Positions 1 to 28,189 of a stretch of DNA of 28,189 nt are shown here, piece after piece. The DNA comes from a virus. Location: the IMG/VR virus record IMGVR_UViG_3300031974_004185, positions 1-28,189 of that record. One strand, 5' to 3'. Each line of letters starts with the position of its first letter. Positions within the stretch are counted from its first letter, which is position 1. The position numbers were made by a program, and so were the translations under genes. The notes under the pieces are model-generated. The model saw only the letters and a program-made list of their open reading frames with translations. It did no database searches and was not told where the DNA came from.

Positions 1-1
1 G

Positions 2-490
2 TCTTCAATTTATGTAGTTGGACATTATGAGACAGATTGTGGTGGTTGTGATACTATTAATTCTTATCGTGAGATTTTTGACTTGGTGTTGAAGGCACAT
101 AATTCTGGCTACAATGTTTTGTTTGAAGGTTTATTAATTTCTGGTGATGCAAAAAGAACTTTCGAATTATTTGAACTTGGTCTACCCTTGAAAGTAATTG
201 GCATAGATATTCCATTGGAAGTTTGTGTTGATTCTATTAATCAACGTAGGAGAAATAGTTATGAAAAGCGTTTGGAAGCGAAAAAGGAAGAGAATAAAAA
301 GAGGGAAGAAAAAGGGCAAAAGCTCTTAAAATTACCTGAATGGCGTGGTGAAGTGAATCCTACTAACACCACCGCTAAATATAATCAAATTAAGAAAACT
401 ATGAATTGGTTAGCAGAAAGAGGTGTTGATACTTCTTGGCATAACCGTGAGGAAGCATTCAACGTTATTAAAAAGGAATTAGGGCTATGA
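2..490 (+). CDS. 5-hydroxymethyluracil DNA kinase (P-loop), 5' end missing
   Basis: The frame is open to the left edge, so the start codon and Walker A loop lie outside the window. The visible part begins YVVGHYETDCGGCDTI, followed by VLFEGLL and VIGIDIPLEVCVDSINQRRR, then NPTNTTAKY. I recognise this order from phage P-loop kinases annotated as 5-hmdU DNA kinases, which phosphorylate 5-hydroxymethyl-dU in DNA during thymine hypermodification. An approximately 30-residue, strongly charged Lys/Glu segment sits between the RRR and NPTNTT motifs; relatives I recall are more compact here. The stop overlaps the next ATG as ATGA, indicating translational coupling. The context (helical/aGPT-Pplase partner, thymidylate-synthase homologue) supports the call. 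A generic nucleotide kinase is the main alternative. Confidence 0.72.
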   Translation, partial: SSIYVVGHYETDCGGCDTINSYREIFDLVLKAHNSGYNVLFEGLLISGDAKRTFELFELGLPLKVIGIDIPLEVCVDSINQRRRNSYEKRLEAKKEENKKREEKGQKLLKLPEWRGEVNPTNTTAKYNQIKKTMNWLAERGVDTSWHNREEAFNVIKKELGL

Positions 491-1344
491 GTATCGAAGG
501 ATTTTTTAATTATGCAAGAGAACGCTACAACATCTTTTTAAAAAAAGATGTTGTAGGATCACCTGCTCCATGGACTGAAGATAAAATACTTCAACAATAT
601 CGTTTTTGTAATATTTTCCGTGAGGATGACATTGTTACAAAATGGATTCGTAAAAACGTTCGTGAACCTTATGCTGACCACCCCAAGCTATTGGGCATGA
701 TTGTTCTTGCTCGTTGGTTTAATAAAATTGAAACGCTTGAAGTTATAAAAGAAAACAATTTGTTTGAGAATTGGAACACTGAGGATGCTCAGAAAGCACT
801 TGGTGGTCTTTCTCCTATAGTTAGCGGAGCATATATAATCAAGACTCCAGATGGAATGAATAAACTAACAGGAATTTGTTGGTGCTTAGAGCAAATTTTA
901 CCTGATGCAGTACATCTTCAAGCCCATATCGAGGTTGGTGAAACAGGGTTGGCTGACGTACATAGAGTGTTGATGGATTATCCATTCCTTGGTGCGTTTA
1001 TGTCGTATGAAATAGTAACAGACCTGAGACACACATTTATGTTGAACCAAGCACCTGATATTATGACTTGGGCTAATCCTGGACCAGGAGCAGCACGAGG
1101 TCTCTCAAGGCTTTTAGGCTATGAGGCGAATCATTTTAATCGTAGTAGTAAGAAAGATTATGCAACTATGATGGTTGAAATGCAGAAGTTATTGGAATTA
1201 TCCAAGCAAGATAAATATTGGAGCAATGAATATCCTGCTTGGGAAATGAGAGAAGTCGAACACACGTTGTGTGAGTTCGATAAATATGAAAGGGCAAGAC
1301 TTGGTGAGGGTCGTCCTAAACAAAAATATAGAAAAGGAGTTTAA
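487..1344 (+). CDS. 5-hmdU DNA kinase helical / aGPT-Pplase-like DNA base hypermodification protein
   Basis: 285 residues. Near the N-terminus it has a family-like block: FFNYARERYNIFLKK, PWTEDKILQQYRFCNIFRE, then KWIRKNV. Near residues 196-206 lies NPGPGAARGL, and the C-terminus has WEMREVEHTLCEFDKYERAR followed by LGEGRPK. I associate these motifs with the family known as 5-hmdU DNA kinase helical domain or alpha-glutamyl/putrescinyl thymine pyrophosphorylase (aGPT-Pplase), some members of which transfer amino acids onto phosphorylated hmdU in DNA. Which of the two activities applies cannot be decided by eye. The GPG turn fits the proposed relationship to helix-hairpin-helix DNA glycosylases. 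It overlaps the kinase gene by four bases. A 15-bp perfect inverted repeat lies in codons 13-24. Confidence 0.72.
   Translation: MSIEGFFNYARERYNIFLKKDVVGSPAPWTEDKILQQYRFCNIFREDDIVTKWIRKNVREPYADHPKLLGMIVLARWFNKIETLEVIKENNLFENWNTEDAQKALGGLSPIVSGAYIIKTPDGMNKLTGICWCLEQILPDAVHLQAHIEVGETGLADVHRVLMDYPFLGAFMSYEIVTDLRHTFMLNQAPDIMTWANPGPGAARGLSRLLGYEANHFNRSSKKDYATMMVEMQKLLELSKQDKYWSNEYPAWEMREVEHTLCEFDKYERARLGEGRPKQKYRKGV
525..556. repeat. 15-bp perfect inverted repeat inside coding sequence
   Basis: The arms are CTACAACATCTTTTT (525-539) and AAAAAGATGTTGTAG (542-556), separated by AA. It lies 38 bases after the start codon of the hypermodification gene, so the transcript could form a hairpin just inside the ribosome-binding window. 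The sequence is directly readable; a function is inference. Confidence 0.9.
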
Positions 1345-1347
1345 ATC

Positions 1348-1953
1348 ATGACATCTGTAAGACTAACAAAAACAATACGAGAAACAATCTATACTCGTGT
1401 CATTAAATATAAATTTCAGGAACAAGTTACTGAACTTTTAAAGAAACATCAGAAATTAGCTGAAATGATCTATCAAGATATGTTCACCAAGGATGAGCAT
1501 AAACTTTTAAAAAGTTTGCCACAAAATTGGTTGGCACCAAGACAGTCGATCAGTTATAATTTGGCAGGACAATCTAGATATATTTGTTTCAATGGAATCA
1601 TAGGTCATTATAGGGAATATTACAACCAAATTGATTTTGAAAAACCAGAACAAATTGAATTTAATTTCCCTTGCCAATATGAAACTCCTGTTATCGAGTC
1701 TGGGACAGAAATCTATAACCTTGTTAATAAATTAGATAATGAAGCTGATTCTCTGAATGAAGAGATAAAGAAAGCAAAACAAAACTTATGGGCTGCTTTA
1801 GAATCAGTGACTACTCTTAATAAATTAATTACAGAGTGGGAAGAAATTCGTCCATTCTGTAAGGATTTTATGGTCACAAAAGCTAATCTTCCCGCTGTGA
1901 AAGTTAGTGAATTAAATAAAATGTTGAATTTACCAAAAGAGGAGAATTCATAG
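1348..1953 (+). CDS. Nmad5-like putative nucleotide-modification-associated protein
   Basis: 201 residues, start ATG preceded by AAGGAG with good spacing. The N-terminus (RLTKTIRETIYTRVI, then FQEQVTELLKKHQKLAEMIY) and the C-terminal ending LPAVKVSELNKMLNLP resemble phage proteins I know as Nmad5 (nucleotide modification associated domain 5), a family named by genome context and without proven chemistry. Residues about 125-165 look like a coiled coil. There is no transmembrane segment or obvious catalytic motif. Its place between the aGPT-Pplase-like gene and the thymidylate-synthase homologue is the strongest support for a link to DNA modification. If the family call is wrong it is simply a conserved phage hypothetical protein. 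Confidence 0.5.
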   Translation: MTSVRLTKTIRETIYTRVIKYKFQEQVTELLKKHQKLAEMIYQDMFTKDEHKLLKSLPQNWLAPRQSISYNLAGQSRYICFNGIIGHYREYYNQIDFEKPEQIEFNFPCQYETPVIESGTEIYNLVNKLDNEADSLNEEIKKAKQNLWAALESVTTLNKLITEWEEIRPFCKDFMVTKANLPAVKVSELNKMLNLPKEENS

Positions 1954-2180
1954 TGAAGAAACTATTATTAATATTTTGTTTATTACCATCTATATGTTTA
2001 GCAGATGCAGAACATAGAGAAAAAATTATTTTTGAAAATAAGCGTGCGATGACCATAAGCAAAAGAGAAATAAATGTATTTGAATATCAATCAAAATTAG
2101 ATAATAGAATAATTTGCTTTATCGCAGTAACTGAAGGTTATCAAGAAAATTTACATTGTGTTAATAGGAGAGAAAAGTAA
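1953..2180 (+). CDS. Small secreted (periplasmic) protein of unknown function
   Basis: 75 residues, GTG start overlapping the previous TAG stop by one base, preceded by GAGGAG. The N-terminus MKKLLLIFCLLPSICLADA is a clear Sec signal peptide: two lysines, a hydrophobic core and a likely signal peptidase I site after CLA. The mature product would be about 56 residues, charged, with two cysteines (RIICFIA and LHC) that could form a disulphide in the periplasm. I see no recognisable domain. The stop overlaps the ATG of the thymidylate-synthase homologue. An exported protein inside a nucleotide-modification operon is odd; superinfection exclusion or envelope modification are guesses only. Confidence 0.65.
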   Translation: MKKLLLIFCLLPSICLADAEHREKIIFENKRAMTISKREINVFEYQSKLDNRIICFIAVTEGYQENLHCVNRREK

Positions 2181-3178
2181 TGTTAGTTTTTGATGTTCGT
2201 AACGTTCATGAAGCTTTACCTAAAGTAGTGCAAGCGTTGCTGTTAAAAAAGAATGCAGTTAAGAGAAACTCTCGTAATGGAGAAGTGTTGGTATTTAAAG
2301 AACCAGTAACAACGGTCTATCGTAAACCAACAGAAAGAGTATTATTTTATCCTGATAGAGATGCTAATCCGTTCTTCCATTTTATGGAAAGTCTTTGGAT
2401 GCTGGCTGGTCGTAAAGATGTTGAAATGCCCGCAACCTATGTTAAAAACATTAAGAACTTTAGTGATGATGGAATTTTCTTCAATGCTGCCTATGGGCAT
2501 CGTCTTATTAAGCAATACAGTAAGAATCAGTTAAAAGAAATTATAGATATTTTAAAAAATGATCCTGATTCAAGACAGGCTGTTGCTCAAATTTGGTCGC
2601 ATGAAGACTTGCTAAAAAATACTAAAGATAAACCATGTAATCTAATGGCAGTTTTTAGCATTAATTGTGAGAATAAGGTTGATATGATTGTCTATAATCG
2701 TAGCAATGATATCGTTTGGGGAGCATACGGAGCTAATGCTGTTCATTTTAGCTATTTTCACGAATATGTTGCAGCAGGTATTGGGAAAGAAGTTGGTGTA
2801 TATAGACAAGTTAGTAATAATTTGCATGCATACCTAGATACTTTAGAAAAAGTTAAGAATATTGGTGAATATGAAGCTATAAATAATCCTTATTCTTATC
2901 CTAATGACTTAAAACCTTTTCCACTTGTTAATTCTCAACTAGAACATTGGGAACTAGATTTAAAATTATTTATGGATGATGCTCCTTGCAGTACTATGAA
3001 TGATCGTTTCTTTACCAGAGTTGCTTATCCTATAAAAGCAGCTCACAAAGCTTATAAAAACAAAAAGAATCCTAAAAGATTTTCTTATGCCATTGAAATT
3101 ATGGAACAGTGTTTAGCTGAAGATTGGAGAAAAGCTTGTATTGAATGGTTACAACGTCGGGAACAAGGAGCAAAATAA
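2180..3178 (+). CDS. Thymidylate synthase homologue, probable dUMP hydroxymethylase
   Basis: 332 residues, start ATG overlapping the upstream TAA, with AGGAG before it. Thymidylate-synthase-fold landmarks are present: a folate/dUMP-binding DSRQAVAQIW, the catalytic cysteine in KPCNLMAVFSI (Cys153), then YNRSNDIVWGAYGANAVHFS and NNLHAYL. Asn186 aligns with the asparagine that gives classical synthases dUMP rather than dCMP specificity. The divergent body and position beside hmdU-processing genes favour a 5-hydroxymethyl-dUMP synthase, as in phages that replace thymine with hydroxymethyluracil. Ordinary dTMP synthesis cannot be excluded by sequence alone. It is coupled to the downstream HD gene through a TAATG overlap. 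Confidence 0.8.
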   Translation: MLVFDVRNVHEALPKVVQALLLKKNAVKRNSRNGEVLVFKEPVTTVYRKPTERVLFYPDRDANPFFHFMESLWMLAGRKDVEMPATYVKNIKNFSDDGIFFNAAYGHRLIKQYSKNQLKEIIDILKNDPDSRQAVAQIWSHEDLLKNTKDKPCNLMAVFSINCENKVDMIVYNRSNDIVWGAYGANAVHFSYFHEYVAAGIGKEVGVYRQVSNNLHAYLDTLEKVKNIGEYEAINNPYSYPNDLKPFPLVNSQLEHWELDLKLFMDDAPCSTMNDRFFTRVAYPIKAAHKAYKNKKNPKRFSYAIEIMEQCLAEDWRKACIEWLQRREQGAK

Positions 3179-3741
3179 TGGAACAAGCTAATAAGTTCAC
3201 TAAAATTATACAAACGAGAGCTGGTGGAAGAGTAGAAAGATGTCACTCTTTTACTAAAATTGGCAGTTATAATGTAGCAGAACATTCTTGGAATGTTGCT
3301 ATGCTGGGTTATTATCTATATTCAAAAGATTTTGAAAGGTTGTGCATACATTATTTAGTGCATGATGTTCATGAAGCTTGGGTCGGTGACATACCAAGTC
3401 CAGTAAGGAAGTATGCTTTGGACGGGTCTGTTTTAGAAAAAATTGAAAAAGCTATAAATTTAGAACTGAACTATCCTTCAGCATGTGATTTATCTGATGA
3501 AGATAAAATTAAAATTAGAAGCTGTGACCAACTAGAATTCTACTTTTGGGCTAGAGAACAAGAATTATTGGGTAATAAATTCATTAGAGAATCATTAATA
3601 GAAATTGAAAGATATTTTGATGAAAATCCTCTTGAATATAAAGCAAATAAATTATATCTTTTTGCTAAGGATATGGAAGATGGATTTTTACCAAGACAAC
3701 AAGGTGTGATAAAAGAAATTATGGAGAAAATCAATGGTTAA
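3178..3741 (+). CDS. HD-domain 5'-deoxynucleotidase (YfbR-like)
   Basis: 187 residues from the ATG at 3178, which overlaps the TAA of the synthase gene and follows AAGGAG; an in-frame upstream start at 3145 has no such site. HD metal ligands are visible: Arg18 and His36 (RVERCHSF, AEHSWNVA), His62-Asp63 in LVHDVHEAWVGDIPSP, and a later Asp in RSCDQLEF. This arrangement matches YfbR-type phosphohydrolases that convert dNMPs to nucleosides. In this setting it may hydrolyse dTMP or dCMP from the host pool so that hmdU or dUMP wins (inference). The C-terminal 60 residues are helical. Confidence 0.82.
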   Translation: MEQANKFTKIIQTRAGGRVERCHSFTKIGSYNVAEHSWNVAMLGYYLYSKDFERLCIHYLVHDVHEAWVGDIPSPVRKYALDGSVLEKIEKAINLELNYPSACDLSDEDKIKIRSCDQLEFYFWAREQELLGNKFIRESLIEIERYFDENPLEYKANKLYLFAKDMEDGFLPRQQGVIKEIMEKING

Positions 3742-4168
3742 ACAAGTAGCAGGAACACACTATAAAAGTAGTTTTCAACATTGGGACTTTGTAGAAATGT
3801 TTGAAATTGGTTATCTAGAAGCTAATGCAACTAAATATGTGTTGCGTTGGAAGAAAAAGAATGGTGTGGAAGATTTAAAGAAAGCAAAAAGCTATGTTGA
3901 AAAATTAATACTAGAGATGCATTTTAATGACAGGAGATCAAAATCCACTATTGGTGATGACTTCTTCATAAATGAATTTTGTATTAGCAATAAATTAGGT
4001 GAAAAAGAACGTAATATTTGCCATGTTTTATTAGCTCAATGGGAAGTTGTGGAAGAATTAGAAGCAGTGATTGGCTGGATAGATCAATTAATCGAGGAGG
4101 CTTCTCAACCAAGAATAGATTCAACAGGACAAGATAGTCCATTTGGATATGATGGGGAGGAAGGTTGA
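3734..4168 (+). CDS. DUF3310 (SaV-like) phage protein
   Basis: 144 residues, starting inside the end of the HD gene with GGAG eight bases upstream. The N-terminal 50 residues hold the DUF3310 signature: HYKSSFQHWDFVEMF, GYLEANATKYVLRW, then GVEDLKKAKSYVEKL. The family is widespread in phages near nucleotide-metabolism genes and is sometimes called a nucleotide kinase without good proof. The C-terminal half (about residues 65-144) is acidic, helical and unrecognised, ending in a disordered DSTGQDSPFGYDGEEG tail. The stop overlaps the polymerase start (TGATG). Confidence 0.8.
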   Translation: MVKQVAGTHYKSSFQHWDFVEMFEIGYLEANATKYVLRWKKKNGVEDLKKAKSYVEKLILEMHFNDRRSKSTIGDDFFINEFCISNKLGEKERNICHVLLAQWEVVEELEAVIGWIDQLIEEASQPRIDSTGQDSPFGYDGEEG

Positions 4169-6117
4169 TGCAACTACCATTATTTGAACCAAAGAGTGAA
4201 TGGAAGCCTCCTCAACTGAGTGAGCTTCCATCTTGGAAAGGTAAAAAGAGAATTTGTATTGATGTTGAAACACGTGATGAGCAGCTTCGTAAGCTTGGTC
4301 CAGGAGTTCGTCGTGGTGGATATATTGTTGGAATTAGTTTCACTATAGAAGATGAAGGCTCTTATTATTTACCATATAGGCATGCGGGAGGAGATAATCT
4401 TCCTGTCGATGCAGTGCTTTCCTATATGAAGGAAAATGCTAAAGTATTCACTGGAGATTTGGTGGGTGCAAACCTTAGTTATGATCTAGACTATTTGTGG
4501 GAAGAAGGGATTTTCTTCCCCAATGTAAGATTTTATAGAGATATTCAGATTGCTGACCCTTTAATTTATGAATTACATAATAGTTATAGTTTGGATAACA
4601 TTGCCAAACGCCTTGGTCTGGCAGGTAAAGACGAAACACAATTGCGTATAGCTGCAAAAGATTATGGTGTTGACCCTAAAGGTGGTATGTGGAAACTTCC
4701 TGCTCGTCACGTAGGAGCATATGCAGAAGCAGATACACAACAACCATTATTAGTATTAAGACGTCAGGAAAGATTAATCGACGAACAAGATTTATGGGAT
4801 ATTTATGACTTAGAAAGCAAAGTTCTCCCTGTTTTAGTAAAAATGCGTCGTCGAGGTGTATTAATAGACCAAGATAAACTTAGTAGAGTAGAAGAATGGT
4901 CTACAACTCAGGAGAAAGAGGCTCTCTCGGAAGTTAAAAGGCTTTCAGGTGTAGCTATTAACCTTGGAGATGTTTGGAAAGCGGAGGCTATTGCTCCAGC
5001 TCTGGAGAACATAGGTATAAAGGTTGGTAAAACTGCCAAAACAAATAAACCTTCAGTTGATAAAGACTTTCTCACATCTGTAGACCACCCTGTTGCTAAA
5101 TCCTTACTTTGGGCACGTAAAACAAATAAGCTCAGAACAACTTTTGCTGCGTCAGTTCGTAGATATATGACTAATGGTCGTATCCATTGCGAATTTAACC
5201 AAATAGCAAGAGAAAATGAAGATGGAGAGCAAAAGGGTGCGAGATTCGGCAGGTTAAGTTGCACTAATCCAAATTTACAACAGCAACCAAGTCGTGACGA
5301 ATTTGCACAAATGTGGAGAGATATTTATATCCCAGAGCAGGATGCAATTTGGTGTGCAAATGACTATAGTCAGCAAGAACCTCGTTGGACAACTCATTTT
5401 GCAGCCGTGATGGGTCTTCCAGGAGCAAAAGCTGCTGCACAAGCTTATCATGATGATCCATTACTTGATAATCACCAATTTATGTCAGATTTAACAGGTC
5501 TTCCACGTAAAGCAGCCAAGAACATTTACTTGGGCTTGTGTTATGGTGAAGGTGGTGCAAAATTATGCCGAGAATTAGGTCTTCCAACTCGTTGGGCTTC
5601 CGTGTTTGGTAGAGGTCGTGACCGTAAAACTAAATATTATGCAACTCGTGAAGAAGCATTAGAAGCTAAAAAGCAGGTGGAAAACGGCTATATTTATGAA
5701 GCAGCAGGAGAAGAAGGTCAAAATATTTTAAATACTTTTGATAATCGTGCACCATTTATCCGACAATTGGCTAAAAAAGCCCAGCAGAAGGCAGCAGCCA
5801 AGGGTCAAATTCGTACTGGTGGTGGTCGTGTAATTCACTTCCCAGAAAAGAAAGACGGCAGTTATGATTGGTGTCATAAGGCTTTGAACCGCTTAATTCA
5901 GGGAACTTCAGCAGACCAGACCAAGAAAGCATTAGTTGCTTTGGATGAAGCTGGTTATTTTATGCAATTACAAGTACATGATGAAATAGATGGTAGTGTG
6001 GCAACTGAAGCAGAAGCTCACGCTCAAGCTAAAATTATGAGAGAGATTATGCCTTCAGAGGTTCCATTTAGGGTGGACACTGAATTAGGTAAAAGTTGGG
6101 GAGATTCAATGGGTTAG
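4168..6117 (+). CDS. polA: Family A DNA polymerase with 3'-5' exonuclease domain
   Basis: 649 residues from ATG 4168 (a TTG lies one codon upstream); GGGGAGGAAGG precedes it. The proofreading domain has Asp32 and Glu34 (CIDVET), an ExoII block GANLSYDLDYL and an ExoIII block YAEADTQQPL, so all acidic ligands appear present. Polymerase motif A is NDYSQQEPRW, motif B RKAAKNIYLGLCYG (Arg447, Lys451, Tyr459), motif C VHDEID. There is no 5'-nuclease domain, as in T7-like replicative polymerases. The residue matching E. coli Pol I Phe762 is leucine (Leu455). It is followed by a hairpin and promoter, so it ends an operon. Confidence 0.95.
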   Translation: MQLPLFEPKSEWKPPQLSELPSWKGKKRICIDVETRDEQLRKLGPGVRRGGYIVGISFTIEDEGSYYLPYRHAGGDNLPVDAVLSYMKENAKVFTGDLVGANLSYDLDYLWEEGIFFPNVRFYRDIQIADPLIYELHNSYSLDNIAKRLGLAGKDETQLRIAAKDYGVDPKGGMWKLPARHVGAYAEADTQQPLLVLRRQERLIDEQDLWDIYDLESKVLPVLVKMRRRGVLIDQDKLSRVEEWSTTQEKEALSEVKRLSGVAINLGDVWKAEAIAPALENIGIKVGKTAKTNKPSVDKDFLTSVDHPVAKSLLWARKTNKLRTTFAASVRRYMTNGRIHCEFNQIARENEDGEQKGARFGRLSCTNPNLQQQPSRDEFAQMWRDIYIPEQDAIWCANDYSQQEPRWTTHFAAVMGLPGAKAAAQAYHDDPLLDNHQFMSDLTGLPRKAAKNIYLGLCYGEGGAKLCRELGLPTRWASVFGRGRDRKTKYYATREEALEAKKQVENGYIYEAAGEEGQNILNTFDNRAPFIRQLAKKAQQKAAAKGQIRTGGGRVIHFPEKKDGSYDWCHKALNRLIQGTSADQTKKALVALDEAGYFMQLQVHDEIDGSVATEAEAHAQAKIMREIMPSEVPFRVDTELGKSWGDSMG

Positions 6118-6146
6118 AAAAAGACAATAAAGTTGTTGTCTTTTTC
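6117..6146 (+). terminator. AT-rich hairpin, possible terminator overlapping a promoter
   Basis: Arms GAAAAAGACAA (6117-6127) and TTGTCTTTTTC (6136-6146) pair perfectly over 11 bp with an 8-base loop; the second arm supplies a T-run. The first arm begins at the last base of the polymerase stop codon. The right arm also contains the -35 hexamer of the next promoter, so it may both end the polymerase transcript and start the next one. Confidence 0.5.
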
Positions 6147-6164
6147 TATTAGATAAATTATTAT
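6136..6164 (+). promoter_or_regulatory. Sigma70-like promoter, module copy 1
   Basis: TTGTCT (6136-6141), 17-base spacer, TATTAT (6159-6164). It carries the same GTTGTTGTCTTTTTC block seen before three other transcription units, and the downstream leader has AGAAAAGGA as ribosome site for the gene at 6202. This copy lacks the ACAACAAC part of the downstream arm. Confidence 0.62.
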
Positions 6165-6201
6165 TAATTCATTTAGTAGAATTTTAGAAAAGGAGATTGG
6201 A

Positions 6202-6693
6202 ATGAACAAAGCTGAAAAATTAGATAGAATTGCTGCTTTTAATGTATTGTTTCCTGTTGGAACTAAAGTGTATTTAAAAGAAGATGGGAAAGAAAGATTG
6301 ACCCGCACTGAAATTGCTGGTGCTGCTTTCTTAAATAAATCAGAAGAAATGGTTGCTTGGTTTCAAGGAATTAGTGGTTCTTATAAGATTAGTTGCTGCA
6401 AAGGAGAAATTGATCAAGGTATTGAACGAGAACTTTTAATAGAGAAAATGGCTAACAAACAAGTGGTTGCTAGTTTGAAATATGAAATCCACCAAACTCA
6501 TTTATGTCATGCCAGAACTCGTAGAAATTTAGCTGATATAGAAATTAAGATTGCTGAAATAAGAAACAGAGCTGCAGAAGCTAGAAGCCAAGCTCAACCT
6601 TTGGAGGCTATTTGTGATTCTAATTTAGAAATAAGAGACAAAATTCTAGAAGGGATTAATTTTGTCATGACAGGAAAAAGAGATGTTTCATAA
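6202..6693 (+). CDS. Phage protein of unknown function
   Basis: 163 residues, ATG preceded by AAAAGGAG. I do not recognise it. The N-terminal part (about residues 12-70) looks beta-rich, with FPVGTKVYLKEDG and EIAGAAFLNKSEEMVAWF, reminiscent of small barrel domains in phage hypotheticals. Residues about 85-140 (HARTRRNLADIEIKIAEIRN onward) form a probable coiled coil. It is the first gene after promoter copy 1 and overlaps the dCMP deaminase gene by 11 bases, so it is co-transcribed with it. Confidence 0.7.
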   Translation: MNKAEKLDRIAAFNVLFPVGTKVYLKEDGKERLTRTEIAGAAFLNKSEEMVAWFQGISGSYKISCCKGEIDQGIERELLIEKMANKQVVASLKYEIHQTHLCHARTRRNLADIEIKIAEIRNRAAEARSQAQPLEAICDSNLEIRDKILEGINFVMTGKRDVS

Positions 6694-7117
6694 AACACAC
6701 AAAGACTTCTTAACTCTCGCCAAGTTTTGGGCTGAATTAAAAAGCAAAGACCCTAGCACTAAAGTTGCTGCTGTTATTGCTGATGATAAAAAGCGTATTG
6801 TTGGGATGGGATATAATGGATTCCCCAGAGGAGTTGAGGATAATCCAGAACGCTATCATGACAGGGAAATAAAGTATAAATATGTCGTGCATGCTGAAGT
6901 TAATGCAATATTAAATGCTGTGAAAAGTGTTGAAGGTTGCACACTCTATTGTTATCCTCTGCCAACTTGTAGTGAATGTGCTAAAGTAATTATTCAGTCT
7001 GGAATTAAAAGGGTTGTATTCCCTAAAGATTCCAATGTGGATAAAAATTGGACAGAATCTTTTAATTTTGCTTATCAAATGTACAGCGAAGCTGGTGTTG
7101 AGGTTTTGTATGTCTGA
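6683..7117 (+). CDS. Deoxycytidylate (dCMP) deaminase
   Basis: 144 residues. Zinc-dependent cytidine-deaminase-fold signature: His70-Ala-Glu72 (VVHAEVNAIL) and PLPTCSECAKVI with Cys96 and Cys99. The N-terminal STKVAAVIADDKK and GMGYNGFPRG are typical of dCMP deaminases. It converts dCMP to dUMP, the substrate of the thymidylate-synthase homologue at 2180, so it fits the proposed hmdU supply route. AGGA lies seven bases before the ATG. I did not see the HxxxxC zinc insert found in some allosteric dCMP deaminases, so dCTP/dTTP regulation is uncertain. Confidence 0.92.
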   Translation: MFHKTHKDFLTLAKFWAELKSKDPSTKVAAVIADDKKRIVGMGYNGFPRGVEDNPERYHDREIKYKYVVHAEVNAILNAVKSVEGCTLYCYPLPTCSECAKVIIQSGIKRVVFPKDSNVDKNWTESFNFAYQMYSEAGVEVLYV

Positions 7118-7523
7118 ACAAGGGATGAGACAAAAGGTTGTGAAGCTTTTAAGTGAATTGGGAGCATTTAGTGTAGAAAATCCCATTCGTCCAGGAACTC
7201 CTGACGTGAATTATATTGAAGGTTGGATAGAATTAAAATGGTTGAGAAGATATCCAAGGAATTATAAAGAAAGTCCCATTCTTATTGAACACTTTACTCC
7301 TCAGCAGCGTATATGGTTAAGGAAGCGATGGGAAAAGGGTGGTGCTGCTTATTTATTACTTCAAGTGAAAAAAGAATGGTTCTTATTCACTGGTAAGACT
7401 GCGTCGAAGATGGTGGGAAGATCAACCTATCAAGAATTGATAGGTTGTGCTGCTGCTTATTGGGCAAATGGTTTAAATAAAGAGGAATTAATAAAATGTC
7501 TAAGAAACAAAATTTCAGATTAA
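7110..7523 (+). CDS. PD-(D/E)XK-type nuclease (VRR-NUC/resolvase-like)
   Basis: 137 residues from ATG 7110, inside the end of the deaminase gene; an upstream in-frame start at 7014 would run deep into that gene and is unlikely. Catalytic pattern: RPGTPDVNYIEGWIELKW, giving Asp32, Glu41 and Lys43 in the spacing D-x8-E-x-K. A later FTPQQRIWLRKRWEKGG block fits the conserved glutamine helix of this superfamily. Likely roles are branched-DNA resolution or a host-takeover nuclease; the exact family needs a profile search. It carries an 11-bp perfect inverted repeat (7423-7447). Confidence 0.68.
   Translation: MSEQGMRQKVVKLLSELGAFSVENPIRPGTPDVNYIEGWIELKWLRRYPRNYKESPILIEHFTPQQRIWLRKRWEKGGAAYLLLQVKKEWFLFTGKTASKMVGRSTYQELIGCAAAYWANGLNKEELIKCLRNKISD
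7423..7447. repeat. 11-bp perfect inverted repeat in coding sequence
   Basis: Arms CAACCTATCAA (7423-7433) and TTGATAGGTTG (7437-7447) flank the loop GAA, within the 3' third of the nuclease gene and 48 bases before the next start codon (ATG 7496). It would form a stable RNA hairpin. No function is known. Confidence 0.9.
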
Positions 7524-7825
7524 CAGTAGGAGAATCTCTCCTGTTAGATCGAAGAAGACGTGGCGAGAATCAGAAACAAGCTGCTGCTCGTCTTGAATTA
7601 TCATATAATTCGTATTGTTATCTTGAAAGAGATATGATGGCTCACGATATTGAAGTAGAGTTAAATTCAATTGCACCGAACGAAAAATGCTTGATTTATA
7701 GAAAGCGAGCAGGTATGACACAAGCCCAAGTGGCGAATACTTTGGGCTTGTGTCGCTGGTGGATTAATTTAATGGAACAAGGTAAGTCTCCTTGTGGACA
7801 ATTACTTCAATTTTGGGAAGCATAA
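7496..7825 (+). CDS. Tandem helix-turn-helix (Xre-like) regulator
   Basis: 109 residues, ATG with AGAGGA upstream, overlapping the nuclease gene. Two HTH units are visible: residues about 10-45 (RLTVGESLLLDRRRRGENQ, then KQAAARLELSYNSYCYLE) and about 65-100 (RKRAGMTQAQVANTLGLC, then RWWINLMEQG). The second is the cleaner Xre/Cro-type unit. It is the only DNA-binding regulator in the window and therefore the best local candidate for acting on the repeated promoter module (inference). A 13-bp perfect inverted repeat lies within the second HTH coding region. Its stop overlaps the primase-helicase ATG (TAATG). Confidence 0.72.
   Translation: MSKKQNFRLTVGESLLLDRRRRGENQKQAAARLELSYNSYCYLERDMMAHDIEVELNSIAPNEKCLIYRKRAGMTQAQVANTLGLCRWWINLMEQGKSPCGQLLQFWEA
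7717..7754. repeat. 13-bp perfect inverted repeat within the HTH gene
   Basis: Arms GACACAAGCCCAA (7717-7729) and TTGGGCTTGTGTC (7742-7754) with a 12-base loop. Each arm contains the over-represented octamer AAGCCCAA, in opposite orientations. It codes for part of the second HTH, so it is both coding and palindromic; it might be an operator or an RNA hairpin. Confidence 0.92.
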
Positions 7826-10188
7826 TGAACAGCATAGAATTTTTAAGAAAGTGGAAGCAAGGAGGACCATGGGTTCTTACTTCAATTCAAACAGATAGAA
7901 AAGGAATACACACACAAACTTTCTATGAAAAAGATGCAGAAGCATTAGAGAATTGGTTAAATCAATATAATGGTAAACGAAATATTTATTTCCATGTAAA
8001 TCCTCCGACGCATGATTTAAAGAAAAAAGCTGAGCGTGAAGACATTAAAGAACTTTCTTGGTTGCATGTAGATATTGATCCTAGAGCTGGAGAAGACATT
8101 GAAGATGAACGTGAAAGAGCGTTAAATCTACTTACAGAAAGATTGCCTAAAGGGGTGCCAGCTCCCACTGTTATTGTATTTTCTGGTGGTGGTTTTCAAG
8201 GGTTTTGGCGTCTTGAAAATCCAATAATTATCAATGGAGACTTAGCAAAAGCAGAAGATGCTAAACGCTATAATCAACAATTAGAAATTTTGTTTGGAGC
8301 AGATAACTGTCACAACATTGATAGAATAATGCGTCTTCCAGGAACTATGAATATTCCTGATGCTCGCAAACAAAAGAAAGGAAGAAAGCCTGAATTAGCG
8401 AAGGTGGTAGAGTTTAATGAAAATATTTATGCACTAAAAAACTTTACTCCTGCTGCAGCAGTTCAAATGGCTGATGATAGTGGATTTAGTGGAAGTCGGG
8501 AAACTGTTAAAATAAGTGGTAATATTGAAAGAATTCAAGATGTTTCTGAATTGGATGAATGGTCAGTTCCTGACCGTATAAAAATAATAATTGTGCAAGG
8601 GAGTCATCCTGATGAAGTTAAACAAGGAGACAATAGTCGCTCTGCGTGGGTTTTTGATGCAATTTGTAATATGGTTCGTCGTGATGTTCCTGATGATATC
8701 ATTTTTAGCATATTAACAGATCCAGATTATGATATTTCAGAAAGCATTCTAGAAAAAGGCTCTAATGCTGAAAAGTATGCCATTAGGCAAATTGAGCGTG
8801 CAAAAGAAGAGGTTATAGATCCATGGTTGCGTAAACTTAATGAAAAATTTGCTGTGATAGGTAACATGGGTGGAAAATGTAGAATTGTTGAGGAAGTTCA
8901 CGACCCTGCATTAAATAGAAGCAGACTAACCAAACAATCATTCGATGATTTTTGTAATAGATATGCAAATATTGATATTGAAATTGGTATAAGTAAAACT
9001 GGTGTTCCACAAACTCAGAAATTAGGTAGGTGGTGGAAAGAACATCCTAAACGCAGACAATACGATTCACTAATATTTGCTCCAGGAAAAGAAGTTAGTA
9101 ATGCTTACAATTTGTGGAAAGGTTTTAGTTGTGAAAGTCTTCCTGGAGATTGTTCATTATTTCTTAAACACATAGAAGAAAACATATGTCAAGGCAATCA
9201 AGTGTTTTATGAATATCTTATTTCTTGGCTTGCTAGAGCAATACAGCAACCTGATTCTCCAGGAGAAGTTGCTGTTGTGTTGCGTGGTGGTCGTGGTGTT
9301 GGTAAATCCTTATTTGCCAAGGAGTTTGGGAAGCTATTTGGACGTCATTTTCTACAAGTTAGTAATGCTGGTCACTTAGTTGGTAACTTTAACAGCCACC
9401 TCAGAGACACTATTGTATTATTTGCGGATGAAGCATTCTTTGCTGGTGACAAGAAACATTCTTCAGTACTAAAAACTTTAATCACTGAAGAAACTATTAC
9501 AATTGAAGCAAAGGGTGTTGATGTAGAAGCAGCTCCCAACTATGTGCATTTAATTATGGCATCGAATGATATGCATGTCATACCAGCTGGGGGAGATGAA
9601 CGTAGGTTTTTTGTTTTGGATGTTGGTAAACAACACCAGCAGGACGCCTCTTATTTTGGGCTTCTTATGAAACAAATGGAAAATGGTGGGAGAGAAGCAT
9701 TACTTCATTATTTAATGACTTATGACATTTCTGACTATCAAGTTAGAAATGTTCCTCAAACAGATGCATTGAAGGAACAAAAGATGTTATCATTAAGCCC
9801 AGAAGAGGACTGGTGGTATCAAAAGCTGCTGGACGGAAGGTTGCTAGAAAAACATGAAGCTTGGGTTAGTGAAGTTATGAAACGTGAAATTATCGATGAC
9901 TTCATAGACAATCATAGAAGGTTTAATGTAACAAGACGTGGCACTGCAACACAGTTGGGCAGGTTCTTGAACCGTGTTTGTCCTACACTGACAGGTGTAC
10001 AGAAAATGGCAGAAATTGAAGTTAACCATCCTGACGGTTGGAGTTCTACTAAAAAGGAAAGAACTTATTTTTGGAAATTTCCATCATTAACAGAGTGTCG
10101 TGCACGTTGGGATGAGTTTTATGGTGGTGAGAAATGGTCAGAAGAACCACAACAATTTGAATTAAATAGCAAAAAAGATCCATTTTAG
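7825..10188 (+). CDS. Primase-helicase (AEP-type primase + SF3/DUF5906-type helicase)
   Basis: 787 residues from ATG 7825 (the in-frame start at 7792 lies inside the HTH gene). The N-terminal archaeo-eukaryotic primase-like domain has Asp83 and Asp85 in LHVDIDPR, a SGGGFQGFW block (120-128) and Asp166/Arg170 in DRIMRLPGTMN. The C-terminal superfamily 3-like ATPase has Walker A RGGRGVGKS (487-495), Walker B VLFADEAFF (Asp535, Glu536), a sensor-like LIMASND, and an arginine-rich GDERRFFVLDV. The architecture resembles phage primase-helicases related to DUF5906 and NrS-1-type primase-polymerases. It would prime and unwind DNA for the polymerase at 4168. Confidence 0.88.
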   Translation: MNSIEFLRKWKQGGPWVLTSIQTDRKGIHTQTFYEKDAEALENWLNQYNGKRNIYFHVNPPTHDLKKKAEREDIKELSWLHVDIDPRAGEDIEDERERALNLLTERLPKGVPAPTVIVFSGGGFQGFWRLENPIIINGDLAKAEDAKRYNQQLEILFGADNCHNIDRIMRLPGTMNIPDARKQKKGRKPELAKVVEFNENIYALKNFTPAAAVQMADDSGFSGSRETVKISGNIERIQDVSELDEWSVPDRIKIIIVQGSHPDEVKQGDNSRSAWVFDAICNMVRRDVPDDIIFSILTDPDYDISESILEKGSNAEKYAIRQIERAKEEVIDPWLRKLNEKFAVIGNMGGKCRIVEEVHDPALNRSRLTKQSFDDFCNRYANIDIEIGISKTGVPQTQKLGRWWKEHPKRRQYDSLIFAPGKEVSNAYNLWKGFSCESLPGDCSLFLKHIEENICQGNQVFYEYLISWLARAIQQPDSPGEVAVVLRGGRGVGKSLFAKEFGKLFGRHFLQVSNAGHLVGNFNSHLRDTIVLFADEAFFAGDKKHSSVLKTLITEETITIEAKGVDVEAAPNYVHLIMASNDMHVIPAGGDERRFFVLDVGKQHQQDASYFGLLMKQMENGGREALLHYLMTYDISDYQVRNVPQTDALKEQKMLSLSPEEDWWYQKLLDGRLLEKHEAWVSEVMKREIIDDFIDNHRRFNVTRRGTATQLGRFLNRVCPTLTGVQKMAEIEVNHPDGWSSTKKERTYFWKFPSLTECRARWDEFYGGEKWSEEPQQFELNSKKDPF

Positions 10189-10190
10189 TG

Positions 10191-10243
10191 TTGTCTTTTT
10201 CTTCGAATGGATTATTATGAGTTTTAGAAAAGGACAACAACTT
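10191..10243 (+). promoter_or_regulatory. Sigma70-like promoter with symmetric leader, module copy 2
   Basis: TTGTCT (10191-10196), 16-base spacer, TATTAT (10213-10218). The downstream arm AGAAAAGGACAACAACTT (10226-10243) is nearly the reverse complement of the -35 block TGTTGTCTTTTTC, so a read-through transcript could pair the two. A second AGAAAAGGA (10248-10256) then serves the SprT-like gene. Confidence 0.65.
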
Positions 10244-10262
10244 AATTAGAAAAGGATGTATA

Positions 10263-10835
10263 ATGAGTAATAGAGAAACATGGTTAGAGAATGCCAAGAA
10301 AGAATTATCACAGAAATTCTTTCTTGATAATGGATATAAACTCCCAGAAAAAGTGCAAGTTAGTTGTGGTTTTCCTCGTGGAAGTTCAAAAGCAATAGGA
10401 CAATGTTTTGATCCTGAAGTTTGTGAAGACGGAACAGTGCAAATATTTATTTCTCCTTGCCAGTCAGATCCAATTCGTGTTTTAGATATACTTTTGCACG
10501 AATTGATACATGCTGCAGTAGGTATAAAAGAGGGTCATAAAGGCAATTTTCGTAAATTAGCGAAAGAATTTGGTCTTGCTGGCAAAATGACAGCTACTTA
10601 TGCTGAAGTGGGTAGTAGTCTTTGGGAAAAGTTGGCTATGATTGCTGGTAAATTAGGAAGATATCCTCATGGTTCTATAAAACTAAAAAAGAAGAAAAAG
10701 AAATCTGATGGTTGGATTAGATTATACTCTGTTGAGCATGAAGCTTATAAAATAACAATAAGTCCCAAGCAGTATGAGGAGTTTGGTGCTCCTCTTGACC
10801 CTTGGGGAACTCAAATGCAGGAGGTAAAAAGATGA
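10263..10835 (+). CDS. SprT-like zinc metallopeptidase
   Basis: 190 residues, ATG preceded by AGAAAAGGA. The SprT-like metallopeptidase signature is ILLHELIHAAVGIKEGHKG: His79, Glu80, His83 and third ligand His92, followed by a FRKLAKEFGL helix. Residues 140-148 are a lysine run (KLKKKKKKS). The C-terminal part (WIRLYSVEHEAYKITIS onward) replaces the zinc ribbon found in many SprT proteins with a cysteine-free tail. Eukaryotic relatives (Spartan) digest proteins crosslinked to DNA; phage substrates are unknown. First gene after promoter copy 2. Confidence 0.85.
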   Translation: MSNRETWLENAKKELSQKFFLDNGYKLPEKVQVSCGFPRGSSKAIGQCFDPEVCEDGTVQIFISPCQSDPIRVLDILLHELIHAAVGIKEGHKGNFRKLAKEFGLAGKMTATYAEVGSSLWEKLAMIAGKLGRYPHGSIKLKKKKKKSDGWIRLYSVEHEAYKITISPKQYEEFGAPLDPWGTQMQEVKR

Positions 10836-11284
10836 AAATAGAATTAATAAAAATAAATCGTGGGAAGTGGAAGTACGAATTGGTGGAAGATTTTGCTATC
10901 TTACTACCACCATATAGTGACTTTATTCCACAGCAAACATTAACAATTGATAAACATAAATATTTTACTATTCAAATTGTTGAAAAAACTGGTGAGACAT
11001 TAGTGAAAATAAAATCTGGTTATGCTTGGGATGGTGCTACTGGACTTCCAGATTTACTTCAAACCAAAGATTTACAGATTCCTAGTTTAGTGCATGATGT
11101 ATTCTGTCAAGCTACTAACGAAGATTTATTATCTTGGAATCGTTGGAGAGAATATGGAGACGATATATTCAAAACCCTTTATGAAGAAATAAAACGTCAA
11201 GGTTGTGGAATATTTTTCTTGCGTAAATGGTTTTTGTATACAGCTATAAGAATTAATTCAATTTATCAGGGGTGGAAGAGATGA
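10832..11284 (+). CDS. DUF1353 phage protein
   Basis: 150 residues from ATG 10832, which follows GGAGGT and overlaps the SprT-like gene. The signature is SGYAWDGATGLPDLLQ followed by SLVHDVFCQ, diagnostic of DUF1353 (the conserved G-x-x-WDGA and HD). Function is unknown; the family is common in phages of Gram-negative bacteria. The C-terminal FFLRKWFLYTAIRINSIY is hydrophobic and could touch the membrane, but is weak as a transmembrane helix. It leads directly into the membrane protein at 11281. Confidence 0.82.
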   Translation: MKIELIKINRGKWKYELVEDFAILLPPYSDFIPQQTLTIDKHKYFTIQIVEKTGETLVKIKSGYAWDGATGLPDLLQTKDLQIPSLVHDVFCQATNEDLLSWNRWREYGDDIFKTLYEEIKRQGCGIFFLRKWFLYTAIRINSIYQGWKR

Positions 11285-11478
11285 ACAAAATAATTTTTAG
11301 TATATTAGTGTTATTGGTAATTGTTTTGTTATTTGGACTGATGCTTTATCAAGCCTTAACATTGCCAATTGTTTATGAAAGTTATAGTTTAGGCACGTGT
11401 GTTGAAGTGTTTGACCCTTCTGGGCAATATAGTTGTGACAATCTACCTGCTAAGTATCACCATGAATGGAGAAGTTAG
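11281..11478 (+). CDS. Small single-pass membrane protein
   Basis: 65 residues from ATG 11281. Residues 4-28 (IIFSILVLLVIVLLFGLML) form one strong hydrophobic helix with a Lys at position 3, so the rest probably faces the periplasm. The C-terminal part has a recognisable phage pattern, VYESYSLGTCVEV then YSCDNLPAKYHHEW, with two cysteines. I have seen this C-V-x-V ... S-C ... P-x-x-Y arrangement in small conserved phage proteins of unknown role. It overlaps the end of the DUF1353 gene by four bases. Confidence 0.72.
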   Translation: MNKIIFSILVLLVIVLLFGLMLYQALTLPIVYESYSLGTCVEVFDPSGQYSCDNLPAKYHHEWRS

Positions 11479-11480
11479 TT

Positions 11481-11717
11481 ATGTGTTATAGTATTAAGAT
11501 TGATGTTCAAACTCCTTATGCTCTTCAATTGTTATTAGAAATTCATAAGTTAATAAAAAATGAAGAAGCAGAAGAAAAGATTGCAGAGTTAGTGGGAAAA
11601 CTGCATTATGATTTAGGTTTAAGGGAAGAAGTGGTGGAGATTGATACAAATTATTTAGAAGAACATAGAGTTGGTTTTATTATTGTTCATGAACAAACTG
11701 AAAGGGTGGTGCATTAA
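11481..11717 (+). CDS. Small phage protein of unknown function
   Basis: 78 residues from ATG 11481, chosen because GGAG lies about nine bases upstream; an in-frame ATG at 11466 lacks a ribosome site. Mixed alpha/beta, acidic, with a helical KNEEAEEKIAELVGKLHYDL segment. No recognisable domain. It sits two bases after the membrane-protein stop and one base before the MazG-like start, so it is surely in the same operon. Confidence 0.6.
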   Translation: MCYSIKIDVQTPYALQLLLEIHKLIKNEEAEEKIAELVGKLHYDLGLREEVVEIDTNYLEEHRVGFIIVHEQTERVVH

Positions 11718-11718
11718 G

Positions 11719-12543
11719 ATGACTTATCAAGTAAAAGAATTTAATATTGCATTTAAAATAAATATGCCTGATAGTCCAGAGCTACCAGAGCAAAACAAAG
11801 CACGTCCTGTTGACGACGATCTAAAATTAAAGGAGTGGGCTGAAAAACTGGAGGATATTGCAGAAGACATGCATAAGTCTGCAGAAACAGCTGATCATCC
11901 ACTAAGTTATATGCGGTTGCATTTACTAACTGAAGAATTATCTGAGTTAGTGCGTGGATTAGAAAATGATGACATTGTTGAAACTTTAGATGCATTGTGT
12001 GATTTACGCTATGTGTTGGATGGAACAATCCTCAGCTTTGGGCTTGATCATGACGATATTTTTGATAAAGCTTATAAAGAAGTTCATCGCTCCAACATGT
12101 CGAAATTAGATGAAAATGGTGAACCAATATTTAATCCTGCAGGTCGTGTTGTTAAAAGTTCAAAATACACACCTCCTGATCTCAAACAATTCTTTAATGA
12201 AGAAGATTTTAAAAGATGGGGAACTGGTTTGAATCAACGTTATGTGGGAGGAATTGAACATTTAGTTGGTCGACCAAGAGATTTAATTTATTTAGACTTA
12301 ACTGATTATGGAGCTGACACTCTTTTGAATAAATGGGGTGGTGGTAAACAGTGGGCTATTGAAAGAGTTCTTGATAATGTTGAATATGAAAACGAAATGC
12401 ATGAAAAAGATCCTAATAGACAAGTTTGGAACCCTCGCTGCAAAGAAGCTGTTTATCGTGTTTCTTATGTTAATGTTCCATATGGTTTTTGGAAAACATT
12501 AAAGAAAAAAGTAAAACTTGAAAAGGTATTTCCCAATGATTGA
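11719..12543 (+). CDS. MazG-like nucleoside triphosphate pyrophosphohydrolase with extra C-terminal domain
   Basis: 274 residues from ATG 11719. Residues 60-150 hold the all-alpha NTP pyrophosphatase core: EExxE at 72-76 (LLTEELSELV) and ExxD at 88-91 (VETLDALCDLRYVL), then the typical NMSKLDENGEPIFNPAGRV and KSSKYTPPDL ending. The remaining 125 residues (KQFFNEEDFKRWGTG onward) are not part of the usual fold and I do not recognise them. Such enzymes remove triphosphates such as dUTP or dTTP-like substrates; here it may shape the nucleotide pool around hmdU (inference). It overlaps the next gene by eight bases. Confidence 0.8.
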   Translation: MTYQVKEFNIAFKINMPDSPELPEQNKARPVDDDLKLKEWAEKLEDIAEDMHKSAETADHPLSYMRLHLLTEELSELVRGLENDDIVETLDALCDLRYVLDGTILSFGLDHDDIFDKAYKEVHRSNMSKLDENGEPIFNPAGRVVKSSKYTPPDLKQFFNEEDFKRWGTGLNQRYVGGIEHLVGRPRDLIYLDLTDYGADTLLNKWGGGKQWAIERVLDNVEYENEMHEKDPNRQVWNPRCKEAVYRVSYVNVPYGFWKTLKKKVKLEKVFPND

Positions 12544-12805
12544 TGATTATACTGAATATCCTACTACTGTCGGTGAAATTAAATCTGATTTAACGCAAGA
12601 TGCAACTGATTGGTCTGCTAGAGATTTATTAATAAATCTGTTAAGAGATATCGATAGTGGTAAATTAGAAATTGAAAAATTAGTTCTTAGCTACCGTCGT
12701 AAAGATGGTAGTTTAGGATTTGGCAATGCTGGTGAATCTAATCATGTTGTTGCTGTAGGTCTTTCTACTATTTTAACTAGTTGGCTATTAGATTCTGTTG
12801 AATAA
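12536..12805 (+). CDS. Small phage protein of unknown function
   Basis: 89 residues from ATG 12536, with AAAAGG nine bases upstream (an in-frame TTG at 12518 is less likely). Begins MIDDYTEYPTTVGEIKSDL; the centre has LLRDIDSGKLEIEKLVLSYR then DGSLGF. I do not recognise it. It ends at the hairpin and promoter copy 3, so it closes the operon that begins at 10263. Confidence 0.6.
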   Translation: MIDDYTEYPTTVGEIKSDLTQDATDWSARDLLINLLRDIDSGKLEIEKLVLSYRRKDGSLGFGNAGESNHVVAVGLSTILTSWLLDSVE

Positions 12806-12822
12806 AAGTTGTCTTTTTATTC
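12800..12822 (+). terminator. AT-rich hairpin at operon end
   Basis: GAATAAAAG (12800-12808) pairs with CTTTTTATTC (12813-12822) apart from one bulged base, loop TTGT. It spans the stop codon of the preceding gene and is followed by promoter copy 3. The same element is perfect at 14161-14184. Low G+C makes it a weak intrinsic terminator. Confidence 0.4.
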
Positions 12823-12831
12823 ATTTAGTTG

Positions 12832-12884
12832 TTGTCTTTTTCTACAGATAAGGTATAATCATAATCAGAAAAGGACAACAACTT
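12832..12884 (+). promoter_or_regulatory. Sigma70-like promoter with symmetric leader, module copy 3
   Basis: TTGTCT (12832-12837), 16-base spacer, perfect TATAAT (12854-12859). The upstream block AGTTGTTGTCTTTTTCT and downstream AGAAAAGGACAACAACTT (12867-12884) are inverted repeats with one mismatch, centred on the -10 region. A second AGAAAAGGA (12885-12893) precedes the DenV-like gene. This is the most complete copy. Confidence 0.72.
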
Positions 12885-12902
12885 AGAAAAGGATTAAATA
12901 AA

Positions 12903-13445
12903 ATGACTCGTATAAATTGTATTCCAGTTCAGGAATTATGTCGTCACCATCTTGTAGCTGAATATCGTGAATTGCCACGTGTGTTTAAGTTAGCTTATAA
13001 AGCTATTAACAAGGGAACAGCAATAGCCGTTCCCCCTACTTATACTTTGGGCACTGGTCACGTCAAGTTTTTCTATGCTCGTCTTGAATATTTATCTAAA
13101 CGGCATGAAGAATTAGTTGCTGAAATGAAGGCTCGTGGCTTTAAACCACAAATGGAAAATGTTGGAGCTGAATGGAAAACTAAGATTGAACAAATTTATT
13201 GGAACGACTGGAAGCCCAGTGAACAAGATATGTCTATTAATCGTGCACGCATAGAGGAACGCAAGCCCAAGTTGAAGTTTGTTCGTGAGGACAGGGGAAT
13301 GTGTCGTAGATACTATTCTTTTTCTCGTAAGTTGTATTGTGAATGTGAACTTAACAACGAACTTTATGTTTGTAGTAAAGATGGTGAACCTTCACATAAG
13401 GTTGCTGATTCTGTTGAAGAATTTAATAAGAGGTTAGCAAAATGA
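12903..13445 (+). CDS. denV: T4 endonuclease V-like pyrimidine dimer DNA glycosylase
   Basis: 180 residues, start MTRIN as in T4 endonuclease V. The catalytic Thr2 (N-terminal amine after Met removal), Arg3, the block AEYRELPRVF with Glu23, and TLGTGHVKFFYARLEYLSKR all match the T4 enzyme closely. The family cuts at UV-induced cyclobutane pyrimidine dimers. The protein is about 40 residues longer than the T4 enzyme (138 residues): the MCRRYYSFSRKLY region probably matches T4 WYKYYGKAIY, and a C-terminal extension (CELNNELYVCSKDGEPSHK onward) follows. First gene after promoter copy 3. Confidence 0.93.
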   Translation: MTRINCIPVQELCRHHLVAEYRELPRVFKLAYKAINKGTAIAVPPTYTLGTGHVKFFYARLEYLSKRHEELVAEMKARGFKPQMENVGAEWKTKIEQIYWNDWKPSEQDMSINRARIEERKPKLKFVREDRGMCRRYYSFSRKLYCECELNNELYVCSKDGEPSHKVADSVEEFNKRLAK

Positions 13446-13705
13446 GGGATATTTTTGTTTTAGATGAAGACAAACAAATTGTGTCAACTATTTGTTTGTC
13501 TCCCATTCAAGTCAGAGAATTGGAAGACAAGGGTGAAGTTATTCTTCGTGATTATGAAGATACTGTTCGCAGTGTAGAATTTAAGACTAATGGTGAAATA
13601 AGTGGTGCGCTTTCTTATAAGACAATTAAGTATAAGGCTGTGTGGGAAAAGAGTAATAATTTTGCTGGTAAGCAATTGAAAGGGGTTGTGAAAGATGAAG
13701 GGTAG
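13442..13705 (+). CDS. Phage protein of unknown function
   Basis: 87 residues, ATG overlapping the DenV-like stop (ATGA). Begins MRDIFVLDEDKQIVSTICL; predicted mixed beta with a short central helix. No domain recognised. An 11-bp perfect inverted repeat lies in codons 9-20. It overlaps the next gene by 11 bases. Confidence 0.6.
   Translation: MRDIFVLDEDKQIVSTICLSPIQVRELEDKGEVILRDYEDTVRSVEFKTNGEISGALSYKTIKYKAVWEKSNNFAGKQLKGVVKDEG
13468..13501. repeat. 11-bp perfect inverted repeat in coding sequence
   Basis: Arms AGACAAACAAA (13468-13478) and TTTGTTTGTCT (13491-13501) with a 12-base loop, beginning 26 bases after the start codon at 13442. It could affect translation initiation of that small gene. 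Confidence 0.9.
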
Positions 13706-13940
13706 AATATTTGCTAAGAAAATTATTAATTCTAAGACTGGTCGTTCCGTGATTTGTGTAAGACTTAGAGACGGAAGCACTCGTTGTGTTGTTGTTCTTG
13801 AAGGGACGTTACCCAAGGGAAACCGTTTAAGAGTTGGAGAAGAGCTAATTCTTGGATTAACAAAGGTAAAAGTCCGTGGGGGATTGGAATTAGAGACTGG
13901 ATCTAGTCCTTATGTTCCTGAAATTAAAATGGTGGATTAA
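13695..13940 (+). CDS. Small basic phage protein of unknown function
   Basis: 81 residues, ATG with AAAGGGG upstream, overlapping the previous gene. It is basic and beta-rich (KTGRSVICVRLRDGSTRCVV, then LPKGNRLRVGEELILG), suggesting a small barrel, but no family is recognised. Its stop is one base before the next start. Confidence 0.58.
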   Translation: MKGRIFAKKIINSKTGRSVICVRLRDGSTRCVVVLEGTLPKGNRLRVGEELILGLTKVKVRGGLELETGSSPYVPEIKMVD

Positions 13941-13941
13941 A

Positions 13942-14166
13942 ATGGCAGAGATTACAATAAATATTGATATTAACTCACTACATGAAATACCATTAGCTTA
14001 TGAAAAAGCTATGAAAGAAGCTGAAGAAATCATGAATGACAGCATTTCATATTATGTTGGTATTAGTTTGAAAAAAATAAATTTATATAAACACTATTCT
14101 TCAGAAGAAGTTGAATATAGGTGTGAATTTGAAATAACTAATATAGATATTTGTGAATCTGAATAA
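13942..14166 (+). CDS. Small acidic phage protein of unknown function
   Basis: 74 residues from ATG 13942, with GGTGG seven bases upstream; the in-frame start at 13912 lies inside the previous gene. Sequence begins MAEITINIDINSLHEIPLAY and continues with a helix EKAMKEAEEIMNDS, then a beta-rich C-terminal half. No domain recognised. Its stop codon is part of the hairpin at 14161. Confidence 0.58.
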   Translation: MAEITINIDINSLHEIPLAYEKAMKEAEEIMNDSISYYVGISLKKINLYKHYSSEEVEYRCEFEITNIDICESE

Positions 14167-14184
14167 AAAGACAACTTTTTATTC
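14161..14184 (+). terminator. 10-bp perfect AT-rich hairpin at operon end
   Basis: GAATAAAAAG (14161-14170) and CTTTTTATTC (14175-14184) with loop ACAA. The left arm includes the TAA stop. A T-rich stretch follows. An alternative pairing of AAAAAGACAAC with the downstream GTTGTCTTTTT is possible, so two mutually exclusive structures can form. Confidence 0.5.
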
Positions 14185-14193
14185 ATTTAGTTG

Positions 14194-14238
14194 TTGTCTT
14201 TTTCTTGAGTAAATGTTATACTTGTAATCAGAAAAGGA
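14194..14238 (+). promoter_or_regulatory. Sigma70-like promoter, module copy 4
   Basis: TTGTCT (14194-14199), 17-base spacer, TATACT (14217-14222). Shares ATTCATTTAGTTGTTGTC upstream and TAATCAGAAAAGGA downstream with copy 3. The AGAAAAGGA (14230-14238) is placed seven bases before a 16-codon ORF rather than before a full gene. Confidence 0.68.
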
Positions 14239-14245
14239 TGATACC

Positions 14246-14296
14246 ATGACTATCAAAGAATATAGAATCAGAGAACAAAGTAATTTGTTTTGTTAA
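14246..14296 (+). CDS. 16-codon leader ORF
   Basis: ATG with AAAAGGA at ideal spacing encodes MTIKEYRIREQSNLFC and stops at TAA 14294-14296. It follows promoter copy 4 and precedes a small hairpin (TCAGCA 14298-14303, TGCTGA 14313-14318) and the gene at 14351, which has its own AGGAG. It may be a regulatory leader peptide or the remnant of a deleted gene. Confidence 0.4.
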   Translation: MTIKEYRIREQSNLFC

Positions 14297-14297
14297 G

Positions 14298-14318
14298 TCA
14301 GCATCTATTATTTGCTGA
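14298..14318 (+). promoter_or_regulatory. Leader hairpin
   Basis: TCAGCA and TGCTGA pair over six bp with a nine-base loop, starting one base after the leader ORF stop and 32 bases before the next ATG. No T-run follows, so it is not a classic terminator. Confidence 0.35.
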
Positions 14319-14350
14319 ACCAATAATTTAATTTATTTAGGAGAAAAATA

Positions 14351-15496
14351 ATGTCACACTTTAGTGTATTGGTTATTACAAAGAGTAGACCTTCTAAGAT
14401 TGACTTAGAAGGTTTGATGATGCCTTATCATGAGTTTGAATGCACAGGTTATGAAGCATATATTCAAGAAATAGATGAAACTGAGGAGATGAGGAAAAAA
14501 TTTTCTATCAATACTTCAGAATACTATAAAAATGAAGAAGGTGAGCTGTTTGAAACTTATGAAGATCAATTTTTCAGAGACCCAAAAGAAGGAGAATTAG
14601 AAAGGGCTGGTGTCATAGGTGGCACTGGTGCAGGGAATGATATTAGCTGGCATAGTCGTGATTGGAATGATGGGAAAGGTTATCGAACTAAAGTTCACTA
14701 TATTCCTGAAGAATTTACTCCAGTAACAAAGTCTATTGCTGAAGTAAAGTCTTTCCGTGAGTGGTTGAAGGATTGTACTAATAGACAAGAAATCTTGTCT
14801 ATTAGTGAATTAAATGAAGAAACTAAATATGGTTACACCCTCATAGATAGTAATGGCGAAGTTGTAAAAACCATTAAGAGAACTAATCCTAATTATAAAT
14901 GGGACTGGTGGGAGATTGGTGGTCGTTATCGTAACAGGTTGCTTTCTACACAAGGTGGTGTTTGTGATTCAGAAAGGGTTGGAGATATCGACTTTGAAGT
15001 CATGAAACAAACAGCTGTGATGCGTAGGGAGGAATCTTTAGAAAAAGTTGTGAAAGAGAGTTTGCTTTCTTTTGAAGAAATAAACTCTCTTTGGGCTCAA
15101 TACGTCAAATATGGAGGTTGGAAAGCTTTTATTAAAGAATGGGAAAATATGGAAGGTAGAAAAGGCATTAGACCTCATGAAGCAATAAGTCTTTTGCCAG
15201 AAAATCATATTATTAGAAAAATGAGGGAAACTGATTTACTTAACAAGTTTTCTGGTATGCTTGGACTTGATGTTGATGAGACTGAACCAAATTTGGAGAA
15301 TTGGGTTCAGTCTGCTCCAGCCTTATCCTGCTATGCCATTAATTATGATGGGCAGTGGGAAGCTATTGGGGAAATGGGCTGGTTTGGTTGTTCTTCAGAC
15401 GAGGTTACACAAGCCCAGTGGCAGGCAACTGTTGATGAAACTCTGGCAAAGTGTAGTAAGGATTATTGGATAACAGTGGTGGATTGTCATGTTTAG
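14351..15496 (+). CDS. Conserved phage/plasmid protein (MSHF-type), unknown function
   Basis: 381 residues, ATG with AGGAG upstream. The N-terminus MSHFSVLVITKSRP, the PYHEFECTGYE block, NPNYKWDWWEIGGRYRNRL and the C-terminal QWEAIGEMGWFGCSSDE then ITVVDCHV belong to a conserved family I know from many phages and plasmids, always as hypothetical. The invariant WDW-x-x-GGR and aromatic/acidic blocks suggest a globular enzyme-like fold, but no reaction is known. Four perfect inverted repeats of 10 to 14 bp lie within this one gene. It heads the group 14351-16551 behind promoter copy 4. Confidence 0.72.
   Translation: MSHFSVLVITKSRPSKIDLEGLMMPYHEFECTGYEAYIQEIDETEEMRKKFSINTSEYYKNEEGELFETYEDQFFRDPKEGELERAGVIGGTGAGNDISWHSRDWNDGKGYRTKVHYIPEEFTPVTKSIAEVKSFREWLKDCTNRQEILSISELNEETKYGYTLIDSNGEVVKTIKRTNPNYKWDWWEIGGRYRNRLLSTQGGVCDSERVGDIDFEVMKQTAVMRREESLEKVVKESLLSFEEINSLWAQYVKYGGWKAFIKEWENMEGRKGIRPHEAISLLPENHIIRKMRETDLLNKFSGMLGLDVDETEPNLENWVQSAPALSCYAINYDGQWEAIGEMGWFGCSSDEVTQAQWQATVDETLAKCSKDYWITVVDCHV
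14389..14413. repeat. 10-bp perfect inverted repeat
   Basis: ACCTTCTAAG (14389-14398) and CTTAGAAGGT (14404-14413), loop ATTGA, near the start of the MSHF-type gene. Confidence 0.88.
14777..14806. repeat. 14-bp perfect inverted repeat in coding sequence
   Basis: ACTAATAGACAAGA (14777-14790) and TCTTGTCTATTAGT (14793-14806), separated by AA, the same minimal spacing as the repeat at 525-556. Confidence 0.92.
15053..15092. repeat. 11-bp perfect inverted repeat with inner hairpin
   Basis: AAAGAGAGTTT (15053-15063) and AAACTCTCTTT (15082-15092). Within the 18-base interval TTTCTT and AAGAAA can pair around TTG, giving a nested hairpin. Confidence 0.85.
15279..15313. repeat. 10-bp inverted repeat, extended past one mismatch
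   Basis: AGACTGAACC (15279-15288) and GGTTCAGTCT (15304-15313) pair perfectly; after one mismatch four further bp can form, in the 3' part of the MSHF-type gene. Confidence 0.85.
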
Positions 15497-15511
15497 AACA
15501 GGAGGTTAGAG

Positions 15512-15820
15512 ATGACTCATAGTGTGTTGAGTTTAAAGAATTTGTTGGGAAGAAATGAAAGTGATTTAATTTCTAAAATTAAATATCTTGAAGCTGCTAA
15601 TAATATTCAGTTGACAAAAAGAACTAAACGTCAAATTGATGGACTGTCAGATAAGAAATTCATGGGTTCGGCTTTGGTTTTAACTATCACTGATATTAGT
15701 GGGAATGAGGTTATGTGTCCTATTGCTATTTCAGATGGTCTTTCTTCAGAAACAATTGAGGTGTTGAAAAAAGAAGTTGATAAAGTAGAGAAAATGAAAG
15801 AGGAATTGTATGACAAGTGA
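15512..15820 (+). CDS. Phage protein of unknown function
   Basis: 102 residues, ATG preceded by a strong AGGAGGT. Helical N-terminus (SVLSLKNLLGRNESDLISK), a beta section around SALVLTITDISGNEVMCPI and a C-terminal coiled coil rich in Lys and Glu. Not recognised. It overlaps the following gene by 11 bases. Confidence 0.62.
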   Translation: MTHSVLSLKNLLGRNESDLISKIKYLEAANNIQLTKRTKRQIDGLSDKKFMGSALVLTITDISGNEVMCPIAISDGLSSETIEVLKKEVDKVEKMKEELYDK

Positions 15821-16040
15821 ACTAAAGAAAATTAATAATTTTTATGCTGGAGGAGGGTTTTTATTAAAACCTTTGTATCGTCAATTTGAAGATAACAGCG
15901 GACAATATTTGGCAGGATATACTTTGTATTATGAAGGAGTTGAGGCTGATTTTTACCCTATTCCTGATGATATGAAATGGAAGCCTGAAGAATTTTTAAA
16001 ACAAATTGCGGAGTCTATTAATAATGAATTTAATGATTGA
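15810..16040 (+). CDS. Small phage protein of unknown function
   Basis: 76 residues, ATG preceded by AGAGGA. Beta-rich, aromatic (NNFYAGGGFLLKPLYRQFE, then YLAGYTLYYEGVEADFYPI), ending in a helix. No recognised family. It overlaps the exonuclease gene by 17 bases. Confidence 0.6.
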   Translation: MTSELKKINNFYAGGGFLLKPLYRQFEDNSGQYLAGYTLYYEGVEADFYPIPDDMKWKPEEFLKQIAESINNEFND

Positions 16041-16551
16041 TTTAGAAACATTTAGTATCAAGCCCAATGCTGTCATAACTCAGGTTGGAGTGGTGGTTTT
16101 TGATACAACACAGATACTATCGAGTATCTGTGTTGACTTAACACTCACTGAACAAATTTTGGATGGTTGTGCTGTGGATGAAGACACTGTTTCTTGGTGG
16201 AGAAGTAACAAAGAAGCACATTCGATTTTATGTTCTGGAGAGCCTGTGAATTACTACCAAGGGCTGGAAAATATTAGGAAATTTATTGTGGAAAAATGTC
16301 CTAAAGTTGAAGGTGTTTGGGCTCATGGAGCAAGTTTTGATTTACCTATTATTGAAAATGGGTTCCGGAATGCTGGGATTGACATTCCATGGAAATACTC
16401 AAAACATCGTGACACACGCACACTTTATCAGCTTGCCAAGGATAATGGGTGGCAATATGATCGTGGAAAAGTTAGTCATAATGCTCTTGATGATGCCACG
16501 CATCAAGCTGAAATGACCATGTCAGCCTTGAAATGGTTATCTAAAGGTTAA
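16024..16551 (+). CDS. DexA/Rv2179c-like DEDDh 3'-5' exonuclease
   Basis: 175 residues from ATG 16024, with GGAG upstream. DnaQ-fold ligands: Asp6 and Glu8 in MIDLETFSIKPNAVI, Asp106 in VWAHGASFDLPII, and His152/Asp157 in SHNALDDATHQAE, so the DEDDh set is complete. The block DEDTVSWWRSNKEA is typical of the T4 DexA and Rv2179c-like exo(ribo)nuclease group. Possible roles are DNA turnover or RNA trimming. It is the last gene before the non-coding repeat region and carries a 13-bp perfect inverted repeat. Confidence 0.85.
   Translation: MNLMIDLETFSIKPNAVITQVGVVVFDTTQILSSICVDLTLTEQILDGCAVDEDTVSWWRSNKEAHSILCSGEPVNYYQGLENIRKFIVEKCPKVEGVWAHGASFDLPIIENGFRNAGIDIPWKYSKHRDTRTLYQLAKDNGWQYDRGKVSHNALDDATHQAEMTMSALKWLSKG
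16106..16135. repeat. 13-bp perfect inverted repeat in coding sequence
   Basis: CAACACAGATACT (16106-16118) and AGTATCTGTGTTG (16123-16135), tetraloop ATCG, 82 bases after the exonuclease start. Confidence 0.92.
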
Positions 16552-16600
16552 TATATTATTGTAGATTGACATCTGTTGATTATCTGGTCGACAGATGCGG

Positions 16601-16862
16601 ACTTAACTTTCAGTTAAGTTGGACTTAACTACCGACATTCAGTTAAGTCGTGCCCAAGCCTTCTCTGCCCAAGGGTTGAGGGGGTTGGACTCGACTTACT
16701 TGACTAACTCTACTGCTTTTTATTCCTCGGGTTTTCTCTTCTCTTCTTTCTTTCTTATTTTAGTTAAGTAAGTTAAGTAAGTTAAGTAAAGAACTCTAAA
16801 ACAATAACTTATGAGGAGTTTTTAAACCATTAAAGTCAAGCGTCAGTTAAGTCCAGTTAAGT
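16601..16862. repeat. Iteron-like array of AGTTAAGT (nine exact copies)
   Basis: Seven copies read AGTTAAGT and two (16601-16608, 16623-16630) read the reverse complement. Inverted pairs 16601-16619 (loop TTC) and 16623-16648 (loop 10, arms extending to 9 bp) are hairpin-forming; 16762-16787 is a triple direct repeat. Degenerate relatives occur near 16693-16709. I did not notice exact copies elsewhere in the window. Confidence 0.85.
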
Positions 16863-16877
16863 AATTGTTGTTTTTGC

Positions 16878-16907
16878 TTGCCTTTCACCTTGGGCTTGCC
16901 TTATAAT
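16878..16907 (+). promoter_or_regulatory. Candidate late promoter before the terminase genes
   Basis: TTGCCT (16878-16883), 18-base spacer, perfect TATAAT (16902-16907). The spacer contains one TTGGGCTT octamer. It would drive the head gene operon; its sequence is unrelated to the repeated early promoter module. Confidence 0.5.
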
Positions 16908-16956
16908 TGAGAGCAGATGATCGCATGGGCGAAAATCACGAAAAACTCAAATTGTC

Positions 16957-17577
16957 ATGGGGCAAAAAGAGATGACTGAGACCAAAAAACCAAAAACCAG
17001 ATACAAACGCAAAGATCCAACCAAAAACGCATCAACGACTGGTGGTCCTGGAAAACGTGATGTTGACCAGACAAACTGGCGTGTTAAAATGCAAACTAGT
17101 CGAATTAAATTTGACGATAAATTAAAACAGAAATTTTTAGATGAATTTGCCTTTTGTGGTAGGATGGCTGAAGCAGCATATAACGCTGATGTGACTTATG
17201 CTTGTGCTAAATACCATCTTGATAATGACCCTGAGTTCATGCAGGCTTTTGAAGAAGCAAAGCAAAAATACAGGGATCGTGTTGCCACCAAGGCACAAAG
17301 ATTGATTTTTGATGGTTCCAAAGATCCAATTGTGGGTGGTAAGAACAAGGATGAAATCATTGGTCACAAAACTACTGAATACCCTAACTTGATTCTGGCT
17401 GAGTTGAAACGTGTTGACCCATCTTATACAGACCGTCAGCAACTCGACATCAATGGTGGAGCAAGCGGTGTTCTTGTAGCACCTGCTGATATGAGTCCTG
17501 AAGAGTGGATTGCTGAACAAAATGAGTTGAACAAAACGAGGGTGAAACCAGATAGCAGCAATGACCACGGAGCATAA
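16957..17577 (+). CDS. terS: Terminase small subunit
   Basis: 206 residues from ATG 16957; ATG 16972 is an alternative, favoured by a 16-codon upstream ORF (16925-16975) whose TGA overlaps it as ATGA. The N-terminus is basic and disordered. Residues about 45-90 form the DNA-binding helix-turn-helix region (KFLDEFAFCGRMAEAAYNA, then DNDPEFMQAFEEAKQKYRD), typical of small terminases. The C-terminal part (LAELKRVDPSYTDRQQLDI, GGASGVLVAP) also fits. It recognises the packaging site and recruits the large subunit. The candidate packaging region lies immediately upstream. Confidence 0.85.
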   Translation: MGQKEMTETKKPKTRYKRKDPTKNASTTGGPGKRDVDQTNWRVKMQTSRIKFDDKLKQKFLDEFAFCGRMAEAAYNADVTYACAKYHLDNDPEFMQAFEEAKQKYRDRVATKAQRLIFDGSKDPIVGGKNKDEIIGHKTTEYPNLILAELKRVDPSYTDRQQLDINGGASGVLVAPADMSPEEWIAEQNELNKTRVKPDSSNDHGA

Positions 17578-19129
17578 GCCAACTCAACAAGAAAGCCTAG
17601 AATACGAGGAGCGGTATCAACAGGCGGTTGCTATCGAGGCAAAAGTTGCTCGTCAAGTAAACGGTAATTCAAACGTTATTTGGAGTCCGCAAGAGGGTTC
17701 TCAACACTTCGTTATGAAGTGCAGCATTTTTGAATTACTTTTCCATGGCACTCGTGGTCCAGGAAAAACAGACACACTGCTGATGTGTTTTGCTCAACAT
17801 GTTGGTAAAGGTTTTGGACAAGCATGGCGTGGCATTATTTTCCGTGAAACCTATCCACAGTTAGCAGACGTTCAAGCCAAGTCTGAAAAATGGTTCAGAC
17901 AGATCTTTGGTGACAAAGCTAAATTCAATAAATCTAAAATGATGTGGGAATGGGACACAGGTGAAGTTCTTATGTTCCGACACATGAATTCACCCAGCGA
18001 TTATTGGAACTACCATGGGCATGAATACCCATTCATTGGTTGGGAGGAATTAACCAACTGGGCAACGGATGAATGTTATAAATCCATGATATCTTGTTGT
18101 CGTAGCTCAACTCCCGGAGTTCCTAGAATGTTGCGTGCTACCACCAACCCATATGGAGCAGGACACACATGGGTGAAAGAGCGGTTTAGGCTTGGTGGTC
18201 GTTGGTGGGAAACCATCATTGTCACAGACAGCCGTGATATTGCAGGAAGATTAGAACCACCACGCTGTGCTGTTCATGGTCATATCGATGAAAACAAAAT
18301 TCTCCTTGAAGCTGATCCAAACTATGTCCAAAACATCATCGCTTCTGCCAGCAATCCAGCAATGGCAGCTGCATGGATGGATGGTAGTTGGGACATTGTG
18401 GCAGGAGGAATGATTGGTGATATATGGGATCCGCAGGTTCATGTATTAGAACCATTCAACATACCACAAAGCTGGAGAATAGACAGAAGCTTCGACTGGG
18501 GAAGTTCTGCTCCATTCAGTGTTGGCTGGTGGGCTGAAAGCGATGGTTCTGATATTCAATTAGCAAATGGTCAGTGGATGTCAACTGTTCGTGGTGATTT
18601 ATTCCGCATTAATGAATGGTATGGTTGGACAGGCAAGCCCAATGAAGGAGTTAGGATGCTGGCTGTAGACATAGCAAAAGGAATTATACAGCGACAACTC
18701 AACTGGAAAATACATGACAGAGTTAAAGCTGGACCAGCGGATAGTGCTATCTATTCAGCTGAAAATGGCAACTGCATAGGAACTGACATGGAAAAGAAAG
18801 TGAAGCTTGATAATGGTGAAGTTTACAAGGGTGTGTATTGGACAAGAGCCGACAAGAGAGCAGGTTCAAGAAAGACAGGTTGGGAGCAAATTCGTAAGAT
18901 GTTAAAGAACGCCAAAAAGCCAGCTATTGGACCACGAGAGCATGCTGGATTATTCGTGTTTAGTAACTGCACTCAGTTTTTGAGAACCATGCCAGTGCTT
19001 CCTCGTTGTGATAAAGACCCTGATGAAGTTCATAAGGATGCTGAAGACCACATAGCAGATGAAGTGCGTTATAGAATTAGGAGCAGCAACCCATTGTCAA
19101 GGGTTGGGAGAACTGTTGGACATCATTGA
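17561..19129 (+). CDS. terL: Terminase large subunit (ATPase and nuclease)
   Basis: 522 residues, overlapping the small subunit by 17 bases. ATPase: Walker A GTRGPGKT (63-70), Walker B FIGWEEL with Glu162/Glu163, and a coupling region ATTNPYGAGHTWV. RNase H-like nuclease: Asp312 in SFDWGSSAPFSVGWW, Asp394 in AGPADSAIY, and Asp496/Asp500 in DAEDHIADEVRYR. It pumps DNA into the prohead and cuts it. The length is slightly above average for the family and all motor residues appear intact. Confidence 0.96.
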   Translation: MTTEHKPTQQESLEYEERYQQAVAIEAKVARQVNGNSNVIWSPQEGSQHFVMKCSIFELLFHGTRGPGKTDTLLMCFAQHVGKGFGQAWRGIIFRETYPQLADVQAKSEKWFRQIFGDKAKFNKSKMMWEWDTGEVLMFRHMNSPSDYWNYHGHEYPFIGWEELTNWATDECYKSMISCCRSSTPGVPRMLRATTNPYGAGHTWVKERFRLGGRWWETIIVTDSRDIAGRLEPPRCAVHGHIDENKILLEADPNYVQNIIASASNPAMAAAWMDGSWDIVAGGMIGDIWDPQVHVLEPFNIPQSWRIDRSFDWGSSAPFSVGWWAESDGSDIQLANGQWMSTVRGDLFRINEWYGWTGKPNEGVRMLAVDIAKGIIQRQLNWKIHDRVKAGPADSAIYSAENGNCIGTDMEKKVKLDNGEVYKGVYWTRADKRAGSRKTGWEQIRKMLKNAKKPAIGPREHAGLFVFSNCTQFLRTMPVLPRCDKDPDEVHKDAEDHIADEVRYRIRSSNPLSRVGRTVGHH

Positions 19130-19176
19130 TTGCTTTTTGTAAAGAAATCAGTTAGGATATTGTTGAGGTAAAAATT

Positions 19177-20616
19177 ATGGCATTAAATAGCACAAACCCA
19201 CTATACAGCGAGTTCATCACGGATTGGATCACAATGCGTGACACTTATCGTGGTGAAAGAATTGTAAAGGACAAAGGTGAAGCATATCTACCAGCAACAG
19301 GTGGTATGAAAGCAGATGGAATGAATTCTGCTAATGCTATTGGCTATCAAGCATACAAAGCTTACAAGGAAAGAGCTGTTTTCCATGACTTTGTTTCTGA
19401 TGCCGTTGAAGCTATGATTGGTATGATGCACCATAAGCCTCCAGTTATTGAACTTCCTTCAGTTCTCGAAGATATGCGTAAAAATGCAACCATTACTGGA
19501 GAAAGTTTGGAGCAGTTACTTCGTAGAATTAATGAAGAGCAATTGGTGACTGGTCGTCTAGGATTGCTCTTAGATTTGCCACAAAACCCTGATCCAACCA
19601 ACCCATTACCATACATTGTGAGTTATCGTGCTGAAGATATTATCAACTGGGATGACGGTGCACGAGGACAAATGTTACTCCCACAGTTGAATTTGGTTGT
19701 GTTAAACGAAAGTGAGTATGAGCGTACAGACGAGTTTGAATGGGAATTAGTAGAGAAATACAGAGCCTTAATTTTAGGTGATGTAGAAGACAATGAAAAC
19801 TCTGGCGTTTACAGAACAGGAGTATTCAGGAAGAACCTAACATTTACTGAAGAAGCATTAATTGAACCAAGCATCCGTGGTTCAATGCTTGATAAAATCC
19901 CATTCACATTTATCAACACCAAAGACATTGTTTCTTGCCCTGACGACCCACCTCTTATTGGGCTTGCCAAACTTGCTCTTGCAATATATCGTGGTGAAGC
20001 TGACTATCGTCAGAATTTATTTATGCAAGGTCAAGACACACTTGTCATCACTGGCGGTAATGAAGAAGAATACAGAGTTGGCACAGGTGCAGTAATAAAC
20101 CTGCCTAACTCTGAGTCTGATGCAAAATTCATTGGTGTTACTAGTGATGGACTGGCAGAGCAAAGACAATCTTTAGAGAATGACAAAGCCCAAGCGGTGA
20201 ATAAGGCTGGTCAAATGATTGACACTCGTAGTCGTCAGAAAGAAAGTGGTGATGCATTAAAAATCAGATTGGCTGCTCAAACAGCAACCTTAAACCAAAT
20301 AGCACTAACAGGTGCAGCTGGATTAGAATCAACTTTAAGAATGGCTGCTGAATGGTTAGGTGCAAACCCTGATGAAGTTAATGTTACTCCTAACCTTGAC
20401 TTTGTTGACGATGAGTTAACTGGTAAAACCCTTGTTGAATACATGTCTGCCAAAGCCATGGGTGCTCCACTTTCAAATAAATCTGTTCATTCTATCATTA
20501 AGAACAGAGGACTCACAGAAATGGAATATGAAGAAGAAATTTCTGAAATTGAAAATGAAGGCATAGTTACTGGCACTGGCACAAATGCTGGTGGAGATGC
20601 TGATGACGACAGCTAA
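19177..20616 (+). CDS. Portal protein (DUF4055 / SPP1-like)
   Basis: 479 residues. It begins with the DUF4055 pattern YSEFITDWITMRDTYRGE, KGEAYLPATGG, YQAYKAYKERAVFHDFVSDA, and MIGMMHHKPPVIELP, followed by the GRLGLLLDLP and YIVSYRAEDIINWD strands. The C-terminal half has the helical ALKIRLAAQTATLNQIAL section and an acidic, disordered tail (GTGTNAGGDADDDS). It forms the dodecameric DNA gate of the capsid. The last 14 bases overlap the minor head gene. Confidence 0.88.
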   Translation: MALNSTNPLYSEFITDWITMRDTYRGERIVKDKGEAYLPATGGMKADGMNSANAIGYQAYKAYKERAVFHDFVSDAVEAMIGMMHHKPPVIELPSVLEDMRKNATITGESLEQLLRRINEEQLVTGRLGLLLDLPQNPDPTNPLPYIVSYRAEDIINWDDGARGQMLLPQLNLVVLNESEYERTDEFEWELVEKYRALILGDVEDNENSGVYRTGVFRKNLTFTEEALIEPSIRGSMLDKIPFTFINTKDIVSCPDDPPLIGLAKLALAIYRGEADYRQNLFMQGQDTLVITGGNEEEYRVGTGAVINLPNSESDAKFIGVTSDGLAEQRQSLENDKAQAVNKAGQMIDTRSRQKESGDALKIRLAAQTATLNQIALTGAAGLESTLRMAAEWLGANPDEVNVTPNLDFVDDELTGKTLVEYMSAKAMGAPLSNKSVHSIIKNRGLTEMEYEEEISEIENEGIVTGTGTNAGGDADDDS

Positions 20617-21802
20617 TGAAGCATTATTCGATTCACTTATTAGACACCAGATATTTCTGTTGAGATTTAGTGGTTCTGTTCGTAACAAGATCTATGAGCT
20701 ACTAAACGCTACTGAACAAGACATCGCTGAAAAGATTCGTGATAGGTTACGCAATGCCAACGGATTAAGCTCTCCTGCAGATCTTCGTAGATTAGATGTG
20801 GTTTTACGGTTAGTGAAAAATATCCGCAGCGAAGCATGGCAGGAGTCTGAGTCTCTCTGGGCTTCTGAAATCATTGAACTTGCAAAAACTGAACCAGAAA
20901 CATTAAACAAGATGATAATAGCAACAGCACCAGTGGTTGTTGATACAAGTTTACCAAGCCCAAAGACGTTGAAAGCTATCGTCACTAGTAAACCATTTGA
21001 AGGAAGAACATTGAAGGAATGGGCAAGAAAAATAGCTGATGAAGACTTGCGTAGAATAGAAAATCAAATACGACTGGGAATGGTATCAGGAGAATCCAGT
21101 GCTCAGATAGCTCGTAGAGTAGTTGGTAGTGCTAAGTTAAAAGGAGCTGACGGTGTTACAGAAATAACACGTAGACAAGCAGCCTCTATAACTAGAACAG
21201 CTGTAAACTTTACAGCAAACCAAGCTCGGACTGAATATCTAAAGGAAAACAAAGACATATTGGCAAAGGAACAGTATGTTGCCACACTAGATTCAAGAAC
21301 CACTGCTGTGTGTCGTGCTAATGATGGTAAATTATTCAAACTTGGTGAAGGACCAATTCCTCCCCTGCATTTTAATTGTCGTAGTTTGCGTGTGCCTTTC
21401 TTGGAAGATTCTATCCTTGTGGAACGACCAGCAAAGCCAGTTACAGAAAAGATGTTGTTAAGAGAATTTGCAGAGAAAAATAAAATCAAGTCTGTTTCCT
21501 CTAGAAATAATCTTCCATTTGGAACCAAGCGAAAGTTTGATAAATACAAACGTCAAAGAATTCGTGAATTAACAGGACAAATTCCATCAGCAACAAATTA
21601 TCAAGAATGGCTGACAAGACAATCTAAAGAATTCCAAGACGATGTTTTGGGATCTACTAAGGGAAAGTTATTCCGTGAAGGTAATTTAAAATTGGATAGG
21701 TTTGTTAATCGAACTGGTGATGAATTAAACCTCAGTGAATTAGCTCGTAAAGAAGCCCAAGCGTTCAGAGCTGCTGGGCTTGATCCTAAAGACTTTTTAT
21801 AA
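20603..21802 (+). CDS. Minor head protein (SPP1 gp7 / Mu F-like)
   Basis: 399 residues from ATG 20603, chosen for GGAG six bases upstream; in-frame ATGs at 20585 and 20597 are also possible. The signature region is ITRTAVNFTANQARTEYLKE, YVATLDSRTTAVCRANDG and IPPLHFNCRSLRVPFLED, the cysteine/histidine pattern of the SPP1 gp7 family. The C-terminal 120 residues are conserved-looking but unassigned (NYQEWLTRQSKEFQDDVLG, LSELARKEAQAFRAAGLDP). The family attaches to the portal and helps genome entry or assembly. Confidence 0.88.
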   Translation: MTTANEALFDSLIRHQIFLLRFSGSVRNKIYELLNATEQDIAEKIRDRLRNANGLSSPADLRRLDVVLRLVKNIRSEAWQESESLWASEIIELAKTEPETLNKMIIATAPVVVDTSLPSPKTLKAIVTSKPFEGRTLKEWARKIADEDLRRIENQIRLGMVSGESSAQIARRVVGSAKLKGADGVTEITRRQAASITRTAVNFTANQARTEYLKENKDILAKEQYVATLDSRTTAVCRANDGKLFKLGEGPIPPLHFNCRSLRVPFLEDSILVERPAKPVTEKMLLREFAEKNKIKSVSSRNNLPFGTKRKFDKYKRQRIRELTGQIPSATNYQEWLTRQSKEFQDDVLGSTKGKLFREGNLKLDRFVNRTGDELNLSELARKEAQAFRAAGLDPKDFL

Positions 21803-21874
21803 AGTGATTTAAAAGACAACTATTAAGTTGTATTGTTATTCTTGCAAGCACCTAGTCACTGTTTGTAAACCTCT

Positions 21875-21912
21875 AAGCCAAAATGGGTAACCACCTATCC
21901 CCATTTTGGCTT
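21875..21912 (+). terminator. 13-bp perfect hairpin terminator
   Basis: AAGCCAAAATGGG (21875-21887) and CCCATTTTGGCTT (21900-21912), 12-base loop, followed by a T-rich stretch (TACTTCTCTATTTTTATC). It lies between the minor head gene and the scaffold promoter, so it probably limits transcription between them. Confidence 0.72.
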
Positions 21913-21939
21913 TACTTCTCTATTTTTATCACATATAAT
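21911..21939 (+). promoter_or_regulatory. Sigma70-like promoter for scaffold and capsid genes
   Basis: TTTACT (21911-21916), 17-base spacer, perfect TATAAT (21934-21939). It begins at the tail of the terminator hairpin. Transcription would start near 21946, placing the dyad at 21950 at the very 5' end of the mRNA. Confidence 0.6.
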
Positions 21940-21949
21940 AAAGTCTTGT

Positions 21950-21967
21950 CGTTATCATGGGATAACG
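21950..21967. promoter_or_regulatory. CGTTATC dyad at the scaffold mRNA 5' end
   Basis: CGTTATC (21950-21956) and GATAACG (21961-21967) with a four-base loop ATGG. It directly follows the predicted start point, so it may be an operator or a 5' stabilising hairpin. The segment CATGGG recurs 24 bases further on. Confidence 0.5.
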
Positions 21968-22015
21968 AACGTGCTAAGGCATGGGCTGAAGTAACGGTTA
22001 AAAGAGGATATTATC

Positions 22016-22837
22016 ATGACCATTAAATCCATTTATTCTACACAAGATGAAATTCCAGAAAATTATAGAGATTTGTTCGAGGAACGCAATGGTGCGTACC
22101 ACCTTACAAAGATTGAAGGAATTAAGACAGATGCAGACGTTAGTCGTGTTCAAACTGCATTAACAAATGAAAGAAATGAACACACAAAATTAAAGAATCA
22201 AGTTAAAACCTTTGTTGGTGAAGGATCTTTCGACGACATTCAAGCCAAGCTAGATCGTATTCCAGAATTGGAGCAATTAGCTGAAGGCAAAGTGGATGAA
22301 GAAAAGATTAATTCATTAGTAGAAGCTCGTTTGAAAACTAAGTTAGCACCAGTTGAACGTGAAAGAGATCAACTAGCTACTAAGCTTTCTGAACGTGATG
22401 AAGTGATCAGTGGTTATGAAACAAAAGAACGTCAGAGAAATATACATGATGCAGTTCGTCAAGCAGCAACTAAGCTAAAAGTAATTGACACAGCACAAGA
22501 AGATGTATTAATGCTGGCTGAGAGAGTATTTGAAATTCAAGACGATGGTTCAATCACAGCTAAGGATGGAGTTGGCGTTACTCCTGGAGTTGCTCCTGAT
22601 ATTTGGCTAACAGAAATGCAAAGTAAACGTCCTCATTGGTGGGCTGCAAGTTCTGGTGGTGGAGCGAGAGGCTCTGGTTCAGGTGGAAATTTATCTGGCA
22701 ATCCATGGTCTGCTGATAGTTGGAATATGACTAAACAAGGACAAATTATTCGTTCAGAAGGAATGGAGAAAGCCCAACAAATGGCGCAGGCAGCTGGTTC
22801 AAAAGTGGGAGCAATAGCACCTACTGCTAAGAAATAG
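22016..22837 (+). CDS. Scaffolding protein
   Basis: 273 residues, ATG with AAGAGGA upstream. The N-terminal SIYSTQDEIPENYRDLFEE and YHLTKIEGIKTDADVSRVQ lead into a long coiled coil (about residues 45-140, rich in Lys/Glu/Arg). The C-terminus has a Gly/Ser-rich linker followed by NPWSADSWNMTKQGQIIRSE and a small basic end, a layout typical of phage scaffolds whose C-terminal helix binds the capsid protein. Its position directly before the capsid gene agrees. No protease motif is visible. Confidence 0.85.
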   Translation: MTIKSIYSTQDEIPENYRDLFEERNGAYHLTKIEGIKTDADVSRVQTALTNERNEHTKLKNQVKTFVGEGSFDDIQAKLDRIPELEQLAEGKVDEEKINSLVEARLKTKLAPVERERDQLATKLSERDEVISGYETKERQRNIHDAVRQAATKLKVIDTAQEDVLMLAERVFEIQDDGSITAKDGVGVTPGVAPDIWLTEMQSKRPHWWAASSGGGARGSGSGGNLSGNPWSADSWNMTKQGQIIRSEGMEKAQQMAQAAGSKVGAIAPTAKK

Positions 22838-22864
22838 TTGCTAAATGGGAAAAGTTGCATTATG

Positions 22865-22904
22865 ATTATAAATTAGATGTTCATGGGAATATCTAATTTA
22901 TAAT
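22865..22904. repeat. 14-bp perfect inverted repeat between scaffold and capsid genes
   Basis: ATTATAAATTAGAT (22865-22878) and ATCTAATTTATAAT (22891-22904), 12-base loop containing CATGGG. A second structure, ATGGTTCATT/AATGAGCCAT (22924-22951, one T-G pair), follows. Together they may be a processing or attenuation site that adjusts capsid over scaffold expression. Confidence 0.85.
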
Positions 22905-22988
22905 TTGAGCCGTGCCATGGGGTATGGTTCATTAAAAGCAAAATGAGCCATAATTTAACAATTAATAATATCTAGGAGGTATTTTACC

Positions 22989-24041
22989 ATGGCAAATGGA
23001 CCAATCACTCTTGTGAGCGATGTAGTCGTTCCTGAGATTTTTACTCCATACACTCAGCAGTTGACTGAAGAAAAGTCACGCTTAATTACATCAGGTGCAG
23101 CAGTTCGTGATGCTGCTATCGATGAGAAATTAGCTGGTGGTGGAACAACTTTTAACATTCCATCTTTCAAAGATTTGGATAATGATGATGACCGTGTATC
23201 AACTGATACAGCTCATGCTGAATTCACAGGTGGTACTGCTGAACCTGATCCGAAGAAAATTGAAACTGCGACTGAAGTTGGTGTGCGTTTATCACGTAAC
23301 CAAAGTTGGTCAAGTGCGGATCTAACTGCAGCACTAGCTGGTGAAGATCCTATGAATGCTATTGCTGGCAGTGTTAGTCGCTATTGGACACGTCGTTTAC
23401 AAGCAGCTTTTGTAGCTACTATGAAAGGTGTGTTTGCAGATAATGCTGCTGCTCCATCTGGTTCAGAGCATACTCAAAATGACTTAACAAACGATGTTTC
23501 TGGTGAAAGCTTTACTGATGGTGTGACAAACTTTACTGCTGAAGCATTCTTAGACGCTGCTGTGACTATGGGTGATTCAATGGAAGATCTTGGTATGGTT
23601 ATGGTGCATTCTATTGTATACAACCGTATGCAAAAGAATAACCTAATTGACTTCATACCAGATGCAAATGGCGTTGTTAACATCCCAACTTTCCTTGGAC
23701 GCCAAGTAATTGTTGATGATGGACTACCTGTAACTTCAAATGTTTACGACACTTGGTTATTCGGTGCTGGTGCTATTCGTCTTGGTACTGGAACTCCTAA
23801 AGTTCCTACTGAAGTTGAAAGAAAAGCTGGTGCTGGTAATGGTGGTGGACAAGAAATTCTATACAACCGTACAGAATGGTGTATACATCCTGCTGGTCAT
23901 AAGTATGCTGGAACTTCACCTAATGGTGGACCAAGCAACGCAGCGACAAGTAATAACCTTGCTCATGCTGGCTCTTGGCAACGTGTGTTTGGTGAGCGTA
24001 AACAAATTAAAATTGCTCGCTTAATTACTCGTGAGGCTTAA
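22989..24041 (+). CDS. Major capsid protein
   Basis: 350 residues, ATG preceded by the strongest ribosome site of the window (TAGGAGGT). The N-terminus (ITLVSDVVVPEIFTPYTQQL, TFNIPSFKDLD) and the C-terminal region (NIPTFLGRQVIVDDGLPV, TWLFGAGAIRLG, RVFGERKQIKIARLITREA) fit an HK97-fold phage capsid protein of the type following a separate scaffold gene. It is the likely most abundant product; an intrinsic terminator follows its stop. Confidence 0.88.
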   Translation: MANGPITLVSDVVVPEIFTPYTQQLTEEKSRLITSGAAVRDAAIDEKLAGGGTTFNIPSFKDLDNDDDRVSTDTAHAEFTGGTAEPDPKKIETATEVGVRLSRNQSWSSADLTAALAGEDPMNAIAGSVSRYWTRRLQAAFVATMKGVFADNAAAPSGSEHTQNDLTNDVSGESFTDGVTNFTAEAFLDAAVTMGDSMEDLGMVMVHSIVYNRMQKNNLIDFIPDANGVVNIPTFLGRQVIVDDGLPVTSNVYDTWLFGAGAIRLGTGTPKVPTEVERKAGAGNGGGQEILYNRTEWCIHPAGHKYAGTSPNGGPSNAATSNNLAHAGSWQRVFGERKQIKIARLITREA

Positions 24042-24044
24042 TTT

Positions 24045-24070
24045 AAGGGAGTCTCTTGACTCCCTTTTTT
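24045..24070 (+). terminator. Intrinsic terminator after the capsid gene
   Basis: AAGGGAGTC (24045-24053), loop TCTT, GACTCCCTT (24058-24066) and a run of T. A 9-bp perfect stem with GC core, the most classical terminator in the window; partial read-through would serve the following genes. Confidence 0.88.
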
Positions 24071-24091
24071 AATTTATAAGAGAGGTGTATT

Positions 24092-24610
24092 ATGGGTAAA
24101 GGTTTACCAAGATCAATGTCTCGAGGAGATAAAATTCGCCAAGAATTAGTGAAAGAAACTATAACTGTGAGCGGAACTGTCACTGTAAGTGCCACAGGTG
24201 CAGCTATTGGTTATGGTTCATTAGTTATTAGTGGGCTTCCTCAAGGTAATATTCTTTTCCTAGGTGCAGCTGCCTATATTGGGCTTGCTGGATCAGGATC
24301 AGATGCTAATTTAGCAGATACATGGTCAGGTGATTATGGTATAGGAACAACTCCAGCGGACGATGCTACTATTACAGGCACAGATGTTGACATTATTCCA
24401 TCAACAGCAGTTGGTGCAGCCACTGCTGAAGTTATTGCTGAAACCAGAGGTGTTAATTCCACACAAGCAATGTTTGATAATACAGATGGTTCATTAGAAC
24501 TTAATTTGAATGTATTAATTGATGCTGCTAACATCACTGATGATGAAAGTGTTGACTTAACAGCAAGTGGTAAATTAGCACTAGCATATATTGTATTACT
24601 GGACGATTAA
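24092..24610 (+). CDS. Putative virion structural protein (possible head decoration)
   Basis: 172 residues, ATG with AGAGAGG upstream. It is Ala/Gly/Thr/Ser-rich and beta-dominated (ETITVSGTVTVSATGAAIG, SLVISGLPQGNILFLGAA), with acidic C-terminal stretches and no cysteine. Composition and place right after the capsid gene suggest a head decoration or auxiliary capsid protein; no specific family recognised. Confidence 0.55.
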   Translation: MGKGLPRSMSRGDKIRQELVKETITVSGTVTVSATGAAIGYGSLVISGLPQGNILFLGAAAYIGLAGSGSDANLADTWSGDYGIGTTPADDATITGTDVDIIPSTAVGAATAEVIAETRGVNSTQAMFDNTDGSLELNLNVLIDAANITDDESVDLTASGKLALAYIVLLDD

Positions 24611-24617
24611 GGCTTTC

Positions 24618-24638
24618 TGGGGAGTGCCTAACTCCCCA
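24618..24638 (+). terminator. GC-rich hairpin after the decoration gene
   Basis: TGGGGAGT (24618-24625), loop GCCTA, ACTCCCCA (24631-24638). A perfect 8-bp stem without a T-run, so it may be an mRNA 3'-end stabiliser or processing site rather than a terminator. Confidence 0.5.
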
Positions 24639-24661
24639 ATAACTCTGTAGGAGAATTTATT

Positions 24662-25234
24662 ATGAAAGAAAAAATAATTGAAGCATTAAAACAATTAGAT
24701 CTAGAAAATGATGACCATTTTACAAATGATGGTTCTCCTCGTATTGATGTAGTTGTTGAGTTATCAGGAGTGAAGGGTTTAAAGCGTGGAGACATCACTG
24801 GTGCAGCTCCAGCATTTAGTCGAGATAATCCTGTGTTTGAAATTACAGATGAAAAAGAAGATGAGGTCACTGTTGAAGAAGAAACAGAGGATGGTGATGA
24901 TCTTCAAGCATTAGAAATTAAAGCTCAGAAAGCTGAAGATGTATTGAAAGAAGCCCAAGCGAAGGCTCTGGAGGCTGAAAAAGCTGTTCTTGAAGCCCAA
25001 AGGGCAAGGGATGCAATTATCGAAGCGAGAGAGGCTGAAAGACCTGTTCATGAGAATCAACAAAACATCATGAACTATTTAGAGTCTCAAAAACGTCTGA
25101 GAGAGGCAAAAGTAAATAAATTTAATAAAGCTGTTGAAGGAATTGATCTCAAGCAGCTAGACCCTGTTGCTCCTATTGATAAAGCAATGGCACGCAAGAA
25201 AGGTCATGGATTAACTAGACCAACCAGAGGTTAA
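24662..25234 (+). CDS. Phage protein with coiled coil, probable structural
   Basis: 190 residues, ATG preceded by AGGAG. The N-terminal 55 residues (LKQLDLENDDHFTNDGSPR, SGVKGLKRGDITGAAPAF) resemble a small domain found in phage head-region proteins. A Glu-rich stretch (about 60-80) follows, then an Ala/Glu/Lys coiled coil (about 82-125) and a basic C-terminus ending RKKGHGLTRPTRG. Function unknown. Two octamers AAGCCCAA fall in the coiled-coil codons. Confidence 0.65.
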   Translation: MKEKIIEALKQLDLENDDHFTNDGSPRIDVVVELSGVKGLKRGDITGAAPAFSRDNPVFEITDEKEDEVTVEEETEDGDDLQALEIKAQKAEDVLKEAQAKALEAEKAVLEAQRARDAIIEAREAERPVHENQQNIMNYLESQKRLREAKVNKFNKAVEGIDLKQLDPVAPIDKAMARKKGHGLTRPTRG

Positions 25235-25235
25235 G

Positions 25236-25409
25236 ATGCCAAGAAGAACAGCAAATTGGAGATCATTAAGATGGATTAAAAGAAAGCTTCAAGCGTCTCT
25301 TTATTATGCTCGTAAAGATAGGTTGATCAGAGCTTCTGGTGGTGAATTATTGCTTGAAACAGGTGAGTTTTTAGCATTAGAAAATGGACAACATTTATTA
25401 TTGGAGTAG
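25236..25409 (+). CDS. Small basic phage protein with LLLE repeats
   Basis: 57 residues, in the gap between 25234 and 25413. ATG follows the previous stop (TAAGATG). The N-terminus is strongly basic (MPRRTANWRSLRWIKRKLQ) and the C-terminus has a repeated leucine/glutamate pattern: ELLLETGEFLALENGQHLLL then Glu. I have met such LLLE-x-G repeats in short phage structural-region proteins. It is followed three bases later by the tail-spike ATG, and its last codons supply the GGAG ribosome site for that gene, which supports real translation. Function unknown. Confidence 0.6.
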   Translation: MPRRTANWRSLRWIKRKLQASLYYARKDRLIRASGGELLLETGEFLALENGQHLLLE

Positions 25410-25412
25410 AAA

Positions 25413-26942
25413 ATGACTGCTGATTATAGAGATAAAAAGATTAGTGAATTAACATCACTGAGTTCCCCAACTGCAGCAGCTATTCTTCCTGTTGTGCAAG
25501 GAGGTTCAAACTACCAACTTACTTTGGGTTTGTTGAGTAAAGTCATAGGAATAAGAAATGTTCAAGATGCTGCTTATGGAGCTGTTGGGGATGGTTCAAC
25601 CGATGACAGTACAGCTATTCAAGCAGCTATAGATGAAGCTGAAGCTGCTGGAGGCGGTTTTGTATATTTCCCTGCAGCAGATTATGCTATTGGAACAACA
25701 TTAAGGATAGATAGTGATGGCGTCATCTTATATGGAGATGGTTCTCAGTTGAGTTCTCTAACTGCTAATGGTGATGCTGTTAGTGTGTTAAATGTAGGAA
25801 GTAATTCAACTTCAAGTTCAGGTAAGGTTAATGATGTCAATATTTTTGGATTAAGGTTTAATGGGACAGCTGCATCTTCAGTCTATAATGTGCAAATTTA
25901 TGGTTGCACTCATTTTAAAATGAATGATTGTGATATTTATCGTGGTTCTCCTGCTCTTCAAATGAGAAATTGTGACATTTTTAAACTAATTGATAATAAA
26001 TATAGAGGAACAGCTAGCAATATAACCATTATTAATTTAATACAAGGTTCAAGTGATGATATCACCACTGGTCGTATTTTTGGCGGTCTTGTTGATATGG
26101 AAGGTGGTACTTGTAAAGGTATAGTTTTCGGATCTGGTGGAACACCAAATGAATTCAACAACATGCTTATTGGTGGTGGGTTGAAAATTGATGGAAATGA
26201 TAACACAGATAACATTGGTGTTGAAATAGTTGCAGGGTGTCGTAATACACTTTTTGAAAATGTAGAGTTTAAAGAACTTCAAAAAGCAGATATTGACGCA
26301 GCGACTAATTTGTTAGATGGTAAAAAAGTTTTCTTCACTATAGATAGTTGTAAGATGTTGGGAGATTCAACTAATAAAACAGATAAGAAAATCCTACTTA
26401 AAAAACCTACTGCTTCAGGTTCTAATACTAAGGTTATTATAAGAGGAAACACACAAATTCATAGATTTGATGACGCTATTCATGTAACTGCAGGTAGTCC
26501 AGAAATAAAGATTGAGGATTGTGATGTTTCTGATGGAACTAACTTCTTAGAAATAACTTCAGGTGCGACCCCTAGATACAGCATAGGTAATGCAACAATT
26601 TCTAGTAGCTCTGTGAACAATAAAAGAGGAACAGTCCTTGCTGCTGGGTCTGCTAAGTATGAAGCAATTGACGGTAACATCTGGAGTGATTTTCATTTAA
26701 CTGCCACAGGTTCTGCAAGCATAACAAGTGGGAACACTAGTGTGACAGAATCATTTAGTAATACGCTTGATTACACTCCTACTGCGAGAGATGTAACTAT
26801 ACATAGAACTAATTCAGTTGCTCGTGACGGTGGACCAATTTCTCTTTCAAGTTTTAGCACAACACAATTTGATATAAATTGTGAAACTGATCCTGGAGGA
26901 ACTGCAAATTACCAATATTCGTTAAGAGCTAGTGGGGTGTAA
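25413..26942 (+). CDS. Tail spike with pectate-lyase-like beta-helix
   Basis: 509 residues. The N-terminal 45 residues (KKISELTSLSSPTAAAILPV) match the virion-anchoring segment of phage tail spikes and fibres. Then comes a Pectate_lyase_3-type start, VQDAAYGAVGDGSTDDSTAI and QAAIDEAEAAGGGFVYFP, and a right-handed beta-helix with repeated Asn/Gly turns to about residue 410, ending in a beta-rich C-terminal domain. Such proteins often degrade or bind surface polysaccharide; catalytic residues cannot be placed by eye. Its location amid head-tail connector genes, not after the tail genes, is unusual. Confidence 0.82.
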   Translation: MTADYRDKKISELTSLSSPTAAAILPVVQGGSNYQLTLGLLSKVIGIRNVQDAAYGAVGDGSTDDSTAIQAAIDEAEAAGGGFVYFPAADYAIGTTLRIDSDGVILYGDGSQLSSLTANGDAVSVLNVGSNSTSSSGKVNDVNIFGLRFNGTAASSVYNVQIYGCTHFKMNDCDIYRGSPALQMRNCDIFKLIDNKYRGTASNITIINLIQGSSDDITTGRIFGGLVDMEGGTCKGIVFGSGGTPNEFNNMLIGGGLKIDGNDNTDNIGVEIVAGCRNTLFENVEFKELQKADIDAATNLLDGKKVFFTIDSCKMLGDSTNKTDKKILLKKPTASGSNTKVIIRGNTQIHRFDDAIHVTAGSPEIKIEDCDVSDGTNFLEITSGATPRYSIGNATISSSSVNNKRGTVLAAGSAKYEAIDGNIWSDFHLTATGSASITSGNTSVTESFSNTLDYTPTARDVTIHRTNSVARDGGPISLSSFSTTQFDINCETDPGGTANYQYSLRASGV

Positions 26943-26944
26943 TT

Positions 26945-27466
26945 ATGACTTTAGTGGTAGAAGATGGAACAGGATTAGCTGCAGCGAACGGATATATTTC
27001 TGTCGCTGATGCTGATACTTATTTTAGTGACAGGGGAATAACCACTTGGACTGGAACAGACACTGTTAAAGGTCAAGCTATTATTAAAGCTACTGATTAT
27101 ATAGAAACTAGGTGGGGTCATTTATTTAAAGGATACAGACAATTCCCAGATACTCCCCAAGGACTCAACTTCCCTCGTTTGGGCTTGTATGATCGTGAAG
27201 GATACCAAGTGACAGGAATACCAACTAATCTAGAAAGAGCAACGGCAGAATATGCATTAAGAGCGTTGTCTGCTACATTAATGCCTGACCCAACTATTGA
27301 TGATAGTGGTTATGCTATTGCTGAAAAAAGAGTAAAAGTTGCTTCTGTAGAGGAGGAAACAGTTTTTCACACAGGTGGTGCAAGCCCAGTGATAACGAAA
27401 CCTTATCCTGCTGCGGATAAATTATTGCGTGAATATGTTGCTTCAACTGGGAGGGCAGTGAGATAA
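26945..27466 (+). CDS. DnaT-like / head-tail adaptor protein
   Basis: 173 residues. It begins LVVEDGTGLAAANGYISVADADTYF (first residues MTLVVEDGTG), with KGQAIIKATDYIETRW and LNFPRLGLYDREG following: a phage family often labelled putative DnaT-like ssDNA-binding protein. In this genomic position, two bases after the tail spike and before a stopper-like gene, the role is probably a head-tail connector (adaptor) rather than replication. The following start overlaps its stop (TAATG). Confidence 0.75.
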   Translation: MTLVVEDGTGLAAANGYISVADADTYFSDRGITTWTGTDTVKGQAIIKATDYIETRWGHLFKGYRQFPDTPQGLNFPRLGLYDREGYQVTGIPTNLERATAEYALRALSATLMPDPTIDDSGYAIAEKRVKVASVEEETVFHTGGASPVITKPYPAADKLLREYVASTGRAVR

Positions 27467-27834
27467 TGTCCACTTATGATTATTCTACCATACAAACTAC
27501 TGCACAAACTTTGATTGATAAGTATGGTAAAGCTTTTACATTAAGTAAGACAACTGGAGGATCATTCGTTCCTGCAACTAATTCATATAGTGGTGGAAGC
27601 ACTTCAACTTATGCAGTTAATGGTGTTTTAAGTGACTACAATAAAAATTTAATTGATGGATCTTCCATTCGTTTTGGAGATAAAAAATTAATCGTTGCTG
27701 CTAAGGATTTAGCAGTCACACCAGAAGCAAATGACATAATTATTGATTCAAGTGATAATTGGACAATTGTTAGTGTGGCTGAGGTAAAACCAGCTTCAAC
27801 AAAGTTAATTTATGAATTACAATTAAGAAGATGA
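27466..27834 (+). CDS. Putative head-tail stopper/closure protein
   Basis: 122 residues, ATG overlapping the previous TAA. A helical start (TIQTTAQTLIDKYGKAFTL) is followed by a small beta-barrel-like segment (VNGVLSDYNKNLIDGSSIR, GDKKLIVAAKDLAVTPEAN, DNWTIVSVAEVKPAS), consistent with phage head-closure proteins. The order adaptor, stopper, gp10-like is standard in siphovirus genomes. The exact family is not certain by eye. Confidence 0.65.
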   Translation: MSTYDYSTIQTTAQTLIDKYGKAFTLSKTTGGSFVPATNSYSGGSTSTYAVNGVLSDYNKNLIDGSSIRFGDKKLIVAAKDLAVTPEANDIIIDSSDNWTIVSVAEVKPASTKLIYELQLRR

Positions 27835-28189
27835 CAATTGATTTAAAGCGTCTGGAAAAGCATATAAAGAAGGTAAAACTTGAAGTTGAAAATACCACAA
27901 CGAAGAAATTTCGTGAAGTTGCTCTTGAAGTTGATAGAGCATTAGTGTTTGCAACTCCAGTTGATACAGGTCGTGCACGGTCAAACTGTATACCATCTAT
28001 AGGAACATCTTCAAAAACTATTAAACAAAAACCAGACGATTTATCACAAATATTAACTGATGCTCAACTCACGGTCGATAAGGCAAAGTTGGGTGATACT
28101 ATTTACTTTACAAATAATTTGCCGTATATTAGTAGATTGAATGAAGGTAGTAGTGCTCAAGCACCTGCTGGTTTTGTAGAAAAAGCAGT
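27831..28189 (+). CDS. HK97 gp10-like tail-completion protein, 3' end cut by window
   Basis: ATG overlaps the previous stop (ATGA). 119 codons are visible without a stop. Family pattern: a helical start (TIDLKRLEKHIKKVKLEVE), then FATPVDTGRARSN, YFTNNLPYISRLNEGSSAQ and APAGFVEKA, all characteristic of HK97 gp10/neck-type proteins that cap the tail or join it to the head. Its C-terminus lies outside the window. Confidence 0.82.
   Translation, partial: MTIDLKRLEKHIKKVKLEVENTTTKKFREVALEVDRALVFATPVDTGRARSNCIPSIGTSSKTIKQKPDDLSQILTDAQLTVDKAKLGDTIYFTNNLPYISRLNEGSSAQAPAGFVEKA

Follow-up and report, generated by a model that had tools for sequence, protein, structure and literature searches.

The window, which is the entire 28,189-base virus record, very probably carries at its left end the supply-and-activation half of a 5-hmdU thymine hypermodification cluster from a Mesyanzhinovviridae-like siphophage, whose transferase and tailoring genes would lie to the left of base 1. 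The left edge of the record falls inside the gene of a 5-hmdU DNA kinase, followed in order by genes for HMUDK_hel, Nmad5, a predicted dUMP hydroxymethylase, an HD nucleotidase, a DUF3310 protein, a DNA polymerase A and a dCMP deaminase (Table 1); the open reading frames of the kinase, HMUDK_hel, the hydroxymethylase and the deaminase are all present in the sequence. As a preliminary description had said, the kinase, its helical partner and a hydroxymethylase-type homologue of thymidylate synthase (TS) are found together, with family matches and homologues far beyond chance. The same gene order occurs in phages M6, YuA, PaMx11, Ab18, Pam3 and Simon, and assignment to the 5-hmdU pathway is well supported by this synteny with phages of known modified base (M6) or known enzymes (PaMx11); it is reasonable to expect that thymine is partly or wholly replaced in the DNA of this phage. 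From the genes, their order, homology and a fold model of HMUDK_hel, we infer the individual reactions and the genes beyond the left edge.

Table 1. Features at the left end of the window.
Feature	Position	Strand	Evidence
5-hmdU DNA kinase, C-terminal 162 aa	2..490	+	phrog_800 E=6e-9; HMUDK_HMUD1 below cut-off; 44-49% homologues
HMUDK_hel (aGPT-Pplase1), predicted HhH DNA-glycosylase fold	487..1344	+	PF18723 E=7.8e-47; alignment of 37 sequences; model
Nmad5, nucleotide modification associated domain 5	1348..1953	+	PF18757 E=6.6e-24
75-aa ORF, signal-peptide-like N terminus	1953..2180	+	ORF call, no family match
Predicted dUMP hydroxymethylase, thymidylate-synthase superfamily (Cys153, Asn186)	2180..3178	+	Pfam/PHROG matches, residues, solved relatives
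HD-domain nucleotidase related to YfbR and DatZ	3178..3741	+	family and homology matches
DUF3310 protein, conserved neighbour	3734..4168	+	family match
Family A DNA polymerase	4165..6117	+	PF00476 E=5e-46
dCMP deaminase	6683..7117	+	family matches

The first reading frame encodes the C-terminal part of a kinase of about 190 residues, of which about 50 N-terminal residues, including the Walker A/P-loop GTSGSGK[ST], lie beyond the contig edge. It is identified as a kinase because homologues with 44-49% identity, in phage Simon and in the L096, L097 and L099 contigs, occupy the same place in other clusters; the hmdU-kinase type proposed earlier thus stands, but the P-loop attributed to the protein is outside the contig. 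Against Pfam HMUDK_HMUD1 (PF18748) the fragment scores 16.8 bits, with a cut-off of 27; the Ab18 kinase, from the PaMx11 clade, is likewise below the PF18748 cut-off. This Pfam model proved too narrow as a kinase detector, missing the L005 locus, and was replaced in our survey by our own kinase alignment (A4). A PDB search with the fragment returned designed repeat proteins only, which were dismissed as chance.

The second protein is the 5-hmdU kinase helical/aGPT-Pplase-like partner named in the preliminary description, with 160 bits against PF18723 (cut-off 25). A sequence search of the PDB with it gave no match; its structure model (pLDDT 96) aligns with PaMx11 gp46 (8z2n) at Z 11.3 and with MjOgg at Z 10.8, the model thus resembling gp46 and 8-oxoguanine glycosylases, and the lower-ranking structural matches are mostly DNA glycosylases, Foldseek by itself giving weak matches. 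HMUDK_hel is therefore predicted from the model to have the fold of the HhH DNA-glycosylase superfamily, the fold of gp46. PDB entries 8z2m/8z2n and 8z2o are PaMx11 enzymes, with 8z2n being gp46, which PDB titles and background knowledge make the 5-PmdU glycinyltransferase; for HMUDK_hel, we know of no enzymatic activity. Among 142 loci that carry both HMUDK_hel and the TS homologue, the partner is a kinase in 66, a glycosyltransferase in 70 and another protein in five, with none seen in one and two partners at once in none; HMUDK_hel is thus not kinase-specific, its pairing with a glycosyltransferase being as frequent as that with a kinase. A somewhat unlikely reading is that HMUDK_hel is itself an enzyme on hmdU-DNA (a transferase, a glycosylase-like protein or a pyrophosphorylase) and not a base-presenting kinase subunit: it stands without a kinase at 76 of the 142 loci, 70 of these with a glycosyltransferase, its predicted fold is that of a catalytic transferase, and nine polar residues (Asn42, Arg45, Asp48, Arg76, Lys126, Asp179, Asp191, Glu263 and Lys266) are invariant in the alignment. 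However, a shared presenting subunit would also account for this distribution, and the family was named after the kinase by the Pfam curators; the presenting role is the one kept in the pathway proposed below.

The enzymes expected to act after the kinase were searched for in the whole window. ADDT (PF18724) was not found in the 28 kb by its family profile, in a search that gave no match in its control genomes either, although this profile does match in relatives; a second profile likewise found none in the window, and profile searches of the window, whose left flank is outside the record, found no PLP enzyme, radical SAM (rSAM) enzyme, flavin lyase or GNAT. In nearly all close relatives ADDT and the tailoring genes sit just to the left of the kinase, and their absence here is attributed to the cut in the contig; the route is thus not the complete-looking one first described, whereas the accompanying proviso that such genes may lie to the left was well placed. 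In a nearest-DNA search among phages, coverage of the first 8 kb by any one record was 6% at most, so that the missing left end is not supplied by any close isolate.

It is improbable that modification ends with hmdU or its phosphorylated form for want of a transferase gene in this phage. Besides the lack of ADDT in the record, such a possibility draws on the survey: among 52 loci with kinase, HMUDK_hel and TS homologue whose left flank measures 6 kb or more, ADDT is present in 40 and was not recognised by profile in 12, so a relative devoid of ADDT could exist. Against it, the fragmentary record breaks off within the kinase gene, at the very place where relatives have ADDT and the tailoring genes, and in the window's own clade (n=12, four-protein tree) every relative with enough left flank has ADDT together with a flavin or flavin-like enzyme, six members having an amidoligase in addition. 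The earlier expectation of a simple or new derivative is sharpened accordingly towards the products of these gene sets. An apparent group with ADDT only was found to be unreal, as nine loci hold in that place a diverged Rossmann-type protein (FADx); when its profile was compared with that of the flavin lyase, only 36 N-terminal columns aligned, at 22.7% probability, and Pfam finds nothing in it, so that homology throughout with the flavin lyase is not claimed.

The TS homologue matches phrog_5131 ("thymidylate synthase", E=4e-116), and the conserved Cys153 and dUMP-selecting Asn186 noted in the preliminary description are both invariant across 92 homologues. It misses every cut-off of the NCBIfam thymidylate-synthase equivalogs, with best scores of 70.7 bits against 174.6 (TIGR03283) and 41.7 against 108.4 (TIGR03284); its closest solved chains are CMP 5-hydroxymethylases and it is 48% identical to M6 gp58, and on these sequence comparisons it is predicted to be a dUMP hydroxymethylase rather than a classical thymidylate synthase. 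That it is an ordinary thymidylate synthase boosting dTTP, with the kinase block a relic or acting on another substrate, is very unlikely: Pfam Thymidylat_synt does match it and the two activities are easily confused (PMC5977210), but the failed cut-offs and the solved relatives speak for hydroxymethylation, and in 142 of 142 surveyed clusters its family is paired with an hmdU-DNA-type partner or HMUDK_hel.

The remaining genes belong mostly to the same conserved block, including Nmad5 and the HD nucleotidase, which had been overlooked. The genes are not all coupled by overlaps of 1-4 bases as first described, a 3-base gap separating HMUDK_hel from Nmad5 (1344/1348) and two genes, Nmad5 and a 75-residue frame, coming before the TS homologue is reached. 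Nmad5 is at the same place in M6, YuA, Pam3 and Simon; it does not mark the M6 route, being also found in flavin-type clusters (Simon, L127, L131, L104), nor the cluster as such, as it occurs outside any such cluster in Pan1. The 75-residue frame, for which Pfam and PHROG profile searches matched no family, is probably cargo and not a pathway member. The open reading frame of the HD nucleotidase begins at 3145, and the ATG adopted in Table 1 shares a single base with the stop codon of the TS homologue. The DNA polymerase, 69% identical to those of L096, L097 and L099 and 67% to that of Simon, would incorporate hmdUTP; the dCMP deaminase was correctly named at the outset.

In the pathway that we propose, dCMP deaminase would provide dUMP, which the TS-superfamily enzyme would hydroxymethylate to hmdUMP; kinases would raise this to hmdUTP, and the polymerase would use it for DNA synthesis instead of part or all of the dTTP; a competing nucleotide may be removed by the HD nucleotidase. 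HMUDK_hel, with its glycosylase-like model, would present hmdU out of the duplex, and the P-loop kinase would phosphorylate the hydroxymethyl group of the hmdU within DNA; ADDT and tailoring enzymes, presumably encoded just left of base 1, would then swap the phosphate for an amino-acid-derived group.

M6 DNA contains 5-NedU, made through phosphorylation within DNA (PMC6449724; PMC9476957). The M6 and YuA clusters, of the 5-NedU type, have the eight genes from kinase to dCMP deaminase in the same order as the window; they are distant, the kinase being alignable by BLAST over 44 residues only and identities being 36-37% for HMUDK_hel and 48% for the TS homologue. M6 has ADDT, a PLP enzyme and rSAM upstream, on the side missing from the window, whereas the window's closest relatives have flavin-type genes instead of PLP and rSAM. 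PaMx11 and Ab18 (Abidjanvirus; ADDT-flavin lyase-GNAT type) share the window's downstream order, and their kinase (38-39% identity) and HMUDK_hel (53-54%) fall in one clade with those of the window; unlike the window they are devoid of Nmad5, and their GNAT is absent from its nearest relatives. Pseudanabaena phage Pam3 has the same core, including Nmad5 and the HD nucleotidase, but carries PLP and rSAM genes upstream of ADDT, with HMUDK_hel 30% and TS 42% identical. Closest overall, compared only from the kinase rightwards, are Simon (PQ683277), L104, L127 and L131, of the ADDT-flavin-amidoligase-LMWP type, several with Nmad5; besides the polymerase, TerL of Simon is 59% identical.

The L104 cluster comprises ADDT, a flavin lyase, an amidoligase of glutamine-synthetase fold and an LMW-phosphatase-like protein, and L104 is the sister of the window in the four-protein tree (SH-aLRT 96), which was used because a kinase-only tree left the window's place unresolved. 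Such a gene set could put an amide on aminomethyl-dU. Our tentative proposal, not the likelier outcome, is that left of base 1 the window phage resembles L104 and Simon in encoding a third tailoring route: ADDT would add an amino acid to phosphorylated hmdU, the flavin lyase would trim this to 5-aminomethyl-dU and the amidoligase would join a carboxylic or amino acid to the amine within DNA, HMUDK_hel serving as a general hmdU-presenting platform for either kinase or glycosyltransferase; an amidoligase in the window phage itself is a guess. The amide would take the place of the acetyl cap that GNAT is expected to add in phages of the PaMx11 type. In a full-text literature search of partial coverage, no description was found of the L104 gene set, of an amidoligase in thymidine modification or of an amide-conjugated thymidine.

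The survey divides some 140 related clusters according to which enzyme would decorate hmdU, and the product of the amidoligase branch could be read straight from virion DNA, be it that of phage Simon or of one of its relatives. Disguise of DNA by thymine modification blocks many restriction enzymes. The window adds one more phage with this known strategy, of which it is a further example in that the base is supplied first and activated within DNA.

The left end of the window is predicted to be the supply-and-activation half of a 5-hmdU-type thymidine hypermodification cluster, a reading drawn from synteny with phages M6, YuA, Pam3, PaMx11 and Ab18, together with the published M6 base and the solved PaMx11-type enzymes. 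M6 and YuA share the order ADDT (amino acid:DNA transferase, PF18724), PLP, radical SAM (rSAM), kinase, HMUDK_hel, Nmad5, hydroxymethylase, HD nucleotidase, DUF3310, PolA and dCMP deaminase, with the same core in Pam3, whereas PaMx11 and Ab18 have ADDT, flavin enzyme, GNAT, kinase, HMUDK_hel, hydroxymethylase and HD. A structure has been solved for PaMx11 gp46, a 5-PmdU glycinyltransferase, and the clusters' flavin family matches a flavin-dependent lyase of known structure. The M6-like cassette has been listed gene by gene (PMC9476957); M6 DNA contains 5-NedU, made via in-DNA phosphorylation of 5hmdU by its 5hmdU DNA kinase, which prefers TG/TC (PMC6449724). The nucleotide pool of phage phiW-14 contains hmdUTP but no dTTP, owing to the appearance of a dTTPase, and pyrophosphorylated hmU occurs as an intermediate within the DNA (PMC5977210). 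The preliminary description, which proposed a complete-looking route at 2-3178 joined by the dCMP deaminase, was right on the kind of system and wrong on its completeness, ADDT being absent from the 28 kb; as it had noted for decarboxylase, acetyltransferase and radical SAM, searches of the 28 kb for PLP, GNAT and rSAM genes were empty, and flavin and amidoligase genes were not found there either.

The record (G000) is a complete, linear virus record of 28,189 bases, base 1 being the stored left limit, and represents an uncultured siphophage with kinship to Mesyanzhinovviridae. Its right half encodes terminase, portal, head morphogenesis, scaffold, major head and tail proteins; the large terminase best matches that of phage Simon (59%), followed by Roseobacter phage RDJL3 and Pseudomonas phages such as PAE1, and the major head protein shares 71% identity with those of Alteromonas phage R7M and Pseudomonas phage PaMx25. 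A MazG/PRA-PH-like nucleotide pyrophosphohydrolase (11671-12543) is a further candidate for nucleotide-pool control, and a T4 endonuclease V-like pyrimidine-dimer glycosylase (Pyr_excise) lies at 12903-13445; a weak Pyr_excise-like protein adjoins HMUDK_hel in about 28 environmental loci.

Positions and frequencies of features. Partner counts come from a sample anchored on TS, kinase and HMUDK_hel in turn, and their proportions are not a census.
Feature	Position or count	Remark
5-hmdU kinase, last 162 residues	window:2-490	homology to same-place kinases
HMUDK_hel (PF18723, aGPT-Pplase1)	window:487-1344	
Nmad5 (PF18757)	window:1348-1953	
TS homologue	window:2180-3178	
dCMP deaminase	window:6683-7117	
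Amidoligase	L104:6350-7360, L094:7429-8382, L131:3787-4704	also other kinase-type loci; adjoins LMW-phosphatase-like protein (LMWP)
ADDT+PLP+rSAM	12 loci	near kinase
ADDT+flavin+GNAT	10 loci	near kinase
ADDT+flavin+amidoligase+LMWP	14 loci	near kinase
ADDT+PLP+rSAM+amidoligase	2 loci	near kinase
ADDT+FADx	9 loci	near kinase
Kinase	66/142 loci	HMUDK_hel partner
TAGT (TET-associated glycosyltransferase)	45/142 loci	HMUDK_hel partner
GT-B-like glycosyltransferase	25/142 loci	HMUDK_hel partner
Unnamed protein	3/142 loci	HMUDK_hel partner
Methyltransferase-like protein	2/142 loci	HMUDK_hel partner
Nothing recognised	1/142 loci	HMUDK_hel partner

All the reading frames named previously were found, Nmad5 and the HD nucleotidase having been missed. 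The 1-4 base overlaps claimed throughout mostly hold (the HD nucleotidase ATG at 3178 shares one base with the TS homologue stop), but there is a gap at 1344/1348 and two genes separate HMUDK_hel from the TS homologue. The kinase aligns clearly with those of its clade (44-49% identity to Simon and loci L096, L097 and L099), but only its C-terminal part is present: same-place homologues have about 185-210 aa, with GTSGSGK[ST] some 50 residues farther upstream. It scores under the Pfam HMUDK_HMUD1 cut-off, as do the Ab18 and PaMx11 kinases. Several public records label this family (phrog_800) 'terminase small subunit' (PaMx11 gp49, Ab18 ORF12, M6 gp54), probably wrongly, because the window has its own, separate small terminase gene at 16957-17577. 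In the TS homologue, an enzyme of the thymidylate-synthase superfamily, Cys153 and Asn186 are present as described and, like Arg174 and Asp177, invariant across 92 relatives; it is 48% identical to M6 gp58, the solved chains closest to it are those of CMP 5-hydroxymethylases, which rank above all thymidylate synthases, and it misses every NCBI thymidylate-synthase cut-off. The HD nucleotidase, whose profile matches YfbR 5'-deoxynucleotidase and DatZ, keeps the HD residues, occurs in 48/66 kinase-type and 20/25 GT-B-type clusters, and may clear dTMP or some other nucleotide that competes. Nmad5 was rejected as a marker of the route, since it is present with M6-type clusters, with flavin-type clusters and outside both; in a Dhillonvirus, a missense change in nmad5, and not its deletion, gives escape from Tmn defence (PMC11846954).

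The missing genes are expected left of base 1, judging from a survey of 74 kinase loci and the window's place in a concatenated tree of kinase, HMUDK_hel, TS and PolA (1443 columns). ADDT is present in 40 of the 52 loci with kinase, HMUDK_hel, TS and a left flank of at least 6 kb; loci outside the tabulated sets carry partial sets or none, in many due to a contig end. In the tree, L104 is the window's sister (SH-aLRT 96), both lying in a clade of 12 that includes six flavin+amidoligase loci, four with FADx (a diverged Rossmann-type protein) and one cut flavin contig. By judgement, not computation, ADDT very probably stands beyond base 1; its company could well be flavin+amidoligase, at slightly under even chances, and FADx is a less likely alternative. 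Set labels change often across the tree, so cassettes swap freely and this guess is soft. FADx also follows the kinase at L186:3761-4642 and L187:3054-3926 (Rhodococcus phage Tonitrus and Gordonia phages), annotated 'hypothetical protein' or 'oxidoreductase'; the hmU of these phages probably comes from a TET-like enzyme.

The identity proposed for HMUDK_hel was confirmed by profile search (160 bits, the cut-off being 25), and the family is not kinase-specific: among 142 non-duplicate loci with HMUDK_hel and a TS homologue, none has two partner types, and the HMUDK_hel tree requires 8 partner changes. When 22 non-kinase contigs were searched across their full records, neither kinase nor ADDT turned up, and TAGT was present in 12. 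L011, L038, L061 and about 70 others combine HMUDK_hel and the dUMP hydroxymethylase with TAGT or a GT-B-like glycosyltransferase and lack a kinase, suggesting from gene content glycosylated hmdU in many environmental phages. The methyltransferase-like protein replaces the kinase at L003:1341-2180 and L006:9006-9995, where HMUDK_hel is 44-47% identical to the window's; at L086:2339-3337 that position, between HMUDK_hel and the TS homologue, is filled by a protein some 330 aa long that matches no Pfam family, as it is in two relatives (cluster c37). A near-perfect 32-base palindrome, CTACAACATCTTTTTAAAAAAAGATGTTGTAG, occupies 525-556 within the start of the window's HMUDK_hel gene, and the residues it codes still match the family consensus. 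The HMUDK_hel model (pLDDT 96) superposes on PaMx11 gp46 (Z 11.3) and 8-oxoguanine glycosylase (Z 10.8), values reachable by chance for helical models, yet nearly all rows come from one superfamily; Foldseek alone was weak. We read HMUDK_hel as a putative base-flipping platform that would present duplex hmdU to whichever enzyme the phage carries; that it is itself an enzyme is a live rival.

In the loci that carry them, the amidoligase and the LMW-phosphatase-like protein stand between flavin lyase and 5-hmdU kinase. Of 15 amidoligase members, 14 match Pfam Amidoligase_2 at E values of 1 or less (best 3e-6). The AlphaFold model (pLDDT 92) resembles carboxylate-amine ligases, the list being filled by YbdK (Z 10.7), glutamine synthetases and gamma-glutamylcysteine synthetases; a glutamine-synthetase fold is predicted. 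Among the conserved motifs, GAEHE lies near the N terminus and HxH at 98-100; EFRHFPGT is another. In 26 flavin+kinase loci, amidoligase occurs in 14 and GNAT in 10, never together (hypergeometric 1.2e-5 assuming independent loci, which these are not), and a flavin or PLP/rSAM set accompanies the amidoligase in 16/17 loci, the one without it lying on a cut contig. An amide-forming enzyme downstream is chemically sensible, because the flavin and PLP/rSAM routes leave a primary amine on thymine; the amidoligase may add a new amide-forming step to thymidine hypermodification. Its phosphatase-like neighbour keeps the CHGxxxRS loop in all copies except one cut copy. A distant amidoligase homologue (27%) in Vibrio phage 2.275.O (L185, 5890-7002) adjoins a 7-cyano-7-deazaguanine reductase (QueF-like), whose product likewise carries an aminomethyl group, and queuosine-type genes, hinting at an amide-linked deazaguanine in this jumbo phage. 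A possible tailoring role for the phosphatase-like protein is supported by published work (PMC11955845). The window adds one more phage to an already known kind of system; bench tests are worthwhile for the amidoligase branch and for the way HMUDK_hel swaps partners.

Follow-up and report, generated by a model that had tools for sequence, protein, structure and literature searches.

Perfect inverted repeats (IRs) are in excess in prokaryotic genomes, and template switching during replication, which turns imperfect into perfect repeats, is known from microbes and has been put forward to account for that excess (PMC8794818; PMC4060949), an attribution made by Ladoukakis and Eyre-Walker (2008) according to PMC4060949 and PMC8794818. 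For coding sequence, PMC4060949 cites a small but significant excess of IRs of 6-9 bp. Coding palindromes also occur in the mitochondrial genes of Nematomorpha, for which the authors name template switching as a candidate and argue from the all-or-none character of the repeats (PMC6649704). In E. coli, IRs with cruciform-forming potential are enriched at about 25-60 bp past start codons, a genome-wide statistical enrichment of unknown function (PMC6060812). Here we describe an unusually dense set of perfect IRs within the genes of a phage. The stretch of DNA analysed, referred to as the window, comprises all 28,189 bases of a virus record and has 37% G+C.

The predicted gene products of the window include a thymidylate synthase, a family A DNA polymerase, a primase, a SprT-like protein, a terminase and a portal protein. 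Protein matches were obtained to the siphophages PaMx11 and PAE1, to the Bordetella phages CN1 and FP1 (Mesyanzhinovviridae) and to the unclassified phage Simon, with about 55-69% identity for the best-matching genes and 65-69% over most of the length for the top homologues. By its predicted genes the window is thus placed near the Mesyanzhinovviridae siphophages. A megablast search of the first 25 kb against a phage collection returned no close DNA relatives. Since such relatives were not found and the best proteins are only 65-69% identical, the ancestry of the window's own IRs cannot be traced, and the comparisons below rest on more distant viral contigs, of which those named individually carry L numbers.

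A sequence-only reading of this DNA had listed nine perfect IRs inside genes and had estimated by hand that well under one would be expected with arms of at least 11 bp and loops up to 20. All nine are present exactly where it placed them, eight with the arm length it gave, while the repeat at 13468-13501 has arms of 12 and not 11 bp. A full scan of the window for perfect arms with loops of at most 20 found 26 IRs with arms of at least 9 bp. Against dinucleotide-Markov shuffles in 1-kb blocks (n=1000), 15 IRs with arms of at least 10 bp (loops 0-20) compare with 0.93 expected (shuffle maximum 5), 13 with arms of at least 11 bp compare with 0.27 expected (top shuffle count 3), and 7 with arms of at least 13 bp compare with 0.013 expected. 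The hand estimate therefore agrees with the shuffles, which gave 0.27 where 13 were observed. The excess also survived the codon shuffling that had been suggested as a check: in 100 synonymous-codon shuffles, which preserve all proteins and the codon use of each gene, 0.24 IRs with arms of at least 11 bp were expected within coding sequence and 2 were found at most, whereas 8 are present. Mirror repeats, which share the geometry and served as a control, were near chance (1 vs 0.31 for arms of at least 11 bp), and close direct repeats were mildly enriched (6 vs 1.2). An artefact of sequence composition is ruled out by the two null models together with the near-chance level of mirror repeats.

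The sequence-only reading had missed one intragenic IR at 10295-10326, with 12-bp arms, and the intergenic IRs at 6115, 12799, 14160/14165, 16622, 21875, 22865 and 24045. Its statement that the arms differ and are not copies of one element held, as the arm sequences are unrelated. The observation that hairpins of unrelated sequence form a class beyond chance is confirmed and strong.

Ten intragenic IRs have arms of at least 10 bp, every one of them in the early region, which holds 0.59 of the coding sequence (coordinates refer to the + strand). The longest arms, 15 bp around a loop of 2, are found at 525-556, 38 nt into gene 487-1344 of the phrog_2396 family; its RNA fold reaches -18 kcal/mol (z -6.7), and its right arm, unlike the left, covers poorly conserved residues. 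The IR at 7423-7447 (11-bp arms, loop 3) within gene 7110-7523 has the least conserved residues under both arms (percentiles 0.06/0.12). At 7717-7754 (13-bp arms, loop 12), within the HTH-like gene 7496-7825, lies the only long IR with averagely conserved residues in both arms, and none of 21 homologues has an IR there. The IR at 10295-10326 has a loop of 8 and begins 32 nt into gene 10263-10835, which is SprT-like, and that at 13468-13501 has a loop of 10 and begins 26 nt into gene 13442-13705, for which a homologue was not found. Gene 14351-15496 (phrog_10079) alone carries four: at 14389-14413 (10-bp arms, loop 5), 38 nt into the gene; at 14777-14806 (14-bp arms, loop 2), over poorly conserved residues and with a fold of z -7.3; at 15053-15092 (11-bp arms, loop 18), in a segment whose length varies among homologues; and at 15279-15313 (10-bp arms, loop 15). 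Its protein had zero matches in the viral-contig scan and has phage homologues at about 35%. The last IR, at 16106-16135 (13-bp arms, loop 4), lies 82 nt into gene 16024-16551, which is exonuclease-like. A clear bias in the codon phase of the arms was not seen.

We propose that the intragenic perfect IRs probably derive in the main from short-range template switching in DNA replication, by conversion of quasipalindromes to palindromes. The nascent strand would fold back, or switch to a stretch of partial complementarity no more than about 20 nt away, copy its neighbour as a reverse complement and then return, so that one event would make a weak quasipalindrome perfect. Where a protein is broken, the change would be purged by selection, and for this reason the surviving IRs would be in frame and at poorly constrained residues; later they would be lost through ordinary substitution. 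In the window phage, the rate at which IRs arise or persist would be much higher than in most relatives. Template switching from imperfect to perfect repeats predicts five features, namely an all-or-none excess, a limit on loop length, strand neutrality, location in unconserved residues and weak conservation.

The first two are seen in the window itself. Stems with one mismatch number 3 vs 1.1 expected for at least 11 pairs and 5 vs 3.45 for at least 10 pairs, so that this class is enriched less than three-fold compared to about 40-fold for perfect stems (13 vs 0.35 expected in this comparison), and the excess is nearly all-or-none. Selection for pairing should also enrich imperfect stems. The excess is confined to loops of at most 20 nt: the 15 IRs with arms of at least 10 bp at loops of 0-20 compare with about 0.4 expected in the scan by loop length, and loops of 21-400 were not clearly above expectation. 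In these respects the window resembles the prokaryotic small-IR excess, which, as far as it is described by Ladoukakis and Eyre-Walker (2008), PMC4060949 and PMC8794818, likewise consists of perfect, short-loop coding IRs with unrelated sequences and mismatch-free arms. The excess described in PMC4060949 concerns 6-9 bp, whereas the arms here span 10-15 bp at about 15- to >40-fold enrichment within one small phage record. The palindromes of Nematomorpha are also perfect IRs in functional genes with nearly no imperfect class, and they were gained and lost between species (PMC6649704). They reach 284 bp, however, and their arms encode conserved residues, while those of the window are 10-15 bp long and lie mostly in poorly conserved residues.

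This last point was seen in the conservation percentiles of the arms, which average about 0.25 for intragenic IRs of at least 10 bp compared to about 0.68 for 9-bp IRs (averaged by hand); long arms fall mostly on poorly conserved residues, with 7717-7754 as the exception. The repeats themselves are weakly conserved. Any IR of at least 8 bp was present at 7 of 93 homologous sites, where 2.5 would be expected, and none of 25 comparable IRs was perfect in both L079 and L084, two related contigs that are rich in IRs. Between these two, divergence is 0.35 and 0.29 in the arms and 0.24 and 0.25 in the flanks, so that the arms change at least as much as their surroundings. For the most part, the repeats are therefore not conserved while the proteins are, an outcome which the sequence-only reading had itself named as refuting its proposal and which speaks against the regulatory reading.

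Traces of one-arm overwriting were seen in the relatives. In one such case between L079 and L084 the arm CGTCACTTGG was retained while 7 of the 10 bases of the opposite arm had changed. Asymmetries of at least 4 differences between left and right arm were found for 14 of 51 IRs compared to 13% of control sites (about 7 expected), that is, at about twice the control level, in a sample drawn mostly from IR-rich contigs at sites picked for an IR in one of two contigs. This asymmetry is moderate and belongs to the relatives and not to the window phage itself.

Among the single mismatches in gene stems of the relatives, G-T was found 9 times and A-C 13 times (2 vs 6 in the IR-rich relatives), and the pairs flanking the arms comprised 14 G-T vs 15 A-C. 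A transcribed-strand signature, that is, a preference for G-U, is thus absent, as tested in the relatives and in the few cases within the window. These findings bear on a possible, though rather unlikely, alternative, that selection maintains the hairpins as RNA elements of early-gene coding sequence, where they would pace translation, give protection or be processed by RNase III, especially just past start codons. Strong RNA folding at every intragenic IR (z -3.5 to -7.3) and the restriction of all ten to the early region agree with such elements, but the near lack of a one-mismatch class, the missing G-U preference and the low sharing of IRs at homologous sites and between L079 and L084 do not. 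Rfam returned zero matches for the IRs at gathering thresholds, and a scan of the + strand for intrinsic terminators (a G+C-rich stem followed by a T tract) listed none of the intragenic IRs. As a general account, control of translation or cleavage by RNase III, two meanings that the sequence-only reading had considered, is not supported in view of the perfect stems, the lack of G-U preference and the weak conservation.

The position of some IRs within their genes speaks for such elements. The left ends of 4 of the 10 intragenic IRs with arms of at least 10 bp fall 26-38 nt past a start codon, at 525 (+38), 10295 (+32), 13468 (+26) and 14389 (+38); for the interval of 20-60 nt after the start, which was picked post hoc, 0.58 would be expected (P=0.0016). 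Three of the four IRs that the sequence-only reading had placed just after start codons are among these, but the one at 16106 begins only at +82. The placement is like that of the IRs downstream of E. coli start codons, although in the window a minority of IRs lies at such sites (PMC6060812). In the relatives, windows centred 36-83 nt past starts fold slightly more strongly than synonymous shuffles (mean z -0.2 to -0.4, compared to -0.12 in gene interiors). Furthermore, IRs of differing sequence occur at matching places, namely a 12-bp IR of L040 at the same position of the SprT-like protein as 10295-10326, and IRs close to where the polymerase gene begins in L040, L051 and L060. On the other hand, 6 of the 10 IRs are away from starts, and in the relatives the excess is greater towards both gene ends, the stop side being enriched as much as the start side: when starts were required to have a Shine-Dalgarno motif, IRs with arms of at least 10 bp number 5 vs 0.8 expected at 20-50 nt from the start, 5 vs 0.6 at the same distance from the stop, and 29 or 40 vs 12-14 further in. 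Equal enrichment near stops is expected if gene ends merely tolerate change, and it counts against a start-specific function. A larger start-proximal enrichment in the relatives, obtained with a crude start caller, proved exaggerated; it shrank with Shine-Dalgarno-backed starts, and the stop side was equally enriched.

The excess at gene ends, the folding near starts, the IRs at matching places and the location of all ten in the early region are points that fit a selected subset. Due to the start placement, the folding in relatives, the matching places and the early-region location, we retain such a subset as the main rival to template switching. A minority of IRs, notably the four at 26-38 nt past starts, may in addition be selected hairpins that help or tune translation. 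A combined scheme appears to us quite unlikely: replication in the window phage and scattered relatives would be prone to template switching and the palindromes would in part be recruited as start-proximal hairpins of early genes, so that one process would yield both protein change and regulatory structure.

The strand symmetry of the IRs would also fit stems that act as DNA. Cruciforms or single-strand hairpins serving as origins, primosome-like sites or recombination sites could have the perfect Watson-Crick arms and short loops found here and their concentration in the half of the window that carries the replication genes. We nevertheless consider such sites very improbable, as the IRs have no shared sequence, far outnumber what origins require, are weakly conserved between relatives and are spread across unrelated genes. 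Among the meanings suggested by the sequence-only reading, the DNA-level one, replication hairpins, has the best support, with the hairpins as a source of mutation and not as functional sites.

Amplification enzymes are able to produce inverted chimeras. That the IRs are an artefact of amplification or assembly, or that they go back to a mobile palindromic element as its copies or remnants, is extremely doubtful, though, because their arm sequences are unrelated, every intragenic IR is spanned by an open reading frame, most sites align with homologues without an insertion, and a similar excess is present in independent contigs from other samples. REP and Rickettsia palindromic elements differ in that their copies share sequence, which the arms in the window do not, and the 20 largest direct-repeat families that were listed include no family of the intragenic IRs.

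The intergenic IRs form a separate class, with promoter dyads and a terminator among them. A promoter-like unit is repeated at about 6131, 10186, 12827 and 14189; it reads GTTGTCTTTTTC and has a TATAAT-like hexamer 16-17 nt downstream of TTGTCT. Three copies of the unit are accompanied by dyads: at 6115-6148 (13-bp arms), overlapping the stop codon of the polymerase gene and the -35-like TTGTCT; at 12799-12823 (9-bp arms), upstream of a TTGTCT-16-TATAAT unit at 12832-12859; and at 14160-14203, where two overlapping dyads with 11-bp arms each lie over the unit. These dyads around the -35 region may be operators. Further IRs are found between genes 20603-21802 and 22016-22837, at 21875-21912 (13-bp arms), and at 22865-22904 (14-bp arms), upstream of gene 22989-24041. 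Directly after this gene, a predicted stem followed by a T run at 24045-24066 is probably an ordinary intrinsic terminator.

Most related contigs and other phages show a far lower excess than the window. By a crude ORF caller, the window has 2.4 IRs with arms of at least 11 bp per 10 kb of ORF, compared to 0-0.7 in eleven other phages, five of them from the same broad group. A general trait of AT-rich phages is rejected, as T4, HP1, HTVC010P, P-SSP7, phi10:1 and A118 show little, and so is a trait of the whole phage group, as PaMx11, PAE1, CN1 and RDJL3 show little. In a panel of related viral contigs, near-identical ones included, 67 intragenic IRs with arms of at least 11 bp compare with 11.0 expected, about six-fold, and L040, L042, L079, L084, L131, L133 and L143 approach or equal the density of the window. 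The IR-rich contigs are scattered without clustering in a primase tree and partly clustered in a quick portal tree, to which near-copies contribute. Since few contigs match the window and the trait clusters in part or not at all, it is patchy among relatives.

We infer both the molecular mechanism and the cause of the high rate in the window phage from the excess, the perfect arms with short loops, the absent RNA-strand signature, the weak conservation and the one-arm overwriting in relatives, all of which were observed. Most likely, the window shows a known mutational phenomenon in extreme form, in which a minority of hairpins, those close to starts, may be selected. Phage genes can be dense in perfect hairpins, and regulation is not a necessary reading of them. 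If template switching is indeed their source, some phage lineages would be natural hot spots of a type of mutation that has mostly been studied in reporter genes. Such lineages could reveal which replisome or host factor sets the rate of template switching, and could show how perfect hairpins enter coding sequences without selection for structure.

A promoter-like unit occurs in four copies in the window (6131-6164, 10186-10218, 12827-12859 and 14189-14222), and comprises GTTGTCTTTTTC, a TATAAT-like hexamer located 16-17 nt after TTGTCT, and then AGAAAAGGA. Dyads surround the -35 region at three of these four units and may represent operators for an early-gene regulator. The GC skew is strongly positive along the whole window (1-28189), reaching values of up to 0.36, in agreement with the location of the likely genes, all of which lie on one strand. 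Close direct repeats (at least 10 bp, with a gap of at most 20) are mildly in excess over the same 28,189 nt, with 6 observed compared to 1.2 expected, as would be expected if replication slippage were also raised.

Perfect inverted repeats lie close to the 5' end of the DNA polymerase gene in three related phages, L040 (375-405), L051 and L060, and differ in sequence among them; at the polymerase gene start of the window, no inverted repeat of at least 9 bp is present. Another inverted repeat lies just 3' of the tail assembly chaperone gene of phage PAE1 (L155, 14847-14884), with a counterpart in phage CN1 (L153). Between the two phages 9 of 10 pairs are kept while both arms have changed, and this repeat is possibly a frameshift-associated or terminator structure.

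Inverted repeat turnover is nearly complete between L079 and L084, two related viral contigs rich in such repeats, and this pair constitutes a good natural system for studying the mutational process.

Follow-up and report, generated by a model that had tools for sequence, protein, structure and literature searches.

The window, a virus record of 28,189 bp (G000) that was analysed over its whole length, has a GC content of 37% and resembles members of the Mesyanzhinovviridae (YuA, PaMx11 and Bordetella CN1) in its gene order and proteins. Its genes include those for a 5hmdU DNA kinase, Nmad5, a thymidylate-synthase homologue, an HD protein, PolA and a dCMP deaminase, and further on for a small nuclease-type protein, an HTH protein, a primase-helicase, terminase, portal, MuF and capsid. 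A nucleotide-level search found no close phage record, the sole genome-contig match in the host search was a MAG contig, and Rfam and tRNA scans of the window gave nothing. The features of the replication region are:

4165..6117, plus strand: family A DNA polymerase (PolA), in the same module as the primase
7014..7523, plus strand: small protein between PolA and primase, a VRR/RecU-like nuclease by position and by its relatives' annotation
7496..7825, plus strand: HTH protein (HTH_31) immediately preceding the primase, weighed below as an alternative reader of the element
7825..10188, plus strand: primase-helicase fusion that joins an AEP (RepB'-type) primase and an NrS-1/D5-type helicase, the candidate reader of the element
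7828..8463, plus strand: AEP catalytic domain (AF2 mean pLDDT 87)
8065-8082, plus strand: AEP motif I, HVDIDP, in the catalytic domain
8182-8199, plus strand: AEP motif II, SGGGFQ, in the catalytic domain
8320-8325, plus strand: AEP motif III, DR, in the catalytic domain
8542..8799, plus strand: predicted helix-bundle domain (HBD), AF2 helices 239-324

The product of 7825..10188 matches RepB_primase (26.5 bits) and DUF5906 (77 bits). Among PDB sequences, the NrS-1 primase (6k9c/6k9e) stands alone as a noteworthy relative and matches the helicase part; the closest folds of the product by Foldseek are RepB' (3h20/3h25) and the S-2L PrimPol (6zp9), and the matches include RSF1010 RepB' bound to initiator DNA. 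The primase motifs have the form HxDxD, SGGG(x)Q and DR; residues H80, D82, D84, S119-G122, D165 and R166 are invariant among 26 homologues, and the glutamine of motif II is nearly so. In the AF2 model a low-confidence segment (213-232) serves as linker before the predicted HBD. By these motifs and models, the phage encodes a primase of the AEP type. The small protein at 7014..7523 has no Pfam match; it has homologues in the genomes that carry this module, conserved between PolA and primase, and the neighbouring gene of phage Pam3 is annotated as recombination protein U.

A preliminary description of this DNA had listed 19 positions of the octamer AAGCCCAA/TTGGGCTT, and a script run over the whole window returned exactly 19 copies, identical one for one, of which 10 are on the plus and 9 on the minus strand. 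This is the commonest octamer of any kind in the AT-rich window. The 280 octamers with the base composition of AAGCCCAA have 1.2 copies on average, and the runner-up among them, AGCCCAAA, reaches 10 copies and overlaps AAGCCCAA; none matches 19. The rough expectation of about one copy was also sound, as Markov models of first, second and third order predict 1.2, 1.1 and 1.9 copies, respectively, so that the excess outlasts even the third-order model. When amino-acid sequence and codon usage were held fixed (the codon-preserving null), genes contained 18 copies of AAGCCCAA against 1.0 expected, 27 of AAGCCCA against 2.5 and 15 of CAAGCCCA against 0.5. The excess is present in six of six orientation and frame classes of the window genes; thus codon or codon-pair preference cannot be its cause, as had been argued from the occurrence of copies in both orientations and all reading frames. 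Moreover, the copy at 16890 does lie outside genes, upstream of terS, and two octamers do form the arms of a real inverted repeat, GACACAAGCCCAAGTGGCGAATACTTTGGGCTTGTGTC. The octamer excess is therefore confirmed.

The conserved word is the heptamer AAGCCCA, with 28 copies in the window, followed by A in 19, G in 7, C in 1 and T in 1. The sites are:

5519..5537, minus strand: AAGCCCAA with 3' purine side, in PolA; exact octamer at 5530; from the flank profile
5581..5599, minus strand: AAGCCCAA with 3' purine side, in PolA; octamer at 5592; the aligned position is also a site in G015 and G014
7722..7740, plus strand: AAGCCCAA with 3' side, left arm of the inverted repeat
7731..7749, minus strand: AAGCCCAA with 3' side, right arm of the inverted repeat
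7717..7754, no strand: the inverted repeat, about 70 bp before the primase gene starts, within the end of the HTH gene
9645..9663, minus strand: AAGCCCAA with 3' purine side, in the primase-helicase; exact octamer
12027..12045, minus strand: AAGCCCAA with 3' purine side; exact octamer
13263..13281, plus strand: AAGCCCAA with 3' purine side; exact octamer
16060..16078, plus strand: AAGCCCAA with 3' side; exact octamer
16879..16897, minus strand: AAGCCCAA with 3' purine side, intergenic; exact octamer
18635..18653, plus strand: AAGCCCAA with 3' purine side, in TerL; exact octamer
19947..19965, minus strand: AAGCCCAA with 3' purine side, in portal; exact octamer
20186..20204, plus strand: AAGCCCAA with 3' purine side, in portal; exact octamer
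20956..20974, plus strand: AAGCCCAA with 3' purine side, in MuF; exact octamer
21753..21771, plus strand: AAGCCCAA with 3' side, in MuF; exact octamer
22770..22788, plus strand: AAGCCCAA with 3' side, in scaffold; exact octamer
24268..24286, minus strand: AAGCCCAA with 3' side; exact octamer
24951..24969, plus strand: AAGCCCAA with 3' purine side; exact octamer
24993..25011, plus strand: AAGCCCAA with 3' purine side; exact octamer
27168..27186, minus strand: AAGCCCAA with 3' purine side; exact octamer
920..938, plus strand: variant element AAGCCCAT, heptamer copy
5777..5795, plus strand: variant element AAGCCCAG, heptamer copy
9795..9813, plus strand: variant element AAGCCCAG, heptamer copy; the aligned position is also a site in G014
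13212..13230, plus strand: variant element AAGCCCAG, heptamer copy
15411..15429, plus strand: variant element AAGCCCAG, heptamer copy
20846..20864, minus strand: variant element AAGCCCAG, heptamer copy
21763..21781, minus strand: variant element AAGCCCAG, heptamer copy
24220..24238, minus strand: variant element AAGCCCAC, heptamer copy
27382..27400, plus strand: variant element AAGCCCAG, heptamer copy

An array of repressor operators or stoperators was discarded as an explanation, 27 of the 28 heptamers being inside ORFs and in both orientations. Converging inverted pairs of sites number 2 in the window with 0.41 expected; relatives show no consistent excess of such pairs, and they were dropped as a functional unit. 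Spacing is no more even than random, with PaMx11 as a marginal exception.

The octamer noticed earlier is a real part of the signal, but it belongs to a longer, one-sided element that had escaped notice: AGCCCA followed on the same strand by about 9-12 purines, in the form 5'-(C/G)AAGCCCA-R(9-12)-3'. In the window, 92% of the sites have a purine at +1 after AAGCCCA, and the purine excess reaches z 7.0 at +1..+6 and z 3.9 at +7..+12, being absent from the flank profile at -24..-1 and +13..+24. It is present whether the sites are sense or antisense to the genes. The tract was also found in G015, G014, G012, G001, G003 and Simon, and is strongest in G001 (z 10.8), where it ends near +9, counted from GCCCA; words permuted from the core gave z of at most 2.1 at +1..+6 in the same genomes. 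Related phages from 37 to 65% GC share the core, (A)GCCCA and then a purine, in the forms AAGCCCAA, GCCCAAG or AGCCCAGG. The purine at +1 is mostly A in the window and almost always A in G010 (GCCCAA 87, GCCCAG 1), and is G in PaMx11, Simon and G003. In seven shared genes the majority of sites are at non-homologous positions between relatives, and thus selection appears to act on the density of sites rather than on single sites. Differences in folding between sites and controls were small and inconsistent, and a hairpin structure like that of ssiA was discarded.

Across phages, the excess follows the replication module (AEP primase-helicase, PolA and small nuclease) and not the host, the capsid genes or the T-hypermodification genes. 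Under the codon-preserving null, the median observed/expected ratio of GCCCAR was 1.60 in 18 phages with the module, whereas 30 others had a median of 0.90 (p 8e-8, which overstates independence since the lineages are related). Two contigs ranked high among these others, L030 (1.52) and L053 (1.24); they belong to G004 and G028, and a profile search run in parallel over 16 further records found the primase in these two only. The median z of the purine tract was 5.1 in the 18 and 0.1 in the 30. In an unbiased scan of module against other phages, the words that separated the two groups best were GCCCA among 512 pentamers and AGCCCA among 2080 hexamers. Moreover, 19 further primase loci, unused before, contained the word 371 times versus 257 expected, with a tract z of 11.3. 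ORF calling is imperfect in GC-rich genomes and missed the primase ORF in some, so the codon-null numbers are approximate there; Markov results in these genomes point in the same direction. The association of the asymmetric element with the phage replication module is new, and we found no paper on the element in the open-access literature, a search in which most subscription journals lay outside the scope.

The word covaries with the primase gene, with the exceptions of G008, which has a primase and no GCCCAR excess (0.91), and of G011 and G007, which have a primase and a weak excess. In the 10-kb contig L033 the word is present but no primase gene. Pam3, a Pseudanabaena myophage with the same module, contractile-tail structural genes and a cyanobacterial host, also has a weak excess (1.38), with purine bias on both sides of the word. 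Some genomes have other words that are stronger, namely CTCGAA in the YuA-type phages (YuA and M6) and CGATCC and CCCGAG in Pam3. CTACAG in G016/G017 was considered as an analogous primase word and may be one, but it lacks the purine tract.

Lambda and MissDaisy also carry strong generic words, which ruled out the notion that such words occur only in module phages and gives some colour to an artefact of chance or codon pairs. However, the excess in six frame classes, the non-coding copies, the replicated flank signature and the rank in the unbiased cross-genome scan make such an artefact hardly conceivable.

The preliminary description had proposed a Chi- or uptake-like host motif, a protein-binding site for replication or packaging, or a recognition site tied to DNA modification; the evidence favours a protein-binding site for replication and speaks against the others. 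For packaging, 18 relatives that share only TerL have the word 299 times versus 328 expected (tract z 1.0), and a packaging site is thus disfavoured. A word imposed by the host, either an uptake-type signal or a compositional habit, would have a parallel in DNA-uptake sequences, in which a short core likewise carries flanks on one side only and copies are found on either strand. Nevertheless, P. aeruginosa phages differ by primase carriage: GCCCAR is at 1.6-1.65 in PaMx11, YuA and M6, which have the primase, and at 0.9-1.0 in PB1, KPP25 and PaMx28 and 1.18 in LUZ24, which do not. Within this one host species the excess goes with carriage of the primase, which speaks against a host Chi or uptake motif, and since the core is in addition common to phages of different hosts and base compositions, we regard a host-imposed word as very improbable.

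Somewhat more weight is due to a Chi-like recombination signal with a helicase-nuclease of the phage as its reader. Chi words are lineage-specific, over-represented, dispersed and present in all frames, as is the word described here, and the module phages carry a Dda/RecD-like helicase. On the other hand, Chi is usually strand-biased, and the sites are balanced in the window (16:12) and in G001 (49:50). Chi is not known to have a primer-length purine tract on one side, and among the predictors compared (replication module, host, capsid, hypermodification and terminase genes) it was the primase module that emerged; such a signal seems improbable. Known Chi and DNA-uptake words resemble the present one as dispersed, octamer-sized words in all frames, but their readers are encoded by the host.

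The kinase, Nmad5 and the thymidylate-synthase homologue in the window made a recognition or protection site of thymidine hypermodification through the 5hmdU kinase pathway look suggestive, all the more as 12 of the 13 phages first classed as GCCCAR-positive have the kinase. However, G010 has GCCCAA 87 times versus 31 expected, its 58.7-kb record has no 5hmdU kinase, and no hypermodification family was found among its 18 scanned proteins; the link was dropped on this ground, and a modification-recognition site is disfavoured. In addition, Pam3 and G009 have kinase homologues and a weak or moderate excess, and the M6 kinase has been inferred to act on TG/TC dinucleotides (PMC6449724). We hold this explanation to be quite improbable, slightly more so than a Chi-like signal.

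We consider it fairly probable, from the analysis as a whole, that the RepB'-type primase of the phage recognizes the template sequence 5'-Y(9-12)-TGGGC(TT)-3' and starts synthesis at it. The primase would read this strand, complementary to the element, once it is exposed as single-stranded template, the helix-bundle and catalytic domains binding TGGGC(TT). Synthesis would begin with A or G at the pyrimidine immediately 5' of TGGGC(TT), copying of the pyrimidine tract would yield a primer rich in purines, about 8-12 nt long, and PolA would extend this primer. The fused helicase-primase would fire preferentially at these words, and sites would be retained at their spacing because each fork needs starts on the lagging template. 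The mean site spacing is 0.6-3.3 kb per strand, which is of the order of Okazaki fragments. Primases prefer a purine as starting nucleotide, and reading of the complementary strand would give a purine start, in agreement with this preference. The site is indeed asymmetric, with the purine that would initiate and the region of primer length on one side of the word. The AEP motifs, the predicted HBD and the predicted RepB' fold are consistent with a reading by the primase.

Some observations run against this reading. Orientation is balanced in the window and G001 and unequal in other phages, with no clear switch along the genome such as a single unidirectional fork might impose. The excess is absent in G008 and weak in G011, G007 and Pam3, and stronger words of other kinds are present in YuA, M6 and Pam3.

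The reader could instead be another protein of the module, such as the small nuclease, the HTH protein, the DNA polymerase or an unseen DNA-binding protein, acting for example in fork restart or DNA organisation. The genes of these proteins travel with the primase, and the inverted repeat with its two sites adjoins the HTH and primase genes. The primase is co-inherited with PolA and the small nuclease-type protein, and it is genetically separable only against distant relatives that share PolA alone; 14 of these have the word 132 times versus 125 expected (tract z -0.1) and thus lack the excess, which speaks against another reader. A homologue of the HTH protein was not detected in G001, G009 and Pam3, although the tract is strongest in G001, and a core of 7 bp with a one-sided purine tract is not an expected requirement of a polymerase or junction nuclease. 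Another reader within the module thus seems unlikely, though clearly less so than a Chi-like signal.

For the AEP class there is documented precedent for a reading by the primase, related enzymes recognizing a template motif of 3-8 nt and starting a short primer just 5' of it. The PrimPol of NrS-1, also a phage enzyme in which an AEP primase is joined to a helicase of the related D5 type, reads an 8-nt template sequence, 5'-TTTGGTTA-3' (Zhu et al. 2017, as cited in PMC8718748); it also uses GTG, and synthesis begins with the base directly upstream (PMC8718748). Compared without gaps, TTGGGCTT and TTTGGTTA are identical at 5 of 8 positions, but in the fold search the AEP domain of the window is nearer to RepB' than to the NrS-1 type. 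RSF1010 RepB', with which the window primase shares the predicted AEP fold and the glutamine of motif II, makes specific base contacts with its single-stranded initiator (3h20, 3h25), contacting seven bases of ssiA (PMC4434180). The differences are that RSF1010 has one hairpin-bearing ssi of 40 nt per strand and a leading-strand mode only, whereas the window has dozens of short dispersed sites. The primase of pRN1 ORF904 reads GTG and stops at a unit primer of 8 nt (PMC8076596). Here the likeness is in the layout, with the recognition motif 3' on the template and a primer of fixed length 5' of it, and the assay templates are pyrimidine-rich 5' of the motif as are the window sites; the difference is in the GTG recognized. 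That motif is not known to be dispersed in a genome.

In the NrS-1 genome (AB746912), TTTGGTTA is not enriched, with 1 copy versus 2 expected, and it was given up as a precedent for enrichment. From this and from the single ssi per strand of RSF1010, it follows that known AEP sites need not be dispersed. The NrS-1 case weighs on the generality of the idea and not on the enzyme of the window. The view that a phage family spells its primase start signal genome-wide, as a template core of 5-7 bp with a pyrimidine tract of primer length, selected at Okazaki-scale spacing on both strands while single sites turn over, has in our judgement about an even chance of being right.

If a reading by the primase is correct, the specificity of AEP primases would be predictable from genome statistics, and the same might hold for the nucleotide with which synthesis starts, A for G010 and G for PaMx11, and for the primer length. 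It would account for an otherwise puzzling word that is scattered through the genomes of a widespread family of phages, among them the YuA, M6 and PaMx11 groups, and it could readily be tested in vitro on short oligonucleotides such as 5'-CTCTTCTCTTTTGGGCTTG-3'. Even with another replication protein as the reader, the existence of an asymmetric element and its tie to the module would stand as new and testable facts. The primase reading would also provide an AEP case in which the start sites of a primase shape codon choice across the genome, beside a weak signal in T7. The T7 gp4 words (GGGTC/TGGTC) are similarly short and moderately over-represented on both strands, but gp4 is a DnaG-type primase that makes tetranucleotide primers, and the over-representation is only 1.3-1.5-fold. 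Under the codon-preserving null, the T7 primase tetramer GGTC is present 362 times versus 277 expected on both strands, second of 136 by the six-class score.

Of the 28 copies of the heptamer AAGCCCA in the window, only one lies within positions 1-5500 (p 0.018). This heptamer-poor stretch holds the genes for the 5hmdU kinase, Nmad5 and TS, and it is possibly a block that was acquired recently. Two of the octamers form an inverted repeat at 7717-7754, about 70 bp ahead of the start codon of the primase, which may be a regulatory or origin hairpin.

The core word GCCCAR is also enriched in L033, a 10.3-kb contig with 38% GC, where 17 copies were found against 5.7 expected. No primase homologue was detected within these 10.3 kb, and we predict that the contig derives from a phage bearing the primase.

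CTACAG is over-represented in the phage genomes G017 (L162-L164; 160 observed against 51 expected) and G016 (L168-L169; 100 against 31). The primase of G017 is of the RepB type, with an AAA_25/DnaB-like helicase as its fusion partner, and this genome also encodes Thy1; in G016 there is a match to RepB_primase. A purine tract beside CTACAG was looked for in both genomes and none was found. In the Pseudanabaena myophage Pam3 (L177), strong dispersed words are CGATCC (158 against 54.5) and CCCGAG (132 against 45), and the former is also enriched in the phage genome G010 (L133-L135; 102 against 44). G010 almost wholly avoids GCCCAG (1 against about 35), alongside an enrichment of GCCCAA (87 against 31), and further avoided words are GCCCAGG (0 against 10), CTACAG (0 against 8) and CTCGAA (1 against 11). 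This looks like either restriction avoidance or a strict rule on the starting base. In the NrS-1 genome (L170), TTTGGTTA itself is not enriched; AGTGTAAC, which contains GTG, the more efficient start motif of NrSPol, occurs 11 times in genes against 1.4 expected.

A separate repeat lies upstream of terS, where ACTTAAC/GTTAAGT is clustered on both strands at 16600-16865, with nine copies in about 260 bp and tandem GTTAAGTA units at 16763-16788. Near the terminase genes of relatives, mostly upstream, there are short stretches in which a repeated word different from that of the window is clustered.

Repeated words near terminase genes in relatives
L003, 8330-8700: AAGTCGAG
L008, 1210-1480: CCTAGA
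L011, 25-410: TTGTACCA
L051, 2273-2530: AAGTCAAG
L062, 8868-9190: AAGGTAAG

Such clusters are candidates for a pac site or an origin whose recognition word would be changing fast.
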